Below, in pieces: positions 1-64,000 of a stretch of 64,000 nt of DNA (positions are counted from its first letter, which is position 1; every line of letters starts with the position of its first letter). Source of the DNA: Bacteroidales bacterium (lineage in GTDB: Bacteria; Bacteroidota; Bacteroidia; Bacteroidales; UBA932). The notes below the pieces were generated by a model that made no database searches, was not told the origin of the DNA, and saw nothing but the letters and a program-made list of their open reading frames with translations. The stretch lies in the NCBI GenBank assembly GCA_017398125.1, contig JAFQHE010000062.1, positions 1 to 64,000 of the forward strand, given 5' to 3'. The position numbers and the translations under genes are program-made.

Positions 1-1013
1 GTAGTAAGTTTGGCCTGCTTCATTATAAGGCCTATCTTGTTCACCTCATTCTCATTGTCGCCCCTCTTTGCAAGGTTGCAAAGAGCATAGTAATACCTTC
101 TGATTATCTCTTCCCGAGCCGCATCACAGCACACATCCTCATCACTCATACAGAAGCCCAGCATATTCACACCCATATCTGTAGGCGATTTGTAAGGACT
201 CTCACCATATATTGCCTCAAAGAGGGCATTCAGTACAGGAAATATCTCAATATCCCTGTTATAGTTCACAGCTATGTCGCCATAAGCCTCCAGATGGAAC
301 GGATCAATCATATTCACATCATTGAGATCTGCAGTTGCCGCCTCATATGCCATGTTCACAGGATGCTTGAGCGGAAGGTTCCATACCGGGAATGTCTCGA
401 ATTTTGCATATCCGGCCTTTATGTTCCTTTTGTGTTCATGATAAAGCTGGCTCAGACAAACAGCCATCTTTCCACTTCCGGGGCCCGGAGCTGTAACAAC
501 AACCAGCGGACGGGTTGTCTCAACATAGTCATTCTTGCCGAAACCCTCATCAGAATCAATGAGTGCCACATTGTTCGGATAACCCTCAATTGTATAATGA
601 TAATAGACCTTCATGCCGAGACGCTCAAGACGGGCTCTGTAGGCATCGGCACTCGGCTGGCCATTGTAGTGCGTTATAACCACACTGCTCACCAGCAGAC
701 CTACATTCTCAAACTCTGCGCTCAAACGGAGCACATCTTCATCGTATGTGATACCCAAATCGCCTCTGGTTTTGTTCTTCTCTATATCAATTGCACTAAT
801 CACCATTAGGATTTCCGCCTCATTTCTCAACTGCATAAGCATGTGCAGTTTGCTGTCGGGAAGAAAACCGGGCAAGACACGACTGGCGTGATTGTCATCA
901 AACAACTTACCTCCAAACTCAAGGTAAAGCTTGTCTCCGAACTGAGCTATTCTGTTTTTAATATGCTCAGACTGTATCCTGAGATATTTCTCGTTATCGA
1001 AACCTTTTTTCAT
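1..1013 (-). CDS. DUF1846 family protein, 5' part (runs off left edge)
   Basis: The first 337 codons are present, from an ATG at 1013. The translation begins MKKGFDNEKYLRIQSEHI and continues with family signatures such as LYLEFGGKLFDDNHASRVLPGF and VTAPGPGSGKMA. I recognise this as DUF1846 (UPF0371), a family of roughly 500 residues, so about a third is missing off the window. The PGPGSGK stretch resembles a phosphate-binding loop; the biochemical role is not established. It is transcribed divergently from the acyltransferase gene at 1117. A good -33/-7 promoter lies at 1022-1053, so close to the ATG that the mRNA may be nearly leaderless. The start choice is firm because it matches the family N-terminus. 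It contains one exact copy of the over-represented word TTCCCGACAG (853-862, minus). Confidence 0.85.
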   Translation of the reverse strand, partial: MKKGFDNEKYLRIQSEHIKNRIAQFGDKLYLEFGGKLFDDNHASRVLPGFLPDSKLHMLMQLRNEAEILMVISAIDIEKNKTRGDLGITYDEDVLRLSAEFENVGLLVSSVVITHYNGQPSADAYRARLERLGMKVYYHYTIEGYPNNVALIDSDEGFGKNDYVETTRPLVVVTAPGPGSGKMAVCLSQLYHEHKRNIKAGYAKFETFPVWNLPLKHPVNMAYEAATADLNDVNMIDPFHLEAYGDIAVNYNRDIEIFPVLNALFEAIYGESPYKSPTDMGVNMLGFCMSDEDVCCDAAREEIIRRYYYALCNLAKRGDNENEVNKIGLIMKQAKLT

Positions 1014-1021
1014 ACGGAATG

Positions 1022-1053
1022 CAAATATAGCCGTTCTGAAGCACCTTAACAAC
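1022..1053 (-). promoter_or_regulatory. Bacteroidota-type promoter for the DUF1846 gene
   Basis: Read on the minus strand: -33 GTTG at 1050-1053, a 20-nt spacer, then -7 TATATTTG at 1022-1029, matching TAnnTTTG. The box ends 8 nt before the ATG at 1013, leaving almost no 5' UTR. Confidence 0.6.
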
Positions 1054-1074
1054 AAAAAATGCAAAAAAATTACT

Positions 1075-1082
1075 TACATTTG
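1075..1082 (+). promoter_or_regulatory. -7 element for the DUF5009 gene
   Basis: TACATTTG matches the TAnnTTTG consensus 34 nt upstream of the ATG at 1117. No clear -33 TTG is visible at the expected distance, so this rests on the -7 box alone. Confidence 0.4.
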
Positions 1083-1116
1083 CCAATGTAAAATCTAATC
1101 TATAAAGGGCATTTTT

Positions 1117-2340
1117 ATGGCTTCAGAAGTTAAATCAAACAGATACACCGCATTGGATGTATTAAGGGGTATGACCGTTGCCGGAATGATTCTGGTAAAT
1201 AATCCGGGCAGTTGGGCTCACATTTTCCCGCCCCTACAACATGCAAAATGGGCTGGATGCACACCAACCGATCTTGTATTCCCCTTCTTTCTCTTTATCG
1301 TTGGTGCAGCAATGGCATTTTCCTTTGCAAAATACAACGAGCTCTTCACAGCTCCGAGTGTAAAGAAACTGCTTAAAAGAGGTGTTCTCATATTCCTTGT
1401 CGGACTTGCATTGAACGCATTCCCATTCTATCCTACCTATACAAAAGAGGGGCTTGAGGGCGGCGAACTCTACCTCTATTGGCTTAACCATTTGAGAATA
1501 TTTGGAGTATTGCAGCGCATTGCAATGTGTTATGTTGTTGGAGGTCTGGTTGCCTTATGGTTACAGAAACCAAAGAAAATCATACCTGCAATGGGTGTTC
1601 TTATGGCGCTTCATTGGATATTGCTATATATATTGGGTGACGCATCTGCACCGCTTGAAAATGGAGCCAAAGGTGTATTTTCATTGGCAGGACAGGGCTC
1701 TGGAGCTATTGATATAGCGCTAATCGGAGCAGACCACGTATACAAGGGATTCGGTATTCCATTTGATCCGGAGGGATTGTTGGGTACATTGTCGGGATCC
1801 TGCACCTTGCTTTTGGGATTCCTTATAGGCAATAAAATACGCACAGCAAGCAGCAAAATTGATGTCGTAGCACAGCTCTACACTATAGGTCTTTTCTGCC
1901 TTGCCGGAGGTTTGGTATGGAGCATCTGCTACCCTATAGTCAAAGCTTTATGGACCGGTTCATACGTATTGTATGCAGGTGGCTGGAGCATTATCATGCT
2001 TGCATTCTTCATCTATTTCATAGATATAAAGGGCAAAGAGAAGATATTTACACCATTCAAGGCTATGGGTATGAATCCGTTGTTTGCGTTTGTGATGGCA
2101 GGCTTGTTTGCCAAGGTATTCGGACGTATTATAACTTGGACTTCTGCCGTTGCTCTTCCGGACGGAACTGTTGGCGAGAAGACTTGGAGTCTGACCGGAT
2201 GGTTCTACAACAATGTGTGCGTTGGCCTTATTGGCAGCAACAATGAGTACTCGTCACTTATGTTTGCACTTATCTATGTGGCTATATTTATGCTTATGGC
2301 CATGTTCCTATACAAAAAGAAGATAATAATAAAACTATAA
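1117..2340 (+). CDS. DUF5009 / HGSNAT-like membrane acyltransferase
   Basis: A 407-residue integral membrane protein with about ten hydrophobic segments. The N-terminal signature (LDVLRGMTVAGMILVNNPGS, followed by PTDLVFPFFLFIVG) is typical of the DUF5009/DUF1624 group. These are related to heparan-alpha-glucosaminide N-acetyltransferase and NagX, which move an acetyl group across the inner membrane to an amino sugar. In Bacteroidota such genes often accompany glycan utilisation, but no glycan locus is adjacent here, so the substrate is unknown. The ATG at 1117 precedes the conserved TALDVLRG motif by 11 residues. A strong terminator follows at 2351. Family assignment is secure; substrate is inference. 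Confidence 0.8.
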   Translation: MASEVKSNRYTALDVLRGMTVAGMILVNNPGSWAHIFPPLQHAKWAGCTPTDLVFPFFLFIVGAAMAFSFAKYNELFTAPSVKKLLKRGVLIFLVGLALNAFPFYPTYTKEGLEGGELYLYWLNHLRIFGVLQRIAMCYVVGGLVALWLQKPKKIIPAMGVLMALHWILLYILGDASAPLENGAKGVFSLAGQGSGAIDIALIGADHVYKGFGIPFDPEGLLGTLSGSCTLLLGFLIGNKIRTASSKIDVVAQLYTIGLFCLAGGLVWSICYPIVKALWTGSYVLYAGGWSIIMLAFFIYFIDIKGKEKIFTPFKAMGMNPLFAFVMAGLFAKVFGRIITWTSAVALPDGTVGEKTWSLTGWFYNNVCVGLIGSNNEYSSLMFALIYVAIFMLMAMFLYKKKIIIKL

Positions 2341-2350
2341 TTCATTCTCA

Positions 2351-2376
2351 AAGGAGGGCACATCCCTCCTTTGTTG
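2351..2376 (+). terminator. Rho-independent terminator after the DUF5009 gene
   Basis: AAGGAGGG (2351-2358), a 5-nt loop, then CCCTCCTT (2364-2371), followed by TGTTGTT. The perfect 8-bp stem lies 10 nt past the stop. It also argues against the alternative TTG start at 2371 for the next gene. Confidence 0.75.
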
Positions 2377-2391
2377 TTCATTCTCTACAAG

Positions 2392-2904
2392 ATGGCATAC
2401 ATAGGATTGATTTCAGATACCCATTGCGTCTTTGATGATTGCCTCAAAAAATTTCTTGAACCGGTTGACCAGATTTGGCATGCCGGTGATTTCGGCAATA
2501 TCGCAACAGTTGATGCTATAGCCAAATTCAAACCACTTACCGGAGTGTACGGCAATTGTGATGACCAACAGATAAGGTTGTGCCAACCGCCCGTACAATG
2601 GTTTGAGATAGAGGGCATGAAGATTCTTATGATGCATATTGGAGGCTATCCGGGCAGATATGATTATAAAGCCATGCAACTTATATATGCCCATAGGCCC
2701 GACATCTTCATTTGCGGCCATTCACATATCCTTAAGGTAATGAACGACAAGAGTCTCGGCATGCTTGTCATAAACCCCGGAGCTGCAGGAATAGAGGGAT
2801 TTCACCAGGTAAGGACTGCGCTGAGATTCAGAATAGAGAATGGCACCATAAAGGATATGGAGGTGGGTGAATGGGAGAAGAAATTGTCCCGACCATCTTT
2901 TTGA
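2392..2904 (+). CDS. YfcE/MJ0936-type metallophosphoesterase
   Basis: A 170-residue calcineurin-like phosphoesterase. Metal-binding motifs are in order: SDTH (D9, H11), HAGDFGN (D33), YGNCD, a histidine in MMHIGG and CGHSH near residue 110. Proteins of this size (YfcE class) hydrolyse phosphodiesters in vitro with Mn2+; the physiological substrate is usually unknown. I start at the ATG at 2392 because the frame-compatible TTG at 2371 lies in the terminator stem and MAYIGLISDTH matches the family N-terminus. It stands alone between the DUF5009 terminator and the peptidase gene, which starts 43 nt downstream and may be co-transcribed. Confidence 0.85.
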   Translation: MAYIGLISDTHCVFDDCLKKFLEPVDQIWHAGDFGNIATVDAIAKFKPLTGVYGNCDDQQIRLCQPPVQWFEIEGMKILMMHIGGYPGRYDYKAMQLIYAHRPDIFICGHSHILKVMNDKSLGMLVINPGAAGIEGFHQVRTALRFRIENGTIKDMEVGEWEKKLSRPSF

Positions 2905-2947
2905 ATCCTAAGAACACATTTGCAACAAACAACAAAAAGACAACTAT

Positions 2948-5404
2948 ATGACTTTACTGAAAAAAGCACTCTTTACCGTAGCTGCCTTATGTTGCGGTAT
3001 GCTCTATGCACAACAAAGGCCTGTCACAAAGGCAAATTATGAGATGGCAGAACGCTTCTCACCAAAAAAGGTTGGCAAAATGGTATTTTCAACAAAAGTA
3101 CAGCCAAACTATTTCAAGAACTCAAACAAGTTTTGGTACTCCTATACAACCAGTTCAGGTATAGAATATTATATCGTTGATCCGGTTGCCGGTTCAAAAA
3201 GAAAGTTATGGGATATGGCTGAACTTGCTGCCCAAGTGACTGAAATAACAAAAGATCCATTTGATGCACAACATCTTCCAATAAAATCCCTTGAACTTGT
3301 AGATGACAAATACATGACATTCGAGATCAAGAGCTCCCTGATGGTTCCCAAGAAGGAGAGCAACTCATCCAAAGGCAAGAAAGGGGGAAAGGAGAACAAG
3401 GTGTTCCGCTTCCGGTATGATATAGCCTCCGGAAAACTTGCCGACATTACTGAACAGGAAAAGAGGGATGATAATCCTGGATGGGCAAGATTCTCACCCG
3501 ATGGAAAATATGCCGTATATGTAAAAAAATACAACCTCTGGTATATGGATGCCGAGAACTTGAGGAAGGCTGCCAAAGATGAGAAAGACTCAACAATTGT
3601 CGAGCATCAGCTTACAACTGACGGTACTGCAGATTTTCCATACGGAGGCAGATACGCCGACCCTTATGCCACTGAAGAGGAGCTGAACAAGAGGATTCCC
3701 GCCCAAATTGCATGGTCTCCGGATTCAAGGCACTTTATTATGGTTCGCACAGATGTAAGTAATATAAAACCGCTCTGGGTCATTGATGTTCTTGCCAATC
3801 CAAGGCCTAAACTTGAAGCATACAAATATCAGATGCCCGGAGAGCCAAGTCCAAAGCAACATCTTTACCTCTTTGATTTTGATGCAAAGAGTTCCAAGGT
3901 AATAAAAACTGCAGCATTCAAGGATCAGACCCTCACACTTGAATACAGGCCATTTACCCATAAAGAGCAATATGATGAATTCTTCTCTCCTGTATGGCTG
4001 GGCGACAATGGCAAATTCTACTTCAAGCGTACCAGCAGAGACCTTAAGCGCATGGATGTGTGTGAAGCAGAGGTAAATGCAGATAGCTGCAGGACCGTAA
4101 TAGAGGAGCGTCTCAACACATACGTGGAGAAACGTGAAAGCAGACTGCTTAACAACGGAACTGAAATTATTCACTGGTCAGAAAGGGATGGTTGGGCACA
4201 TCTGTATCTCTTTGGCACCGACGGCAAACTGAAAAACCGCATTACCAAAGGAGATTGGCATGTAGACCAGATAGTTGGAGTTGATGAAGCAAAACGTCTT
4301 GTCTATTTTACAGCCTGCGGAAAAGAGAAAGGTCAGGATCCATATTACTGCCACATGTACTGTGCATCCCTTGACGGCACAAACATCAAGCTTCTCAATC
4401 CTGGCAACTACGATTTCGAAGAGAATATAATGACTGATGACAACCGCTACTTTGTAAGCAACTACTCAAGAGTAGATACAACCCCAATGTCGGCACTATA
4501 TGACAACACCGGACGCAAGATTATGGATCTTGAGAAGGCAGATCTCAGCCAGCTCTTTGCAATGGGCTACAAATTCCCTGAAATATTCAAAGTGAAGGCC
4601 GGTGACGGCATTACTGATCTGTATGGCGTAATGTACAAGCCTTTTGATTTTGACTCCACAAAGCTCTACCCTATCATTGAGTATGTATATCCGGGGCCAC
4701 AGACAGAGGCAAACAACTCTACATGGAGCAAATCAATGAACAGGATTGACCGTCTGGCTCAGTTGGGTTTTGTAGTGGTGACCGTAGGTAACCGCGGAGG
4801 ACACCCGAACAGATCCAAATGGTACCACAACTTTGGATACGGCAACTTGAGAGATTACGGTCTTGAGGACAAGAAGGTTGCAGTACAGCAACTTGCAGCA
4901 CGCTACCCTTTCATCAACGGCAAAAAGGTTGGTATACATGGCCATTCGGGAGGAGGATTTATGTCAACAGCAGCAATCCTCAAATATCCTGATTTCTTTA
5001 CAGCGGCTGTCTCTTGTGCCGGCAACCATGACAACAGCATCTACAACAGATGGTGGAGTGAACAACATCATGGCATACTTGAAGAGATCTCAGAAAAGGG
5101 TGACACAACCTTCAAATACAAGATAGACACCAATCAGGAGTTGGCAAAAAACCTTAAGGGTCACTTGCTCCTTATTACCGGAGATATTGACAACAATGTT
5201 CATCCAGGCGGCACAATAAGGGTAGTGAATGCGCTTATCAAAGCCAACAAACGGTTTGATATGCTTGTTCTTCCGGGACAACGCCACAGTTTTGGAACAA
5301 TGGATGAATACTTCTTCTGGAGAATGGCAGACTACTTCTCAAAATACCTTATGGAAGACAATACACCAAGGCCTATAGATATACCTGAGATGAACAACAA
5401 CTGA
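2948..5404 (+). CDS. S9 family prolyl/dipeptidyl peptidase (DPP IV-like)
   Basis: An 818-residue exported serine peptidase. The first ~21 residues form a signal peptide ending at LYA-QQ. Residues ~40-540 are the DPP IV-type beta-propeller (runs such as FSPDGKYAVYV and IAWSPDSRHFI), and the C-terminal ~250 residues are the alpha/beta-hydrolase domain. The catalytic triad is readable: S667 in GHSGGG, D748 in GDIDNNVH and H780 in GQRHSFG. Family S9B removes N-terminal dipeptides, commonly X-Pro, from peptides in the periplasm, supporting amino-acid and peptide nutrition. There is a lysine/serine-rich insertion near residue 140. The AT-rich spacer after the stop leads into the ompP1 promoter. Exact cleavage specificity cannot be read from sequence. 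Confidence 0.9.
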   Translation: MTLLKKALFTVAALCCGMLYAQQRPVTKANYEMAERFSPKKVGKMVFSTKVQPNYFKNSNKFWYSYTTSSGIEYYIVDPVAGSKRKLWDMAELAAQVTEITKDPFDAQHLPIKSLELVDDKYMTFEIKSSLMVPKKESNSSKGKKGGKENKVFRFRYDIASGKLADITEQEKRDDNPGWARFSPDGKYAVYVKKYNLWYMDAENLRKAAKDEKDSTIVEHQLTTDGTADFPYGGRYADPYATEEELNKRIPAQIAWSPDSRHFIMVRTDVSNIKPLWVIDVLANPRPKLEAYKYQMPGEPSPKQHLYLFDFDAKSSKVIKTAAFKDQTLTLEYRPFTHKEQYDEFFSPVWLGDNGKFYFKRTSRDLKRMDVCEAEVNADSCRTVIEERLNTYVEKRESRLLNNGTEIIHWSERDGWAHLYLFGTDGKLKNRITKGDWHVDQIVGVDEAKRLVYFTACGKEKGQDPYYCHMYCASLDGTNIKLLNPGNYDFEENIMTDDNRYFVSNYSRVDTTPMSALYDNTGRKIMDLEKADLSQLFAMGYKFPEIFKVKAGDGITDLYGVMYKPFDFDSTKLYPIIEYVYPGPQTEANNSTWSKSMNRIDRLAQLGFVVVTVGNRGGHPNRSKWYHNFGYGNLRDYGLEDKKVAVQQLAARYPFINGKKVGIHGHSGGGFMSTAAILKYPDFFTAAVSCAGNHDNSIYNRWWSEQHHGILEEISEKGDTTFKYKIDTNQELAKNLKGHLLLITGDIDNNVHPGGTIRVVNALIKANKRFDMLVLPGQRHSFGTMDEYFFWRMADYFSKYLMEDNTPRPIDIPEMNNN

Positions 5405-5467
5405 TTCCAATCATAGCTATCCAGCCAACGTGTATTTTTAACACATTGATTTATAATCAATTGTAAA

Positions 5468-5527
5468 AACGACCGCAAAAGTTGTATATTTTAAAAAAGT
5501 TATATACCTTTGCGGCCGTTTTTTTGT
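5468..5527 (+). terminator. Inverted repeat with T-run, probable terminator of the S9 peptidase gene
   Basis: Arms AACGACCGCAAA (5468-5479) and TTTGCGGCCGTT (5509-5520) pair at 11 of 12 positions. The second arm runs into a T-tract. The 29-nt loop contains most of the promoter for the next gene, so the same DNA could both stop upstream transcription and start the next transcript. Confidence 0.45.
5481..5512 (+). promoter_or_regulatory. Promoter for the OmpP1/FadL-like gene
   Basis: -33 GTTG at 5481-5484, a 20-nt spacer and -7 TACCTTTG at 5505-5512, 31 nt before the ATG. This is one of the best consensus promoters in the window. The -7 box forms part of an inverted-repeat arm. Confidence 0.75.
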
Positions 5528-5543
5528 ATAAATTGAAGTAAAA

Positions 5544-7016
5544 ATGATTAAGAAAAACTTGACAAAACTATCGGCCCTTGCTAAAAAGGGATTGGCAGTA
5601 GTTGCCGCATGTGCAATCTCTCTACCAGCTTTTGCAGAGGGCTATCAGATCAACAGCCAGAGTGCCAGACAAGCAGGTATGGGACATACCGGAGTTGCAC
5701 TTAAACTTGGTGCAGAGAGTATGCTTTTCAACCCTGCAGGTATGGCATTTATGGATTCAAAATTTGACATTTCGTTGGGACTTACAGGTATCCAGTCAAA
5801 AGTTAAATACCAGAATGGAACTACAGAGTTGGAGACAGATAATCCTCTAAGCACTCCTATTTTTGGTTATATCGGCTACAAACCCTGCAAAAACCTTGCT
5901 TTCGGTGTAAGCTTGACAAACCCTGCAGGAAACTCATTGGTATGGCCAAACAGCTGGGCCGGTTCATCAATTATCCAGGAGGTTTCATTGAAAGCATTCA
6001 GTGTCCAGCCAACTGTTTCATACAAATTTGGAGACATTCTCAGCATAGGTGCCGGTCTTATGATTGACTTTGGAAGTTTCAGCCAGAATAAGGCCTTGAT
6101 TCAAAAGGGTGCTTTTGACCAGTTAGGTGCAATGGCCGGATCCCTTTCACAGATGATTCCTGCAATGGGTGCAATGGCATCAGCAATAGGCTCTCTTCCT
6201 GCAAGCGACTTGGCAAACATTGAGTTGTCGGGAAATGCGAAAGTGGCATTTGGTGTAAATGTTGGTGTTATGGTGAATGTTTCACCTAAGGTAACTCTTG
6301 GTGCTTCATACAGATCTAAAGTAAAGATGAGCGTAGAGGGAGGTGAGGCTGACATCGAGTATGCAAATGATGCAGCAGAGAGCGTTCTAAATACATTTGC
6401 AAAATTGGATTTGGCGACTCTTGCCGGTTCACTTCCGCCAGCAGTGGCTTCACAGCTTGATTTGAACGCTATTATGGCAAAGCAGGCTCAAATCAAATTT
6501 ATGGATGCTCTTGATGATGCAGAGTTTGACGCATCACTTCCAATTCCAAGTATCTTTAACATAGGTATAGGATACAAACCAATTGATGGTCTTACACTTA
6601 CAGGAGAGTTTCAATATACCGGCTGGAGTGCATACGAAAAACTCCTTGTGCAATTTGACGAGTCTGCAGGAGACTATACAATTGAGAGCATAAAGGGTTA
6701 TGAGAACTCATTTGCTGTAAGAATCGGTGGAGAATATGTTATCTCAGACTTTGCAACTGTAAGATTGGGTGGATATGTAGATACTACCCCTGTGCAGAAG
6801 GACAATTATAACCCGGAGACACCTGGTGCAACTACTTTCTGCGGTACCGTTGGTGCATCCTTGAGCCCTGTAAAATTCATGGCAATTGACCTTACACTTG
6901 CATACCTTGCAGGCCAGAAAACTTACGGAACATATAATGAGGGTGCAGTAACCTTCTCTGGTGATTACCAGAAAAGTGCATTCATGCCCGCACTTGGTCT
7001 GAGATTCCAGTTCTAA
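5544..7016 (+). CDS. OmpP1/FadL/TodX-family outer membrane channel
   Basis: A 490-residue outer membrane beta-barrel. It has a cleavable signal peptide (cut near AFAEG, residue ~31) and the family's N-terminal region with a conserved NPAG (LFNPAGMAFM). The predicted barrel strands end in the aromatic LGLRFQF. FadL-type channels move hydrophobic molecules, classically long-chain fatty acids, across the outer membrane. The mid-protein segment (~residues 180-310), rich in Ala, Gly, Leu and Met, is longer than in E. coli FadL and probably forms an extracellular region. It is monocistronic: its own promoter lies 31 nt upstream and a strong hairpin follows. The cargo is unknown. Confidence 0.85.
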   Translation: MIKKNLTKLSALAKKGLAVVAACAISLPAFAEGYQINSQSARQAGMGHTGVALKLGAESMLFNPAGMAFMDSKFDISLGLTGIQSKVKYQNGTTELETDNPLSTPIFGYIGYKPCKNLAFGVSLTNPAGNSLVWPNSWAGSSIIQEVSLKAFSVQPTVSYKFGDILSIGAGLMIDFGSFSQNKALIQKGAFDQLGAMAGSLSQMIPAMGAMASAIGSLPASDLANIELSGNAKVAFGVNVGVMVNVSPKVTLGASYRSKVKMSVEGGEADIEYANDAAESVLNTFAKLDLATLAGSLPPAVASQLDLNAIMAKQAQIKFMDALDDAEFDASLPIPSIFNIGIGYKPIDGLTLTGEFQYTGWSAYEKLLVQFDESAGDYTIESIKGYENSFAVRIGGEYVISDFATVRLGGYVDTTPVQKDNYNPETPGATTFCGTVGASLSPVKFMAIDLTLAYLAGQKTYGTYNEGAVTFSGDYQKSAFMPALGLRFQF

Positions 7017-7103
7017 AAATTTAAAATTCTGCCAAAAGAGGCAAATTAATTTTAGAATTGGATATTTCTGGGAACAAAAGAGTTAATTTAACTATATATC
7101 ACT

Positions 7104-7154
7104 GCGTTTCAAAGTTCTGTAGCTATTTTTACAGAAACCTTGAAACGCTTTTTT
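7104..7154 (+). terminator. Long hairpin with T6, terminator of the ompP1-like gene abutting comM
   Basis: GCGTTTCAA (7104-7112) pairs with TTGAAACGC (7140-7148), and TTCTGTA (7115-7121) with TACAGAA (7130-7136). Six T residues follow (7149-7154). This is a 16-bp stem with one small internal loop. The T-tract ends directly at the comM ATG (7155). Confidence 0.8.
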
Positions 7155-8720
7155 ATGTTGTGTAAAGTCTTTTGTGCATGCTGCAGCGGTCTTGATGCAG
7201 TTATAATAACAATTGAGGCGGATGTTGACAAAGGCATCTCTTTCTATCTTGTAGGGCTTCCCGACAGTGCAGTAAAGGAGAGCCAGCAACGCATAAGTAC
7301 AGCCCTTAACCATTACGGGTTCAGGATCCCCGGCAAAAGGATTGTGATTAATATGGCCCCCGCCAACATTCGCAAGGAGGGCTCGGCATTTGACATTGCA
7401 ATAGCAATAGGAATACTCTGCGCCTCTGGACAAATTTCACAGGATACCATATCGCAGGAACGCCTCAACAGATTCCTTATAATGGGAGAGCTTGCACTCG
7501 ACGGCTCTCTGAGAAGTTTTTCGGGAGCATTGCCAATAGCCATAACTGCCGCACAAAACGGTTTCGAAGGATGCATTTTCCCAATTGAGGCAGCAATGGA
7601 GTGTTCGGAACTGGAAAGTATTCCCATCTATGCGGCATCAGATATAAGAGAAGTACTTGAGATCCTGAAGAGCGACGAAATTGGGAGCAGATACCTTATC
7701 TCCAATATTATTGGCGAGCATAGTAGAAAGGCCAGACCTCCTATAGAGCATGAATATGATTTTGCACAGGTCAAGGGGCAGCAGAGTGCCAGACTTGCAC
7801 TGGAAATAGCAGCGGCAGGTTATCACAATATAATTCTCTCTGGAGTCCCAGGTTGTGGTAAAACACTCATGGCCAAATGTCTGCCTTCAATAATGCCAGC
7901 CCTTACCTTTGAAAAATCAATAGAGACAAGTAAAATCTACTCAGTAAGCGGAATTTTACAGAATATGGGCGGTTTTATAAAGGAGGCTCCATTCAGGACA
8001 CCACATCACACCACTACAGTGACCGCTTTTGCCGGTGGAGGACACTCTTCACTTCCAGGAGAGATGTCACTGGCACACAACGGCATCCTGTTTATGGATG
8101 AATTCTGCGAATTTCCCCGCCATATCATTGAGGCCCTCAGACAACCTATGGAGGATGGCACAATTCAGATAAGCCGGGTAAAGAACAAGTATCTCTATCC
8201 GGCAGACTTCATGCTTGTAGCCACAATGAATCCATGCCCATGCGGCTTCTACGGAAGTACAGCCCACAACTGCACATGCTCAACAGCATCAATCATCAAA
8301 TATACCTCCCGCATATCAGGTCCCATCCTTGACAGGATTGATCTTCACGTGGCAGTAAGCTCCGTTGATCCGGCCAGCCTTATAAACATCGGCAACACCC
8401 CTGCTGCAGTCGAGAGCAGTTCAACAATTGCAGCACGCGTACTTAAAGCGCGCAATATCCAATACGAGCGATATAAAGGCGAGCGGTTCAATACAAACTC
8501 CCGGATCCCTGCTTCAAAACTCGAATACTACTGCAATATAGGCACAAAAGAGAGGGGATATATAAAGGGAGTTGTCACAAAACTGGGACTCTCCGCAAGA
8601 AGTTACAGTAAAATATTGAAAATATCACGTACAATAGCAGACTTGGATGGCAAGGATTTTATATCTTTGGAACATATTTCAAAGGCACTTCAATACAGGA
8701 GCTGCCTACCGCACTACTAA
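7155..8720 (+). CDS. comM: ComM/YifB-family AAA+ ATPase (Mg-chelatase-like)
   Basis: A 521-residue protein in the family's usual size range. The N-terminal Lon-like fold domain contains the signature YLVGLPDSAVKESQQRI. The AAA+ domain has Walker A GVPGCGKT (from residue 230) and Walker B GILFMDEF, and the C-terminal YifB domain ends the protein. ComM is a hexameric helicase that promotes branch migration during integration of transformed DNA; many non-competent bacteria also carry it. I start at the ATG at 7155 because MLCKVFCACCSGLDAV matches the family start; the TTG at 7140 lies inside the terminator stem. The start codon touches the T-tract of that terminator, so expression may need read-through or an unseen promoter. 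tsaE follows after 28 nt. One exact TTCCCGACAG lies at 7258. Confidence 0.9.
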   Translation: MLCKVFCACCSGLDAVIITIEADVDKGISFYLVGLPDSAVKESQQRISTALNHYGFRIPGKRIVINMAPANIRKEGSAFDIAIAIGILCASGQISQDTISQERLNRFLIMGELALDGSLRSFSGALPIAITAAQNGFEGCIFPIEAAMECSELESIPIYAASDIREVLEILKSDEIGSRYLISNIIGEHSRKARPPIEHEYDFAQVKGQQSARLALEIAAAGYHNIILSGVPGCGKTLMAKCLPSIMPALTFEKSIETSKIYSVSGILQNMGGFIKEAPFRTPHHTTTVTAFAGGGHSSLPGEMSLAHNGILFMDEFCEFPRHIIEALRQPMEDGTIQISRVKNKYLYPADFMLVATMNPCPCGFYGSTAHNCTCSTASIIKYTSRISGPILDRIDLHVAVSSVDPASLINIGNTPAAVESSSTIAARVLKARNIQYERYKGERFNTNSRIPASKLEYYCNIGTKERGYIKGVVTKLGLSARSYSKILKISRTIADLDGKDFISLEHISKALQYRSCLPHY

Positions 8721-8748
8721 CGGCACAAACAGATATTATTGGAGGAAA

Positions 8749-9183
8749 ATGGCACTTAAAAAGATATGTATCGGTTCTTTGGAGAGAATAGATGAAGCGG
8801 CACAGGAGTTCATAAGTTTCATCTCAAATTCAGACTTGCAAAGCAACATATTTGCATTTTACGGCAATATGGGAGCAGGCAAGACAACATTTATTACTGC
8901 ACTATGCAGGGTTCTTGGAGTTGAAGACACTGTAAACAGCCCGACTTTTACAATAGTGAATGAATACAGGGCTGCCAAAGGCTTTCCAATATATCACTTT
9001 GATTTCTACCGTATAAACAAGGAGAGTGAAGCGTATGATATTGGCATTGACGAATATTTTGGAGGAGATGGTCTCTGTTTCATTGAGTGGCCACAGAAGA
9101 TTTCACAAATCCTTCCTGATGATATAATCAATGTATCAATCAATGTTCTTCCCGACGGTTCACGTCAGATTGAAATTGGCTGA
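8749..9183 (+). CDS. tsaE: tRNA threonylcarbamoyladenosine biosynthesis ATPase TsaE
   Basis: A 144-residue P-loop protein. It has Walker A GNMGAGKT (residues 39-46), the switch-like SPTFTIVNEY, then YHFDFYR and FIEWPQ, all hallmarks of TsaE. TsaE works with TsaB, TsaD and TsaC to make t6A37 in tRNAs that read ANN codons. A longer frame extends upstream into comM, but the ATG at 8749 is preceded by GGAGGAAA, a rare good Shine-Dalgarno sequence here, and gives the normal family length. It is probably co-transcribed with comM. Repeat element R1 lies between its 3' end and the convergent NamZ gene. Confidence 0.92.
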   Translation: MALKKICIGSLERIDEAAQEFISFISNSDLQSNIFAFYGNMGAGKTTFITALCRVLGVEDTVNSPTFTIVNEYRAAKGFPIYHFDFYRINKESEAYDIGIDEYFGGDGLCFIEWPQKISQILPDDIINVSINVLPDGSRQIEIG

Positions 9184-9240
9184 AAAAGCAGAACAGCAAT
9201 CATGTTTGCACAGTAGCGCAACAGCAACAGGCCTCAGAAT

Positions 9241-9260
9241 ATCCCAATGTTGCATGGGAT
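9241..9260. repeat. Short perfect hairpin in the tsaE-namZ intergenic region
   Basis: ATCCCA (9241-9246) and TGGGAT (9255-9260) flank an 8-nt loop. No T-run follows. The rest of 9184-9280 shows no recognisable feature. Confidence 0.3.
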
Positions 9261-9280
9261 GAAAACAGTACAACCATATA

Positions 9281-9387
9281 AAGAGGGTGACCCAAAAGAG
9301 ATCCCCATGAATAGCAAACCCCTATTAGAGTGCTTTCTAATAGGGGTTATCCCTTTGATGAGAGACCTTTTGAATCAGTCTCTTCTT
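9281..9387 (+). repeat. Dispersed structured repeat, copy R1
   Basis: The inner stem is AACCCCTATTAGA (9317-9329), a 6-nt loop and TCTAATAGGGGTT (9336-9348), 13 bp and perfect. Imperfect outer arms are at 9281-9298 and 9367-9384, 15 of 18 positions pairing counting wobble, and the second arm is followed by T-rich sequence. The flank ATGAATAGCAAA (9307-9318) is shared with copies at 47024 and 49154. It sits between convergent tsaE and namZ and could serve as their terminator. A 31-codon reading frame begins at the conserved ATG but is probably incidental. Confidence 0.65.
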
Positions 9388-9409
9388 TATTGCAACCGCT
9401 AAAGATTGA

Positions 9410-10705
9410 CTACTCCTCCGGATAGAGCAGATAAGGTTTGCGCTGCTCCTTGAATTTTGCAACATCATCCTGCCACATTGCCTTGATCTCATCGGCAGAC
9501 TTACCCTCCTTGATCATCTTGCGCACATAATCACGACCTGTCTCCAGTTCAAACATCTTACGGAAGAAATGGTCATCAAGATTCAAATTATTGTAAGCGT
9601 CAATCACATACTCAAGGTTCACACCCTTTGCATTGATCTCCTCTATTGAAGGTTCATTCCTCAAATCCACTCCAAAGCACTCCTTATCCAATTGTGGCGG
9701 ATTCTTTGCCCCCGGAATGCTGCGAGGAATGAATGAGAAGTCATATCCTTTCATATTCGGATGGCCGTACATCTGGAAAGCCTTGTCGGTACCACGACCC
9801 AAACTGACCGGTGTTCCCTCAAAATAACAAGTTGACGGGTAGAGGTAGATTGAACGCATATCCGGCAAGTTCGGAGATGGCTTTATAGGCAATCTGTAGA
9901 GTTTTGCATGGGTATAGTTCTTGCATTTCACAACAGTAAGCTTGCACTCCATCTTATCTCTCAACCATCCCTCACCGTTTGCCATTGTAGCCAGCTCGCC
10001 AAGTGTCATACCATGCACAATCGGAATAGGAAGGCCGCCTACTCCAGATTTGTATTTCATATCAAGGATAGGGCCATCCACATAAAATCCGATCGGATTT
10101 GGACGATCCAATACAATGAACTCCTTGCCATCCTCTGCACAATTTGCCATCATATTGACCATTGTAACATAATATGTATAGAAACGCACACCCACATCCT
10201 GAAGATCAAATAGAAGCACATCAAATGAATCCATTGTCTCCTTTGAAGGTTTTTTCTCCTTTCCGTCATAGAGTGATCTGATTGGAACACCTGTCTTTTC
10301 GTCCACAGAGTTGCTTACATGCTCACCGGCATCTGCCTTTCCTCTGAATCCATGCTCAGGAGACATGATGCATGTAACGTTTATTCCCTTTGCTATCAAA
10401 GTATCAAGTATATGGACAGTAGGAGTGACCATACCTGTCTGGTTGGAGAGGATACATACCCTTTTCCCCTCCAACAAAGGAAGATACTCGTCAACACACT
10501 GTGCACCTGTAATAATATCTGTTGCATAATTGATCTTCTCCTCTCCAGGAAATGTAGCAATCTCATTTGTAGATGCAGCGGTATACTCAACTGTACCGTT
10601 CTTTGTTACATCAAGGGTACTCTTCACCTGACAGCGATTGTCAGAACAAGAAGCCAATGCAATAACAGCAGCTGCTATCAGAGTCAATAATGAGTGACTT
10701 TTCAT
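9410..10705 (-). CDS. DUF1343 protein, NamZ-like exo-beta-N-acetylmuramidase (lipoprotein)
   Basis: A 431-residue protein with a lipobox-type N-terminus (IALASC, Cys20), so it is probably membrane-anchored. The DUF1343 body is clear: CILSNQTGMVT, MSPEHGFRGKADAGE, VLLFDLQDVGVRFYTY, VLDRPNPIG and LPIPIVHGMT. Characterised NamZ proteins remove N-acetylmuramic acid from the non-reducing ends of peptidoglycan fragments. The E of SPEHGF and the D of DLQDVG are in the conserved active-site region. It is 33 nt downstream of waaA on the same strand, so the two probably form an operon. Other peptidoglycan-turnover genes occur in the window (22130, 40706, 41956). Confidence 0.88.
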   Translation of the reverse strand: MKSHSLLTLIAAAVIALASCSDNRCQVKSTLDVTKNGTVEYTAASTNEIATFPGEEKINYATDIITGAQCVDEYLPLLEGKRVCILSNQTGMVTPTVHILDTLIAKGINVTCIMSPEHGFRGKADAGEHVSNSVDEKTGVPIRSLYDGKEKKPSKETMDSFDVLLFDLQDVGVRFYTYYVTMVNMMANCAEDGKEFIVLDRPNPIGFYVDGPILDMKYKSGVGGLPIPIVHGMTLGELATMANGEGWLRDKMECKLTVVKCKNYTHAKLYRLPIKPSPNLPDMRSIYLYPSTCYFEGTPVSLGRGTDKAFQMYGHPNMKGYDFSFIPRSIPGAKNPPQLDKECFGVDLRNEPSIEEINAKGVNLEYVIDAYNNLNLDDHFFRKMFELETGRDYVRKMIKEGKSADEIKAMWQDDVAKFKEQRKPYLLYPEE

Positions 10706-10738
10706 AAGTTATCGATTTATCTGTTAATAATGTTATTT

Positions 10739-12028
10739 CTAATTCTTTTCAATTACAGAAACCACCTTTGAAGTGGCACCGAGGTTCTGTTTTACATAAT
10801 TGGAACATATCTCTCCCCTCTTCTGGAGTTCTGCCGGCACATTTGAGAGCGTGCTGAAGAGAGAGTAGAACTCAGTTGCACTCTTTATTGATCTGGCTCC
10901 GCCAAGTTCCAACAGATCAACAGCCTCCTTGAACTTCCTATAATTCGGTCCAAAAACTACAGGAAGACCATAAGTTGCGGCCTCTAGAATATTGTGGATC
11001 CCCACTCCAAAGCCACCTCCAATATAGGCCACCTTTCCATATTTATAGATTGAAGACAATATGCCTATACAATCAATGATGAGCACATTGGACTGCTGCA
11101 GCTTTTTGATCAGACTGTCGGGAAGAGATGAGAGATCATTACCCGCCGGCTCACCATATTGGGCATTGATTTCAGAGAACTTTATAACCTGATACCCCTC
11201 AAAGCTCCTGGCCACCGACTCTATTCTCTCTTTTCCAATCTCGTGTGGTGCTATTACAAGTTTGGTACGAGGAAAATTCTTGAGCACCTTTGCAATTATC
11301 TCCTCATCCGGAGCCCATGAACTTCCGGCCACCACAGTAAAGTGATCCTTGGCAAAGAGTTCTATATAAGGGAATTGGGCACTGCTATGCGTAATCTGAT
11401 ATACCCTGTCAAAACGGGTATCCCCACAAATTATGACATTATCCTTGATGCCTATACCCTCAAGTAACGATGCCGACTGGTTGTCCTGCACAAACAGTGT
11501 GGTATAATTGCACAGCATCTTTCTGAAAAAACCTCCATACGATTTGAAAAAGGCTTGGGAAGGGCGAAATATAGCTGCTATTATGTATGTTTCAATGTTT
11601 CTGGCTTTCAATTCATTAAGATAATTATACCAGAATTCATACTTTATAAAGATAGCCTTGACAGGTTTGACACAATCAAGAAATGCCCTCGCATTTGAAG
11701 TTGTATCAATGGGCAGATAGAAGACCCAATCTGCCAGATTGTAGTTTTTTCTCAATTCGTAACCGCTTGGAGAAAAGAATGTAAGAAATATCCTATATTG
11801 GCTCCTCTCCCTCTTGTACCACTCTATGATTGGACGGGCCTGCTCAAATTCCCCAACAGACGAGCAATGTACCCAAATGATGGGAGAACCTGGTACGACA
11901 GCCTTTCTGATACTATCCAACAATCCCTTCTGCCCCCTATTGAAGCGTCTTGCTTTGGGATTGAACAGACCGGCAACACCTGTTATGAACAGATAAGCCC
12001 TTATTGCGAAATTATATAACAGTCTCAA
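10739..12028 (-). CDS. waaA: 3-deoxy-D-manno-octulosonic acid (Kdo) transferase WaaA
   Basis: A 429-residue GT30 glycosyltransferase with an N-terminal membrane anchor (~residues 5-22). The N-domain motif is IIWVHCSSVGEFEQARPII, whose glutamate is the family's catalytic base. The C-domain GT-B nucleotide site includes VAGSSWAPDEE, IAPHEIGKERIE and GGGFGVGIHNILEAATYGLPVVFGP. WaaA transfers Kdo from CMP-Kdo to lipid A at the inner face of the inner membrane. No ATG is available near the conserved N-terminus; the frame opens with TTG at 12028, which gives the normal length. It is followed by the NamZ gene and divergent from mlaE. One exact TTCCCGACAG is at 11115-11124 (minus). Confidence 0.9.
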   Translation of the reverse strand: MRLLYNFAIRAYLFITGVAGLFNPKARRFNRGQKGLLDSIRKAVVPGSPIIWVHCSSVGEFEQARPIIEWYKRERSQYRIFLTFFSPSGYELRKNYNLADWVFYLPIDTTSNARAFLDCVKPVKAIFIKYEFWYNYLNELKARNIETYIIAAIFRPSQAFFKSYGGFFRKMLCNYTTLFVQDNQSASLLEGIGIKDNVIICGDTRFDRVYQITHSSAQFPYIELFAKDHFTVVAGSSWAPDEEIIAKVLKNFPRTKLVIAPHEIGKERIESVARSFEGYQVIKFSEINAQYGEPAGNDLSSLPDSLIKKLQQSNVLIIDCIGILSSIYKYGKVAYIGGGFGVGIHNILEAATYGLPVVFGPNYRKFKEAVDLLELGGARSIKSATEFYSLFSTLSNVPAELQKRGEICSNYVKQNLGATSKVVSVIEKN

Positions 12029-12135
12029 AATATTCCTAATTCAGCGGAGAAACATAAATATCAAGCGAATTTAATTAAATTAAATAATATATTAAAATAT
12101 AAATTTTGCTTACCTTGCGAAAAATTTCAAAATGT

Positions 12136-12876
12136 ATGAAACAAACTCTGCAGCTTATTGGAGAATACTATATTCTGATGACACGGGTCTTTCAGAAACC
12201 GGACAAATGGAGAATATTTTGGAAGCAGTATGTCAATGAGGCTCACAAACTCATAATTGATTCAATTCCAATAGTAAGTATCATATCTGTATTTATTGGA
12301 GGTGTGCTTGTCATACAAACTGCCAACAACATGGACAATCCTTTCATTCCCAAAATGTATATTGGCTACATGACACGCGAGTGTCTGGCACTTGAGTTCT
12401 GTTCAACAATGGTAGCACTCATTCTTGCCGGAAAAATAGGATCAAACATCGCATCTGAAATAGGCAGTATGAGAATTACAGAACAAATTGATGCAATGGA
12501 GATTATGGGTGTAAATTCAGCCAACTACCTTATCCTTCCCAAGATTGTGTCGTCTGTTACGCTCAGCCCATTTCTCATGTTGTTGAGCTTCTTTCTCGGA
12601 CTTATTGGAGGAGGAATCATAGTATATACTACAGGGCTTGTATTGCCGTCACAATATATCGAGGGTCTGCAATTTGCATTTAAGGTTGAGTATATCTACT
12701 ACAGCCTGACCAAGATGGCAGTTTTCGGCTACATAATAACCTCCGTATCATCCTTCTACGGTTATTATGCAACCGGAGGCTCACTTGGCGTGGGACGCTC
12801 AAGCACCAAGGCCATTGTTATCAGCAGCGGCCTTATTCTTGTATTCAACCTTGCACTAACCCAAATTATGCTTTAA
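12136..12876 (+). CDS. mlaE: MlaE-family ABC transporter permease
   Basis: A 246-residue membrane protein of the MlaE/DUF140 family with five to six hydrophobic segments. Typical motifs are the central ALILAGKIGSNIASEIGSM and TEQIDAMEIMGVN, the coupling helix toward the ATPase. MlaE is the permease of the retrograde phospholipid transport system that maintains outer membrane asymmetry. The ATG at 12136 gives MKQTLQLIGEYY, matching the family; an upstream TTG at 12106 would add ten unsupported residues. mlaF begins 2 nt after the stop. The substrate-binding MCE protein (MlaD) is not adjacent. Confidence 0.9.
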   Translation: MKQTLQLIGEYYILMTRVFQKPDKWRIFWKQYVNEAHKLIIDSIPIVSIISVFIGGVLVIQTANNMDNPFIPKMYIGYMTRECLALEFCSTMVALILAGKIGSNIASEIGSMRITEQIDAMEIMGVNSANYLILPKIVSSVTLSPFLMLLSFFLGLIGGGIIVYTTGLVLPSQYIEGLQFAFKVEYIYYSLTKMAVFGYIITSVSSFYGYYATGGSLGVGRSSTKAIVISSGLILVFNLALTQIML

Positions 12877-12878
12877 CA

Positions 12879-13631
12879 ATGATTACTGTTAAAAATCTAT
12901 ATAAGGAATTTGACAACAGATATGTCCTTGAAGACATATCCCTTACATACAATCCCGGACAATGCTCTCTCATCATCGGAGCAAGCGGATCAGGCAAAAC
13001 TGTACTTTTGAAGAGTATTGTAGGCCTGCACACTCCGGAAAAAGGGGAGATCTGGTATGATGACAAGCTGTTTACCCAGATGGAACTGAAGCAGAAAAAG
13101 GAGCTCAGAAAAGAGATCGGAATGCTCTTTCAGGGAAGTGCCCTTTTTGATTTTGCGACTGTTGAAGAGAACGTTATGTTTCCTATGGATTTCTTTACAG
13201 ATTGGAGCAAGGAGCAGAAACTCGAGCGCGCGAACTTCTGTCTGAAGAGGGTGAACCTTGAAAATGCCAACAAGAAGATGCCTTCAGAGTTGAGTGGCGG
13301 CATGCAGAAGAGAGTTGGTATTGCACGCGCCATAGCTCTCAATCCAAAATACCTTTTCTGTGATGAGCCTAACTCCGGTCTGGATCCAACTACATCAATA
13401 CTTATTGACCGGCTTATTCAGGAAATAACCCAAGAGTATAAAATTACAACCATCATCAACACCCATGACATGAACTCAGTTATGGAGATTGGAGACAAGA
13501 TTGGATTCATATATAAAGGACATAAGCTTTGGGAGGGTAACAACCAGGAGATTCTCCACTCAGATTGCAAGGAATTGAACGATTTTGTCTTTGCATCAAA
13601 GATGGCCCAGCAACTCAAAAGCTACATTTAA
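12879..13631 (+). CDS. mlaF: MlaF-family ABC transporter ATP-binding protein
   Basis: A 250-residue ABC ATPase with Walker A GASGSGKT (~residues 34-41), signature LSGGMQKR, Walker B YLFCDEPNSGLDP (as in Ttg2A/MlaF) and an H-loop in NTHDM. It powers the MlaE permease. Only 2 nt separate the mlaE stop from this ATG, so the two are tightly coupled. The next gene is convergent, 30 nt away, and no recognisable terminator lies between. No MCE-domain gene follows, unlike many mla loci. Confidence 0.92.
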   Translation: MITVKNLYKEFDNRYVLEDISLTYNPGQCSLIIGASGSGKTVLLKSIVGLHTPEKGEIWYDDKLFTQMELKQKKELRKEIGMLFQGSALFDFATVEENVMFPMDFFTDWSKEQKLERANFCLKRVNLENANKKMPSELSGGMQKRVGIARAIALNPKYLFCDEPNSGLDPTTSILIDRLIQEITQEYKITTIINTHDMNSVMEIGDKIGFIYKGHKLWEGNNQEILHSDCKELNDFVFASKMAQQLKSYI

Positions 13632-13661
13632 CAGCAGGGCCATACCAATTGCCGGCTTCAG

Positions 13662-14993
13662 CTACTGTCTGCCGTTATTGAGGTGGAACCTCAAGCCAAT
13701 CTCAGCCTTAACCTGCAACGGCTGATCTGTTCTTATGCTTGCAGGCATTTCGGAATTGAAATAGTATACAAGATTGGGTTCTAAATATATACCCATCTGA
13801 GGGATGAATTTATACTCCATACCGAAACCGATGTTGCCCGAATACTGTATTCCACCCATATCGCCATCAAGTTCATATACTGCAGTATCATAGCTGCTTA
13901 GTTTGTATGATGCACTGATCCCCTTCTCAAAACTACCGCCAAGATTGGCATACAGGTAAAAGTTACTTTTATCTATAAGTCTGAAATATAGATTTATAGG
14001 AACGCCTACATAATGCAGATGCTGCTTTAATCTATAATATTTTTTATTTATCAGAGCCTCATATTTACTCTTAAGAAGTGTATAATTAACACCTACACCC
14101 ACCGAGAGAAGGGAGTTCAATCTCACTTGAGCCTGCAAACCAAAATTGATAGGCAGTGAATATTGTGTCTTTGAAATCTGCTCAACACTATGTACCCCAT
14201 TGGCCACCAGACTGCCCATTGACATATAATTCAAATACTGCGGAGATATTGCAGCACCACTGCTTGAGATAAAATTTGAAGCAACAGCCAAAGTATATGC
14301 CCTTCTGCCACTCTTATGCACCTCCTCCATATAGTCCCTTGCCACTGCTCTTTTGGCATGCCCGACTGCACTTTTGCCCTCATCCGCTACATTCTCCTGT
14401 CTTGCCATATATGCAGTACTATCCTCATCCTGCGCCTCAACTACATAGACCTTCTCCTCCTCAATTTTTTCTGCGGCCGGGCTCTCTGATCCAACTGCCG
14501 GTGCAGGCCTTACAGCTTCACCAACACTCTGCGCCGGAGATGACTTGTCAGCAACACTCTCCCCAACTACAGCCACCATCTTCCCGACAGATTCCACACA
14601 AATTCCGTCAATAATGCCATTTTCGTCATCAACAGCATTTTGCCCATCTGCGACATCACTCATACCGTCAGGTTCCGCATTATGAACAGTTTGAACACTA
14701 TATTCTGTTTTTGAAGCGAGCTGCGAAGATTCCTGCTCCAACACTGTCACTTCTCCCCTTTCAGGCCATAATAACAAGGCTATAAGCAATATGGCAGCAA
14801 TAGAGGCTCCATAATAGAGCACCTTGCGCCAGCTCCAATGAACTCCACCGCCCTTTTCGGCAGAGAGAGGAACTGCAGCCCCTGCTGAAGAGTCCAGACT
14901 CTTCTCAATGGCAGCCCACAAACCGGTATCCACCGGAGTCTCCAACCCGGCCAGCTTATCCCTGAAAATTTTATCTATATCGTTTTCTTTCAT
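13662..14993 (-). CDS. Anti-sigma-like / outer membrane beta-barrel fusion protein
   Basis: A 443-residue protein in three parts. Residues 1-55 are a cytoplasmic region beginning MKENDIDKIFRDKLAG, as in proteins paired with ECF sigma factors. A single membrane helix follows at ~58-76. Residues ~80-230 are an acidic, Val/Ala/Glu-rich, low-complexity linker that could span the periplasm. Residues ~230-443 are a PorT-like beta-barrel (OMP_b-brl type) with alternating aromatic strands, ending in GLRFHL. It starts 4 nt after the ECF sigma gene, so they are co-expressed. The likely role is to hold the sigma factor and release it on an envelope signal. The barrel call rests on composition and strand pattern; the anti-sigma role is inferred mainly from context. 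Confidence 0.65.
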   Translation of the reverse strand: MKENDIDKIFRDKLAGLETPVDTGLWAAIEKSLDSSAGAAVPLSAEKGGGVHWSWRKVLYYGASIAAILLIALLLWPERGEVTVLEQESSQLASKTEYSVQTVHNAEPDGMSDVADGQNAVDDENGIIDGICVESVGKMVAVVGESVADKSSPAQSVGEAVRPAPAVGSESPAAEKIEEEKVYVVEAQDEDSTAYMARQENVADEGKSAVGHAKRAVARDYMEEVHKSGRRAYTLAVASNFISSSGAAISPQYLNYMSMGSLVANGVHSVEQISKTQYSLPINFGLQAQVRLNSLLSVGVGVNYTLLKSKYEALINKKYYRLKQHLHYVGVPINLYFRLIDKSNFYLYANLGGSFEKGISASYKLSSYDTAVYELDGDMGGIQYSGNIGFGMEYKFIPQMGIYLEPNLVYYFNSEMPASIRTDQPLQVKAEIGLRFHLNNGRQ

Positions 14994-14997
14994 TATA

Positions 14998-15546
14998 CTA
15001 TTCCATTTCGTGCAGTCTCTCCTGCAACCATATCCTGCCCCTGCTCAATTGAGACCTTGAACCACCCTCAGTTATATTCAGCTCCTTTGCAATTTCACTA
15101 TGCGTATAGCCCTCTATCGCATACATATTGAATATGGTTCTGAATCCCACAGGCATTCTGCACACAAGCTTCATAAGTCTCTCCGCCTCCATCTTTTCAA
15201 TGACAGACGGTGATACTGTGATGTCTGCAGCCGCCTCCCCAATCTCTTCAGAGTATTTCAACACATCTGATTTCCTGAGGTGCATAAGTGCCGTATTTAT
15301 GAATATTCTCCTCGCCCATCCCTCAAAGGAGCCCTCTCCCTTGTAAGTTTCAAGTTTTGAAAAAAGTACAACAAAACCATCGTGAAGAATATCCTTTGCT
15401 GTCTCCCTGTTGCCAACATAACGCATACATAAAGAATACATACGGGGAGCCAGCTTCCCGTACAACTCTTTTTGGGCCAGTCTGCTGTTTTTCAAGCACT
15501 CTTTAACCAATGGCCCATATATGTCATTACATTGTTGATTCTGCAC
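14998..15546 (-). CDS. ECF RNA polymerase sigma factor (sigma-70 family)
   Basis: A 182-residue sigma factor with region 2 (MYSLCMRYVGNRETAKDILHDGFVVLFSKL, then GSFEGWARRIFINTALMHLRK) and region 4 (MPVGFRTIFNMYAIEGYTHSEIAKELNITEGGSRSQLSRGR, a helix-turn-helix). This two-domain layout is the ECF class. The frame starts with GTG at 15546; no in-frame ATG gives a better N-terminus. It lies directly upstream of its probable anti-sigma/barrel partner and divergent from nhaD. The regulon cannot be read here; autoregulation would be usual. Confidence 0.9.
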   Translation of the reverse strand: MQNQQCNDIYGPLVKECLKNSRLAQKELYGKLAPRMYSLCMRYVGNRETAKDILHDGFVVLFSKLETYKGEGSFEGWARRIFINTALMHLRKSDVLKYSEEIGEAAADITVSPSVIEKMEAERLMKLVCRMPVGFRTIFNMYAIEGYTHSEIAKELNITEGGSRSQLSRGRIWLQERLHEME

Positions 15547-15586
15547 TTCAAATCACATTTATAAAGATGCAAAAATAGCAATAAAA

Positions 15587-15620
15587 GTTGCAACAATAAA
15601 AAAAAATTAAAGTATTTTTG
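15587..15620 (+). promoter_or_regulatory. Putative nhaD promoter
   Basis: -33 GTTG at 15587-15590, a 22-nt spacer and -7 TATTTTTG at 15613-15620, 35 nt before the ATG. The spacer is slightly longer than the 19-21 nt of the other promoters. On the minus strand TATTTTTG also occurs at 15570-15577, a possible -7 for the divergent sigma gene. Confidence 0.5.
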
Positions 15621-15621
15621 T

Positions 15622-15639
15622 GGTTTAAGTTTTTAAACC
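15622..15639 (+). repeat. Inverted repeat in the nhaD leader
   Basis: GGTTTAA (15622-15628), loop GTTT, TTAAACC (15633-15639). It lies at the expected transcription start, between the -7 box and the ATG, and could be an operator or an mRNA hairpin. Confidence 0.35.
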
Positions 15640-15655
15640 TAAAATATTGTAAACT

Positions 15656-17032
15656 ATGTTTTTTTACTACCTGATGCCCGCAGTCTTCATACTTGGCATC
15701 CTGGCAATTGCATTTGAAGATATCATAAAAGTAAATAAGGCTGCTACAGCCATTGGCATGTCCATTTTGATGTGGGCAATATTCCTTATTGATTCTGTAG
15801 GAATCTTTTCAACACACCAGCCTGTAAATCTTGAACCGTTTCTGAAGGGTTTTCCTGAATTTGCAAAACTACCTGTCAGCGAGCTTGCATACAAGTTCAT
15901 AGAGTTCCGCATGATTGACTCTTTGGGAGATGTTGCAACAACCCTCTTCTTTGTTTTGGGTTCAATGGCCATCATTGACATTGTTGACAGCCATGGCGGA
16001 TTCAGCGTAATAAGCTCCGCAATAAAGACCAATGCTCCACGCAAGCTTTTGTGGATCATGGCATTCATCTCTTTCATCATGGCTGCAATATTGGGAGACC
16101 TTGCTACTGTAATTGTACTTATAGCCATAGCCAGAAAACTTGTACCTGAACGCAATACCCGTCTGCTGTTTGCTGGCATGATTATTATCTCTGCCAATGC
16201 CGGAGGCTGCTGGTCTCCAATTGGTGACGTTACCACACTTATTCTGTGGACTGGCGGCAATCTCACTGTGGGGCATCAGGTAACACATCTGTTCATTCCG
16301 GCAGCGGCAATGATGATGGTTCCTCTTATTACTACAACTTTCATGTTGCCAAAAAATGCCACATTAGCACAACCGGCCGCAGAAGAGAGCGGTGCATACA
16401 GCAAAATAAGTCCTAAATTCCGCAAGAGGATCCTGATTGTCGGACTCTCTTCTCTTGTTTTGATTCCTGTACTCCAGATGCTCATACAACTGCCTCCATT
16501 TATGGGTGTACTTCTAGGACTTGTTGCTCTCTGGATCATGACAGACCGCCGCTATGTCGGCACTGATGATGAAGAGCTCCAGAATTTGCGTGTTAACCGC
16601 GTGCTTGCACGTGTAGATATAAGCACTGTCTTTTTCTTTTTGGGTATCCTGATGTCTGTGCAGGCTCTGAATGCCACAGGCTTCCTCACTGAGATTGGAG
16701 AGTTCCTGAACAAAACTTTCAGCAATGCCAACCACATAGCCATGGTATTTGGAGTCCTCTCTTCATTCCTTGACAATGTGGCACTTGTATCTGCAACAAT
16801 AGGAATGTATCCTTTGGCCGCGACAGGCGACTTCATGGCAAACAGTTCATTCTGGACACTTTTGGCATATAGCGGTGTGTGCGGAGGCAGCATACTTATC
16901 ATAGGCTCTGCAGCCGGTGTTACAGCTATGGGTATGGAGAAAATATCGTTCGGCTACTACTTCAAGAGGTTTACCCCAGCGGTTATGGCCGGATTCTTGC
17001 TTGGAATTGCAGTATTTGTATTGCTATTTTAA
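15656..17032 (+). CDS. nhaD: NhaD-type Na+/H+ antiporter
   Basis: A 458-residue membrane protein of the ArsB/NhaD superfamily with about twelve membrane segments. Diagnostic stretches are MAAILGDLATVIVLIAIARK, NAGGCWSPIGDVTTLILW and SFLDNVALVSATIGMYP, which hold the buried Asp, Thr and Asn residues typical of NhaD. It exports Na+ or Li+ in exchange for protons at the inner membrane, giving salt and alkaline pH tolerance. It is divergent from the ECF sigma gene and is followed after 11 nt by a TPR gene that may be co-transcribed. Confidence 0.9.
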   Translation: MFFYYLMPAVFILGILAIAFEDIIKVNKAATAIGMSILMWAIFLIDSVGIFSTHQPVNLEPFLKGFPEFAKLPVSELAYKFIEFRMIDSLGDVATTLFFVLGSMAIIDIVDSHGGFSVISSAIKTNAPRKLLWIMAFISFIMAAILGDLATVIVLIAIARKLVPERNTRLLFAGMIIISANAGGCWSPIGDVTTLILWTGGNLTVGHQVTHLFIPAAAMMMVPLITTTFMLPKNATLAQPAAEESGAYSKISPKFRKRILIVGLSSLVLIPVLQMLIQLPPFMGVLLGLVALWIMTDRRYVGTDDEELQNLRVNRVLARVDISTVFFFLGILMSVQALNATGFLTEIGEFLNKTFSNANHIAMVFGVLSSFLDNVALVSATIGMYPLAATGDFMANSSFWTLLAYSGVCGGSILIIGSAAGVTAMGMEKISFGYYFKRFTPAVMAGFLLGIAVFVLLF

Positions 17033-17043
17033 AAGTATTTGAC

Positions 17044-18786
17044 ATGACAGGTTACAGATTTTCATTGGGACTCACCATATTGGCCATACTTGTTCTTATT
17101 TGCCCTACGGCAGTTCTCTCCCAAACAGTCATAAGGGATACCATGCCGATAAACAAGGACAAAGATTATTATATGCTGGAGGGCATGAGACTCTTCAACA
17201 TGAAAGAGAATGAAATGGCTAAAGACTCTTTTCGCAAGGTCCTGGAGCTGGATCCTGAAAATGATGCGGCATACTACTACCTATCCAACATATCACTTGC
17301 CTCTAATGATATTGTATCAGGCGAGATGCTGCTGCAGAAAGCCATAGGTATAGACAGCACCAACTACTGGTACCAAAGTCTCATGGCCCGCATCTGCCTC
17401 TCCACAAAGAGGGCAAAAGAGGCCATAGATATATATGAAAAGCTTATTGGTCAATATCCCAAAAAGACCGAAATATATTATAATCTTGCAAATCTGTACG
17501 TGGCAGAGGAGGATATTGACAAATCACGGGAGGTTCTTGACAAAATAGAGAAGATTGGAGGAGTTACAGAATCCATTGTACTTGCCAAATTCAATCTCTT
17601 CAGAATGTCAAGGGATATGGAGGGCGCACTCAAATATCTCAATAAGGCAAATCAGGAATTGGAATCTCCACGCGTAGAGGCTGTAATTGGCGATCTCTAC
17701 ACAGACAGCTACAACGATTCCCTTGCAATAGTCCACTACAACAAGGCTATTGAAATTGAACCCGGTTATGCCCCTGCAATATATGGCATAGTTGAAATCC
17801 ATCGCCGCAAGGGCAACTACAAGGAGTTTTTCAACACAATTACCCCACTCATTGCAAATCCTCAGGTACTCTCCCAAATGAAGAGTGAATATCTTGGGCA
17901 ACTTCTTCAAATGCAGCACTTTGTGCAAAAAAACAGGCCACAGCTCGACACCCTTATGAATACATTTGTAGCGACCCATCCGGCAGACACTGCAGCAGGC
18001 TATCTTGCCTCTGCATATTTTGCCCGTACAGGTGGCCATGAAAAGGCTAATACCATACTCAAAGAGATGGCATCGCAATATCCTGAAAGTCCTACAATAC
18101 GGTCACAATACTTGTCTTACCTTTACTATAGGGAAGATTGGCAGTCACTTGCAGAAGAGGCTGCAAAATCCATAGCAAAGGAGCCTGAAAATAAGGATTT
18201 TATACAGTTACTTGGTATTGCCCAGTTCCAGAACAAACAGAATGAGGAGGCAATTAAGACATACAGTAGACTTGAAGAGATTGCCCTAAGGGAGAATGAT
18301 ACAACAAATCTTCTTACTGCATATTCGGTAATTGGAGACCTGTCCCATGAGATTGGCAATAGCAAACAATCGTATGCATATTACAGGAAAGCCCTCAAAA
18401 TCAACCCAAATTACAATCCTGTCCTCAACAACTACGCATACTTCCTTGCCCTTGAGAACAAGAGTCTGAAACAGGCATACCAGATGAGTCTCAAAACCGT
18501 AGAAAGCGAACCTGACAACCCTACATACCTCGATACTTTCGCATGGATCCTCTTTCTTATGGATAAGCCTGTAGAGGCCAAAACCCATCTGAAACATGCC
18601 ATGCTATATGGCGGAAAAGAGAGCGCGGCCATCCTTGACCACTATGCCGAGGTTCTCTATGCCCTAAAGGAGTATGACCTGGCCTTCATATATTGGGATC
18701 AGGCAGATGCAAAGGATCCTTCACTTGGTATAAAAGAGAAATCCGCAGAAAAGAAGAGACTACTTAAAGAGAACAATACAAAATAA
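17044..18786 (+). CDS. Exported tetratricopeptide repeat protein
   Basis: A 580-residue protein with a hydrophobic N-terminal signal (~residues 8-27) and tandem TPR units across most of its length, for example FRKVLELDPENDAAYYYLSN and YYRKALKINPNYNPVLNNYA. The frame is open well upstream into nhaD, but the ATG at 17044 directly precedes a clean signal peptide and lies 11 nt after the nhaD stop. TPR proteins of this type are scaffolds, in Bacteroidota often in envelope assembly. It precedes the EnvC-like gene by 18 nt, so a cell-wall role is plausible but is inference. Confidence 0.75.
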   Translation: MTGYRFSLGLTILAILVLICPTAVLSQTVIRDTMPINKDKDYYMLEGMRLFNMKENEMAKDSFRKVLELDPENDAAYYYLSNISLASNDIVSGEMLLQKAIGIDSTNYWYQSLMARICLSTKRAKEAIDIYEKLIGQYPKKTEIYYNLANLYVAEEDIDKSREVLDKIEKIGGVTESIVLAKFNLFRMSRDMEGALKYLNKANQELESPRVEAVIGDLYTDSYNDSLAIVHYNKAIEIEPGYAPAIYGIVEIHRRKGNYKEFFNTITPLIANPQVLSQMKSEYLGQLLQMQHFVQKNRPQLDTLMNTFVATHPADTAAGYLASAYFARTGGHEKANTILKEMASQYPESPTIRSQYLSYLYYREDWQSLAEEAAKSIAKEPENKDFIQLLGIAQFQNKQNEEAIKTYSRLEEIALRENDTTNLLTAYSVIGDLSHEIGNSKQSYAYYRKALKINPNYNPVLNNYAYFLALENKSLKQAYQMSLKTVESEPDNPTYLDTFAWILFLMDKPVEAKTHLKHAMLYGGKESAAILDHYAEVLYALKEYDLAFIYWDQADAKDPSLGIKEKSAEKKRLLKENNTK

Positions 18787-18804
18787 CCCTTTATTCCCGA
18801 CAGC

Positions 18805-20037
18805 TTGACAAGATCTCCACATATCAATTTCTATAGAGACCACAGGCATTGTCTGTGCATCTTTCTATTGGTAACGTTGTTTTTTCTCACCAATGCATGG
18901 AGTGCTTACGGGCAGACCATTGATTCGCACAAAAAACGTATTAGCCAGATAGAAAAGGATATTGCATACCTGAACAGCCAGATCTCTTCTACTCAAAAAA
19001 AGCATAAGAATACACTTCAGGAGCTGGTATTCATACAGAAGAAAGTTGCCAACAGAAGGGAGATTCTAAAAGAGCTTGACTCCGAGCTCAAGGAACAGAA
19101 CCGTCAGATAAGCGCGAAAAACAGGAATATAAATATGCTTGAACAGCGGCTTGACACTCTTGAGCACTATTACAGGCATCTTATTCTCAAAACATACAAA
19201 CATAGGGATTCACGCATCTGGTTCATGTATATTCTTGCCAGCGAAAATATTGAACAGGGATACAGAAGGTGGAAATACCTTAAAAATTATGCCCAGGCCA
19301 TCAACAAGCAGGGTGAGGAGATAATTGAGACAAAGCGCGAACTCGACATTCAGAGGGCTGATCTGCTCAAACTGCGTGCAGAGACACTTAAATCGCAACA
19401 GACAAGGGAGAAAGAGTACAACAACCTGCTCAAGGAGGAGTCCAGGTCAAAATCCTATGCAAAGACTCTCTCCAGAAACCAGTCGAAATACAAAAAGCAG
19501 ATGGAGCAGAAGAAGAGGGAGGCCGAGAGGTTGAACCGCGAAATAGAGAAGATGCTGGCAGCTGCGGTCAAGGCTGAGAGCAGTCCAAAAATAACACCGT
19601 CGGCAAAAGCTGACAATATAAAGCTCTCATCTGAATTCCAAAACAACAAAGGCAAATTGCCATGGCCCGTTTCAGGAGGTGTTGTAATAGAGAAGTTCGG
19701 GCAACATTACCATCCTCTGTTCAAGAGTGTAAAAATGCCTTTCAACAACGGAATAAACATCTCCACAACAGCCGGAAGCACTGTAAAGGCAGTATTCAAC
19801 GGCACTGTAAAACAGGTTATTGCAATACCAGGATATAACCAGTGTGTTTTAATACAGCACGGCAATTACTTTACGTTCTACTGCAAACTGGCAAAAGTAG
19901 ATGTCAAGGCGGGACAGAAGGTAGCAACCGGAGAGTCTATTGGCACATTGAGCAGTTCAGAAAATACCTCAACACTCCATTTTGAGTTGTGGCAGAACAC
20001 TACCAAACAGAATCCGGAACTCTGGCTGAGGAGATGA
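18805..20037 (+). CDS. EnvC-like murein hydrolase activator (degenerate M23/LytM)
   Basis: A 410-residue exported protein: signal peptide (~residues 18-36), a long coiled coil (~40-260) and a C-terminal LytM/M23 domain (~285-410). The metal site is incomplete. The expected HxGxD is NNGIN (N314, N318), the central YxHL-type histidine is replaced (FYCKL), and only H392 of TLHFEL remains. This pattern fits EnvC and NlpD, which activate amidases at the septum instead of cutting peptidoglycan. The frame begins with TTG at 18805; no ATG precedes the signal peptide. An exact TTCCCGACAG lies at 18794-18803, just before the start codon. Confidence 0.82.
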   Translation: MTRSPHINFYRDHRHCLCIFLLVTLFFLTNAWSAYGQTIDSHKKRISQIEKDIAYLNSQISSTQKKHKNTLQELVFIQKKVANRREILKELDSELKEQNRQISAKNRNINMLEQRLDTLEHYYRHLILKTYKHRDSRIWFMYILASENIEQGYRRWKYLKNYAQAINKQGEEIIETKRELDIQRADLLKLRAETLKSQQTREKEYNNLLKEESRSKSYAKTLSRNQSKYKKQMEQKKREAERLNREIEKMLAAAVKAESSPKITPSAKADNIKLSSEFQNNKGKLPWPVSGGVVIEKFGQHYHPLFKSVKMPFNNGINISTTAGSTVKAVFNGTVKQVIAIPGYNQCVLIQHGNYFTFYCKLAKVDVKAGQKVATGESIGTLSSSENTSTLHFELWQNTTKQNPELWLRR

Positions 20038-20050
20038 CAGTGCAATCCAT

Positions 20051-20096
20051 CAGTTGAAACAGAAAACGGTCACTATCAAAAGAGACCGTTCAACTG
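20051..20096. repeat. Hairpin between envC-like gene and convergent kinase gene
   Basis: CAGTTG (20051-20056) pairs with CAACTG (20091-20096), and AACGGTC (20065-20071) with GACCGTT (20084-20090). There is a one-sided bulge of 8 nt and no T-run. It overlaps the 3' end of the kinase gene and may protect or terminate the convergent transcripts. Confidence 0.35.
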
Positions 20097-20690
20097 TGCA
20101 TTTATGCTGTCTATGACTATACTCAAATCCTTGGGATTATCCTCAAATTTTATCTCATCCACATTGATTATGAGTTTTTTGCCATCTTTATAGTTTTCAA
20201 TCCAGTTGTCATATCTCTCATTGAGTCCCTTAAGGTAATCGAGCCTTATACCTGACTCATATTCCCTTCCTCTCTTCTGGATCTGGCTTACAAGGTTAGG
20301 AATTGAAGATTTGAGGTATATCAGCAGGTCAGGTGGCTGAACCAATGAGAGCATCAGATTGAACAGTGATGTGTAGTTCTCAAAATCCCTTGTGGTCATA
20401 AGCCCCATTGAATGGAGGTTAGGTGCAAAGATGCAGGCATCCTCATAAATGGTTCTGTCCTGAATAACATTTTCATTTGATTTTGATATAGCCACAATAT
20501 CCTTGAAGCGTTTGTTCAGGAAGTATATCTGCAGGTTGAATGACCACCTCTGCATATCATTGTAGAAATCTGTCAGATACGGATTGAAATCCACATCCTC
20601 ATATTTTGGAGACCATCCGTAGTTCTTGGCCAATAGTCTGGTAAGAGTTGTTTTACCGCTTCCGATATTTCCTGCAATTGCTATGTGCAT
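20076..20690 (-). CDS. Deoxynucleoside kinase (dNK/dGK family)
   Basis: A 204-residue kinase with the P-loop GNIGSGKTTL at residues ~7-16, the substrate-site motif QDRTIYEDACIFA (DR-type ERS/DRS) and the LID-region arginines in QKRGREYE. The family phosphorylates deoxyadenosine, deoxyguanosine or deoxycytidine for dNTP salvage; the exact nucleoside is not certain from motifs. It is monocistronic, flanked by the convergent envC-like gene and the divergent pcm gene. Confidence 0.88.
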   Translation of the reverse strand: MHIAIAGNIGSGKTTLTRLLAKNYGWSPKYEDVDFNPYLTDFYNDMQRWSFNLQIYFLNKRFKDIVAISKSNENVIQDRTIYEDACIFAPNLHSMGLMTTRDFENYTSLFNLMLSLVQPPDLLIYLKSSIPNLVSQIQKRGREYESGIRLDYLKGLNERYDNWIENYKDGKKLIINVDEIKFEDNPKDLSIVIDSINAQLNGLF

Positions 20691-20783
20691 ATATGATAAT
20701 TTTAAGAAATTCTTTTAAAAAACGCCTCTGTCGGGAGTAGCCACAAAGATAATATTTATGTTTCAATCTTCATATTTGTTTCT

Positions 20784-20791
20784 TATTTTTG
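20784..20791 (+). promoter_or_regulatory. -7 element immediately upstream of pcm
   Basis: TATTTTTG matches TAnnTTTG and ends 4 nt before the pcm ATG at 20796. If used, the transcript would be leaderless or would start within the first codons. Confidence 0.35.
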
Positions 20792-20795
20792 CATT

Positions 20796-21446
20796 ATGAT
20801 AGATACTGCTCTACATCAGGGCCGGCGCAGGAAAATGACTAAGGGCCTTACAGCAAAAAACACATATAATGAGAATGTTATAAGCGCAATGTCGGTTGTG
20901 CCGCGCCATGCATTTGTATCTGCCGGGCTTGACAATATGGCCTATGAGGAGAAGCCTTTGGCCATTGCTTGCGGACAGACCATATCGCAACCCTCTACCG
21001 TTGCCCTCCAGAGCCATCTGCTTGGAGAGGTAAAGGGCAAGAAGATTCTTGAAATTGGTACCGGTTGCGGCTATCAGACCGCTGTACTGCTGCAGATGGG
21101 TGCAGAGGTATACACAATAGAGCGCCATAAGGAGTTGTGCCTGGTTGCAAACAGCAATCTCAAAAAATGCGGATATGACAAAGCCCATCTTTTTTTAGGC
21201 GACGGCCATAAGGGGTTGGCCCAATTTGCACCGTTTGATGCCATAATTGTTACATGCTGCGCAGCCGCCGTCCCACAAGGACTGACCTCCCAGCTTGCCA
21301 CTGGAGGGAAGATGGCAATTCCTGTGGAGCGCGAAAACGGGGAACAGATGATGGTTGTCATTACACGAGTATCAGAGGAGGTATTTGAAGAGGAGGAGAT
21401 TGGCAAGTGTTCATTTGTACCTATGCTGGAGGGGGTGGTCAAATAG
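20796..21446 (+). CDS. pcm: Protein-L-isoaspartate O-methyltransferase
   Basis: A 216-residue SAM-dependent methyltransferase with the PCMT signatures PLAIACGQTISQP (substrate loop), ILEIGTGCGYQTAVL (SAM motif I), GDGHKGLAQFAPFDAIIVT and KMAIPV. It methylates isoaspartyl residues so that damaged proteins can be repaired. The ATG at 20796 gives the family-like DTALHQGRRRK; an alternative ATG at 20835 would remove these conserved residues. It is followed by the MBL-fold gene on the same strand. Confidence 0.92.
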   Translation: MIDTALHQGRRRKMTKGLTAKNTYNENVISAMSVVPRHAFVSAGLDNMAYEEKPLAIACGQTISQPSTVALQSHLLGEVKGKKILEIGTGCGYQTAVLLQMGAEVYTIERHKELCLVANSNLKKCGYDKAHLFLGDGHKGLAQFAPFDAIIVTCCAAAVPQGLTSQLATGGKMAIPVERENGEQMMVVITRVSEEVFEEEEIGKCSFVPMLEGVVK

Positions 21447-21492
21447 ATGCTAAGAGAAGATATTATAATAACCAACGAAATATATACAAGCT

Positions 21493-22137
21493 ATGATAGA
21501 GGTAAAGACTTTTTATGTAAATGATTTGAGGGAGTGCTGCTATGTGGCGTATGACCATACAAAGGAGTGCGTTATAATTGACCCGGGACTCCAGACTGCA
21601 AACGAGCAGGAGCGACTTGTGAAGTTCATTGAGGAGAAGGGACTCAAACCGGTAAAGCTGCTCTGCACACACGGCCATTTTGACCATGTGATGGGCAATG
21701 CCTTTGTTACCCGCAAATGGAATATACCTACCTACATACACCCACAGGATAAAGGCCAGCTTGAAAGGGCACAGCAATATTGCCAGATGTTCGGCTACAC
21801 CATTGAACAGCCGCCACTTGACACATTGGATGTAAATGACAATGATTCTGTGAAATTTGGAGAATCGGAACTTAAGGTTATCCACTCACCCGGCCATACA
21901 AGGGGCGGTGTATGTTACTATTCCGAACCCGACAGAATCATATTCACAGGAGACTCCCTATTTGCTGGAAGCATCGGAAGAACAGACCTTCCAGGTGGAG
22001 ATTACGATGCCCTTATGGAGAGTCTGCTCACCAAAGTTACAAAGGTAGATCCATACAGCAAGGTTCTTCCTGGACATGGTCCTGAAACTACAATTACCGT
22101 TGAACTCCAGACTAATCCGTTCTTGAGATATGAATAG
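21493..22137 (+). CDS. MBL-fold metallo-hydrolase (glyoxalase II-like)
   Basis: A 214-residue metallo-beta-lactamase fold protein. The metal ligands are visible: THGHFDH (HxHxDH) near residue 59, HSPGHTRGG near 134, the aspartate in FTGDSLF and the final histidine in LPGHGPET. Proteins of this type are commonly annotated as hydroxyacylglutathione hydrolases, but in Bacteroidota the substrate is unproven because the glutathione-recognition region is not conserved. Its stop overlaps the ATG of the next gene, indicating translational coupling. Confidence 0.85.
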   Translation: MIEVKTFYVNDLRECCYVAYDHTKECVIIDPGLQTANEQERLVKFIEEKGLKPVKLLCTHGHFDHVMGNAFVTRKWNIPTYIHPQDKGQLERAQQYCQMFGYTIEQPPLDTLDVNDNDSVKFGESELKVIHSPGHTRGGVCYYSEPDRIIFTGDSLFAGSIGRTDLPGGDYDALMESLLTKVTKVDPYSKVLPGHGPETTITVELQTNPFLRYE

Positions 22138-23086
22138 CATGAAAATCCTCAAAAAGAGACTCATTTCAACACTTCTGCTACTATACTCTTTCATTACATG
22201 TTGCGCTTGCGGCAATGGGACTGACACTCTTGCCGGCAGAATGGATAGAAATCTGTCGGGAGATGGAAAAGATGGTGTGTACCAGCAGATTGTAATACCA
22301 CCAATGCCAAGAGAGGCCTCTTTTGCAGGAGAAAAGATGCCGTTGGAGTACTTTGATGTATATGAAAGCCTCCAGAGGGAAATTATTACAATTACCCACT
22401 GGCACGGCTCATTTTTGTATATAATGCAGCTTGCCGGAAGATACCAGTCTATGGTTGAAAAGATACTCAAAGAGGAGGGGCTTCATCCCGATTTCTTCTA
22501 TTTATGCGTGGCTGAGAGTTCGCTGCAACCGGCTACATCACCGGCCAATGCAAAGGGTTACTGGCAGTTCCTCGCCACTACCGGAAAAGAGTACGGACTT
22601 GAGATAAACTCTCAGGTTGATGAAAGGTACAACTGGGAAAAATCCACACGTGCAGCCTGCAAATATCTTAAGAAGGCTTTTGAGAAGTATGGCACATGGA
22701 CTCTGGCTGCAGCTTCATACAATATTGGTATGGCCAATGTTGATTCAAGGATAGGTTATCAGTCCATAAAGAACTATTATGACATGCAGCTTCCAATTGA
22801 AACTGCAAGATACATTTACAGGGCCGTGGCTCTCAAGCAGATTATGAACAATCCGCAACTATACGGTTTTCACCTGAAAGCGGAAGATCTATATAAACCC
22901 ATTGAGTGCAAAGAGGTTATTGTTAAAGGCAGCATTGCAAACTGGAGTGACTTTGCGGCAAAGCACAATACCAACTTCAAGATGATTAAGATGCTCAATG
23001 AGTGGATACGCTCCAACAAGCTTGAGAACAAATACGGCAAAACTTACAAAGTTCTTGTTCCGGTTGAGGGTGCAAGAGAGAAATAG
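22130..23086 (+). CDS. Lytic transglycosylase (SLT domain, MltD-like)
   Basis: A 318-residue exported protein. The N-terminal signal and lipobox-like CCAC lie around residues 24-28, followed by an SLT domain. The catalytic glutamate is E129 in VAESSLQP; KGYWQFLATTGKEYGL and AAASYNIGMANVDSRI complete the goose-lysozyme-like fold. It cleaves glycan strands between MurNAc and GlcNAc with 1,6-anhydro product formation. The usual C-terminal LysM repeats are not obvious; the last ~60 residues may be one diverged LysM. The ATG at 22130 overlaps the preceding stop; a second ATG at 22139 is equally possible. uvrA follows after 14 nt. A one-mismatch variant of the TTCCCGACAG word is at 22253-22262. Confidence 0.85.
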   Translation: MNSMKILKKRLISTLLLLYSFITCCACGNGTDTLAGRMDRNLSGDGKDGVYQQIVIPPMPREASFAGEKMPLEYFDVYESLQREIITITHWHGSFLYIMQLAGRYQSMVEKILKEEGLHPDFFYLCVAESSLQPATSPANAKGYWQFLATTGKEYGLEINSQVDERYNWEKSTRAACKYLKKAFEKYGTWTLAAASYNIGMANVDSRIGYQSIKNYYDMQLPIETARYIYRAVALKQIMNNPQLYGFHLKAEDLYKPIECKEVIVKGSIANWSDFAAKHNTNFKMIKMLNEWIRSNKLENKYGKTYKVLVPVEGAREK

Positions 23087-23100
23087 AGCAAAGTGTTATT

Positions 23101-25932
23101 ATGAAGAGGATAGAGGTTACAGGAACCCGTGAACATAACCTGAAAGGAATTGACGTCTCCATCCCACGCAACAAACTTGTAGTTGTTACAGGACTGAGCG
23201 GAAGCGGAAAATCCTCTTTGGCTTTCGATACAATATATGCTGAAGGACAACGCCGGTATATGGAGACACTTTCTGCGTATGCCCGCCAGTTTATCGGGAT
23301 TTTGGAGAGACCCGATGTCGACAATATTACAGGATTGAGTCCTATCATTGCCATAGAACAGAAAACTACAGGCAAGAATCCGCGTTCAACAGTGGGCACA
23401 ATTACTGAAATTTATGATTTTCTCAGATTGTTGTACGCAAGGGCATCAGACGCCTACTCCCCTGCCACAGGCCAGAAAATGGTCAAATACACAAATGAGC
23501 AGATTGTAGACCTTATTCTTGAGGAGTACAAGGATAAGCGATGTCTCCTTCTTGCCCCAATTGTTGTTGGCAGGAAGGGTCACTACAAGGAGCTGTTTGA
23601 CACCCTTTTGAAAAAGGGATACCAGCAGGCCAGGGTTGACGGCACAATTTATCAGGTTGCAGACCTCAAGCCACTTGACAGATACAAGACCCACTTCATT
23701 GAACTGGTAATTGACAAACTTATTCCTACCCCAAATGACTATAAACGGATAAGTTCGTCAGTTGCTACCGCACTTGAGCAGGGAAAGGGGACATTGGCTG
23801 TTCTTGAATTCAGCAACAATGCTGAAGTTGCTGAGCCGCGCTACTTCAGCAAACATCTGATGTGCCCTGTAAGCGGCCTCTCGTTTCCCGAACCGGCACC
23901 ACATACATTCTCTTTCAATTCTCCGCAGGGAGCCTGTCCAAAATGCAAGGGATTGGGCTACACTGCACAGATTGATATGGGCAAAATCATCCCCAACCCC
24001 AACAGATCAATTCTTGAGGGTGCTATCCAGCCATTGGGGCCATATAAGGATAACAACTGGTTCAGAATCTTGGAGAGCATGTCAAAAAAGCACTCATTTT
24101 CCCTCAATGAGCCTATAAAGAATCTTCCTGAGGAGATTATGAATGCTATCATTTATGGCAGTGAAGAACTTTATAGAGTCAATCTTCCCGACGGCACCCA
24201 GCTTGCCCCGTTTCCTGGCGTAATTACAAAACTTGAGCAAGGCAGTCAGGAGTCGGAAGAGAATCTTGAAAAAAGGGAAAGGTTTGTACAGGAGTGCATC
24301 TGCAACGAGTGCAACGGAACCAGACTTAAAAAAGATGCCCTATATTTTAAAATTGACAATAGGAATATTGCAGAAGTCTCCAACCTTGATATAAAGGATC
24401 TTGCTACTTGGATCAAGTCTCTGCCATCTGTAATGGACAAAAGGCAGAAACTGATAGCTTCCGATATTCTTAAAGAGCTTGACGACCGCATCGGCTTCCT
24501 TATGGATGTGGGACTTGATTATCTCTCGCTGAGCCGTTCTACAAGAAGTTTGAGCGGTGGAGAGAGCCAGCGCATAAGACTTGCAACACAGATCGGCAGC
24601 AAACTTGTGAATGTACTCTATATACTTGACGAACCGAGCATAGGTCTGCACCAACGCGACAACCGCAAACTTATCAATTCGCTAAAGAGACTCAGGGACG
24701 AAGGCAACTCTGTAATGGTTGTCGAACACGATGAAGAGATGATTCTAGGCGGAGACTGGCTCATTGACCTTGGCCCTGGTGCCGGAGCCAATGGTGGAGA
24801 ACTTCTTTACAATGGAGAACCCCGGAAGCTGCTTGAGATGCCGCTTGACAAGGTAAAGGAGCTTAACAGTTACACCGCAGACTATATCAGAAAGATAAGG
24901 AAGATTGAAGTTCCGTCGGAACGCAGAAGAGGCAATGGTCTTTTCCTTGAACTTAAGGGGGCAACAGGCAACAACCTTAAAGATGTTGATATAAAGATAC
25001 CATTAGGATGCCTTGTGGGTGTAAGCGGAGTGAGCGGAAGCGGAAAATCTACACTCATCAATGAGACATTGATGCCAATATTGAGCAAACATTTTTACAG
25101 GTCGCTTGCCAACCCACTACCATACAGGGAGATTATCGGACTTGAAAATGTAGACAAGCTTATTGAGATTGACCAGAGTCCAATTGGACGCACACCGCGA
25201 AGCAACCCTGCAACATATACAAATGTATTCTCTGACATAAGAAAACTCTTTGAGAACACTCCCGATGCAAAAATCAGGGGATTCAAGGCAGGACGTTTCT
25301 CCTTTAATGTGAAGGGTGGCAGATGCGAGACTTGCAAAGGAGCAGGAGTCCAGACTATTGAAATGAACTTTCTGCCGAGTGTTTACATTCATTGCAAAGA
25401 TTGCAACGGCAAGCGGTACAATCCTGAGACTTTGGCTGTAAAATATAAAGGAAAAAGCATAAATGATGTGCTTGAGATGACCATTTCCGAGGCAGTTGAG
25501 TTCTTTGAACATATACCTTCAATAGCCCAGAAACTCAGATCTCTCAATGATGTCGGCCTTGGATATATCAAACTTGGACAGCCATCAACCACATTGAGCG
25601 GAGGTGAGAGCCAGAGGGTAAAACTTGCGACTGAACTTGCCCGCAAGGCAACAGGCAAATCAATCTACATTCTGGATGAACCTACTACAGGGTTGCACTT
25701 CCACGATATAAAGGTACTGCTCGGAGTGCTCCAGAAGATTGTCGACCAGGGAAATACAGTTGTAATCATCGAACACAACCTTGATATACTCAAATCCGTT
25801 GACTGGCTCATTGACCTTGGTCCCGAAGGTGGAGCCGGAGGAGGCCGCATAATGGCTACAGGCACTCCCGAAGAGATTGCCGCCAACCCCGACTCATCAA
25901 CAGGAGAATATCTCAAGGATTACCTTTTCTGA
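23101..25932 (+). CDS. uvrA: Excinuclease ABC subunit A
   Basis: A 943-residue, full-length UvrA. It has two ABC ATPase modules: Walker A GLSGSGKSS (residues 31-39) and GVSGSGKSTL (near 640), with signatures LSGGESQRI and LSGGESQRV. It also has the zinc modules CPKCKGLGY, CETCKGAGV and CKDCNGKRY and ends with the glycine-rich PEGGAGGGRI region. UvrA finds helix-distorting lesions and loads UvrB for nucleotide excision repair. It follows the transglycosylase gene closely and is closed by a terminator at 25948. Confidence 0.97.
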   Translation: MKRIEVTGTREHNLKGIDVSIPRNKLVVVTGLSGSGKSSLAFDTIYAEGQRRYMETLSAYARQFIGILERPDVDNITGLSPIIAIEQKTTGKNPRSTVGTITEIYDFLRLLYARASDAYSPATGQKMVKYTNEQIVDLILEEYKDKRCLLLAPIVVGRKGHYKELFDTLLKKGYQQARVDGTIYQVADLKPLDRYKTHFIELVIDKLIPTPNDYKRISSSVATALEQGKGTLAVLEFSNNAEVAEPRYFSKHLMCPVSGLSFPEPAPHTFSFNSPQGACPKCKGLGYTAQIDMGKIIPNPNRSILEGAIQPLGPYKDNNWFRILESMSKKHSFSLNEPIKNLPEEIMNAIIYGSEELYRVNLPDGTQLAPFPGVITKLEQGSQESEENLEKRERFVQECICNECNGTRLKKDALYFKIDNRNIAEVSNLDIKDLATWIKSLPSVMDKRQKLIASDILKELDDRIGFLMDVGLDYLSLSRSTRSLSGGESQRIRLATQIGSKLVNVLYILDEPSIGLHQRDNRKLINSLKRLRDEGNSVMVVEHDEEMILGGDWLIDLGPGAGANGGELLYNGEPRKLLEMPLDKVKELNSYTADYIRKIRKIEVPSERRRGNGLFLELKGATGNNLKDVDIKIPLGCLVGVSGVSGSGKSTLINETLMPILSKHFYRSLANPLPYREIIGLENVDKLIEIDQSPIGRTPRSNPATYTNVFSDIRKLFENTPDAKIRGFKAGRFSFNVKGGRCETCKGAGVQTIEMNFLPSVYIHCKDCNGKRYNPETLAVKYKGKSINDVLEMTISEAVEFFEHIPSIAQKLRSLNDVGLGYIKLGQPSTTLSGGESQRVKLATELARKATGKSIYILDEPTTGLHFHDIKVLLGVLQKIVDQGNTVVIIEHNLDILKSVDWLIDLGPEGGAGGGRIMATGTPEEIAANPDSSTGEYLKDYLF

Positions 25933-25947
25933 TTGAAAAAGAACAAG

Positions 25948-25983
25948 AAGCAGTATTATTCCACAATAATCACTGCTTTTTTT
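25948..25983 (+). terminator. Rho-independent terminator after uvrA
   Basis: AAGCAGT (25948-25954) pairs with ACTGCTT (25972-25978), and ATTATT (25955-25960) with AATAAT (25965-25970), with a single-base bulge and a T-tract to 25983. Confidence 0.8.
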
Positions 25984-26020
25984 ATAACTTTATAGGCATA
26001 AATGATAATACTCCAACAAT

Positions 26021-27796
26021 ATGGAAAATATAAGAGTTTACTGTAAAAATACGGGAGAATACTACAGTTGTACACCCGGATGCGAGCTTATAGACCTTGC
26101 ACGAGAGATCAACTACACACAGAACACAGGCAAAAAAGGGGAAAAATACAATATTTTGGCCGCCTATGTCGACAACCAGCTCAAAGAGTTGAGCTACAAA
26201 ATTTACATGGCCCACTCTATTGAGTTCATTGACATTACCCATCCCGACGGAAGAAGGACATTCAACCGCTCACTTGCCTTTTTGCTTCAGGCCGCAGTCA
26301 ATGAAGTATATGCAGGCAAGTACAAGCTTGTATTGGACTACTCACTTCCCAATGGCCTTTACGGAGAGCTCCACAAACAGGATGTAACACAAGAAGATGC
26401 AAAAAAATTCATTTCAGAAGGAGCCACATACAAAGCAGCCTCGCCTAAACTTTCCGAGGTAGTTCCAACAGACGAAAATGATATTCAGGCTCTCAAGAAG
26501 AGGATGGAAGAGCTGGTTGCTACCAATCTCCCCTTCATAAAGACCAAAGCCAGCAATGACGAAGCCGTAAGGATTTTCCTTAAGAACGGACAACTCGAGA
26601 AGGCTCGCCTATGCAAAACTCTCGGCTGCTTCTTCAACTCCGTTTACCATTTGAACGGCCATACAGACACCTTCTACGGTCCGCTTCTGCATAATACCGG
26701 AGCTATAGAAAAATTCAACCTCGTAAAGTACAATAACGGCTTCTGCCTTCAGTCTCCCAACCCGTTCCCGCCATACGAACTTCCTGAGGTAAAATACCAG
26801 GAAAAGCTGTACGACATTTTCAAGGAGAACGGCAACTGGTGCCGTATTCTGGGTGTGAAGGATATAGGAACAGTAAATATGGCTGTACAGTCTGGTTTCT
26901 CAAGCCAGATGATACAGATAGCCGAGGCTCTCCATGAGCGCAAGTACGGTGCAATTGCCGATATGATACATGCCCGTAAAGAGAGGGTAAAGCTTATACT
27001 TATAGCAGGACCGTCAAGCAGCGGAAAGACCACCACATCAAAGAGAATTGCCCTTCATTTGCGTGTTCTCGGTCTGACACCAGTGGTAATAGCAATGGAC
27101 AACTACTTCGTCAACAGGGAAGATACTCCAAAGGATGAAGATGGCAACTATGACTTTGAGAGCATCTACGCAATGGATCTTGAACTCCTTAACAAACAGC
27201 TTAACCAGCTCTTCAACGGTGAGGAGATAGAACTCCCTAAGTTTAACTTTGCAGAGGGCAAACGCTTCTATGATGGAGAAAAGATAAAGTTGGGCGAGAC
27301 AGATGTATTGATTATGGAGGGAATCCATGCACTCAATCCTCAATTGACCGAAGATATAGACAACGATAAAAAGTTCAAGATCTACGCATCTGCCCTTACT
27401 CCGCTCTCCATTGACGAGAACAACTACATATCGACTACCGACAACCGCAAGCTGCGAAGAATGGTCCGCGACAATAATTTCAGGGGCACTTCTGCAGAGG
27501 AGACCATATTGCGCTGGGAAAGTGTAAGAAACGGTGAATACAAGAACATATTCCCTTATCAGGAAAATGCAGATGTAATGTTCAATTCATCACTGATATA
27601 TGAATTGCCGTTGCTGAAAACATACGCGGAACCGCTTCTAAGAAGAATTCCACCGACATCTCCTGCATATGCCGAGAGCTTGAGGCTACTCAAGTTCCTC
27701 TCATACATAGTCGGGATGAACAACAATGAGCAGAACAACATCCCTCCTACCTCTGTTCTCAGGGAGTTTATAGGCAACAGTTCGTTTACTTACTAG
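26021..27796 (+). CDS. Nucleoside kinase with N-terminal TGS/ThrRS-like domains
   Basis: A 591-residue fusion. Residues 1-65 resemble a TGS domain. Residues ~70-290 resemble the editing and second additional domain of threonyl-tRNA synthetase. Residues ~320-550 are a uridine kinase/phosphoribulokinase-type P-loop kinase with Walker A GPSSSGKTT and VIAMDNYFVNREDTPKDEDGNYDFES-type substrate residues. The architecture is widespread in Bacteroidota and Firmicutes, usually annotated as nucleoside kinase. Its substrate is not settled, and a role tied to tRNA or nucleotide sensing is possible. It has no close partner: uvrA's terminator is upstream and a bidirectional terminator downstream. Confidence 0.85.
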   Translation: MENIRVYCKNTGEYYSCTPGCELIDLAREINYTQNTGKKGEKYNILAAYVDNQLKELSYKIYMAHSIEFIDITHPDGRRTFNRSLAFLLQAAVNEVYAGKYKLVLDYSLPNGLYGELHKQDVTQEDAKKFISEGATYKAASPKLSEVVPTDENDIQALKKRMEELVATNLPFIKTKASNDEAVRIFLKNGQLEKARLCKTLGCFFNSVYHLNGHTDTFYGPLLHNTGAIEKFNLVKYNNGFCLQSPNPFPPYELPEVKYQEKLYDIFKENGNWCRILGVKDIGTVNMAVQSGFSSQMIQIAEALHERKYGAIADMIHARKERVKLILIAGPSSSGKTTTSKRIALHLRVLGLTPVVIAMDNYFVNREDTPKDEDGNYDFESIYAMDLELLNKQLNQLFNGEEIELPKFNFAEGKRFYDGEKIKLGETDVLIMEGIHALNPQLTEDIDNDKKFKIYASALTPLSIDENNYISTTDNRKLRRMVRDNNFRGTSAEETILRWESVRNGEYKNIFPYQENADVMFNSSLIYELPLLKTYAEPLLRRIPPTSPAYAESLRLLKFLSYIVGMNNNEQNNIPPTSVLREFIGNSSFTY

Positions 27797-27820
27797 AAGA
27801 GATTACAAGTCTTGTGCACT

Positions 27821-27904
27821 ACGGCTGCCGGCAGGTACATATAGGCTACACGCAAGTGCGCACCGGTTACCAATACTCCCCAGCCCACGGGGATTGGCCT
27901 ATGT
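27821..27904. other. Unexplained GC-rich spacer with nested inverted repeats
   Basis: Between the kinase and susD genes lies a segment unlike the usual AT-rich spacers here. It holds the palindrome CTGCCGGCAG (27825-27834). A closing pair ATAGGC (27841-27846)/GCCTAT (27897-27902) encloses CAC-GCAA-GTG (27849-27858), a GNRA-type tetraloop, and a stem CCAAT...CCCC / GGGG-ATTGG (27870-27897). Together these could fold as a three-way junction. No ORF or known RNA family is recognised. Confidence 0.35.
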
Positions 27905-27956
27905 CAATAAATTTGAAGCCTATTGCCGATAGACAAGTTCAGCGCAGTTACTGCAT

Positions 27957-27990
27957 AAAAAAAAGGTCCCGAAATTCGGGACCTTTTGGT
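27957..27990. terminator. Bidirectional terminator between the kinase and susD genes
   Basis: AAAAGGTCCCG (27961-27971) and CGGGACCTTTT (27977-27987) form a perfect 11-bp stem. T-runs occur on both sides: eight A residues before it (minus-strand T8) and TTTT on the plus strand. It serves the convergent nucleoside kinase (+) and susD (-) genes. Confidence 0.88.
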
Positions 27991-28007
27991 TTTATTGTAT
28001 AAGACTA

Positions 28008-29477
28008 TTAATAACCAGGGTTTTGCTGATTCTCCAATGTCTTATTGGAATTCAACTCAGACTGGAAAATTGGAAGTATAGTCTGATTGAAAGTTCTGTC
28101 GATAATCTTTGCACGATCAACTGGGGTAATACCAGGGAACTCATCGTTATACTCAATTGATTTGTTACAACGGATCATATCCCAGAATCTGTGACCCTCA
28201 CCATACAACTCTTTAGATTTCTCATCAAGAATCATATCCAAGCTGATAGTAGCCTCAGTTGCAGGATCCAAGCTGATTGCTCTCTTACGGATTGCGTTCA
28301 AATAGTCACAAGCATCTGCTTTGTTGTTCAAACGGAACTCACACTCAGCAGCGATCAAATACATCTCTGAAAGGCGGATAACTTTAATGTTACAAGCACC
28401 TGCATTCTGATCTGAGTTGTCACCTTTCTTGTCTACGCTACCCAAATATTTGTAGCAGCAACCCAATCTCTCATCTTGCACACCTCTTGTATCTTGAGTA
28501 AGGTCATCTTTCATAACACCCCAACGAACATCATTAGGATCCTCACCCAATCTCTCCATAAAGTAGTCAGAAGCCATAAAGTAACCCAAACTGCTACCAT
28601 AGTCAGCTTGTGCACAATAATAAGCACCTAGAGAAGAACCTGCCAAGTTGTTGTCATCATTGATATGCAACTCAAAGATAGACTCAGTACCGTACTCAGT
28701 TGTCCAAGAAGCAACCCACTCATCTGGAGCATACAATTTGTAAGGACCTGCAATTGCAGCCTCAGCAGCAGCCAAAGACTTGCTGTAATCCTCCATCTGA
28801 AGGTATACTCTTGCCTGAAGAGCTTTATTACCATAATAGTTAATGAAACCGTTGTTCTTTGATTTGCCAAGTAGAGACTCACCCTTTGTCAAATCTGAAA
28901 CGATTGTAGCATAGTTCTGCTCAACTGAAGCTCTACCCTCTTGTGCCATAGCATCCAACATTTCAGTAACATCTGGAACACCATATGCACTCTTATTCTC
29001 ATTGTAAGGCTCACCATACAAACGTACAAGGTCAAAGTAGATCATACCACGATAAGTGTAAGCCTGACCAAGAGCATCATCAAAATCCTCCTCAGTACCT
29101 GCTTCCTTAAGAGCCTCAATGTTGCTTATAAGGTTATTCAACTGCATGATGATGTTGTAACCCTGTGTCCAGAAACCTGAATATGATCCAGACTCTGGAG
29201 AGTGTCCATAAGTATATAGGTTATCTGAGCCTCTACCTTGCGACTCAATTGTCAAATCTCCGCCTTTAGCATCGGCATACAAGAACATGTTTCTTCCAAG
29301 ATAACTGCTTGAGATCATCTTCTCCATTATACCGTTTAGTGCCAACTGCGCGTCTGCCTCTGTCTTGATCATTGATGAAGACTCTCCGGAGTTAGTAGGT
29401 TTCTTATCCAAGAAAGACTCACAAGAAGAGAGGACTAAAATGCAAAATAATGCAAATAGTATATTAATTCTTTTCAT
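28008..29477 (-). CDS. SusD/RagB-family outer membrane lipoprotein (pair 1)
   Basis: A 489-residue lipoprotein with a lipobox at LVLSSCESFLDKKP (Cys19). A SusD-type TPR-rich fold follows: AYTYRGMIYFDLVRLYGEPY, MYLIAAECEFRLNNKADACDYLNAIRKRA and a C-terminal LYGEGHRFWDMIRC, ending NQQNPGY. SusD proteins form the hinged lid over the SusC channel and bind the ligand at the cell surface. It lies 17 nt downstream of its susC partner. No glycoside hydrolase, peptidase or regulator is attached, so the imported nutrient is unknown. Confidence 0.93.
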   Translation of the reverse strand: MKRINILFALFCILVLSSCESFLDKKPTNSGESSSMIKTEADAQLALNGIMEKMISSSYLGRNMFLYADAKGGDLTIESQGRGSDNLYTYGHSPESGSYSGFWTQGYNIIMQLNNLISNIEALKEAGTEEDFDDALGQAYTYRGMIYFDLVRLYGEPYNENKSAYGVPDVTEMLDAMAQEGRASVEQNYATIVSDLTKGESLLGKSKNNGFINYYGNKALQARVYLQMEDYSKSLAAAEAAIAGPYKLYAPDEWVASWTTEYGTESIFELHINDDNNLAGSSLGAYYCAQADYGSSLGYFMASDYFMERLGEDPNDVRWGVMKDDLTQDTRGVQDERLGCCYKYLGSVDKKGDNSDQNAGACNIKVIRLSEMYLIAAECEFRLNNKADACDYLNAIRKRAISLDPATEATISLDMILDEKSKELYGEGHRFWDMIRCNKSIEYNDEFPGITPVDRAKIIDRTFNQTILPIFQSELNSNKTLENQQNPGY

Positions 29478-29494
29478 TGTTTTACTGTTTTAAA

Positions 29495-32400
29495 TTAGAA
29501 TGTGAACTCTAGACCAAATGTATAAGTTTTGCCAAAAGGAATCTCCCAACCGCGAGTACCATATTCGTTAACCTCAGGATCTACCTCTTTGTAACCAGCA
29601 AATGTCAATAGGTTCTGGCCATTGAAATATACTCTTGCAGAACCCAAACCTATCTTGTTTACAAGTTGTTTAGGGAAGTTGTATGACAAAGAGATATTTT
29701 TAAGTCTCAAGAAGTTTCCGCTATGCAAGTGACGTGAGCTTGTACCCATTGCATCCTCAAGATCCAAACCTGAAATCTGAGGAATATCAGTAACCTGTCC
29801 TACAGTTTTCCAACGGTTCTCAGCAACTCTCTTAGAACGGATTCTCTCCCAATAGTAACCATCATCATCAACATCTTTCTCAGCTGCATCAAATAGTTTT
29901 GAGCCAAGTTTGTAGGTGAAGTTCAAACCTAGGTCAATACCTTTCCATGAAACATTTGTACTGAAACCACCCTGGAATTTAGGGTTCAAGTCAGCCAAAA
30001 TCTTGTACTCAGCATCAGTCTTGGTATATGTAGCACGTCTGCCGTTATACATGAAGAAATCATCAACTCTATCCTCTTCTTTCACATTCTCATCATTCAA
30101 ATACCAAACGTTCATACCATTTTCTGGATTAACACCTGCCCACTCATAACCATAAACAGATAGAGTAGACTCGCCCTCTCTGTAGATGAACTGACATCTT
30201 GCGTCACCACCTGTAGGATCTGACCAGATAATGTCATTACCACCATATAGCTCAGTTACCTCAGATTTTAGCAATGCACCTGTAAAGCTTGCGCTCCAGT
30301 TCCAGTCTTTGCTTCTGATGATGTCACCACCAATCTCAAACTCCCAACCACGGTTGTTGATCTCACCGATATTCTGTAGAGTTGAGCTGAAACCTGTTAC
30401 AGTTGAAATAGGAACGTTTTGCAACAAATCTTTAGAATCTCTGTTATAATACTCGATTGTACCATACAATCTCTGATCCCAGAAACCGAACTCCAATGCA
30501 ACGTTGGTAGTATATGAAGTCTCCCATGAAAGGTTCTCATTTGGAACGTTTGACAATGCAGAACCAGGATTTCCATTATACTTGTAAGTGTAACTTGCCA
30601 AAGCTCTCCAGCCATAGTTATCTGAAGGGAATGTACCGTTGATACCATATGATCCTCTGATTCTCAAGTTAGAGATCCAGTCAATATCACGCATGAAAGC
30701 CTCATTGTTGATTTTCCAAGATGCAGCTACTGACCAGAAGTCTCCCCATCTTGCATCTGGAGCAAGTTTAGAAGAACCGTCACGTCTGTATGATCCTGAA
30801 ATGTAATATCTACCATCGTAGTTATAATCTACCTTTGAAATGATTGAAGCAATTGAACTACCCCAACGGTATGCATTTGCATCAAGTGTACCTGCTGTTG
30901 AAACAGTATTCAAAGCACTTGTAGGCAAATTCTCACCTGATGAACGCTGGAATACAGTCTTGTTGTTCTGAGCCTCAAAACCTACCAATGCAGAAAGAGT
31001 ATGTTTATCTTTGAAAGTCTTGTTGAAGTTCAATAGAGTTGAACTTGTTACAATCTCATAATTTGTACTCATTACATCGATGCTACCGTTAACGCTTGAA
31101 CCGCTGAAGTGCTCTGCGCTATAGTAGATCTGGTCTTTAACCTCAGTATTGTCATAAGAGAAAGTACTTGTAAGATCCAAACCATCCAAAATGTGAACAG
31201 TCAACTTCTCAGAAGCCTGTACTTTGAAGTTTACAGAAGAGTTCTCCCATTTGTCCTGATAGTAGACGTGGTTTCTTGCCAATGAACCGAATCGGTCTGT
31301 ATACAAATCACCGGTCTTGTAGTTTGTTGGCCAGTAGAAAGGCCACAACAAGTTACGTACCTGCATGAAGTAGTTGGTATTGGTGTTACGGGTATCATTG
31401 AAACCCTCTTTCTCTGTACGTGCCAAGTTGATGTTTGTCTCGAACTCTACATGTTTACCAACCTTCTGTGCAACATTAACTCTACCTGCCAAACGGCTGA
31501 ACTCATTGGTGATTGCTCTACCTTTATCAGATGTATAAGCGAATGAAGAGTAATATTTTGTACTCTCTGTACCACCTGCTACCGACAAATCGTATGATTG
31601 GAAAACTGCAGTTCTGAACAACTCTTTCTCCCAATCGTAGAATTTGCCTTTTCTCTCCTGCAAACGGGCATTTACCTCAGGATCATCCGAAGTAAGAACG
31701 TCAATATTAACATGCGCGTAGCGGCTTGTATCATCATTTGTAAATTTATAACCATGTTTTCCAAAGCGTGAGTTCAACTGGCCAATTGCATATTCACTTG
31801 CACGTTGCTCAGAGTATTTGCTACCGTCAACTCTGTAATCCCAGAAAATCTCATACTCCATCTGAGCCTGCTCCTGTGGAGATGCAACCTCATAGTTGTT
31901 GTAAGCCCAATCAGGAGTGATACCTACAGATGCCTTGAAAGTAACAGTCGGTTTACCCATTTTACCTCTCTTTGTAGTTACAAGGATAACACCGTTTGCA
32001 GCACGTGAACCGTAAAGTGAAGAAGCGGCAGCATCTTTCAATACTGTGATACTCTCAATGTCACTTGGGTTCAAAGTGTTCATAATGTTGTTTGAAGTAC
32101 CTGCAACATAGTCACTCATTTGACCTGTATCACCAGAGTTTACAGGAATACCGTCGATTACATACAAAGGCTCGTTTGAAGCATTCATTGAACCGATACC
32201 ACGGATACGTATGCTTGAAGCGGAACCAGCCTGACCTGAAGACTGTGTAATCTGCAAACCTGCAATCTTACCGTTAAGGGCATTCTCAAATGAAGTTGTA
32301 GGAACGTCAGCAATCGCCTCAGCCTTCAAAACAGAAGCGGCACCTGTATAAGTACCTTTCTTTGCAGTACCGTATGCAACAACGATAGTCTCCTCCAACA

Positions 32401-32692
32401 TCTCAGAATCTGATTGTAGAACGATGTTAAGGACTGCTTTGCCATTTACAGCGACCTTTTGGGTCTTGAATCCCATAAATGAGATAATAAGATTGCCATC
32501 AGCTGGAACCTCAATTGAAAATTTACCGTTATCATCGGTAAAAACTAGATTTGTAGTACCCTCTACCTGTACGTTTGCGAACGGTATAGGACTTCCGTCA
32601 TCTGAAGCAGTTACTGTACCGGTAACTGTGTTTTGCGCGAACATAATGCCAGACCAAAGGGCAAATAGCGCAAGCAAAATAGCTTTCTTCAT
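29495..32692 (-). CDS. SusC/RagA-family TonB-linked outer membrane transporter (pair 1)
   Basis: A 1065-residue protein with a signal peptide (to MFAQ, ~residue 20). A carboxypeptidase-regulatory-like (CarboxypepD_reg) domain covers ~20-105, then a TonB-box-like region (EETIVVAYGT). The plug contains PLYVIDGIPVNSG and the family signature LKDAAASSLYGSRAANGVILVTTKRGK. A ~22-strand barrel ends at FGLEFTF. It imports large ligands with energy from TonB. A consensus promoter lies at 32794-32825, giving a leader of about 95 nt. The codon use is biased as in highly expressed genes. No exact or near copy of the TTCCCGACAG word was seen in this pair. Confidence 0.95.
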   Translation of the reverse strand: MKKAILLALFALWSGIMFAQNTVTGTVTASDDGSPIPFANVQVEGTTNLVFTDDNGKFSIEVPADGNLIISFMGFKTQKVAVNGKAVLNIVLQSDSEMLEETIVVAYGTAKKGTYTGAASVLKAEAIADVPTTSFENALNGKIAGLQITQSSGQAGSASSIRIRGIGSMNASNEPLYVIDGIPVNSGDTGQMSDYVAGTSNNIMNTLNPSDIESITVLKDAAASSLYGSRAANGVILVTTKRGKMGKPTVTFKASVGITPDWAYNNYEVASPQEQAQMEYEIFWDYRVDGSKYSEQRASEYAIGQLNSRFGKHGYKFTNDDTSRYAHVNIDVLTSDDPEVNARLQERKGKFYDWEKELFRTAVFQSYDLSVAGGTESTKYYSSFAYTSDKGRAITNEFSRLAGRVNVAQKVGKHVEFETNINLARTEKEGFNDTRNTNTNYFMQVRNLLWPFYWPTNYKTGDLYTDRFGSLARNHVYYQDKWENSSVNFKVQASEKLTVHILDGLDLTSTFSYDNTEVKDQIYYSAEHFSGSSVNGSIDVMSTNYEIVTSSTLLNFNKTFKDKHTLSALVGFEAQNNKTVFQRSSGENLPTSALNTVSTAGTLDANAYRWGSSIASIISKVDYNYDGRYYISGSYRRDGSSKLAPDARWGDFWSVAASWKINNEAFMRDIDWISNLRIRGSYGINGTFPSDNYGWRALASYTYKYNGNPGSALSNVPNENLSWETSYTTNVALEFGFWDQRLYGTIEYYNRDSKDLLQNVPISTVTGFSSTLQNIGEINNRGWEFEIGGDIIRSKDWNWSASFTGALLKSEVTELYGGNDIIWSDPTGGDARCQFIYREGESTLSVYGYEWAGVNPENGMNVWYLNDENVKEEDRVDDFFMYNGRRATYTKTDAEYKILADLNPKFQGGFSTNVSWKGIDLGLNFTYKLGSKLFDAAEKDVDDDGYYWERIRSKRVAENRWKTVGQVTDIPQISGLDLEDAMGTSSRHLHSGNFLRLKNISLSYNFPKQLVNKIGLGSARVYFNGQNLLTFAGYKEVDPEVNEYGTRGWEIPFGKTYTFGLEFTF

Positions 32693-32793
32693 AGATTTTT
32701 AGATTAGTTAAATAATTAGTTTTTTGTTTAGCGTTTCAGTATTCCATAACTGTCATCACGTCTCTGTATAAGAGATGGATACAAAATTATTTT

Positions 32794-32825
32794 CAAATGT
32801 AATAAAAATATCTCTCGTCGCAAAA
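32794..32825 (-). promoter_or_regulatory. susC (pair 1) promoter
   Basis: Read on minus: TTTTG at 32821-32825, a 19-nt spacer, TACATTTG at 32794-32801. The -33 box lies in the T-tract of the upstream terminator, so terminator and promoter overlap. Confidence 0.7.
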
Positions 32826-32870
32826 TAAAATTGGGTATCTGCAACACTTGATATGTCATCAGATACCCAA
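32825..32870 (-). terminator. Terminator of the OstA/LptA-like gene
   Basis: TTGGGTATCT and AGATACCCAA (32861-32870 and 32831-32840) form a 10-bp perfect stem around a 20-nt loop. On the minus strand TTTTATTTTG follows. It separates the OstA-like gene from the susC promoter. Confidence 0.7.
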
Positions 32871-32893
32871 CTTTATACTGTTTGCAAGGAAAC

Positions 32894-35401
32894 CTACTCT
32901 ACACTCTCACCTCTTTTCTTCGCATTACGTTCCATCCTCTTTTTGGTTTTCTCCAATTTCCGTTGCTCCTTCTTCAATCTTTTTTCCTCTTTCCTAAGTT
33001 TTTTCTGCTCCCTCTTCAACCGCTTCTGCTCCTCCTTTTCAAGTTTTCTCTTCATACGGGCCTCTTTGCGTGAAACCGCGGTCTCTTTGGTTGCATCAAA
33101 TGCCTTCTCCTCCTGTGAGAGTTCTTTCCCGACAGCCATCTCTTTTTCAACCTCCACCTTCTCTGAAGTTACAAGAGAATCTTTAATAGGTTTCACATCC
33201 AAAGAATCCTCCAATACAGGAATACCCATGTCCGAAGTATCCCTCTCCTGTTCCTTCTCTGCAAGCAACTTGGCCATCTCCCTGGCAGTTCTTATCGAAT
33301 CTGACAGTCGCTTGAAATCCATTATTCCGTCACGTTCGTCAGGAAAATAGATTGCACTATATGGATAGTTAGGAAATCTCTTTCTTTTAAATTTATCCCT
33401 TTTTGAATCCTTTATTTTGCGGTCCACCAACTCAAAACGGCTCTTCGGACGCTCTTCACCCCTCCAGTTGAAACCTTTGAGTCTCTGCTGGTCTACAGGC
33501 AGGTTATATACCGGATAAGCGTCATTTTTCAAAGATTCAATATATTTTATCCGCTGGATCTCCCTATCCTTAATTCTGGCAGAGATAATCTTGCCCTCTT
33601 TTTGGTTCATCATAGTTATAACACCATCTTCCTGCAGATAGAAAATCATTGAGGAACCACCAAGCGCATCATATCTGTAGAGATCATTATCCCTAAAATA
33701 GGCCACCATCTCAGTACCCTTTATCTGGTTGTAGTGGATAGTATCTTCCTGGGAAGCAATAAAAGCATTGGAGATAAGATTTGCCTTTGACAGGGCACCA
33801 TCCTTTATAACCAGCTGCATACTGTCGGAAGTAAACTGATGCTTGACCTCATTCCACATAACTGGATTAATGTACAGCCTTGCCATTGAGTCAAGATCTG
33901 TATACACAAGGGAATCACATAGAGCCTGAAGATCATTCCTGTAGACCTTAACATTGTTCCATGCATCAATAAATGTTACAGCAGTTGTATCCTGAGGCTC
34001 AACTACTATAGAATCGCGGACTGCCGTAAGGGAATCTGACATCAAAGAGAGCGAATCAGACATGACTGCTACGGAATCTGAATCTACAAACAGAGAATCC
34101 TGCATTACTGCAAGAGAGTCGGAATTTGCGAAGAGAGAATCCCTTCCAATGGCCAGTGAATCCTGCAGAGAGATTGACATATCCCGAACTGCTTGCAATG
34201 AATCCTGAACAAGTGAAGGCCTGTCCGACTCCTGTATCTGCAATGAATCCGATTCACTCTGAGGCGGTTGCTCTTCCTTTTGCACTCTCTTTGGCGTAAT
34301 GAAGTTACTTATAGTGGTATTATCTATCCTCTTCTTTGCACTCTCTGCCTCAATCTCTGTCAAAGGATCAAGGTTCGACAACTCAATTCTTGTCTTTGCC
34401 TGCTCAATGGCAGCTGAATCCACATCACAATACCTTACATGATAATATTTGAGAGTATCGGCCGCAAGGAACATTGTATCCCTGACACCATTCTCAACAG
34501 TATAAAGTGCAACAGCAGGCTTCTCAGTAAGAGTAATACAGAATGGATTTGGCTGATATAGCGCATGGTCAGCAAATGAATAAGCAGACTGTTTTGTGTC
34601 AAGAATCTGGATATTGTTTACCAGTTCAGCCACTCCGGTATTCCTGAAATAGGAAAGGGTATCGGCCCACAACTCCTGATCTTTTGTAAGTATGTAGCCA
34701 TCTTTGTAGAAACGGAATACATTTGCACCTCTATCATACTCTCCATCATTGGCAAACAACATATTATCCTCCTGCCACGCCGTTGTATTCCTGCCGAAAT
34801 ATGCCTTATTTTCTGCTGTGCTGTATTCAAGTTTGTCGGCCTTCACAAATATGGAATCAGTGAACATCTGAACATTCTCTTCAAATGAAAAGAGCTTGTC
34901 ATATGCAAAGTACCACCCTTCACGACTCTCAATGATGTTTCCACTGGCACCCTTCATTACTCCGCCATTGAAGAAGTTTCCTATACTGTCGCGAGTGTTG
35001 TAATCGAGAAAATTTGTCCGCAGCACATTACCATCCTTATCGTATAGCTCAACAAGATTACCTCTGACCTTTGCCATATCTTCGTCAACCACATAGTCAA
35101 TCTTGTCACTGACAAGGAACGTATTCTCCTGAATGACCTGGACATTGCCTATAGCCTTGATTACATTCTCGTTTACATTCCACAAGGCGGTATCGCACAA
35201 CAGATATGTATTGTTATGGAAGAACCGGGCATTACCGACAACTTTACGGAATGAAATGCCGTCAATCTCCTGAATCTGGGCAGAACTGGCTTCAATCAGA
35301 CGCACAAGAGAGTCCCGCTCCTCTCTCTTCTGCTGTGAAAACAGTGTTACAGAAAGGAGTTGGAAAACAAACAGGAACAACAACGGCAACCTTCCTCGCA
35401 T
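32894..35401 (-). CDS. OstA/LptA-like protein with DS-rich repeats and basic tail
   Basis: An 835-residue exported protein with a signal peptide to ~residue 22. Residues ~30-340 contain repeated OstA/LptA beta-jellyroll units (for example DTALWNVNENVIKAIGNVQVIQENTFLVSDKIDYVV), which carry LPS between the membranes. Residues ~385-470 are a low-complexity tract with DSL repeats (QDSLAIGRDSLFANSDSLAV). Residues ~500-690 are a further conserved region. The last ~95 residues are a highly charged Lys/Glu/Arg helix (KKLRKEEKRLKKEQRK). It begins 1 nt after surA, tying it to outer membrane biogenesis. I cannot see a full LptD barrel. The plus-strand word TTCCCGACAG is at 33126, antisense to the gene. 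Confidence 0.72.
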   Translation of the reverse strand: MRGRLPLLFLFVFQLLSVTLFSQQKREERDSLVRLIEASSAQIQEIDGISFRKVVGNARFFHNNTYLLCDTALWNVNENVIKAIGNVQVIQENTFLVSDKIDYVVDEDMAKVRGNLVELYDKDGNVLRTNFLDYNTRDSIGNFFNGGVMKGASGNIIESREGWYFAYDKLFSFEENVQMFTDSIFVKADKLEYSTAENKAYFGRNTTAWQEDNMLFANDGEYDRGANVFRFYKDGYILTKDQELWADTLSYFRNTGVAELVNNIQILDTKQSAYSFADHALYQPNPFCITLTEKPAVALYTVENGVRDTMFLAADTLKYYHVRYCDVDSAAIEQAKTRIELSNLDPLTEIEAESAKKRIDNTTISNFITPKRVQKEEQPPQSESDSLQIQESDRPSLVQDSLQAVRDMSISLQDSLAIGRDSLFANSDSLAVMQDSLFVDSDSVAVMSDSLSLMSDSLTAVRDSIVVEPQDTTAVTFIDAWNNVKVYRNDLQALCDSLVYTDLDSMARLYINPVMWNEVKHQFTSDSMQLVIKDGALSKANLISNAFIASQEDTIHYNQIKGTEMVAYFRDNDLYRYDALGGSSMIFYLQEDGVITMMNQKEGKIISARIKDREIQRIKYIESLKNDAYPVYNLPVDQQRLKGFNWRGEERPKSRFELVDRKIKDSKRDKFKRKRFPNYPYSAIYFPDERDGIMDFKRLSDSIRTAREMAKLLAEKEQERDTSDMGIPVLEDSLDVKPIKDSLVTSEKVEVEKEMAVGKELSQEEKAFDATKETAVSRKEARMKRKLEKEEQKRLKREQKKLRKEEKRLKKEQRKLEKTKKRMERNAKKRGESVE

Positions 35402-35402
35402 A

Positions 35403-36761
35403 CTATTTTATCCAACCCTCTTTATCAAAATTGCACTTGCGGTACATGTCATCAACAATAATGAGTGTTGTAGACTGCTTCTCCTTGATAAACTTATCAA
35501 CGGCATCCATCCGCTGACGGTTATCGGCGATATTCTGGATTATCATGAAATCCTGCTTCAGATTGGCTGTGTGAGAAGGTACAATCTCCTCAAGTTTGAT
35601 AATTTTGTAAATTGTATTTCCAGAACGTCCCTCATTGTCCAATGATTCAAAAGGCTCAGAGATCTGGCCTGGTTCAAGATCCTTAAGCATATAGTAGTCA
35701 GCCGGTTTAAGCTGGTCTTTCTCAAAATAGGTAGAACCTGTATTCTCGTCAACCATAATACCGCCATTTACTGCAGACTTGAGATCCTCAGAATAGGCCC
35801 TTGCTGCAATGAAAAATGTCATGCTGTCGGTTTCTATCTGACGTTTCAGACTGTCAAGTGTCTTGAAAGCCTTTGTCTTATCCTCATTGGTATATGTAGG
35901 TCTTATAAGGATATGACGTGCATTGAACATATCGCCATCCTTCTCTATCATCTGAATTATATGGAATCCGTCGGGGGTTTCCACTATTTGGGAGATCTGG
36001 CCAGGTTTCAAGGCCATTGCAGCATCAGTAAATGCCGGCCAATAGAGGTTCTTTGGAGCCATACCCAACTCACCTCCCCTGACAGCAGTTCCATCCTGCG
36101 AATACAACGATGCAAGTGTAGAGAATTTTTCGCCCTTGATGATACGGTTTCTCAACTCCAGCAACTTCTCCTTTACAGCAAGCGCTGCAGCCTCCTTTGA
36201 GGGGTATAGAACTATCTGACTGATCTTGTACTGTGTTGAAATTATCGGCAAGCTGTCCTTATCGGTCTTCTTGTAGAACTTCTCAACTTCCGACGGAGTC
36301 ATTTGAGGCGCATCACTCATGACTTTCTGCTGCATCTGCTGAGTAAGGCTCTGCTCCATAAGAACATTTCTCCAATCATTTTTCAACTTATGCAAAGGCT
36401 TTTTGAAATATTTCTCAATTTCAGCCTCCCCACCTATACTCATCATCATTTCGTTGATTCTGTTGGAAAGATCGGCCTCAACCTGATCCATATTCACAAC
36501 AAGGCTGTCAAGTCTGGCTTGTGTAAGAAAAAGTTTTTGAATCAGAAGGTTTTCAAGAATTTCACATCTTATATTTCCGTCCGAAACAATTCCCTGAGCC
36601 ATCATCAGTTGAACCTCATTCTCCAATTGAGATATTGTAATAATATCATTTCCTACCAAAGCAACTGTTTTGTCTATCAAACCACCCTTATAGGTTTGCG
36701 CAGAAAGCGCACAGCTGAAAAACAGCATGATTGCCAACGGAAGAAGCTTAATCATTTTCAT
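35403..36761 (-). CDS. surA: SurA-like periplasmic peptidyl-prolyl isomerase/chaperone
   Basis: A 452-residue protein with a signal peptide (cut near LSAQT, ~residue 22) and a SurA N-terminal chaperone region (DKTVALVGNDIITISQLENEV). The first PpiC rotamase domain is at ~170-270 (ISQIVLYPS...GGELGMAPKNLYWPAFTDAAMALKPGQISQIVETPDGFHIIQM). A second, diverged domain lies at ~275-390 (ARHILIRPT). SurA escorts outer membrane proteins across the periplasm. Its start overlaps the preceding gene's 3' end by 14 nt and the OstA-like gene follows by 1 nt, giving one envelope-biogenesis operon. The symbol is by architecture. Confidence 0.85.
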   Translation of the reverse strand: MKMIKLLPLAIMLFFSCALSAQTYKGGLIDKTVALVGNDIITISQLENEVQLMMAQGIVSDGNIRCEILENLLIQKLFLTQARLDSLVVNMDQVEADLSNRINEMMMSIGGEAEIEKYFKKPLHKLKNDWRNVLMEQSLTQQMQQKVMSDAPQMTPSEVEKFYKKTDKDSLPIISTQYKISQIVLYPSKEAAALAVKEKLLELRNRIIKGEKFSTLASLYSQDGTAVRGGELGMAPKNLYWPAFTDAAMALKPGQISQIVETPDGFHIIQMIEKDGDMFNARHILIRPTYTNEDKTKAFKTLDSLKRQIETDSMTFFIAARAYSEDLKSAVNGGIMVDENTGSTYFEKDQLKPADYYMLKDLEPGQISEPFESLDNEGRSGNTIYKIIKLEEIVPSHTANLKQDFMIIQNIADNRQRMDAVDKFIKEKQSTTLIIVDDMYRKCNFDKEGWIK

Positions 36762-37608
36762 TCTTTACAATTTTTATTCTGTTTCCGACAAACGCCTCAT
36801 TCATAATATCTTTATGCAGCGTTGATATTAGTTCCTGTTTGCGTCTGCTTAATATTATATCACCTATTTTTTCTGCATTGTATTCATAGGGAGAACTCTC
36901 CCCCGGAGCCACAAACTCAACTACCTTGAGCAGGTTCAAATACAACGAGTCCTTATGTTCAACCACTCTCTTCTTTTCAAGAGTACCCCACAATTGGGAA
37001 ATGTCCATATCCATATCCCGTGCCACAATTGACAAATCAACCCAATTATTTCCATAATCGTCAAATTTGTATGCAGCATTGTATGCCAGACTCTTCAGCT
37101 CCTCTACATCATCCGCATCCCGTCCAGATGCCAGTTTCCTTACTATCTGCAGAGACGGAGAGCTGTTATGCATCTTCACAAAGCAGCCCTTCACCACACC
37201 ATTCACCGTTACGAATGACTCTTTGTGGGCATTGTAATAATCTCTTCGTTCAGACTCAGCAACAAGCGTATCCAGGCGATCCTCAATATACTTGTTCTCA
37301 TATCTGAATACCAGCAGCTGAATCCTGTACTCATCAAGCAGTGCCTGCACATCTTTCTCATTTTTAGGCAACTGTTCTTCAGCTTTCATTGCCAACAGCT
37401 GTTTGAGAGCCCAGGATTGAATGTATTGTTCAACAAATGCAACACTATCCTGAGTCGATGCGCCCCTTGGCACTACCCTGTCAAGATCGCTCTTATATAA
37501 CACCGCATTACCTATCTCCGCTACCTTCTCACCCTTTGAAACATTCTCAAAAAAGGAGCAGGAACAAGATAAAAGCAATGCGGTTATTAAAAGGATCTTT
37601 CCTGTCAT
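36748..37608 (-). CDS. SurA-related lipoprotein (PPIase-like, diverged)
   Basis: A 286-residue protein with lipobox LLLSCSCSF. The opening VAEIGNAVLYKSDLDRVVPRG and the helical segments after it match the SurA/PpiD chaperone N-terminus. No convincing PpiC rotamase motif follows, so it may be a chaperone without isomerase activity. The frame opens at a TTG (37614), but the ATG at 37608 gives a normal signal peptide. It lies directly after guaB and overlaps surA by 14 nt. Bacteroidota often carry two or three SurA-type genes in tandem. Confidence 0.68.
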   Translation of the reverse strand: MTGKILLITALLLSCSCSFFENVSKGEKVAEIGNAVLYKSDLDRVVPRGASTQDSVAFVEQYIQSWALKQLLAMKAEEQLPKNEKDVQALLDEYRIQLLVFRYENKYIEDRLDTLVAESERRDYYNAHKESFVTVNGVVKGCFVKMHNSSPSLQIVRKLASGRDADDVEELKSLAYNAAYKFDDYGNNWVDLSIVARDMDMDISQLWGTLEKKRVVEHKDSLYLNLLKVVEFVAPGESSPYEYNAEKIGDIILSRRKQELISTLHKDIMNEAFVGNRIKIVKNEND

Positions 37609-37614
37609 CTGCAA

Positions 37615-39084
37615 CTATCGGCTGTAGTTTGGAGCCTCACGTGTAATGGTAACATCATGAGGGTGGTTCTCCAACAAACCAGCATTAGTAATTCTTACAA
37701 ACTGAGCCTCACGCAACTTCTCAATATCAGGAGCTCCGCAGTAACCCATACCTGCTCTCAATCCACCGATCAACTGATATATCACCTCAGCAAGAGTGCC
37801 TTTGTAAGGCACCTGAGCTACAATACCCTCAGGCACAAGTTTCTTGATATCCTCTTCCATATCCTGGAAATATCTGTCTTTTGAGCCTTTCTGCATAGCC
37901 TCAAGCGAGCCCATACCTCTGTAAGATTTGAACTTTCTTCCGTTGAGAATGATTGTCTCTCCAGGAGACTCCTCAACACCTGCGAACAAAGAGCCGGCCA
38001 TAATTGTACTTGCACCAGCAGCCAGAGCCTTGACAATATCTCCTGAATAACGGATACCGCCATCGGCAATCACCGGAATACCTGTACCTTTCAATGCATC
38101 TGCCGCCAACATAATTGCAGTCAACTGTGGAACACCAACTCCCGCAACCACACGTGTAGTACAAATGGAGCCAGGACCTATACCGACCTTAACACCATCA
38201 ACGCCACACTCGGCAAGAGCCTTGGCAGCCTCGCCTGTAGCTATATTTCCGGCAATAACCTGAAGATGAGGGAATGCAGCCTTCAACTCCTTGATTACTT
38301 TCAATACATATACGGAGTGACCATGTGCTGTATCAACCACAACAGCATCTGTATCAACAGAGACAAGTTTCTCAACCTTCTCAATAGTATCGGCACCCAC
38401 ACCAACAGCAGCAGCAGCCAATAGTCGGCCTTTTGAATCCTTGCTGGCAATTGGATTATCTTTGATCTTTGTTATATCCTTATATGTGATGAGACCCACC
38501 AAAGTTCCATCCGGCTCAACAACCGGCAATTTCTCAATTCTGTGTTTCTGAAGAAGATTGGTAGCATGAGCAAGATCTGTTCCGCTGGTGGTTGTTATAA
38601 GATTCTCCTTTGTCATGATCTCCCTGATAGGAGTCTTCATATTGTCAACAAATCTCAAATCCCTGTTTGTTACAATACCTATGAGCTTCTTGTTGTCATC
38701 CACTACAGGGATACCGCCAATATGGTTCTGACTCATAAGTTTGAGAGCATCTGCAACCACTGCATCACTCTTTATGACAACAGGATCATAAATCATTCCA
38801 TTCTCAGCCCTCTTCACGCGTCTCACATGCTCCATCTGTCTCTCGATAGGCATGTTTTTATGTATAATGCCTATTCCACCGGAGCGCGCGATTGCAATAG
38901 CCAACTCAGCCTCAGTCACTGTATCCATAGCAGCTGAAACAATAGGCGCCTGCAAAACAATATCTCTTGAGAAATGACTACTTACATTAACCTCTCTAGG
39001 AAGCACTTCTGAACGGGCAGGTATCAACAAAACATCATCGAATGTCAAACCCTCCTGAATAATTCTGTTAGCTAATAGTTGCAT
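37615..39084 (-). CDS. guaB: Inosine-5'-monophosphate dehydrogenase
   Basis: A 489-residue, full-length IMPDH. The TIM barrel begins [21 protein letters not shown], and two CBS domains are inserted at ~95-205. The catalytic cysteine lies in [15 protein letters not shown], and the flap contains [10 protein letters not shown]. It converts IMP to XMP with NAD+, the committed step of GMP synthesis. The SurA-like lipoprotein gene follows after 6 nt. No clear terminator separates them, so guaB may head the envelope operon. Confidence 0.97.
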
Positions 39085-39171
39085 ATCTATGTAATTTTAA
39101 AAGGCGAAGGTACTAAAATTTCGCAAATGAACACGAAATTAGCCTTACAAATTATAAAAATATTACTTTTT

Positions 39172-40098
39172 TCAATCTTTATACAATCTTCCCTGACAAG
39201 TATTCCTATCCTCCAATCTCTTCTCCAACAATCTTATCAGTTCAGTATTTCTGATCAGACCCCATGGCGAGCCATTCACGAACCTTGGCGGAACCTCTCC
39301 CGCAAACCTCTCTATATAAAGGTCTTTGCGTAACAATTCAAGGAAGTCCACAAAAAAATCCATATAACCGTCAAGGGTAAATTCAACAAAATCTTCCCGA
39401 CAGTTTTCATACTCCCTCTCCATTGCAGTTCCCTTGATTATCTGAAGCTGATGAAACTTCAAGGTATTCAAAGGCAGCGTATTGATAATCCCAGCCATTC
39501 CCATCATATCAGTAATACTCTCCCCGGGCAGGCCGAAGATGAAATGGGCTCCCTGGAATAGCCCCCTCTGCGCAGTAGCCTCAACTGCCCTACGGGCTGT
39601 CTCAAAATCATGACCTCTGTTTATACGTTTAAGGGTACGATCATAGCAGCTCTCTATGCCATACTCCACAATAACAACCTTCTCCTTTGCAAGGGAGGCC
39701 AGATAATCAAGCTTAAACTCATCGATGCAATCGGGTCTCGTTCCGACCACTATTCCCCTGACCGAAGGATGCGACAAGGCCTCGGAATAGAGCCTCTTCA
39801 GCTGGTCAAGCGGAGCATACGTATTTGAATAGGACTGGAAATATGCAAGATAATCCGTTGTATTCCTGTACCGCCCCCTGTGAAACTCCATCCCCTCCTC
39901 AAGTTGCTGAAGGATAGATTTGTCGGGAGTACTGTAATTGGGATGGAAAGCCGCATTGTTGCAATATGTACATCCGCCCACACCCACACGGCCATCCCTG
40001 TTGGGACAGGTAAAGCCGGCATCAATTACTATTTTCTGAAGCCGGCATCCATACTTCTCCCTGAAATAACCCGTGAATGCGTTATAACGCTTTTCCAT
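39172..40098 (-). CDS. TIGR01212-family radical SAM protein (YhcC-like)
   Basis: A 308-residue protein. The [4Fe-4S] cysteines occur as FTCPNRDGRVGVGGCTYCNN, the unusual spaced motif of the TIGR01212/YhcC family, followed by YFQSYSNTYAPLDQLKRLY and GTRPDCIDE. E. coli YhcC is of unknown function. Its C-terminal sequence includes FHQLQIIKGTAM and ends near the guaB promoter region. It lies 14 nt downstream of the yhcH-like gene on the same strand. An exact TTCCCGACAG copy is at 39394-39403, antisense. Confidence 0.88.
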   Translation of the reverse strand: MEKRYNAFTGYFREKYGCRLQKIVIDAGFTCPNRDGRVGVGGCTYCNNAAFHPNYSTPDKSILQQLEEGMEFHRGRYRNTTDYLAYFQSYSNTYAPLDQLKRLYSEALSHPSVRGIVVGTRPDCIDEFKLDYLASLAKEKVVIVEYGIESCYDRTLKRINRGHDFETARRAVEATAQRGLFQGAHFIFGLPGESITDMMGMAGIINTLPLNTLKFHQLQIIKGTAMEREYENCREDFVEFTLDGYMDFFVDFLELLRKDLYIERFAGEVPPRFVNGSPWGLIRNTELIRLLEKRLEDRNTCQGRLYKD

Positions 40099-40112
40099 AC
40101 CTGAAAGCGGGT

Positions 40113-40598
40113 CTAATTATTCAAAAAGCTCTCCTTAGGCCTTTCGACCATAACCTTAAAAACAGCTTTCTTCACACTTCCCTCTCCAATAAGAGGAGCA
40201 TGCGCATCTGCCGGAAAAATTATAGCAAGGTTATTGGCGCCAAGACTTACAAAATTCTCAGGTTCATCATCACTTAGGAATGCAATATCATCCTCCTCCT
40301 TATACTTCACATTGAGGCCATGCTCATTGCAAAGAGCCCTGTCCTTGATGCCAATGGTCTCCACCCCCTCAAGCACCACATGAATATCGATATATGAATC
40401 ATGAACCTCAAGAGGAGCATCCTCATACCCCTTCAACGGCCCGTTAAAAATTGTACAATATACATTCTTGCCGTCTATCTCATGCTTTCCCTCCTCCAAA
40501 TCAAGAAGATTGCCTTTACGGACAAACTCATACACCTTGTCAAATCCCGGAACAAGGGTCTTATATTTTTCAAAACTTTTAACTGAATCTAATATCAT
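40113..40598 (-). CDS. YhcH/YjgK/YiaL family protein (DUF386)
   Basis: A 161-residue cupin-like protein with family signatures YEDAPLEVHDSYIDIHVVLEG, ENFVSLGANNLAIIFPADAHAPL and KKAVFKVMV. The conserved histidines and glutamate (HDSYIDIH, DAHAP) bind a metal. Related E. coli proteins act in sialic-acid and sugar metabolism, for example as anomerases; no such pathway is adjacent, so the role is open. The ATG at 40598 is chosen; an upstream frame extension to 40631 crosses the promoter. A -7 box lies 11 nt upstream. Confidence 0.82.
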   Translation of the reverse strand: MILDSVKSFEKYKTLVPGFDKVYEFVRKGNLLDLEEGKHEIDGKNVYCTIFNGPLKGYEDAPLEVHDSYIDIHVVLEGVETIGIKDRALCNEHGLNVKYKEEDDIAFLSDDEPENFVSLGANNLAIIFPADAHAPLIGEGSVKKAVFKVMVERPKESFLNN

Positions 40599-40609
40599 CT
40601 TTTTTATTG

Positions 40610-40617
40610 CAAAGATA
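40610..40617 (-). promoter_or_regulatory. -7 element for the yhcH-like gene
   Basis: TATCTTTG on the minus strand, ending 11 nt before the ATG at 40598. No well-spaced -33 is visible. Confidence 0.4.
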
Positions 40618-40638
40618 CTATAAATCCACAAAATATTA

Positions 40639-40669
40639 TTGATTCTCTGCCAACAAATAATTATCTTTG
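40639..40669 (+). promoter_or_regulatory. Promoter of the NlpC/P60 - epimerase operon
   Basis: -33 TTG at 40639-40641, a 20-nt spacer, -7 TATCTTTG at 40662-40669, 36 nt before the ATG at 40706. Confidence 0.65.
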
Positions 40670-40705
40670 CAAGATATTAGGTTAAAAAACATTAATTCAA
40701 CCCAA

Positions 40706-41929
40706 ATGAAAAAAATACTACTACTTACATCTATGGCAGCAGCTGTATTGGCAGGATGCTGCAACAATCAGCAGGATGCTACCATTGAGAAGTTCAATGA
40801 TATCAAAAAAGGAGTAAAAGCAGTACATGCTCCCGACAGCCGTTCAAAGACATTTGATGTAAACCTGGAGAAAGAGGGGGATAAATATATTTTGCGTGGT
40901 GTAACAACCCAGCAGCAGGCAAAAGATTCATTGGCGCATGCATTGAAGGCTGCAAACATCCAGTTTGAGGATAGTCTTTTCATGTTACCATGTGCAAAAC
41001 TCGGAGAGAAGACCTATGCTGTGTCAACCCAGTCTGTAATCAACTTCCGTACAGGCGGCAAATATAGTGCGGAGTCCGCAACTCAAGTAATGATGGGCAC
41101 ACCGCTAAGACTTCTTGAGAAGAATGACAATGGCTGGACACGCGCAATTACTCCAGAAGGCTACATTGCATGGGTTACCAATGCCAGCTATCAGGAGATG
41201 ACAAAAGAGGAGCTTGATGCATACAAGGCAAAAGACAAAGTGATTGTAACTACAAAATATACTACCATTTATGAGGACAACAGCGACAAGAGCCAGATGG
41301 TAAGTGATGCTGTATGGGGCAATATCCTTATTGATTTGGGTAACGCAGGCATCTACTGGAGAAAAGTTGCAATTGCCGACGGAAGAACAGGCTACATTCC
41401 TCAGAGAGATGTTACAAACTTCGAAAAATGGCTTGACAGCCGCAACCCTACCGCCGAGAACATTATCGCCACAGCAAAACAGTTTATCGGTGTTCCATAT
41501 ATGTGGGGTGGCACATCAATCAAGGCTGTTGACTGCAGTGGATTTACAAAATCAACATATTTCCTAAATGGTCTTGTTCTTGCAAGAGATGCTTCGCAGC
41601 AGTGCCACACAGGTGACAATGTAGACATCTCAAAATATGTAAATGACAGCACATATACAGTTGAGGCCCTTTCAAACCTCAAAAAGGGAGACCTTATCTT
41701 CTTCGGTTCAAAAGCTACTCCAGAGAAGAAAGAGAGAGTTACCCACGTTGGTATTTATATTGAGAACGGTATCTTCATCCACTCAGCCGGCAAAGTAAGG
41801 ATCAACTCACTCATCCCGTCAGATGACAATTACTACAGCGGTTCAAAGAGACTTCTCAGAGCGTGCAGAATCATCGGTAACCAGGATATGGGTAAGGAGA
41901 TATACTCAATTGAAAAACTATACAAGTAA
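40706..41929 (+). CDS. NlpC/P60 cell-wall peptidase with SH3 domains (lipoprotein)
   Basis: A 407-residue lipoprotein with lipobox AVLAGCC. Two SH3b-like domains lie at ~95-250, and an NlpC/P60 domain at ~255-385 has C277 (AVDCSGF), H347 (THVGIY) and H359 (IFIHSAG) as the catalytic Cys-His-His. Related enzymes cut the gamma-D-Glu-mDAP bond of murein peptides and release L-Ala-D-Glu. The next gene, a dipeptide epimerase 26 nt downstream, would act on that product, which strongly supports this specificity. The longer frame from 40667 starts inside the -7 box and is rejected. Confidence 0.9.
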   Translation: MKKILLLTSMAAAVLAGCCNNQQDATIEKFNDIKKGVKAVHAPDSRSKTFDVNLEKEGDKYILRGVTTQQQAKDSLAHALKAANIQFEDSLFMLPCAKLGEKTYAVSTQSVINFRTGGKYSAESATQVMMGTPLRLLEKNDNGWTRAITPEGYIAWVTNASYQEMTKEELDAYKAKDKVIVTTKYTTIYEDNSDKSQMVSDAVWGNILIDLGNAGIYWRKVAIADGRTGYIPQRDVTNFEKWLDSRNPTAENIIATAKQFIGVPYMWGGTSIKAVDCSGFTKSTYFLNGLVLARDASQQCHTGDNVDISKYVNDSTYTVEALSNLKKGDLIFFGSKATPEKKERVTHVGIYIENGIFIHSAGKVRINSLIPSDDNYYSGSKRLLRACRIIGNQDMGKEIYSIEKLYK

Positions 41930-41955
41930 TTTTATAACCGAAAAACATAAACAGA

Positions 41956-43095
41956 ATGACAACAAGACGTAACTTTCTGAAATCAGCGGGTATGCTTACA
42001 GCTGCAGCGGCACTGTTCAACCCTGCAACAATTTTTGCACAGAAGGGTGTAAAGAAATCAGGCGGAAGCAAGAAAATGGAGCTATCTTTTGTTCCATTTG
42101 ATGCACAGATGAGACACGCCTTCGCCATTGCAACATCTGTAAGAACCACAACTCCTATTGTACTTACCCAAATCACATATGATGGAGTAACCGGATATGG
42201 TGAGGCAGCCATGCCTCCATACTTGGGAGAGACTCAGGCTTCGGTTATAGAGTTCTTGAAAAAGGTAGACCTAAGCAAGTTCAGTTCACCTTTTCTTATT
42301 GACGACATCATGAAATATGTCGACAGCATTGCAATCAACAACACAGCGGCAAAGGCTGCAGTTGATATTGCACTGCATGACCTTGTAGGAAAACTTATGG
42401 GACAGCCTTGGTGGAAAATCTGGGGATTTGACCCTACAGTATGTCCTAACACCTCATTTACAGTAGGTTTTGATACTGAGGAAGTTGTAAAGGAGAAGAC
42501 AAAAGAGGCATCTCCATACAAAGTGATCAAAGTAAAGTTGGGAAGGGACGAGGCTACAGACAAGATGATGATCAATACAATCCGTTCAGTTACAGATACA
42601 GTTATCTGCGTTGACGCAAACCAGGGCTGGAAAGACAAACACTATGCTTTGGATATGATCCACTGGTTGAATGAGCGCAATGTGAAGATGATTGAGCAGC
42701 CGATGTCAAAATATCTTTTGGACGAGACTGCATGGTTGACAGAGAACAGCCCGCTTCCTATCTATGCTGACGAGGCCTGCCAGAGACTTGTGGATATCCA
42801 GAAACTTAAAGGTGCATATACCGGTATCAATATCAAACTTATGAAATGTACCGGTATGAGAGAGGCTCGCGAGATGGTTTCATTGGCAGAGGCTTTGAAC
42901 ATGAAACTTATGATTGGCTGTATGACCGAGACTTCATGCGCTATCTCGGCAGCCGCACAGCTTGCTCCTAAGATGGAGTGGGCAGACCTTGACGGCAACC
43001 TTCTAATCAAGAATGACTGCTACTCAGGTATGACAATCGTGGACGGCAAGATTACATTGAACGACAAACCAGGTATCGGTATCGAAAAACTATAA
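41956..43095 (+). CDS. L-Ala-D/L-Glu (dipeptide) epimerase with Tat-type signal
   Basis: A 379-residue enolase-superfamily protein. The N-terminus MTTRRNFLKSAGM is a twin-arginine signal ending near IFAQ. The barrel has the epimerase residues: KVKLG (lysine pair), CVDANQGW (Asp), MIEQPM (Glu), YADEAC (Asp) and NIKLMKC (Lys). Family members interconvert L-Ala-D-Glu and L-Ala-L-Glu during murein peptide recycling. E. coli YcjG is cytoplasmic, so export through Tat implies that the reaction occurs outside the cytoplasm here. It is in an operon with the NlpC/P60 gene. Confidence 0.88.
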   Translation: MTTRRNFLKSAGMLTAAAALFNPATIFAQKGVKKSGGSKKMELSFVPFDAQMRHAFAIATSVRTTTPIVLTQITYDGVTGYGEAAMPPYLGETQASVIEFLKKVDLSKFSSPFLIDDIMKYVDSIAINNTAAKAAVDIALHDLVGKLMGQPWWKIWGFDPTVCPNTSFTVGFDTEEVVKEKTKEASPYKVIKVKLGRDEATDKMMINTIRSVTDTVICVDANQGWKDKHYALDMIHWLNERNVKMIEQPMSKYLLDETAWLTENSPLPIYADEACQRLVDIQKLKGAYTGINIKLMKCTGMREAREMVSLAEALNMKLMIGCMTETSCAISAAAQLAPKMEWADLDGNLLIKNDCYSGMTIVDGKITLNDKPGIGIEKL

Positions 43096-43126
43096 TCAAT
43101 ATTGAACCATTTAAAACCATATAAAG

Positions 43127-43399
43127 ATGGCAAATCTTAGAACAATTAAAAAAGACGTTATCTATTTGATTAACGAAGTTATCTCTGACTGCTGGGTATT
43201 CATGTACCTTAACGGAGAGAAGAATCAGGAAGAGGCAAAAAATATCATTACAGATGCCATTGCTCTTGGTGACAACCTTTTTGACCAGATCAACCACTAC
43301 CCTAAAGAGGGTACAAAAGAGCACTTCAAACAGATCAATGCAAAACTTCTTTCGGAGGTTGATGCATTGTTCAAGAGAATCAGTGCTTTGGCAAAATAG
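43127..43399 (+). CDS. Small conserved protein of unknown function (90 aa)
   Basis: A 90-residue, soluble, mostly helical and acidic protein (MANLRTIKKDVIYLINEVIS...). I recognise this type as a conserved Bacteroidota hypothetical but know of no function. It has no signal peptide or metal motif. It starts 31 nt after the epimerase stop and is followed by a strong terminator at 43421, so it is probably the last gene of the NlpC/P60 operon. Confidence 0.7.
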   Translation: MANLRTIKKDVIYLINEVISDCWVFMYLNGEKNQEEAKNIITDAIALGDNLFDQINHYPKEGTKEHFKQINAKLLSEVDALFKRISALAK

Positions 43400-43420
43400 A
43401 TTGCGGCAGCAACAATTTGA

Positions 43421-43448
43421 GGAGTCCGGTACAAGCCGGGCTCTTTTT
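43421..43448 (+). terminator. Terminator of the NlpC/P60 - epimerase operon
   Basis: GAGTCCGG (43422-43429), a 6-nt loop and CCGGGCTC (43436-43443), 8 pairs including one G-T, followed by TTTTT. Confidence 0.8.
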
Positions 43449-43490
43449 ATTATTAACTGGAGACTTCACAACAATTAGGGCCCGACGAAG

Positions 43491-44117
43491 ATGGGATTAC
43501 TGGGTAAAGAGATAAAGCATCCACTGCTTGGAATTGTTCACTACACAAAAAGGAGAGGCAGCAAGTGCATACGTGTATCTGTAACACGCAATGGCAGAGT
43601 CCGTGTAACCCTTCCACTCTTCACATCATTTGCCACAGCCATTGGATTTGTAGAAAAGAACTCGACTAAAATAATGGCAACTCTTGAGAGAATCACCAGA
43701 CAGGAGGCATCAAGGATCTCGATCAGCGACATTGAAACCGGCGGACTTGAGCAGATACGCCAGAGGGCGCGGAGCACTCTTCCAGAGAGATTAAAGGAGC
43801 TGTCGGGAAGAATGAATGAGAGATTTATAATAACGGATAGCGCAGGCAGATGTATAGAAAAGCCATTCACATACAAAAGGGTAGCCATAAAAAATAACCG
43901 AAGCAACTGGGGAAGCTGTTCAACTGCAGGCAATATCAATCTTAACATGCACCTTATAAGCCTTCCCGACAAATTGAGAGATTTTGTAATCCTGCACGAG
44001 TTGTGCCACCTTGTCCACCCCAACCACGGGAAAGAGTTCCACAACCTGCTTGACAAAGCATGTGGCGGAATGGAAAAAGAGTATTCAAAAGAGCTCCGCA
44101 AGTACCGCCTGAACTGA
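43491..44117 (+). CDS. YgjP/SprT-like zinc metalloprotease (M48-related, DUF45)
   Basis: A 208-residue protein with the zinc motif HELCH (H169, E170, H173) and the downstream LVHPNHGKEF that supplies the third ligand. It also has the family's N-terminal KRRGSKCIRVSVTRNGRVRVTLP and NNRSNWGSCSTAGNINLN. YgjP-like proteins are small cytoplasmic proteins of uncertain substrate. It is flanked by terminators and probably has its own transcript. It carries one exact TTCCCGACAG (43800-43809, minus) and one near copy (43963-43972). Confidence 0.88.
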   Translation: MGLLGKEIKHPLLGIVHYTKRRGSKCIRVSVTRNGRVRVTLPLFTSFATAIGFVEKNSTKIMATLERITRQEASRISISDIETGGLEQIRQRARSTLPERLKELSGRMNERFIITDSAGRCIEKPFTYKRVAIKNNRSNWGSCSTAGNINLNMHLISLPDKLRDFVILHELCHLVHPNHGKEFHNLLDKACGGMEKEYSKELRKYRLN

Positions 44118-44163
44118 CGAGGAGGGAGTTAAATTTATAATATTCAAAATATTTCAAGTAAAA

Positions 44164-44194
44164 GTTGCAGGATAATAAATTTTGACTACCTTTG
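44164..44194 (+). promoter_or_regulatory. rpsO promoter
   Basis: -33 GTTG at 44164-44167, a 19-nt spacer, -7 TACCTTTG at 44187-44194, 41 nt before the ATG. Confidence 0.75.
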
Positions 44195-44235
44195 CAGTCC
44201 CTATTTTGGAACAGAATAATTTAATAATCTTAGCA

Positions 44236-44511
44236 ATGGCAGAGTATTTATCACCTGACAAAAAGCAAGAGATTTTCGGTCAATACGGAAAGTCTAATAC
44301 AGACACCGGCTCAGCAGAGAGTCAAGTTGCTTTATTTTCCTACCGTATCGCTCATTTGACAGCGCATCTTAAAAACAACAAGAAAGATTACAACACTCAG
44401 AGATCACTTTTGAGACTTGTTGGTAAAAGACGTCGTTTGTTGGATTACCTTAAAGCAAGGGATATTGAGAGATACAGAAATATTGTGAAGGCACTTAACC
44501 TTCGTAAATAA
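44236..44511 (+). CDS. rpsO: Small ribosomal subunit protein uS15
   Basis: A 91-residue S15 with the conserved DTGSAESQVALFSYRIAHLTAHL and RSLLRLVGKRRRLLDYL. It binds 16S rRNA in the central domain. The ATG at 44236 gives MAEYLSP; the frame extension to 44182 lies inside the promoter. As in many bacteria it precedes pnp, but a strong terminator and a separate -7 box lie between them. Confidence 0.97.
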   Translation: MAEYLSPDKKQEIFGQYGKSNTDTGSAESQVALFSYRIAHLTAHLKNNKKDYNTQRSLLRLVGKRRRLLDYLKARDIERYRNIVKALNLRK

Positions 44512-44526
44512 TACAAACGGAAAGAG

Positions 44527-44565
44527 AGAAGAGGTGGTAAATTGTTACCGCCTCTTCTTTTTTTA
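44527..44565 (+). terminator. rpsO terminator
   Basis: GAAGAGG-T-GGTAA (44528-44540) pairs with TTACC-G-CCTCTTC (44545-44557), 13 bp with one G-T and a 4-nt loop, then T7. Confidence 0.92.
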
Positions 44566-44606
44566 TAATAATTGCAAATAAAATGAAGCAATCGCGTAAC
44601 TTTTTG

Positions 44607-44614
44607 TATCTTTG
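44607..44614 (+). promoter_or_regulatory. -7 element for pnp
   Basis: TATCTTTG matches TAnnTTTG. It would give a leader of about 110-115 nt that contains the structured region at 44655-44720. No well-placed -33 was found. Confidence 0.45.
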
Positions 44615-44654
44615 CGAGATATTATAAATAATTATACCCTGTTTGCCAACAAAG

Positions 44655-44720
44655 GTAGCTCGCGGCAGACAGCGGTGATGTTAGAGTTAATTAAAACTCC
44701 CGTAGGGGGAGGCGAGTTAC
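44655..44720 (+). ncRNA. Structured pnp leader (candidate cis-regulatory RNA)
   Basis: GTAGCTCGC (44655-44663) pairs with GCGAGTTAC (44712-44720), 9 bp with one G-T, enclosing two mutually exclusive hairpins. These are GAGTT/AACTC (44684-44688/44695-44699) and CTCCC/GGGAG (44697-44701/44707-44711). The alternatives share the ACTCC bases, as in switches. PNPase autoregulates its own mRNA leader in enterobacteria; a similar role here is inference. Confidence 0.45.
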
Positions 44721-44732
44721 ATTAAAGATATA

Positions 44733-47006
44733 ATGAACATAGTAAAAAAATCCATCCAACTGAATGATGGAAGAATAATTGAGATTGAAACCGGCAAATT
44801 GGCCAAACAGGCAGATGGTTCTGTTGTTGTAAAGATGGGCAATACAATGTTGCTTGCAGCAGTTACCTGCGCCAAAGATGCAAAAGAGGATGTTGACTTT
44901 ATGCCTTTGCAGGTAGATTACAAAGAGAAATTTGCTGCAGCCGGAAGATTCCCTGGCGGATTCATGAAGAGAGAGGGCAGAGCCTCAGATGCTGAGATTC
45001 TTGTTGCACGTTTGATTGACCGTGCTTTGAGACCGCTTTTCCCAGATGATTTCCATGCAGAAGTTTTTGTTACAGTAAACCTAATCTCCGCAGATAAGGA
45101 GATTATGCCTGATGCATTGGCAGGTTTGGCCGCATCTGCAGCGATCGCAGTGAGCGACATTCCTTTCGGAGGACCTATTTCTGAGGTTAGAGTTGCAAGA
45201 ATAAACGGTGAGTTCTGCATCAACCCTACATTCTCTGAACTTGAGAAGGCAGATCTTGACATTATGGTTGCCGCAACAATTGACAACATCATGATGGTTG
45301 AGGGAGAGATGAAAGAGGTAAGCGAAGCTGTTATGCTTGATGCCATCAAATTTGCCCATGAAGCAATCAAGGTTCAGTGCCAGGCACAGTTGGAGCTTAT
45401 GGCAGAGGTTGGAAAGACAGAGAAGAGAACATATTGCCATGAGAAAAATGACGAAGAGCTAAAAGAGGCTTGCCATAAATATTGCTACGACAAATGCTAC
45501 GCAATTGCCAAAAGCGGCACTTCAAAACATGAAAGAGGTGATGCATTTGCAGCACTTGAGGAGGAGTTCCTTGCTACACTTCCAGAGGAGGAGCAGGAGG
45601 AGAAAGCTGCATTGGTTGCACGTTACTTCCATGCAGTTGAGAAAGAGGCTATGCGTAATATGATCCTTGATGAAGGTGTAAGACTTGACGGCAGAACTAC
45701 CACACAAATCCGCCCTATATGGTGCGAGGTTGACTATCTTCCATGTGCTCACGGCTCTGCAATCTTCACACGTGGTGAGACCCAGTCTTTGACAACAGTT
45801 ACCCTTGGTACCAAACTTGACATGAAAGAGACAGACGAGGTATTGGTACAAAAGACCGAGCCTTTCGTTCTTCACTACAACTTCCCTCCATTCTCAACAG
45901 GAGAGGCAAAGGCACAAAGAGGTGTCGGAAGACGCGAGATCGGCCATGGCAACTTGGCATTCAGAGCCCTAAAACCAATGGTGCCTACCGGAGAAGAGAA
46001 TCCTTATGCAGTTCGCGTAGTATCAGATATTCTTGAATCAAACGGCTCATCATCAATGGCTACAGTTTGTGCCGGCACATTGGCACTTATGGATGCCGGT
46101 ATCCAGATAAAGAAACCTGTTTCAGGTATTGCAATGGGTCTTATCTCTGATTCCAAGAGTGGCAGATATGCTGTATTGTCTGACATTTTGGGTGATGAGG
46201 ACCACTTGGGAGATATGGACTTCAAGGTTACAGGTACCAAAGACGGTATTACAGCAACCCAGATGGACATTAAAGTTGACGGCTTGTCATACCAGGTGTT
46301 GGAGCAGGCTCTTGAGCAGGCTCGCCAAGGCAGAATGCATATTATGGGCGAGATGATGAAGTGCATTGATGCTCCACGTCCTGACCTTAAGCCATACGCT
46401 CCAAGAATCGTTCAGATTACAGTTCCAGGTGAGTTCATTGGTGCAATCATCGGTAAAGGCGGTGAGGTTATCCAGAACATCCAGAAGACTACAGGTACAA
46501 CAATTACAATTACCGAGCAGCAGAATGAAAACAACGAGGCTGTAGGTGTTGTAGACATCTTTGGAGAGAACAAGGAGGGAATGGATGCCGCCCTTAACTG
46601 GATCAAGGGTATCGTTACAGTTCCTGAGGTTGGTGAGATCTACAAAGGTAAAGTTGTTTCAATTCTTGAGTTTGGAGCATTCGTTCAAATTCTTCCTGGC
46701 AAAGAGGGATTGTTGCATATCTCAGAGATTGACTGGAAGAAGACCGAGAAGGTTGAGGATGTCCTTAAGATTGGCGACGAAGTGGAGGTTAAACTTCTTG
46801 AAATCGATGGCAAGACCGGCAAGATGAGACTTTCACGCAAGGCTCTTATGGAGAAACCTGAAGGTTACGTTGAACCAGTTCGCAGACCACGACCTGAGGG
46901 AAAAGATGACCGCAAGGGAGGAAATGACAGAAGAGGCGGAAAGTTCAACAAGGATGAGAGACGTCCCAACAGAAACGAGAACCGCAAAGAGGAGAGCGCA
47001 GAGTAG
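44733..47006 (+). CDS. pnp: Polyribonucleotide nucleotidyltransferase (PNPase)
   Basis: A 757-residue, full-length PNPase. It has two RNase PH-like domains ([13 protein letters not shown]; the catalytic-domain [19 protein letters not shown] and [29 protein letters not shown]). A KH domain follows ([15 protein letters not shown], ~residue 570), then an S1 domain ([20 protein letters not shown], ~635). The C-terminal tail of ~55 residues is rich in Arg, Lys, Asp and Gly. It degrades RNA 3'-5' with phosphate. Repeat element R2 begins 18 nt after the stop. Confidence 0.97.
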
Positions 47007-47023
47007 TCTCCTCTGACACAATA

Positions 47024-47118
47024 GAACGGCTGACGCAAAAGTCACCCATGAATAGCAAATCCCTGTTAGAGCATATTCTGACAGGGATTTTCTGTTTAAT
47101 AGAAAAGCTTTAAAGCTC
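47024..47118 (+). repeat. Dispersed structured repeat, copy R2
   Basis: The inner stem is AATCCCTGTTAGA (47058-47070), a 6-nt loop and TCTGACAGGGATT (47077-47089), 13 pairs with one G-T. The 5' flank GGCTGACGCAAAAG...ATGAATAGCAAA matches R1. The 3' outer arm is shortened, so this copy looks decayed. It lies 18 nt after the pnp stop. A 21-codon frame starts at the conserved ATG. Confidence 0.65.
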
Positions 47119-47138
47119 CATCCATACCTTAGTGTAAT

Positions 47139-47175
47139 AAAAAAGGGCGGCCTGAAACTGGAGCCACCCCTTTAT
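47139..47175. terminator. Bidirectional terminator between pnp and glyA
   Basis: AAAGGG (47142-47147) pairs with CCCTTT (47168-47173), and GGC (47149-47151) with GCC (47163-47165). There is a small internal loop. The minus strand continues into T6, so it mainly serves glyA. Confidence 0.65.
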
Positions 47176-47202
47176 TGTAATTTATCTCTGGCGCACTGTT
47201 TT

Positions 47203-48480
47203 CTACCATGCGTTCAAAGGACGTCCGCTCATCAACTGACGTGCCGATGCTTTGACCTCCTCCAACACTTTCGGATCATCAATATTGCTTAGAACCTTGT
47301 CTACAAGGTCAACAATTGTTACCATATCCTTCTCAACCAAACCTCTTGATGTAACAGCAGGGCTTCCTACGCGGATTCCTGATGTCTGGAATGGTGAACG
47401 GCTGTCAAAAGGAACCATATTTTTGTTTACTGTAATATCTGCCTGAACAAGTGTCTTCTCAGCAACTTTACCGGTAAGGTCAGGGAATTTTGTTCTCAAG
47501 TCAATCAACATAACGTGGTTGTCAGTACCTCCCGAAACAACTTTGTACCCCTTTGCAATGAATGCCTCTGCCATAGCTGCTGCATTCTTCTTAACCTGTA
47601 TCTGATACTCCTTGAACTCAGGTTGAAGAGCCTCAAAGAAAGAGACAGCCTTGGCTGCAATACAATGCTCAAGCGGACCACCTTGAATACCAGGGAAAAC
47701 GCTTGAATTCAACACTGCCGACATCTTCTTGATTTCTCCCTTAGGAGTCTTGATTCCAAATGGATTGTCAAAATCCTTGCCCATCAAAATGATACCGCCA
47801 CGAGGACCTCTCAATGTCTTGTGGGTTGTAGATGTTACAATATGGGCAAATTTGACAGGATTGCTCAACAGACCGGCCGCAATAAGACCTGCAGGATGTG
47901 CCATATCCACCCACAAAATAGCCCCCACTTTATCTGCAATTTCACGCATTCTGGCCCAATCCCACTCTCTTGAGTATGCAGAGGCACCTCCAATGATCAA
48001 TTTAGGTTTGTGCTCAAGTGCCTGTTTCTCCATGTCATCATAATCAATAATACCATCCTCATTCAAGTGATATGCAACGGCATTATAGAGGATTCCGGAC
48101 ATATTTACAGGAGAACCATGAGTAAGGTGTCCGCCATGTGCAAGGTCAAGACCCATGAAAGTGTCACCCGGTTTAATACAAGCCATCATTACTGCCATGT
48201 TTGCCTGAGCTCCAGAGTGAGGTTGCACATTTGCATACTCTGCCTCAAAGAGCTGGCAAAGGCGGTCAATTGCCAATTGCTCAATCTGGTCTACCACTTC
48301 GCAACCGCCATAGTATCTTGCTCCAGGATAACCCTCAGCATACTTGTTTGTACAAACTGAGCCAAGTGCCTCCAACACCTGATTAGACACAAAGTTTTCA
48401 GATGCAATCAACTCAATGCCGTGAAGCTGTCTGTTTTCCTCTTTTTTGATTAGTTCAGAAATTTGAAGATCTTGTTTCAT
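47203..48480 (-). CDS. glyA: Serine hydroxymethyltransferase
   Basis: A 425-residue, PLP-dependent SHMT. The PLP lysine lies in [14 protein letters not shown]. Substrate-site motifs include [39 protein letters not shown] and [14 protein letters not shown]. It interconverts serine and glycine with tetrahydrofolate and supplies one-carbon units. It is monocistronic, divergent from the SpoU gene. A -7 box TAAATTTG on the minus strand (48520-48527) lies 39 nt before the ATG. Confidence 0.97.
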
Positions 48481-48519
48481 ATTGTTTTTATTTTATCTAC
48501 GTGTAAAGAATATTTCTCA

Positions 48520-48527
48520 CAAATTTA
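48520..48527 (-). promoter_or_regulatory. -7 element for glyA
   Basis: TAAATTTG on the minus strand matches TAnnTTTG. A GTTG lies at 48551-48554, 23 nt away, slightly far for a -33 element. The opposing TATTTTTG (48540-48547, plus) may serve the SpoU gene. Confidence 0.4.
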
Positions 48528-48582
48528 TGATTTTAATTTTATTTTTGCATCAACATTCGGTAAAGTTATAATTTTTTTTTCA

Positions 48583-49119
48583 ATGTACAGAAAATTAAGG
48601 AATGATGAACTTGGACGTATATCTGCCCAAGAGTTCAAGGAGGCCACAAAACTCAGCATAACAGTTGTTTTGGATAATGTGAGGAGCCAGCACAATATAG
48701 GTTCCGCATTCCGCACTGCTGATTCATTTTTTATTGAAAGGATAATTCTGTGCGGAATTTGCGCCACTCCACCAACTGCAGAGATACACAAATCTGCTCT
48801 TGGAGCCGAGTTTTCTGTAGAGTGGGAGTATTATAAGGAGACAATGGAGGCTGTCGGGAAACTTAAAGAAGAGGGTTATACAATTATAAGCATTGAACAG
48901 GCCGAAGACTCCATTTCTCTGGAAAAATTCAATCCTCTTCCCGACAGGAAATATGCCCTCATCTTCGGCAATGAGGTAAAGGGAGTACAGCAGGAGGTAG
49001 TAAGCGCAAGTGATGCGGTACTGGAGATACCACAATTTGGCACAAAACATTCACTCAACATTTCAGTCTCTGCCGGAGTTGTACTTTGGGAGTGCTGCAA
49101 GAAACTAAAACTTGATTAA
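48583..49119 (+). CDS. SpoU-family RNA 2'-O-methyltransferase (TrmH-like)
   Basis: A 178-residue SPOUT methyltransferase with motif 1 VLDNVRSQHNIGSAFRTADSF, motif 2 YALIFGNEVKGVQQEV and motif 3 EIPQFGTKHSLNISVSAGVVLWE, which form the trefoil knot SAM site. It methylates a ribose in tRNA or rRNA; the target cannot be told from these motifs. The frame is open to 48463, but the ATG at 48583 starts the conserved region and has a -7 box 35 nt upstream. It carries two exact TTCCCGACAG copies in opposite orientation (48851-48860 minus, 48938-48947 plus), the densest pair in the window. Confidence 0.9.
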   Translation: MYRKLRNDELGRISAQEFKEATKLSITVVLDNVRSQHNIGSAFRTADSFFIERIILCGICATPPTAEIHKSALGAEFSVEWEYYKETMEAVGKLKEEGYTIISIEQAEDSISLEKFNPLPDRKYALIFGNEVKGVQQEVVSASDAVLEIPQFGTKHSLNISVSAGVVLWECCKKLKLD

Positions 49120-49153
49120 GCTGATAAAGCATCTTTAAGCATACCATTAAATA

Positions 49154-49266
49154 AAAAGGCTGATTCAAAGTAATCTAAATGAATGGCAAATCCTTGTTGG
49201 AGATAGGCTCCAACAGGGATTCGCTGTTTTATGGGAAACCTTTGGCATCAGGCTCTTTTTTATATG
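49154..49266 (+). repeat. Dispersed structured repeat, copy R3
   Basis: The inner stem is AATCCTTGTTGGA (49189-49201), a 7-nt loop and TCCAACAGGGATT (49209-49221), 13 pairs with one G-T. The outer arms (AAAAAGGCTGATTCAAAG at 49153-49170 and CTTTGGCATCAGGCTCTTTT at ~49240-49259) pair well. A T-tract ends the element, so it has the form of a terminator for the SpoU gene. Confidence 0.65.
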
Positions 49267-49513
49267 ACACACGTTCCAGATCCCCCCCTTTGGATGACAC
49301 AAAACAGTGTCCGCTCTCTTATACAGAGATGACATCATTTGGTGGTCAATATGTTACGAATTAAATGCCAAACAACCGCATAAAATGACATTTTGGCTAC
49401 AAGGGACTACATTTTTAGATATTTTTTATTAACTTTACGGAACTTAGAGATTGGCTATTTGACTACAAAAACACAAAATAAAAACAATCATTACTAACTA
49501 ACATTAATTAACT
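49267..49513. other. Upstream region and long leader of susC pair 2
   Basis: AT-rich, with a short hairpin GACAC/GTGTC (49296-49300/49307-49311). A weak -7-like TAACTTTA sits at 49430-49437, and no clear -33 box was found. No ORF is supported. Confidence 0.3.
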
Positions 49514-52500
49514 ATGAAGAGATTATTTCTGCTAGCGTTGGCAATACTCACAACAGGAGTAATGTTCGCGCAAACCAAAGTTACCGGAAAGGTGACTTCG
49601 GCGGAAGATGGTAGTCCGGTTTCTTTTGCAAGCATAGTTGTAAAGGGAACCACCAATATGGCTACTTCAGGTGATAACGGAGAGTTCGTTTTGAATAACG
49701 TAGCTAACGATGCCACTGTTGTGGTCTCATCAATAGGTTTCAAAACTATTGAAGTTCCTGTGAACGGAAAGGCCTATTTGGAGATTATCCTTTCACCGGA
49801 CACAGAAGCATTGGAAGAGGTGATGGTCGTTGCCTACGGTACAGTTAAAAAAGGTTCTTATTCAGGATCTGCTACTGTGGTTAAGGATGACGCCTTGAAA
49901 GATGCCCCAGTGATGAGTTTTGAGTCTGTATTGTCAGGTAAAGCTCCTGGTGTGCAGGTTGCAGCTTCATCAGGACAGCCAGGTGCACAGGCTGATATCA
50001 GTATCCGTGGTTTCGGTTCATTCAATGCCGGCAACGCACCTTTGTATGTTATCGACGGTGTTCCTGCAACAAGCGGTGACTGGTCTTCAGGTAACATCTC
50101 AACAACAGCAATGTCATTCTTGAACCCTTCAGACATTGAGTCAATTACAATCCTTAAAGATGCCGCTGCTGCCTCTTTGTACGGTTCACGCGCATCAAAC
50201 GGTGTAATCCTTATTACTACAAAGAAAGGTCAGAGAGGTAAAGTCACTTCAACCTTCAAAGCAAGTGTTGGTGTTTCTTACTTTGCATACGACAACTACC
50301 CATTGGCATCAGATGCAGAGACTGAGGAGTTGCACAGACAGGCATGGTACCACTATGGCCAGAACAACCCTAACGCATGGAAGAGCTATAATACATTGGA
50401 GGATTACGTAGCTGCCAAAGTTGAGCAGAACTACCCTTCAAGAGATGAGAGCAAATATATCTACAAGGATTGGGAAGATGTATTGTTCCGCAAAGGTATT
50501 TCACAAAACTATGAGTACAACATCTCAGGTGGTGGTGAAAAAGGCAGAATCTATGCTTCAGTTGCTTACTCTGACCAACAGGGTTTGACATCAATTGAGA
50601 ACTTGCAGAGGGTTTCAACAACTATCAATGGCGAGGCAACACTTAACAAGTTCATCAAATTGGGCGGTAACCTACAGTACTCTTGGACATTCCAGGAAGG
50701 TCACCAGGAAGACCACTCGAAAGATGACCCTTATACAATCTGGAAAGTTTACTTGAATGAAAGATGGCCTTATGCTTACAAAGAGACTGGCGACCTTTAC
50801 ATGGAGCGCTGGAACCCTACAGTAAGTACAGTTAACCCTGTTCCTACTTACGACATGCAGATCAATGACGCACGTCAGAACCGTTTGCTTTTGAAAGGCT
50901 GGATGGAAGTCAAATTCACAGAGTGGTTGACCGCAAAGACTACAATAAGCAGCGACTGGCTATATGTACATGACAGATTCGGTTGGCTATACGGACACCC
51001 TAACTTCACTGCATATGGTGAGCCTGGTGGATATATGTCAGACCGCCACAGAAATGTTAACCGTATGGTTAGTACAACTCAGTTGAACTTTGACAAGACT
51101 TGGGGAGACCACCATCTTTCTGCTATGGCAGGCTGGGAGGCAGAAGAGGAGAAATACCGCATGACAAGAGCCGGTAAAACAAGCTTCTCTTACGCAGGTG
51201 CAACTGAGTCAATCTTCGGTACAGAGTATGATTCAAGTTACTCATGGAGCCGTGAAGAGGGTTTGCTTTCAGTTTTGGGTAGCCTTAGCTATGACTTCGG
51301 TGCGAGATACTATTTGACCGGAACATACAGACGTGACGGTTCTTCAAGACTTGCTCCTGAGACACGTTGGGGTGATTTCTGGTCAGTATCAGGATCATGG
51401 AGATTCTCAAACGAGAAATTTATGGACTTTGACTGGTTGAACGACGGTAAACTTCGTGGATCATACGGTACCAGCGGTACTCTTCCAACTGATTACTTCG
51501 GATATATGTCAGTTTATGATTACGGTGTTTACGGAAACGAGGGTGCAAGTTATCCTTCAAACTTGGCTAACTCAGATTTGACTTGGGAGAAAAACAAGAA
51601 CTGGAACGTTGCTATTGACGCTACAATCTTTGACAGATACACTCTATCAGTTGAGTACTTTGAGAAGAAGACTACAGACTTGTTGCTTGACGCCAAGATT
51701 CCTTCAACTACAGGTTTCACCAGCACACTTTCTAACGTTGGTGCAATGAAGAACAGAGGTTGGGAGTTGGCTTTGAACGTTGACATTCTAAAGAAAAATG
51801 ACTGGGATTTGTCAGTTGGTGTAAACTGGTCAAAGATTGACAATGAGATCCTTTCACTATCTGAGGAGGGTGAGACCCAGACATCACGTCCTTACATCTG
51901 GAAACAGGGTTATGCATTCTACCAATACTACTCTCGTGACTATCTTGGATATGATGAGAACGGTATGCCTCAATATGCTGACGGTTCATTCTTCAAGAAA
52001 GGCGCAACTCTAACAGAGGATGTTATCCTTAAAGACGGAACAAAATTGGCTAAAGGTGAGAAAGCACCTCACGATTTGTACAACTACACTCCAAGAAACA
52101 GAAACAACTCCAACTCTGTAATCCTTGAGGGCAAGACCGCTCTTCCTGACGGTTACGGTGGATTCAATGTTGACTTGAGATGGAAAGACTTGTCATTCAC
52201 AATGGCATGGTCATACAAATACGGCCACTATATCTGGGATGACGGTACTGACGATTTGTACACAGACGGTTACCGCGAGTTCCACAGAAACATCGGTAAA
52301 TCACAGGTAGATGCATGGTCAGAGACCAACAAAGATGCAGCATTCCCTAAACGTATTGCCGGTAACAATCAGGGTGGTTACTACGATTCTGACAGATTCC
52401 TACACAGAGGTGACTACCTAAGATTGAAGAACGCTACTATTTCTTATACTATACCTAGAACATTTGTAAACAAACTAAGTTTGTCAAATGCACGTGTATA

Positions 52501-52630
52501 CGTGGCAGGTGCAAACTTGTTGACATTCTCTAAACTTCACATTGACCCAGAGATCCAGAACAGCGGTTTCTATTCATTGGGAATGCCTTCTATGAGAACT
52601 GTTACATTTGGTCTTGAAGTAAGCTTCTAA
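49514..52630 (+). CDS. SusC/RagA-family TonB-linked outer membrane transporter (pair 2)
   Basis: A 1038-residue protein with a signal peptide (to MFAQ). A CarboxypepD_reg-like domain covers ~20-105, then EEVMVVAYGT. The plug contains PLYVIDGVPATSG and LKDAAAASLYGSRASNGVILITTKKG, and the barrel ends in FGLEVSF. It is clearly homologous to the pair 1 SusC over the N-terminal and plug regions but diverged in the barrel, so the ligands probably differ. The susD gene follows. Codon bias is strong, as expected for an abundant protein. Confidence 0.95.
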   Translation: MKRLFLLALAILTTGVMFAQTKVTGKVTSAEDGSPVSFASIVVKGTTNMATSGDNGEFVLNNVANDATVVVSSIGFKTIEVPVNGKAYLEIILSPDTEALEEVMVVAYGTVKKGSYSGSATVVKDDALKDAPVMSFESVLSGKAPGVQVAASSGQPGAQADISIRGFGSFNAGNAPLYVIDGVPATSGDWSSGNISTTAMSFLNPSDIESITILKDAAAASLYGSRASNGVILITTKKGQRGKVTSTFKASVGVSYFAYDNYPLASDAETEELHRQAWYHYGQNNPNAWKSYNTLEDYVAAKVEQNYPSRDESKYIYKDWEDVLFRKGISQNYEYNISGGGEKGRIYASVAYSDQQGLTSIENLQRVSTTINGEATLNKFIKLGGNLQYSWTFQEGHQEDHSKDDPYTIWKVYLNERWPYAYKETGDLYMERWNPTVSTVNPVPTYDMQINDARQNRLLLKGWMEVKFTEWLTAKTTISSDWLYVHDRFGWLYGHPNFTAYGEPGGYMSDRHRNVNRMVSTTQLNFDKTWGDHHLSAMAGWEAEEEKYRMTRAGKTSFSYAGATESIFGTEYDSSYSWSREEGLLSVLGSLSYDFGARYYLTGTYRRDGSSRLAPETRWGDFWSVSGSWRFSNEKFMDFDWLNDGKLRGSYGTSGTLPTDYFGYMSVYDYGVYGNEGASYPSNLANSDLTWEKNKNWNVAIDATIFDRYTLSVEYFEKKTTDLLLDAKIPSTTGFTSTLSNVGAMKNRGWELALNVDILKKNDWDLSVGVNWSKIDNEILSLSEEGETQTSRPYIWKQGYAFYQYYSRDYLGYDENGMPQYADGSFFKKGATLTEDVILKDGTKLAKGEKAPHDLYNYTPRNRNNSNSVILEGKTALPDGYGGFNVDLRWKDLSFTMAWSYKYGHYIWDDGTDDLYTDGYREFHRNIGKSQVDAWSETNKDAAFPKRIAGNNQGGYYDSDRFLHRGDYLRLKNATISYTIPRTFVNKLSLSNARVYVAGANLLTFSKLHIDPEIQNSGFYSLGMPSMRTVTFGLEVSF

Positions 52631-52676
52631 TAAACCATCTACAAGTAATTAGAAAGAATTTAAAAAATTGAATAGT

Positions 52677-54143
52677 ATGAAAAGATTTATATACAACATA
52701 GCAATTGCTGCTGGCGTTCTATTGGGAGCATCTTCATGCGAGGGCTTCCTGGATAAAGTGCCAACTGACTCAGTTGTGGCAGAGAGCGCAATGGTAACTA
52801 TGGACGATGCCAAAGTTGCAGCAAATGGTCTTTATACCGAATTGATGTACTACAGCATGTACGGAACACACATCCCTTACTTAGGTGATGTAAGAGCTGA
52901 CAACATCTACCCTAAAGATATGGGTGGTACTGCAAACACAATCTATTTGTTGGATTTTTCACCAACTCAGACAAACTACTTCTCAATGTGGCAAGGCTTC
53001 TACAACATCATTATGAGAGCCAACACATTCATTGCAAACATCAATACTCTTGAGACAAGCTCTACAGAAGAGGCTGCCCTCAGAGACGATCTAATGGGTC
53101 AGGCATATGCTGTAAGATCGCTATGCTACTTTGACTTGGCAAGACTTTACGGTTATCCATACCTTAAAGACAACGGCGCTTCTCTTGGTGCAGTTGTACT
53201 TACTTCTGTAGTTTCACCTTCAGAGGCAAGACTTCCTCGTAACACTGTTGCAGAGACATACGCTCAAGCAGAATCTGACGTTGCTGAGGCTTTGAAATAT
53301 TTGTCAAGAGCAAAAAATAACGGCCACTTCAACTACTGGGCTGCAAAAATGCTACAAGGCAAGATTGCCCTTTACAAAGGCAACTACCAGTTGGCATACG
53401 ATGCAAACGTAGAGGTTGTAGAGAACTCTCCTTACAGATTGGTTCCAAATGACGAGTATTTGGCTTACTGGAGCAGAGTATGTGACGACGAGTCAGTAAT
53501 GGAATTCCTTGTAACTGCTGACGGTGACATTGACTCAGACGGTGGTTTCTACACAATCTACCACAACCTTTGGTTTGAGGCAAGCAACGCCGGCAAATCG
53601 CTTCTACCTACAAAGAAATGGAGAGAACTTTTCAAAGATACTCCTAACGATGTACGTGCAGAGATGATCAAATACCACGACCCTGAAACAGGTGTTATCC
53701 CTGGTCAGGAGTTCTATTGGTTGAAAAAATTCGTCGGCAACGAAGGCGGAACAACTTTCAGACAGAACAACCCAAGATTGTTCAGAATTACAGATGCTTA
53801 CCTTATGGCTGCAGAGGCTGCTTGCCACCTTGGCAAACAGAGCGTTGCTGACAACTACTTGAACGCTGTAAGAAAGAGAGCAGATGTTACTGCACAAGAT
53901 GTAACTGCTACTGTTGACCTTGTTCTTACAGAGCGTCACAAAGAGTTCATTGGCGAGGGCCACAGATTCTTTGACGTGATGAGAACTGGCGGTACAATCG
54001 TAAGAGACCAGAGCATTGACGAGCGCGACTATGCAGGTGCTACAAGACAGGTAATTGACTGGAATGACCACAGAATCGTGCTTCCTATCTCTGCTACTGA
54101 GCAGACTATCTACCCAGAGCTACAACAGAACCCTGGATACTAA
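52677..54143 (+). CDS. SusD/RagB-family outer membrane lipoprotein (pair 2)
   Basis: A 488-residue lipoprotein with lipobox LGASSCEGFLDKVP. The SusD fold shows in QAYAVRSLCYFDLARLYGYPY, AYLMAAEAACHLGKQSVADNYLNAVRKRA and FIGEGHRFFDVMRTGG, ending ELQQNPGY. The ATG at 52677 is preferred to the TTG at 52668. It lies 46 nt after susC and is closed by a strong terminator. No enzyme or sensor gene follows. Confidence 0.93.
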   Translation: MKRFIYNIAIAAGVLLGASSCEGFLDKVPTDSVVAESAMVTMDDAKVAANGLYTELMYYSMYGTHIPYLGDVRADNIYPKDMGGTANTIYLLDFSPTQTNYFSMWQGFYNIIMRANTFIANINTLETSSTEEAALRDDLMGQAYAVRSLCYFDLARLYGYPYLKDNGASLGAVVLTSVVSPSEARLPRNTVAETYAQAESDVAEALKYLSRAKNNGHFNYWAAKMLQGKIALYKGNYQLAYDANVEVVENSPYRLVPNDEYLAYWSRVCDDESVMEFLVTADGDIDSDGGFYTIYHNLWFEASNAGKSLLPTKKWRELFKDTPNDVRAEMIKYHDPETGVIPGQEFYWLKKFVGNEGGTTFRQNNPRLFRITDAYLMAAEAACHLGKQSVADNYLNAVRKRADVTAQDVTATVDLVLTERHKEFIGEGHRFFDVMRTGGTIVRDQSIDERDYAGATRQVIDWNDHRIVLPISATEQTIYPELQQNPGY

Positions 54144-54173
54144 CAGATAGGTAGATGCCTGAATAATTTCAAG

Positions 54174-54201
54174 GGAGTGACCGCTTGGTCACTCCTTTTT
54201 T
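54174..54201 (+). terminator. Terminator after SusCD pair 2
   Basis: GGAGTGACC (54174-54182), a 4-nt loop and GGTCACTCC (54187-54195), a perfect 9-bp stem, then T6. Confidence 0.92.
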
Positions 54202-54505
54202 ATGGGTAAAATTCACGGTAATTAAGGCCGTCATACAACTGACCGAGGAGTACATGCGGAACAAAAAGGAATCACTCTACGGCAATATTTGAGGGCAAAA
54301 ACCCCATACACTATATATAATGGACAACTCAAATGATCAGTCCAGATATAAACAAAAATTATCCAATAAAAAATCATTCTCTGACAGCATTCCCAACCAA
54401 GACACGCAGTATTAAAGTACCACAACAAACGCCCATATATGCCCCAAAAAAAATCAAGCAAACAGAAATTGGAACAATAGAAAAAAGAGGCACCAAAATA
54501 TAATA
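54202..54505. other. AT-rich spacer without recognised features
   Basis: About 300 bp between terminators. A minus-strand reading frame of 117 codons crosses it but overlaps the terminator at 54509 and has a Cys/Phe/Tyr-rich composition unlike a real protein. I see no RNA gene, repeat or promoter. Confidence 0.4.
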
Positions 54506-54545
54506 GAAAGGCCGGATCAATCAATGACCCGGCCTCTTTTTCAAA
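54506..54545. terminator. Terminator after the rnf operon
   Basis: AGGCCGG (54509-54515) and CCGGCCT (54529-54535) flank a loop in which ATCA and TGA-type bases can extend the stem. T-rich sequence occurs on both strands. It ends the minus-strand rnf-TPR transcript. Confidence 0.7.
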
Positions 54546-54561
54546 TATAAATCCTTTAATG

Positions 54562-54861
54562 CTATGCATTAAGGAAATCGACATTCCTGTAGTTCAATAT
54601 CTCATATATCGCCTCAATGGCGGTTGCCGCCGGCCCTGTAGGATCAATCATCTTTGCCTTATTGTAGGCATTGATTGCATCGCCCCACAACTGCTGCCTA
54701 CGGTAAATGCCTCCTAAAAGATACCACGCATACGCATTTTTAGGTTCCCGCTCAAGTAAATTATGAAGTTCTGTATAGGCTTCATCCAATCTGCCCTCGC
54801 GCAAAAGTGCTTCTACCTCCAAAGTGGTAAGTATTTGTGATATTGTCTTGTTCTTGGTCAT
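54562..54861 (-). CDS. Small tetratricopeptide repeat protein
   Basis: A 99-residue cytoplasmic protein with about two TPR motifs (LDEAYTELHNLLEREPKNAYAWYLLGGIYRRQ and WGDAINAYNKAKMIDPTGPA). It has no signal peptide. It lies 27 nt downstream of rnfA on the same strand before the terminator, so it is probably the last gene of the rnf operon. A role in Rnf assembly is possible but is only inferred from position. Confidence 0.72.
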   Translation of the reverse strand: MTKNKTISQILTTLEVEALLREGRLDEAYTELHNLLEREPKNAYAWYLLGGIYRRQQLWGDAINAYNKAKMIDPTGPAATAIEAIYEILNYRNVDFLNA

Positions 54862-54888
54862 AATGATACTGAATACAGTTGTTATTTA

Positions 54889-55488
54889 CTATACAAGTCC
54901 TGAGAATCCCATAAACGCCATTGCAAGGATACCTGCAGTAATTAGCGCAATAGGAACACCCTTGAATGCTTTAGGAACACTTGAAAGTTCCAATTGTTCT
55001 CTCAAACCTGCAAATAGAGTCATAGCCAATCCAAAACCCAATGCACTTGCAATTGCGTATACAACTGACTCTGCAAGATTCAAGTAATGGGCATCGCCAC
55101 CAAAAGTGAACTCTTTTGAAACTACAAGAATTGCAACTCCCAATACTGCACAGTTTGTAGTGATCAAAGGCAAGAAGATACCCAAAGCCTGATACAACGC
55201 AGGGCTGATCTTTTTAAGTATAATCTCTACCATCTGAACCAGCGCTGCAATTACAAGAATAAATGCAATGGTCTGCATGAACTCAATTCCAAGCGGAACC
55301 AACAAATAATATTGGACCAAATAGGTAACAAGTGTAGCAACTGCCATAACAAAGCACACAGCACCAGACATACCAACTGCAGTAGAAACCTTATTTGATA
55401 CGCCAAGGAATGGACATACGCCCAAGAATTGCGCCAGCAAAATATTGTTTACAAAAACTGCAGATATTATAATAATTATATATTCCAT
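54889..55488 (-). CDS. rnfA: Rnf electron transport complex subunit RnfA
   Basis: A 199-residue membrane protein with six segments. It has the RnfA/NqrE signatures [20 protein letters not shown] (with a conserved cysteine) and [15 protein letters not shown]. RnfA and RnfE form an inverted-topology pair that holds an iron centre inside the membrane in Rnf/Nqr complexes. It is the last rnf gene, after rnfE. Confidence 0.95.
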
Positions 55489-55506
55489 AGTACTAATTTT
55501 TTAAGG

Positions 55507-56088
55507 TTATTTTTTTGTTGCTTTGTTGAACAATACCATAAGATATCCTAAAACAAGGAAAGCACCAGGCGCAAGCACAAAGGCCAACATACCATCACCT
55601 TCAACCAATTTGTTTCCAAATACAGACAGGCCACCCAACAACTCTCTTACAAATCCGATAGTTGTCAATGAAAGTGTAAAACCAAGTCCGATACCAACAC
55701 CGTCAAGTACCGAATCAATCACAGAGTTCTTGCATGCAAAAGCCTCAGCTCTACCCAAAACAATACAGTTAACCACAATCAGTGGAATGAACAGACCCAA
55801 AGTAGCATACAAAGCAGGAACATAAGCCTGCATAACAAACTGAAGAACAGTTACCAATGCTGCAATAACAACAATGTAGCTTGGGATCTTCACTTTAGCA
55901 GGAATAAGAGGGGCAATTGCAGAAATTACCATATTTGACAAAATCAACACAAATGTTGTTGCCAAGCCCATACCCATACCATTGATTGCCGAGGTAGTTG
56001 TACCCAAAGTAGGACACATACCCAATACCAATACAAATGTAGGGTTCTCCTTAATTATACCTTTTAATATCAATCCAAATTTACCCAT
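55507..56088 (-). CDS. rnfE: Rnf electron transport complex subunit RnfE
   Basis: A 193-residue membrane protein of the RnfE/NqrD family. It has ENPTFVLVLGMCPTLGTTTS and LGLFIPLIVVNCIVLGRAEAFA, with the paired cysteines that match RnfA. The ATG at 56088 (MGKFGLILKG) is chosen; the longer frame to 56109 overlaps rnfG. It starts 1 nt after the rnfG stop. Confidence 0.94.
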   Translation of the reverse strand: MGKFGLILKGIIKENPTFVLVLGMCPTLGTTTSAINGMGMGLATTFVLILSNMVISAIAPLIPAKVKIPSYIVVIAALVTVLQFVMQAYVPALYATLGLFIPLIVVNCIVLGRAEAFACKNSVIDSVLDGVGIGLGFTLSLTTIGFVRELLGGLSVFGNKLVEGDGMLAFVLAPGAFLVLGYLMVLFNKATKK

Positions 56089-56089
56089 A

Positions 56090-56746
56090 TTAGTTTTGAG
56101 CCTCCTCACTCGCGTTTGCAGCCTCCTGAACCTCCTCTACAGGTTGTTCAGCATCAGCCTTTACGTTATTTTTATTAGCCTCACAAAATGCCTTGTAGGC
56201 ATTCTCAATAACATCACAGTATGCTCTTGAAGTAATTGTAGAAGCAGTGATCGCATCAATGTCACCACCATCTTTCTTTACCGACAGCTTGAAGTTTGGA
56301 TCAGCCGGATTCCTGCCCTCGAACTGAGTTACAAAATGGCTCTGGCTGTCATCAATCTTCGCGCCCAAACCTGGAGTCTCCGCATGGGAAATTACAGATG
56401 TCTTTACAAGTGAACCGTCTGGTTTGAAACCTACCATCAAAGTAATGTTTCCGCCGAATCCTTTTGAAGAAGAGGCCTCAATTGCATAACCTACAATCTC
56501 CTCACCCTTCTTTGCCGGATAGACATTCGATTTCTTGCCGTCAACCTCAACTGTGAACATTTCAGCAGAAGGAGCATTGTCAAACTCTGGCACAACTCCT
56601 CCAATTGCACCATTGATTTTAGCGATCTGAGCTGCATCAATAGGCTCTTTTGTCAGTGCATAAACACCACCCAACACTGCAGATGCAATAAGGCATACTG
56701 CGAACAGTGTTACTGACATATTTACAAATGTAGATTCTCTTGCCAT
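56090..56746 (-). CDS. rnfG: Rnf electron transport complex subunit RnfG
   Basis: A 218-residue protein with one N-terminal membrane segment (~residues 8-28) and a periplasmic FMN-binding domain. The flavinylation region reads DAITASTITSRAY, a variant of the usual SGATxTS motif whose threonine carries covalent FMN. The acidic C-terminal ~30 residues are Glu/Ala-rich. Its ATG overlaps the rnfD stop as TAATG. Confidence 0.93.
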   Translation of the reverse strand: MARESTFVNMSVTLFAVCLIASAVLGGVYALTKEPIDAAQIAKINGAIGGVVPEFDNAPSAEMFTVEVDGKKSNVYPAKKGEEIVGYAIEASSSKGFGGNITLMVGFKPDGSLVKTSVISHAETPGLGAKIDDSQSHFVTQFEGRNPADPNFKLSVKKDGGDIDAITASTITSRAYCDVIENAYKAFCEANKNNVKADAEQPVEEVQEAANASEEAQN

Positions 56747-57741
56747 TATTTTGCCTCCTTTGCGAAACGTTTAGGTTTAACATACATATTGATTAGAGGA
56801 ACAGTTGCGTTCATGATAAGAATCGCAAATGAGATACCCTCAGGATAAGCACCGAATTCACGGATAAGTATTGTAATGACACCTATACCGACACCAAAGA
56901 TTATCATACCCTTCTCGCTCATAGGAGAGGTAACATAGTCTGTAGCCATAAAGATTGAACCCAACAACATACCACCTGTTAGAAGGTTGAAGATTGGATC
57001 TGTAAACTGGTCAGGGTTGCACAACCATAGAATTCCTGAGAATACAAACACTGTAGCCCAAATGGAAAGGGTTATGTGAGGTTTGATGACTCTTCTTACA
57101 AGAAGATATACAAAGCCCAACAAAAGGGCAATTGCAGATACCTCACCGGCAGAACCGACCCTCGCAAACAGCAATTGTGAATATGAAAGCGACGGGTTCT
57201 GTGCAAAAATCTCGCTTACAGGAGTTCCTGCAGCAACAGCCTCCTTAACCAATGCCAATGGAGTTGCACCGGAAGCTGCATCCAAAGATGCACCAAAGAA
57301 AGAAGCCGGAGCTGTCCAATCTGTCATAAGCACAGGGAATGAAACCAATAGAAATACACGGCCTACCAATGCAGGGTTGAACAAGTTCTGTCCCAAGCCG
57401 CCAAAAGTCATCTTAGCAACACCGATAGCTACAATGGCACCGATTACCATAAGCCACCAAGGTGAGTTTGGCGGAAGGTTAAGAGCCAAAAGCACACCTG
57501 TAAGTGCTGCTGAATAGTCGCAAATTGTACATTTGCCCTTAAGAAGGAATTTCTGGATAAGAAACTCCACCAACATACATGAGATTACGCCAACCAATAC
57601 CAATTTGATTGCCGAGAATCCGAAGTAATATATCGAAACCGCAACTGCAGGGAGCAATGCAATGATCACATCCCTCATCAAGTTTCTGGTATTTTCCTTT
57701 CCGTGAATGTGCGGAGAAGGTGATACAAGCAGTTTTTTCAT
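56746..57741 (-). CDS. rnfD: Rnf electron transport complex subunit RnfD
   Basis: A 331-residue membrane protein of the NqrB/RnfD family with about eight to nine segments. The covalent FMN site is the threonine in ASGATPLALVKEA. Other signatures are GGLGQNLFNPALVGRVFLL and FMATDYVTSPMSEKGMIIFG. It carries ions across the membrane as electrons pass between ferredoxin and NAD. Confidence 0.95.
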   Translation of the reverse strand: MKKLLVSPSPHIHGKENTRNLMRDVIIALLPAVAVSIYYFGFSAIKLVLVGVISCMLVEFLIQKFLLKGKCTICDYSAALTGVLLALNLPPNSPWWLMVIGAIVAIGVAKMTFGGLGQNLFNPALVGRVFLLVSFPVLMTDWTAPASFFGASLDAASGATPLALVKEAVAAGTPVSEIFAQNPSLSYSQLLFARVGSAGEVSAIALLLGFVYLLVRRVIKPHITLSIWATVFVFSGILWLCNPDQFTDPIFNLLTGGMLLGSIFMATDYVTSPMSEKGMIIFGVGIGVITILIREFGAYPEGISFAILIMNATVPLINMYVKPKRFAKEAK

Positions 57742-57768
57742 TCTTAGTTGTTTAAATTAGATTAACTG

Positions 57769-59100
57769 TTATTTCTTAGGACGGCTACGCATGATACCCA
57801 TAACTTTTGCCTTACCAAATCTTATACTATCCAATAGAGGAATGTATGCAGGACATGTGAACTGGCAACAGCCGCACTCAATACAATCATAGATGAAATG
57901 AGCCTCAGCATCATCCCAACGGGCAACCTTGCTCAATTTGTTCAAAAGATAAGGCTCAAGACCCATAGGACAAGCACTTACACATTTGCCGCATCTGATA
58001 CAATTGCTCTCCTCCTTTCTCTTTGTCTGATCCTCTGTCAAGTAGAGTACAGAAGATGATCCTTTAAGAGTAGGGGCATCAAGATTGGCCATAGCTTTAC
58101 CCATCATAGGGCCACCGCTGATAACCTTTGCAGCATTCTCAGGAATACCGCCGGTAACCTCAATTATCTTGCTGATAGGGGTACCTACCCTATGCTTGTA
58201 GTTCTTTTGCACATTGCTGCACTGTCCGGTAACAGTAAGAATACCCTCAAATAGAGGTTTGTTCTTTTGAACAGCCTCATAGACTGCCAAAGCAGTACCA
58301 ACATTCTGCACAACAGCACCTGTATCAATTGGAAGACCCTTTGAAGGAACCCTTCTTCCAACAACAGCATCAATCAACTGTTTCTCACCTCCTTGCGGAT
58401 ATTTTTTCTTCAATACCACAACTTTGATCTGAGGGTATGCAGATGCATATTTGTTAAGAATCTCAATGGCTTTTGGCTTATTCTCCTCAATTCCGATGAA
58501 TCCTTGTGTAACATTCAGAGCTTTCATCATGATTGATGCACCTATAAGCACCTGCTCTGGCATCTCAACCAATACTCTATAGTCAGATGTAAGATATGGC
58601 TCACACTCTGCAGCATTAATAATAAGGAACTCAGCCTTTTTACCTGGAGGAGGTGAAAGTTTAACGTTGGTTGGGAATGTTGCACCACCCAAACCTACGA
58701 CTCCACACTCTTGGATTTTTGCAATAATCTCTTTGGAGTCGAGCTTGATCTCTTTTACAATTGCATCCGAACGGTCAATTGTATCCACCCACTCATCTCC
58801 CTCAACAGTAATTACAACTGCTTTGCAAGGATTGCCGGCCAAATCTTTGATTGTATCAATTGCCTTGACAGTACCGCTTACAGATGAGTGTACCGGAGCA
58901 GAGATGAAACCACTTGCATTAGCTATAAGCTGGCCAACCTTTACTTTGTCTCCAACCGCAACAATCGGCTCTGCTGGAGCACCCAAATGTTGCGACATAG
59001 AGATATATGCTGTTTCAGGAATCGGGAAATTCTCAATAGCCGCATCACAAGAGATCTTGTTATCAGCAGGATGAACTCCACCTAGCGAAAATGTTTTCAT
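57769..59100 (-). CDS. rnfC: Rnf electron transport complex subunit RnfC
   Basis: A 443-residue peripheral subunit. An NADH/FMN-binding Nqo1-like core has GLGGATFPTNVKLSPP and AAECEPYLTSDYRVLVE. Two [4Fe-4S] clusters are held by CIRCGKCVSACPMG and CIECGCCQFTCPAY. It passes electrons between NAD(H) and the membrane part of Rnf. It lacks the long C-terminal extension of E. coli RsxC. Confidence 0.95.
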   Translation of the reverse strand: MKTFSLGGVHPADNKISCDAAIENFPIPETAYISMSQHLGAPAEPIVAVGDKVKVGQLIANASGFISAPVHSSVSGTVKAIDTIKDLAGNPCKAVVITVEGDEWVDTIDRSDAIVKEIKLDSKEIIAKIQECGVVGLGGATFPTNVKLSPPPGKKAEFLIINAAECEPYLTSDYRVLVEMPEQVLIGASIMMKALNVTQGFIGIEENKPKAIEILNKYASAYPQIKVVVLKKKYPQGGEKQLIDAVVGRRVPSKGLPIDTGAVVQNVGTALAVYEAVQKNKPLFEGILTVTGQCSNVQKNYKHRVGTPISKIIEVTGGIPENAAKVISGGPMMGKAMANLDAPTLKGSSSVLYLTEDQTKRKEESNCIRCGKCVSACPMGLEPYLLNKLSKVARWDDAEAHFIYDCIECGCCQFTCPAYIPLLDSIRFGKAKVMGIMRSRPKK

Positions 59101-59133
59101 ATATCTGTTAGTTTTTTAATCTGTTTAGTTATT

Positions 59134-60051
59134 TTAAGCCTCTTTTTTCTCAGCAACCGGAACAGCAACTGGAGCCGGTTCTGCAGGAGCAGCAGCAGGT
59201 GCCGCTGGAGCAGCAGCCGGTTTCGGAGGTCTCGGAGGGAAGTTTACAGCATGGATGGCACCGGTAGGACACTCAGCCACACATTTGGTACACAATTTAC
59301 ATTTGTTGAAATCGATGTAAGCGACGTTGTTTTCAACTGTAATAGCGCCGAAAGGACACACCTTGGCACATTTTCCACAACCGATACAAGCGGCAGTACA
59401 AGCTTTTCTCGCAACTCCGCCCTTATCCTTATTAATACATGAAACAAATACCCTGCGTGATTTAGGACCTTTGTTTCTCAATTCAATTACACCTTTAGGA
59501 CATGCTTTTACACAAGCACCGCAGGCTGTACATTTCTCATCATCAACTACAGGCAATCCGGTAGCAGGATCCATAGAGATTGCGCCAAAGTTACAAGCAT
59601 TTATACAGTCACCTTTTCCAAGACAACCATACTTGCAACCTGTATCACCAGGATACAAGGCACTCATAATTGCACAAGAAGCGGCACCATCGTAAACATT
59701 TGTCTTAGGACGTTTGTCGCAGCTTCCGGCACATCTTACAACAGCTACCATTGGAGCTTTCTCAGCAACTTCAAAGCCAAGAGCTCCGGCAATTTTCTGC
59801 ATTACAGGGTTGCCACCGACTGGACAGTAAAGACTGTCAAGATTCTCAGCCTTCGTACAAGCCTCAGCAAAGGCTCTACAACCGGCCTGACCGCAACCAC
59901 CGCAATTCGCACCGGGCATAAGAGCCTCCACGATGTCAATGCGCGGATCCTCTTCTACCTTGAATTTTTGCGCTACAAAATAAAGCACAACAGCCAGCAA
60001 AAGTCCAAGAAGACTTAGGCTGACTACGGTAAAAATAATAGTAGTACTCAT
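59134..60051 (-). CDS. rnfB: Rnf electron transport complex subunit RnfB
   Basis: A 305-residue ferredoxin-type subunit. It has an N-terminal membrane anchor (~residues 5-26), the Fe-S domain GANCGGCGQAGC..C, then several [4Fe-4S] modules (CLGKGDCINAC, CTACGACVKACPKG, CIGCGKCAKVCPFG, CKLCTKCVAECPTG). The Pro/Ala-rich tail of ~35 residues is typical of Bacteroidota RnfB. It receives electrons from ferredoxin. Confidence 0.95.
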   Translation of the reverse strand: MSTTIIFTVVSLSLLGLLLAVVLYFVAQKFKVEEDPRIDIVEALMPGANCGGCGQAGCRAFAEACTKAENLDSLYCPVGGNPVMQKIAGALGFEVAEKAPMVAVVRCAGSCDKRPKTNVYDGAASCAIMSALYPGDTGCKYGCLGKGDCINACNFGAISMDPATGLPVVDDEKCTACGACVKACPKGVIELRNKGPKSRRVFVSCINKDKGGVARKACTAACIGCGKCAKVCPFGAITVENNVAYIDFNKCKLCTKCVAECPTGAIHAVNFPPRPPKPAAAPAAPAAAPAEPAPVAVPVAEKKEA

Positions 60052-60073
60052 TAAAATTTAAGTTTATTGATAT

Positions 60074-60502
60074 TTAGTGTTTCTTTTCAATTGCAAAGGT
60101 GAACTCCTTGGCCAGTCTGTCCTTGAACAAAAACACTCCAACATAGTAGAGGCTGATTCCCAGAATGGCCATTAGCCCAGCACCCAACTCACTGAAATTT
60201 AAGTAAGGCAAAGATAATAATAAAATCATTAAAATAATCAAAGGAATTACATAAGAAATCCATACGGCACGCAATCCCAGAGTTTTCTTCATCACAACCA
60301 GAACCTCCTCTCCAACTTGATACACTTCACTTGAATTACGGTGTATTTTTATTGTCTTTATGGACATATCACTCATAGTGCATGCCGATTTTGCATGACA
60401 AGCCGCACACATCGACTTGTTCAAAATCTCCACATAAATATCTGTTGGTGTTATTTGTGTGACCACACCTTCATGGTCTATTGTCTTGTTACGCCTGCTC
60501 AT
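60074..60502 (-). CDS. rseC: RseC/SoxR-reducing-system-like protein
   Basis: A 142-residue protein with N-terminal cysteines (MCAACHAKSACTMSD) and two membrane segments (~residues 75-118), as in RseC/SoxR-reducing proteins. It heads the rnf operon, as in many Bacteroidota, and probably helps assemble or regulate the complex. The ATG at 60502 is chosen over the TTG at 60505. A -7 box TAAATTTG (60510-60517, minus) ends 7 nt before it. Confidence 0.85.
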   Translation of the reverse strand: MSRRNKTIDHEGVVTQITPTDIYVEILNKSMCAACHAKSACTMSDMSIKTIKIHRNSSEVYQVGEEVLVVMKKTLGLRAVWISYVIPLIILMILLLSLPYLNFSELGAGLMAILGISLYYVGVFLFKDRLAKEFTFAIEKKH

Positions 60503-60509
60503 CAAAGGT

Positions 60510-60517
60510 CAAATTTA
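60510..60517 (-). promoter_or_regulatory. -7 element upstream of the rnf operon
   Basis: TAAATTTG on the minus strand, 7 nt before the rseC ATG. If used, the transcript would be nearly leaderless. No -33 TTG is evident, and the upstream gene ends only 17 nt away. Confidence 0.35.
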
Positions 60518-60534
60518 ATGTTCTGATTAGAATA

Positions 60535-61374
60535 TCATTTTTTTACTTTACTATCCAAAGGGTACTTCAGATTCTCCCATTTTGTCAGCCTGCCATACAC
60601 CTTGCCCACAAGTATTTTGGATTCAAACATAAGCGGAATCTTGTTCTTGTCATCTGTAACCCATACAAAAAGTTCATCCTTTCCGGTAAACACCTCTCCG
60701 GCAACCAGCCTTACTGCAAACTTCATGGTATTGTATGTTCCCATACCCGGCACCTTCTTTACCTCCTTGCCCTTATAGACAAAATAGAGGTCAAAGATCT
60801 CTCGGTCAATTGCAAATGAGATAGGTTGCTTCTCATCTACAGGAACATTGTTAAAATCAAGAGTTCTGCTGACAAAGTATAGTGTTACAAGATCATAGGT
60901 ATTATACCGTCCGGGAAGAATCGAATCCTTTTCGGGATAATCCTTTTTCTTTGTAACAGCATGAATCTCGTAGGTATCATTGTTGAAGGTATAGTTGTTT
61001 ATCATCCTGTACTTTCCCTCAAGAGTATTCCTGTAGAATTTGTAAGGCCGCAGGGTCTTCTCGTCAAAATGCGACTCAAAATGCTCTCTCACGGTAAAGA
61101 ACATATCATAAAACTTATATGTATATCCTTTAACTACAGGATTATACACCCCATTTTCATAATTCAGGGTAACAACGCCCTCTCCTACATCAGTATTGAT
61201 TCCACCCCACGTATAGCTCAAAACATAAGTAAGCTTCTCACCCTTCTTGAAAGGGAGCTCCCTGGCAGTCGTATCTGTCTGGGCAAAAATGGAATTGACA
61301 AAAAGGAGGGCGGCAAAGGCCACCAATATTCCCACTCTTCTTCCTGACACATTACAATTTTCTCTTATCACCAT
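60535..61374 (-). CDS. DUF3108 domain protein, exported
   Basis: A 279-residue protein with a signal peptide (~residues 12-32, cut near IFAQT). DUF3108 follows, with typical stretches FKKGEKLTYVLSYTWGGINTDVGEG, YPEKDSILPGRYNTYDLVTLYFVSR and GTYNTMKFAVRLVAGEVFTGKDELFVWVTDD. The family is periplasmic or outer-membrane-associated and of unknown function. The ATG at 61374 gives the signal peptide; the longer frame overlaps dnaB. It lies 43 nt downstream of dnaB on the same strand. Confidence 0.82.
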   Translation of the reverse strand: MVIRENCNVSGRRVGILVAFAALLFVNSIFAQTDTTARELPFKKGEKLTYVLSYTWGGINTDVGEGVVTLNYENGVYNPVVKGYTYKFYDMFFTVREHFESHFDEKTLRPYKFYRNTLEGKYRMINNYTFNNDTYEIHAVTKKKDYPEKDSILPGRYNTYDLVTLYFVSRTLDFNNVPVDEKQPISFAIDREIFDLYFVYKGKEVKKVPGMGTYNTMKFAVRLVAGEVFTGKDELFVWVTDDKNKIPLMFESKILVGKVYGRLTKWENLKYPLDSKVKK

Positions 61375-61417
61375 CTTCAATACCTCCTCAATAACAAATA
61401 TCAATATCAGACAATCC

Positions 61418-62926
61418 TTAACTGAAATCAGGATTGTTGCCAAAGTCATCGCCTCCTGCAGTCATCTCATTCATGCGCGATGCCGTATAGGCAGCCTCAC
61501 CAGGCACATCAACATTCAATGCCACATCGGTCACATCAACAAAACGCACCTCTGAGTTACGGAATTTCATCTTCACATCACATACGGCACCATTACGGTG
61601 TTTTGCTATGATAATATCGGTCAATCCGGCCTGCGACGGATCCTCAGTCATTCCGTAATAATCGGGTCTGTGAATGAACATTACAATATCTGCATCCTGC
61701 TCAATCGCACCCGATTCCCTCAAGTCGCTCAACTGGGGTCTTTTGGCCCCACCACGGGTCTCTACGGCACGGCTCAACTGGGAAAGTGCCAGAATCGGAA
61801 CATCCAGCTCCTTTGCGATAGCCTTCAGCGACCTTGAAATAGCCGAAACCTCCTGCTCCCTCATTGCCTTAAGCTCCGGAGGTCCTGACATAAGCTGAAG
61901 ATAATCAATAATGATCATCTTTACACCGGCAGAAGAGACAAGACGCCTCGCTTTTGAACGGAACTCGTATATCGACAATGATGGAGTATCATCAATATAG
62001 AGCGGAGCCTGAGACAAGGCATTCAGCCTCACATTCAGCTGTTCCCACTCATACAGTTCAAGCTTCTTGCCACCCTTTATCTTATCGGCAGAGAGGCCTG
62101 TCTCACTGATCATCAACCTCTTTACAAGCTGTTTTGATGCCATCTCCAGAGAGAAAAAGGCCACCGGCACATTGTGCTCCACAGCCATATTTCTTGCCAT
62201 TGTAAGCACAAAGGCTGTCTTACCCATAGACGGACGCGCAGCAATAATGACAAGATCCGACGGCTGCCATCCCAATGTTACCCTGTCAATGCCGGTATAA
62301 CCGCTTGGAACACCACTCAAGCCATCCTCCCTCATCTGTACCGACTGAAGATCATCAATCGCCTCATTGATAACATCCTGCACAGACTGTGTCTCCCGCT
62401 TCATATTTCTGTCGGCGAGGGTAAAGATTTTCTGCTGTGTATTGTCAAGCAGGTCATCAACACCTGTAGCATCGTCATAAGCCTCCTTCTGAACCTCATA
62501 GGAGATTGAAATCAGCTCTCTCTGAATATACTTCTGAACAAGAATCTTTGTATGATAATCAAGATGCGCAGCTGCTCCGATCTTCATACTGAGTTGGCTC
62601 AAATAATATGGACCACCGACAAGCTCAAGATCATCAGTCTTCTTGAGTTCCTCAGCAACTGTATATATATCGACCGCATCATGTCTCATGGCCAATGCCG
62701 ATATTGCTTTGAATATCTTTCTGTTGGCCTCTTTGTAAAAACATTCGGGCACAAGCACGTCAATAACATCTGCGACTGAATTTGGTTCAAGCAAAAGCGA
62801 ACCAAGAACAGCCTCCTCAATATCTATTGCCTGAGGCGGTTTCCGTCCCGACTCCAATCCCATGAACTCAAGATTCTTTATCTGGTTGGAACCACCAGTC
62901 CCCCTTTTCCCACTTGTTTTTGCCAT
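61418..62926 (-). CDS. dnaB: Replicative DNA helicase
   Basis: A 502-residue, full-length DnaB. The N-terminal domain has AVLGSLLLEPNSVADVIDVL. The RecA-like domain has Walker A ARPSMGKTAFVL and Walker B IIIDYLQLM. H4 is QLSDLRESGAIEQDADIVMFIHR and the arginine finger region IIAKHRNGAVCDVKMKF. It is a hexameric 5'-3' helicase at the fork. A strong terminator separates it from the zinc-ribbon gene upstream. Confidence 0.96.
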   Translation of the reverse strand: MAKTSGKRGTGGSNQIKNLEFMGLESGRKPPQAIDIEEAVLGSLLLEPNSVADVIDVLVPECFYKEANRKIFKAISALAMRHDAVDIYTVAEELKKTDDLELVGGPYYLSQLSMKIGAAAHLDYHTKILVQKYIQRELISISYEVQKEAYDDATGVDDLLDNTQQKIFTLADRNMKRETQSVQDVINEAIDDLQSVQMREDGLSGVPSGYTGIDRVTLGWQPSDLVIIAARPSMGKTAFVLTMARNMAVEHNVPVAFFSLEMASKQLVKRLMISETGLSADKIKGGKKLELYEWEQLNVRLNALSQAPLYIDDTPSLSIYEFRSKARRLVSSAGVKMIIIDYLQLMSGPPELKAMREQEVSAISRSLKAIAKELDVPILALSQLSRAVETRGGAKRPQLSDLRESGAIEQDADIVMFIHRPDYYGMTEDPSQAGLTDIIIAKHRNGAVCDVKMKFRNSEVRFVDVTDVALNVDVPGEAAYTASRMNEMTAGGDDFGNNPDFS

Positions 62927-62956
62927 TATACTGTACTATTTCATAAATGATTACAA

Positions 62957-63002
62957 AAAAACACCCTCGCCAATGGTGAGAACCAAAGGCAGAGGATGTT
63001 TC
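62957..63002 (-). terminator. Terminator of the zinc-ribbon gene
   Basis: On the minus strand AAACATCCTCTGCC (63001-62988) pairs with GGCGAGGGTGTTT (62971-62959), with two mismatched or wobble positions. A T-tract follows (62959-62954). Confidence 0.75.
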
Positions 63003-63051
63003 TTCTATATCTCCCTATCAAAACCCGTAAAGGTCTATAAATGACAACAGA

Positions 63052-63873
63052 CTACTCGTTCTCAAACTCCGGATTGACAAGAATCCTTCCGCAATACTCG
63101 CAAACTATAATCTTTTTGCTTGAAGCAATATCCAACTGTCTTTGAGGTGGTATCTTGTTGAAGCAGCCACCGCAAGCATCTCTCTTAACAGTAACCACAG
63201 CAAGTTTATTACGGGTATTTGACCTCACCTTCTTATACGCATTCAACAATCTTACCTCTATCTGAGACTGTATCTCCTCAGACTCCTTCAAAAGGATCTC
63301 CTCATCCTTCTGTGTCTCCTCGATGATTGACTCAAGTTCCTGCTTCTTGTTGACAAGATCTATTTTTCTTCCCTCAAGAAGCTCATTTGCTGCTGCCAAA
63401 GCCTCTTTCTTCTCAGCCACCGAACGGGTGCTGTCCTTAATTTTCTTTTCAGAAAGTTGTCTATCAAGATCCTGATACTCAATCTCCTTTGACAAAGAGT
63501 CATACTCTCTGTTATTCTTTACATTATTTCTTTGAGCCTCATATTTCTCAATAAGAGACTTACTTGTAACAATATCTTGCTTCTTTTGTGCGATAAAGGC
63601 CTCAGTATCTGCAATCTCTTTGCTCAAATTGGAAATGCGGGTCTCCAATCCTGCAATATCATCCTCCAAATCCTGTACTTCCAAAGGAAGCTCTCCCCTC
63701 AACAAATAAATTTTATCTATTTTTGAATCAGTCTGTTGAAGTCGGTACAACAACTTCAGTCTGGTCTCCATGCTCATATCGGAATCCAGATTCTTAGCAA
63801 TCTGCAATGACGCAAAAGTCTCACCCTCCACTATTGGAGTTGCAATTGTGTTATTCTTTTTACCTGTAGCCAT
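63052..63873 (-). CDS. Coiled-coil protein with C4 zinc ribbon
   Basis: A 273-residue protein. Residues ~30-200 form a long coiled-coil hairpin rich in Glu, Lys and Leu. The C-terminal zinc ribbon contains CGGCFNKIPPQRQ and CEYCGRILVNPEFE, four cysteines. This is the bacterial CT398/YbgI-type zinc-ribbon family, annotated as nucleic-acid-binding or secretion-associated in different phyla; function is uncertain. It has a -7 box at 63930-63937 and its own terminator. Confidence 0.85.
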   Translation of the reverse strand: MATGKKNNTIATPIVEGETFASLQIAKNLDSDMSMETRLKLLYRLQQTDSKIDKIYLLRGELPLEVQDLEDDIAGLETRISNLSKEIADTEAFIAQKKQDIVTSKSLIEKYEAQRNNVKNNREYDSLSKEIEYQDLDRQLSEKKIKDSTRSVAEKKEALAAANELLEGRKIDLVNKKQELESIIEETQKDEEILLKESEEIQSQIEVRLLNAYKKVRSNTRNKLAVVTVKRDACGGCFNKIPPQRQLDIASSKKIIVCEYCGRILVNPEFENE

Positions 63874-63929
63874 AATTCAGCTTTAATAGTAATATATAGG
63901 ATTATTATTTCTTCTACTTATACAAACGG

Positions 63930-63937
63930 CAAAGTTA
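63930..63937 (-). promoter_or_regulatory. -7 element for the zinc-ribbon gene
   Basis: TAACTTTG on the minus strand matches TAnnTTTG, 56 nt before the ATG. TTTG sequences upstream are not at ideal -33 spacing. The last 63 bases of the window hold nothing else recognised. Confidence 0.45.
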
Positions 63938-64000
63938 GGAAATTTTTTGCAAAGTAAATCTGCAAATAGACCAACAACATCATATTCGCTCAAATAATGG

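Follow-up and report, generated by a model that had tools for sequence, protein, structure and literature searches.

The word TTCCCGACAG (word A, core TCCCGACA) is vastly more frequent than a codon-aware expectation allows, and one clade of the same genus carries a different word, ATCGCNGAG (dialect B), in its place. By analogy with Neisseria, word A is probably one of several dialects (dialect A) of a watermark that resembles an uptake sequence and runs through the whole genome. An initial annotation of the 64-kb stretch of DNA analysed here (the window) had proposed a selected word with a role in uptake or recombination. This is still the best reading, the uptake being what we infer, and an uptake-type word is favoured over a Chi or FtsK word because strand skew is missing, because the dialects go by species and because the same-strand repulsion described below is not found in E. 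coli Chi.

Word A is the commonest 10-mer of the window, with ten exact copies (Table 1), every one at the position and on the strand given by the initial annotation; the next non-overlapping 10-mers reach five copies. Seven of the ten extend to CTTCCCGACAG, as had also been stated. Exact and one-mismatch matches together number 18, against a mean of 2.57 and a largest value of 8 in 100 dinucleotide shuffles. Eight of these are one-mismatch forms: the seven noted earlier all exist, two of them one base away from where they had been placed (really 6225 and 24185), and the eighth, at 56278, had been overlooked and is probably a chance match. The claim that protein coding cannot explain the word is borne out by the nine exact copies inside open reading frames (ORFs), where synonymous-codon shuffles (n=2000) yield 0.04 copies on average and never more than 2. 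It is equally correct that copies lie both sense and antisense in the ORFs of the window, that one copy is intergenic, and that exact copies are absent from the SusC-type ORFs (29495-32692 and 49514-52630), the SusD ORF (28008-29477), pnp, guaB and rnfC, the genes identified by Pfam that this comparison covers.

Table 1. Copies of word A and two genes of interest in the window
Feature	Position	Strand	Context
Exact word A	853..862	-	sense in ORF 3-1064 (DUF1846); intact in G007
Exact word A	7258..7267	+	sense in comM (7140-8720); intact in G007, flanks changed
Exact word A	11115..11124	-	sense in ORF 10739-12028 (Kdo transferase family); intact in G007
Exact word A	14581..14590	+	antisense in ORF 13662-14993 (outer-membrane barrel domain)
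Exact word A	18794..18803	+	between ORFs 16879-18786 and 18805-20037; missing at aligned place in G007
Exact word A	33126..33135	+	antisense in ORF 32894-35401 (OstA-like); missing at aligned place in G007
Exact word A	39394..39403	+	antisense in ORF 39172-40098 (radical SAM)
Exact word A	43800..43809	-	antisense in ORF 43491-44117 (YgjP-like)
Exact word A	48851..48860	-	antisense in ORF 48463-49119 (SpoU methylase); 87 bp from 48938 copy, opposite orientation
Exact word A	48938..48947	+	sense in ORF 48463-49119 (SpoU methylase)
One mismatch, TTCCCGACAA	6225..6234	-	core kept; core intact in G007
One mismatch, TTCCCGACGG	9149..9158	+	
One mismatch, CTCCCGACAG	20728..20737	-	core kept; core missing at aligned place in G007
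One mismatch, CTCCCGACAG	22253..22262	-	core kept; core intact in G007
One mismatch, TTCCCGACGG	24185..24194	+	
One mismatch, CTCCCGACAG	40830..40839	+	core kept
One mismatch, TTCCCGACAA	43963..43972	+	core kept
One mismatch, TTACCGACAG	56278..56287	+	core broken
comM (YifB-type AAA ATPase)	7140..8720	+	Pfam matches Mg_chelatase, ChlI, Mg_chelatase_C
NamZ/DUF1343 protein	9410..10705	-	PF07075; Pfam family shared with RA0C_RS09020 of Riemerella anatipestifer

The genome to which the window belongs (G000) holds 183 copies of word A (100 forward, 83 reverse), compared with six (3 + 3) of the reversed word. Under synonymous shuffling, the core is expected 5.0 times and observed 88 times in G000; the observed and expected counts are 112 vs 11.7 in G024 and 37 vs 1.6 in G019, and for dialect B four genomes give 37-48 observed vs 4.8-7.5. 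The over-representation therefore survives both the genome-wide count and the codon-aware expectation that the initial annotation had called for. Across the 39 genomes of the genus, word A stands at 78-276 copies in 11 and at 0-10 copies in 25, and the most that any of 392 further genomes from the order contains is 40; a Saprospiraceae motif resembling dialect A proved to be a GAAA-loop hairpin. Dialect B, counted in 31 of the 39 genomes, reaches 359-1058 copies in eight of them (592-1058 in the seven richest), all eight falling among the 25 with 0-10 copies of word A, and no genome counted for both words is rich in both. G014, outside the 31-genome sample, is enriched for dialect B in the stretches examined. 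In a single-gene tree (covering 30 of 38 genomes that matched comM; midpoint root for drawing only), dialect B forms one clade nested among bearers of word A.

Word A has internal free positions, and a variant a few positions apart from it, CTCGACGG, is found in G020. In G019, of which 74 kb were read, its degenerate form has a density of about 500 per Mb, and counts near 1000 are reached solely by dialect B and by degenerate forms of A. In G024 a T-rich tract occupies positions -3 to -8 of the word, somewhat like the flanks seen in Haemophilus uptake sequences. Between G000 and G007, six of nine aligned core sites are kept, as opposed to 29% of comparable 8-mers (P 0.02).

Neither word has a strand preference. 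Along the single-contig genome G024, all 80 forward sites of word A are evenly placed (the position test rests on the forward sites; 20 of the 86 reverse sites are listed). The per-stretch strand share for dialect B and G024 is.568 where.616 is expected at random, which is no excess, and a 3:1 replication-strand skew is rejected at P 0.005. Most sites sit inside genes and some outside, with sense and antisense copies in near-equal numbers (47/45 in G000, 17/15 in G019 and 105/98 in five dialect B genomes). Reading frames are used unevenly, 40 of the 47 sense copies in G000 sharing one frame, so amino-acid context restricts the placement of words.

Neighbouring copies on the same strand are thinned below about 750 bp (45 pairs vs 103 expected), whereas those on opposite strands are not (122 vs 103), bearing in mind that the 750-bp cut was set after the bins were seen and that same-strand pairs are not fully independent. 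Control words measured alike show no such repulsion. The effect comes mainly from G024, whose stretches were picked partly for dense exact word (this biases densities and leaves strand and pair statistics unbiased), and from dialect B. The window's genome follows it as a trend only (same-strand 7 vs 11.8 expected, opposite 13 vs 11.8), and the orientation of neighbours does not alternate there (43:40). Copies that lie close together mostly face opposite ways; inverted pairs within 100 bp number 3 in G000 vs 3.1 expected (Poisson), and an excess of such pairs as at Neisseria terminators was not found. From the same-strand spacing it would seem that the word works on a single strand, a single copy on each strand sufficing for every ~0.75 kb.

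The competence genes comEC, dprA and comM are each present in 38 of the 39 genomes of the genus, and equally so in genomes with neither word (G033, G038, G002 and G025). Against the comM loci of named genomes the identity is 43-50%, and in a tree the genus fell within none of the named groups. They therefore cannot discriminate, and the presence of comM in the window, which had been offered as support for an uptake or recombination role, carries no weight. The type IV pilus platform (PF00482) was found in 0 of the 39 genomes and in 13 of 14 controls; a type IV pilus receptor was thus rejected, and the reader of the word would be something other than a known kind of type IV pilin. A locus of DUF5689, nuclease and outer-membrane-barrel genes, taken up as a lead from PMC8459023, was rejected likewise, as its distribution does not track dialect: DUF5689 occurs in 21 of the 39 genomes, including G000, G007 and the wordless G033, G038 and G002, and is absent from nine other dialect-A genomes.

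If word A is an uptake-type signal, a surface or periplasmic DNA-binding protein would prefer word-bearing DNA, and the DNA that natural transformation (ComEC, DprA, ComM) brings in would more often than not bear the word. Recombination might then convert genomic sites towards the word through point changes, and a shift in the specificity of the reader would rewrite the genome into a new dialect. A more particular scheme, put forward tentatively and with more doubt than confidence, is a pilus-independent uptake specificity with dialects, in which strand-specific reading selects the strand of a sub-kilobase fragment that enters. A separate copy would then be needed on each strand, and a further one on the same strand within ~750 bp would be redundant. 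Were this true, no uptake-sequence receptor other than a pilin would have been known before this reader. A word system with dialects in Bacteroidota that have no pilus platform would mean that sequence-selective DNA uptake evolved with a different reader. It would also predict DNA exchange partners among species and provide a handle for transforming uncultured Bacteroidota by adding the right word to DNA. Other members of the phylum, Pontibacter among them, may have words of this sort. With bearers of either dialect and wordless genomes in one genus, receptor-word co-evolution is directly testable, and the same-strand repulsion, which bears quantitatively on the mechanism, can be sought in Neisseria and Haemophilus.

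Among other explanations, the strongest is a Chi-like recombination hotspot for an AddAB/RecBCD-type enzyme, with a recognised word that changed within the genus, although it is unlikely. Like E. coli Chi (GCTGGTGG), the word is over-represented, non-palindromic and scattered genome-wide; Chi words vary among species (PMC3630211), and a one-directional enzyme would also render same-orientation copies redundant. However, E. coli Chi is strand-skewed (share.787), and its same-orientation copies do not repel one another (11 vs 8.5 expected, from 89 sites and with limited power), and the genus words are the opposite in both respects, with uniform forward sites in G024 and the 3:1 skew rejected. 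The word is also long and has an A/T-tract flank in G024. The dispersal, informative flanks and protein-site-like motif would suit a site bound by a protein that organises or segregates the chromosome (KOPS, matS, parS or nucleoid-occlusion type), a reading that is nevertheless improbable. Such classes need an orientation or position bias, and the 80 forward sites in G024 have neither the polarity towards the terminus of a KOPS/FtsK-orienting word nor the macrodomain clustering of matS, parS or nucleoid-occlusion sites, on which grounds both were rejected; moreover, the majority of sites are intragenic and the dialect changes wholesale inside one genus.

The lineage-wise distribution of the dialects would also fit a self-mark used in defence or modification, such as methylation-type self-recognition, instead of an uptake signal, and long non-palindromic marks are possible. 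We give this as little credence as the chromosome-organising site, restriction-type sites being usually neutral or avoided and not so enriched. That the word is a codon, peptide or repeat-element artefact has next to no probability. One frame of dialect B does read Ile-Ala-Glu, and frame use is uneven, but synonymous-shuffle nulls are 6- to >200-fold too low in word-rich genomes, by which a codon or peptide artefact was rejected. Sense and antisense copies are balanced; beyond the core, copies have no more than a few flanking bases in common, and gains and losses of word A between G000 and G007 are local substitutions, all of which speaks against an artefact too.

Uptake words have been placed in Neisseriaceae and Pasteurellaceae, families that take up DNA via type IV pili. 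The word resembles the uptake signal sequences (USS) of Pasteurellaceae in its short core, its A/T-rich flank (in G024), its strand balance and its scatter. It is an unrelated word, however, and uptake in Pasteurellaceae is pilus-based, with a minor pilin predicted as the receptor in PMC12616744 (on USS see also PMC7811141), whereas no pilus platform was found here. Within Bacteroidota, a limited search of open-access full texts found no report of an uptake word under Bacteroidetes, Bacteroidota or Bacteroidales, and among the literature matches listed for the literal word A none concerns bacterial uptake by its title or the start of its abstract. Riemerella anatipestifer and R. columbina are Bacteroidota with ComEC, DprA and ComM as well. 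RA0C_RS09020 is reported essential for transformation in the former, a transposon screen of which gave eight essential transformation genes, none of them named as a pilus gene; transformation machinery with no recognised pilus part does occur in the phylum (PMC8459023). R. columbina prefers its own DNA, and a raw k-mer search for an uptake word in the study reporting this was unsuccessful, with A-rich words only in its Table 3 (PMC7965970). Unlike the present genus, Riemerella has no known uptake word. The DNA uptake sequences (DUS) of Neisseriaceae, read in dialects by the minor pilin ComP (PMC3630211; PMC3868556), number 943 to nearly 6000 copies per Neisseria genome (PMC3630211). Word A differs from them in being sparser (in exact copies) and in its internal free positions, in having no clear excess of close inverted pairs and in belonging to another phylum and to a genus in which no type IV pilus platform was found; the same-strand repulsion of the genus words over about 750 bp may be a further difference. 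As in Neisseriaceae, the word is the top over-represented non-palindromic word, lies on both strands inside and outside genes, and comes in several dialects that follow phylogeny, some of which, such as word A and the G020 variant, are only a few positions apart.

All ten exact copies of the over-represented 10-mer (dialect A) that the initial annotation had claimed for the window are present where it placed them, and by k-mer count this is the commonest 10-mer there; of the one-mismatch forms, eight exist rather than the seven claimed, and two of the positions were off by one. Nine exact copies lie within ORFs (4 sense, 5 antisense) of the window, which carries SusC/SusD genes, and the contention that coding does not explain them is borne out by shuffling synonymous codons in the window's genes: over 2000 rounds, genic copies averaged 0.04 and never exceeded 2, vs the 9 observed. 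The excess extends to the window's own genome (G000; 2.22 Mb in 86 contigs, the window being bases 1-64000 of contig 59), with 100 + 83 copies vs 3 + 3 for the reversed word, a control of the same letters read backwards. The motif proper is the core TCCCGACA plus graded flanks: over 327 kb of G000, the first base and the last two admit substitutions, which are seldom seen at the positions in between.

The dialect A word characterises some species of the genus. Whole-genome searches of 39 genus genomes (G-numbers) found 78-276 copies in 11 (G000, G006, G007, G008, G010, G012, G018, G019, G024, G026 and G037), intermediate counts in G020 (39), G033 (18) and G038 (13), and 0-10 in the remaining 25, vs 0-11 of the reversed word. 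Outside the genus, the maximum over 392 other genomes of the order was 40 copies (G454, 3.9 Mb), and 80 named comM loci of other genomes (1.455 Mb) held 3 copies vs 2 of the reversed word. Dialect A is not uniform: in G024, TCNCGANAG is accepted, closely preceded by a T-rich tract and followed by a T, and G019 prefers TNNTCCCGANA.

Nine genomes poor in dialect A were searched for words of their own (60-180 kb sampled from each), and from five of them the same enriched word, ATCGCNGAG (dialect B), emerged, at 42, 53, 54 and 46 per 100 kb in G014, G011, G029 and G027 and 22 per 60 kb in G030, vs order-3 Markov expectations of 0.8-2.5 in those samples. Ile-Ala-Glu coding accounts for some of its background; in four dialect-B genomes, 37-48 copies were seen vs 4.8-7.5 by synonymous shuffle. 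Whole-genome counts in a family sample of 249 genomes (31 from the genus) gave 359-1058 copies in eight genus genomes (G003, G009, G011, G023, G027, G029, G030, G031), 101-170 in six more and 7-59 in the other 17, among which all ten sampled dialect-A genomes fall; among genomes in which both words were counted, abundance of one never goes with abundance of the other. Counts of 100-240 may be ordinary, since a maximum of 241 (G248, control 22) was reached in the family's other 24 genera. A weak third word, CTCGACGG, two substitutions from CCCGACAG, occurs in G020 (17 vs 2.2 by synonymous shuffle), no comparable own word appeared in the sampled stretches of G033 and G025, and in G038 it is mainly clustered arrays that supply the top words.

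Several other repeats were seen in these stretches. The G038 arrays consist of GTTCAGATGC-like words in alternating orientation at regular spacings of ~24, 87 and 100 bp. A palindromic companion, ATCGCGAT, occupies 35 places in 460 kb of dialect-B stretches (G014, G011, G029, G027, G030), where the control palindrome CGATATCG has 11, and is found 0 times in 353 kb of G000, 4 in 180 kb of G024 and 2 in 180 kb of G033; three exact dyads CTGTCGCGACAG are present in G024. Among repeats of greater length, with no relation to the word, are GCGCCTTCTGTC (14 copies in 100 kb of G027, stretches L176-L180) and a family of ~20 bases with 7 copies in G014 (L161-L165).

In a ComM tree of 30 genus genomes, drawn with a midpoint root that does not establish the true one, dialect A occupies several separate branches (G000/G007; G037; G018+G012+G019+G008+G006+G010; G024/G026), dialect B forms one clade, sister to G024/G026, and the wordless G033, G002 and G038 group beside G000/G007/G020. 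The simplest reading of this one gene would be an ancestral dialect A that gave way to B once and was lost in other lineages. Between G000 and G007 (84% identical DNA), 9 of 17 window core sites could be aligned within 40 kb of G007, the other 8 having no aligned homolog there; six of the nine core sites are intact vs 29% of comparable 8-mers (binomial P 0.02), and core-site losses and gains are local substitutions.

The dialect words are strand-balanced. G024 is a single contig, and its 80 forward sites are spread uniformly around the circle (Rayleigh P 0.25), with gaps such as a Poisson process would give; a replichore-wise skew of 3:1 is rejected (P 0.005). Of its 86 reverse sites, 20 are among the matches listed. 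Across 20-kb stretches from dialect-B genomes and from G024, the strand with more sites holds a share of.568; random placement would give.616 and a 3:1 skew.755. Sense and antisense sites in genes are about equal (G000 47/45, G019 17/15, dialect B 105/98; in G024, core 24/35 and its looser, degenerate form 59/60; 4/11 in the small G037 set). Frame use in G000 is uneven, with one frame holding 40 of 47 sense sites, for which the synonymous-shuffle null allows. Sites not wholly in ORFs make up 26% of core sites in G024 (7.5% of sampled sequence being non-ORF), 13% vs 6.6% in G000 and 3% vs 4.9% in G019, and the sampled dialect-B stretches show no such excess.

For word pairs separated by 12-750 bp, with the upper cut set after the bins had been seen, the expectation was taken from placing words uniformly along each stretch. 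With all sets pooled, 45 same-orientation pairs were observed vs 103 expected, and 122 opposite-orientation pairs (62 convergent, 60 divergent) vs 103; beyond 750 bp both match expectation. The same:opposite ratios are 26:50 in dialect B, 8:45 in G024, 3:8 in G019, 7:13 in G000 and 1:6 in G018+G037+G007. For G000 alone the repulsion is only a trend (7 same-orientation pairs vs 11.8 expected), and its neighbouring words are 43 opposite and 40 same. Control 7-mers of similar abundance have same-orientation shares of.60 in dialect-B stretches and.56 in those of G024, none of 82 such words falling to the.34 of dialect B and none of 19 to the.15 of G024. E. coli Chi (89 sites in nine 50-kb stretches) has a strong strand skew and lacks the repulsion, with 11 same-orientation pairs vs 8.5 expected. 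From the repulsion and these controls, the word therefore seems to act on each strand separately, over less than ~1 kb. Direct-repeat instability could be proposed as the cause of the same-strand repulsion, and is unlikely given words of only 9 bases. Under per-strand action, further same-strand copies would be redundant, a single copy on each strand sufficing.

ComEC (PF03772), DprA (PF02481) and ComM are each found in 38 of 39 genus genomes, wordless ones included, the DprA of G000 being visible only as two pieces on two contigs. ComEC is compact (367 aa in G000, 445 aa in G024) and in both has only the channel (Competence) domain by Pfam, with no nuclease-like C-terminal domain. PF00482, the inner-membrane platform of type IV pili and type II secretion, was detected in 0 of 39 genus genomes and in 13 of 14 controls. 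In another member of the Bacteroidota, Riemerella anatipestifer, transformation is reported to use ComEC, DprA, ComF and RecA together with function-unassigned proteins, namely DUF5689, a presumed barrel with CarboxypepD_reg, a helix-hairpin-helix protein and DUF1343 (PMC8459023); by Pfam, the NamZ ORF of the window is a member of this DUF1343 family. R. columbina favours its own DNA, and the only top k-mers that its authors give are A-rich (PMC7965970). A surface locus of G000 looks like a putative DNA-processing uptake locus: one protein combines BACON, DUF5689 and a DNA/RNA non-specific endonuclease, and it has a CarboxypepD_reg outer-membrane barrel and a separate BACON protein with weak OB-fold-like matches. 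A differently built DUF5689-type locus occurs in six dialect-B or weak-B genomes. As the reader, the presumed recognising protein, the DUF5689/nuclease/barrel locus was rejected, its presence failing to track dialect.

Coordinates of features on the sampled DNA stretches (L-numbers)
Feature	Coordinates	Remarks
Compact ComEC	L223:1129-2232	Pfam
Compact ComEC	L226:1012-2349	Pfam
Surface locus, G000 contig 58	L277:9279-16818	adjoins metK; metK and lipoprotein signals identified visually
DUF5689-type locus, dialect-B or weak-B example	L282:1724-12533	
G038 arrays	L211 ~7613-8901 and 13620-14301	
G038 array	L214 ~464-1171	

Dense dispersed words were also seen elsewhere in Bacteroidota. Stretches of ~21.5 kb carry 35 copies of CTATACCT vs 2.2 expected (L078, Pontibacter sp. 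HSC-36F09) and 25 of TTATACTT vs ~3 (L068, uncultured Pontibacter); both words contain TATACYT, Rufibacter loci L057 and L061 hold 0-2 copies, and the Pontibacter words are possibly further uptake-like dialects. In a Saprospiraceae MAG (L099, 21.2 kb), CCGANAGG has 17 copies, 15 as CCGAAAGG. By eye, the bases on either side are complementary in 16 of the 17 copies; the element is a dispersed hairpin whose loop is of the GAAA type, and it was rejected as an uptake-like word.

Searches of open-access full texts yielded no description of an uptake word in Bacteroidota. The definition of the uptake sequences of Neisseriaceae (DUS) and Pasteurellaceae (USS) includes a pilus, a part wanting in the genus (no PF00482 in the 39 genomes), and because of this, and because uptake is only putative, the word is not filed under systems of the ComP type, in which a minor pilin reads the DUS. 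By its anatomy it works like a DUS or USS, with a putative role in uptake, and that anatomy, as read from sequence, is a better match to uptake-sequence dialects than to any other known class considered.
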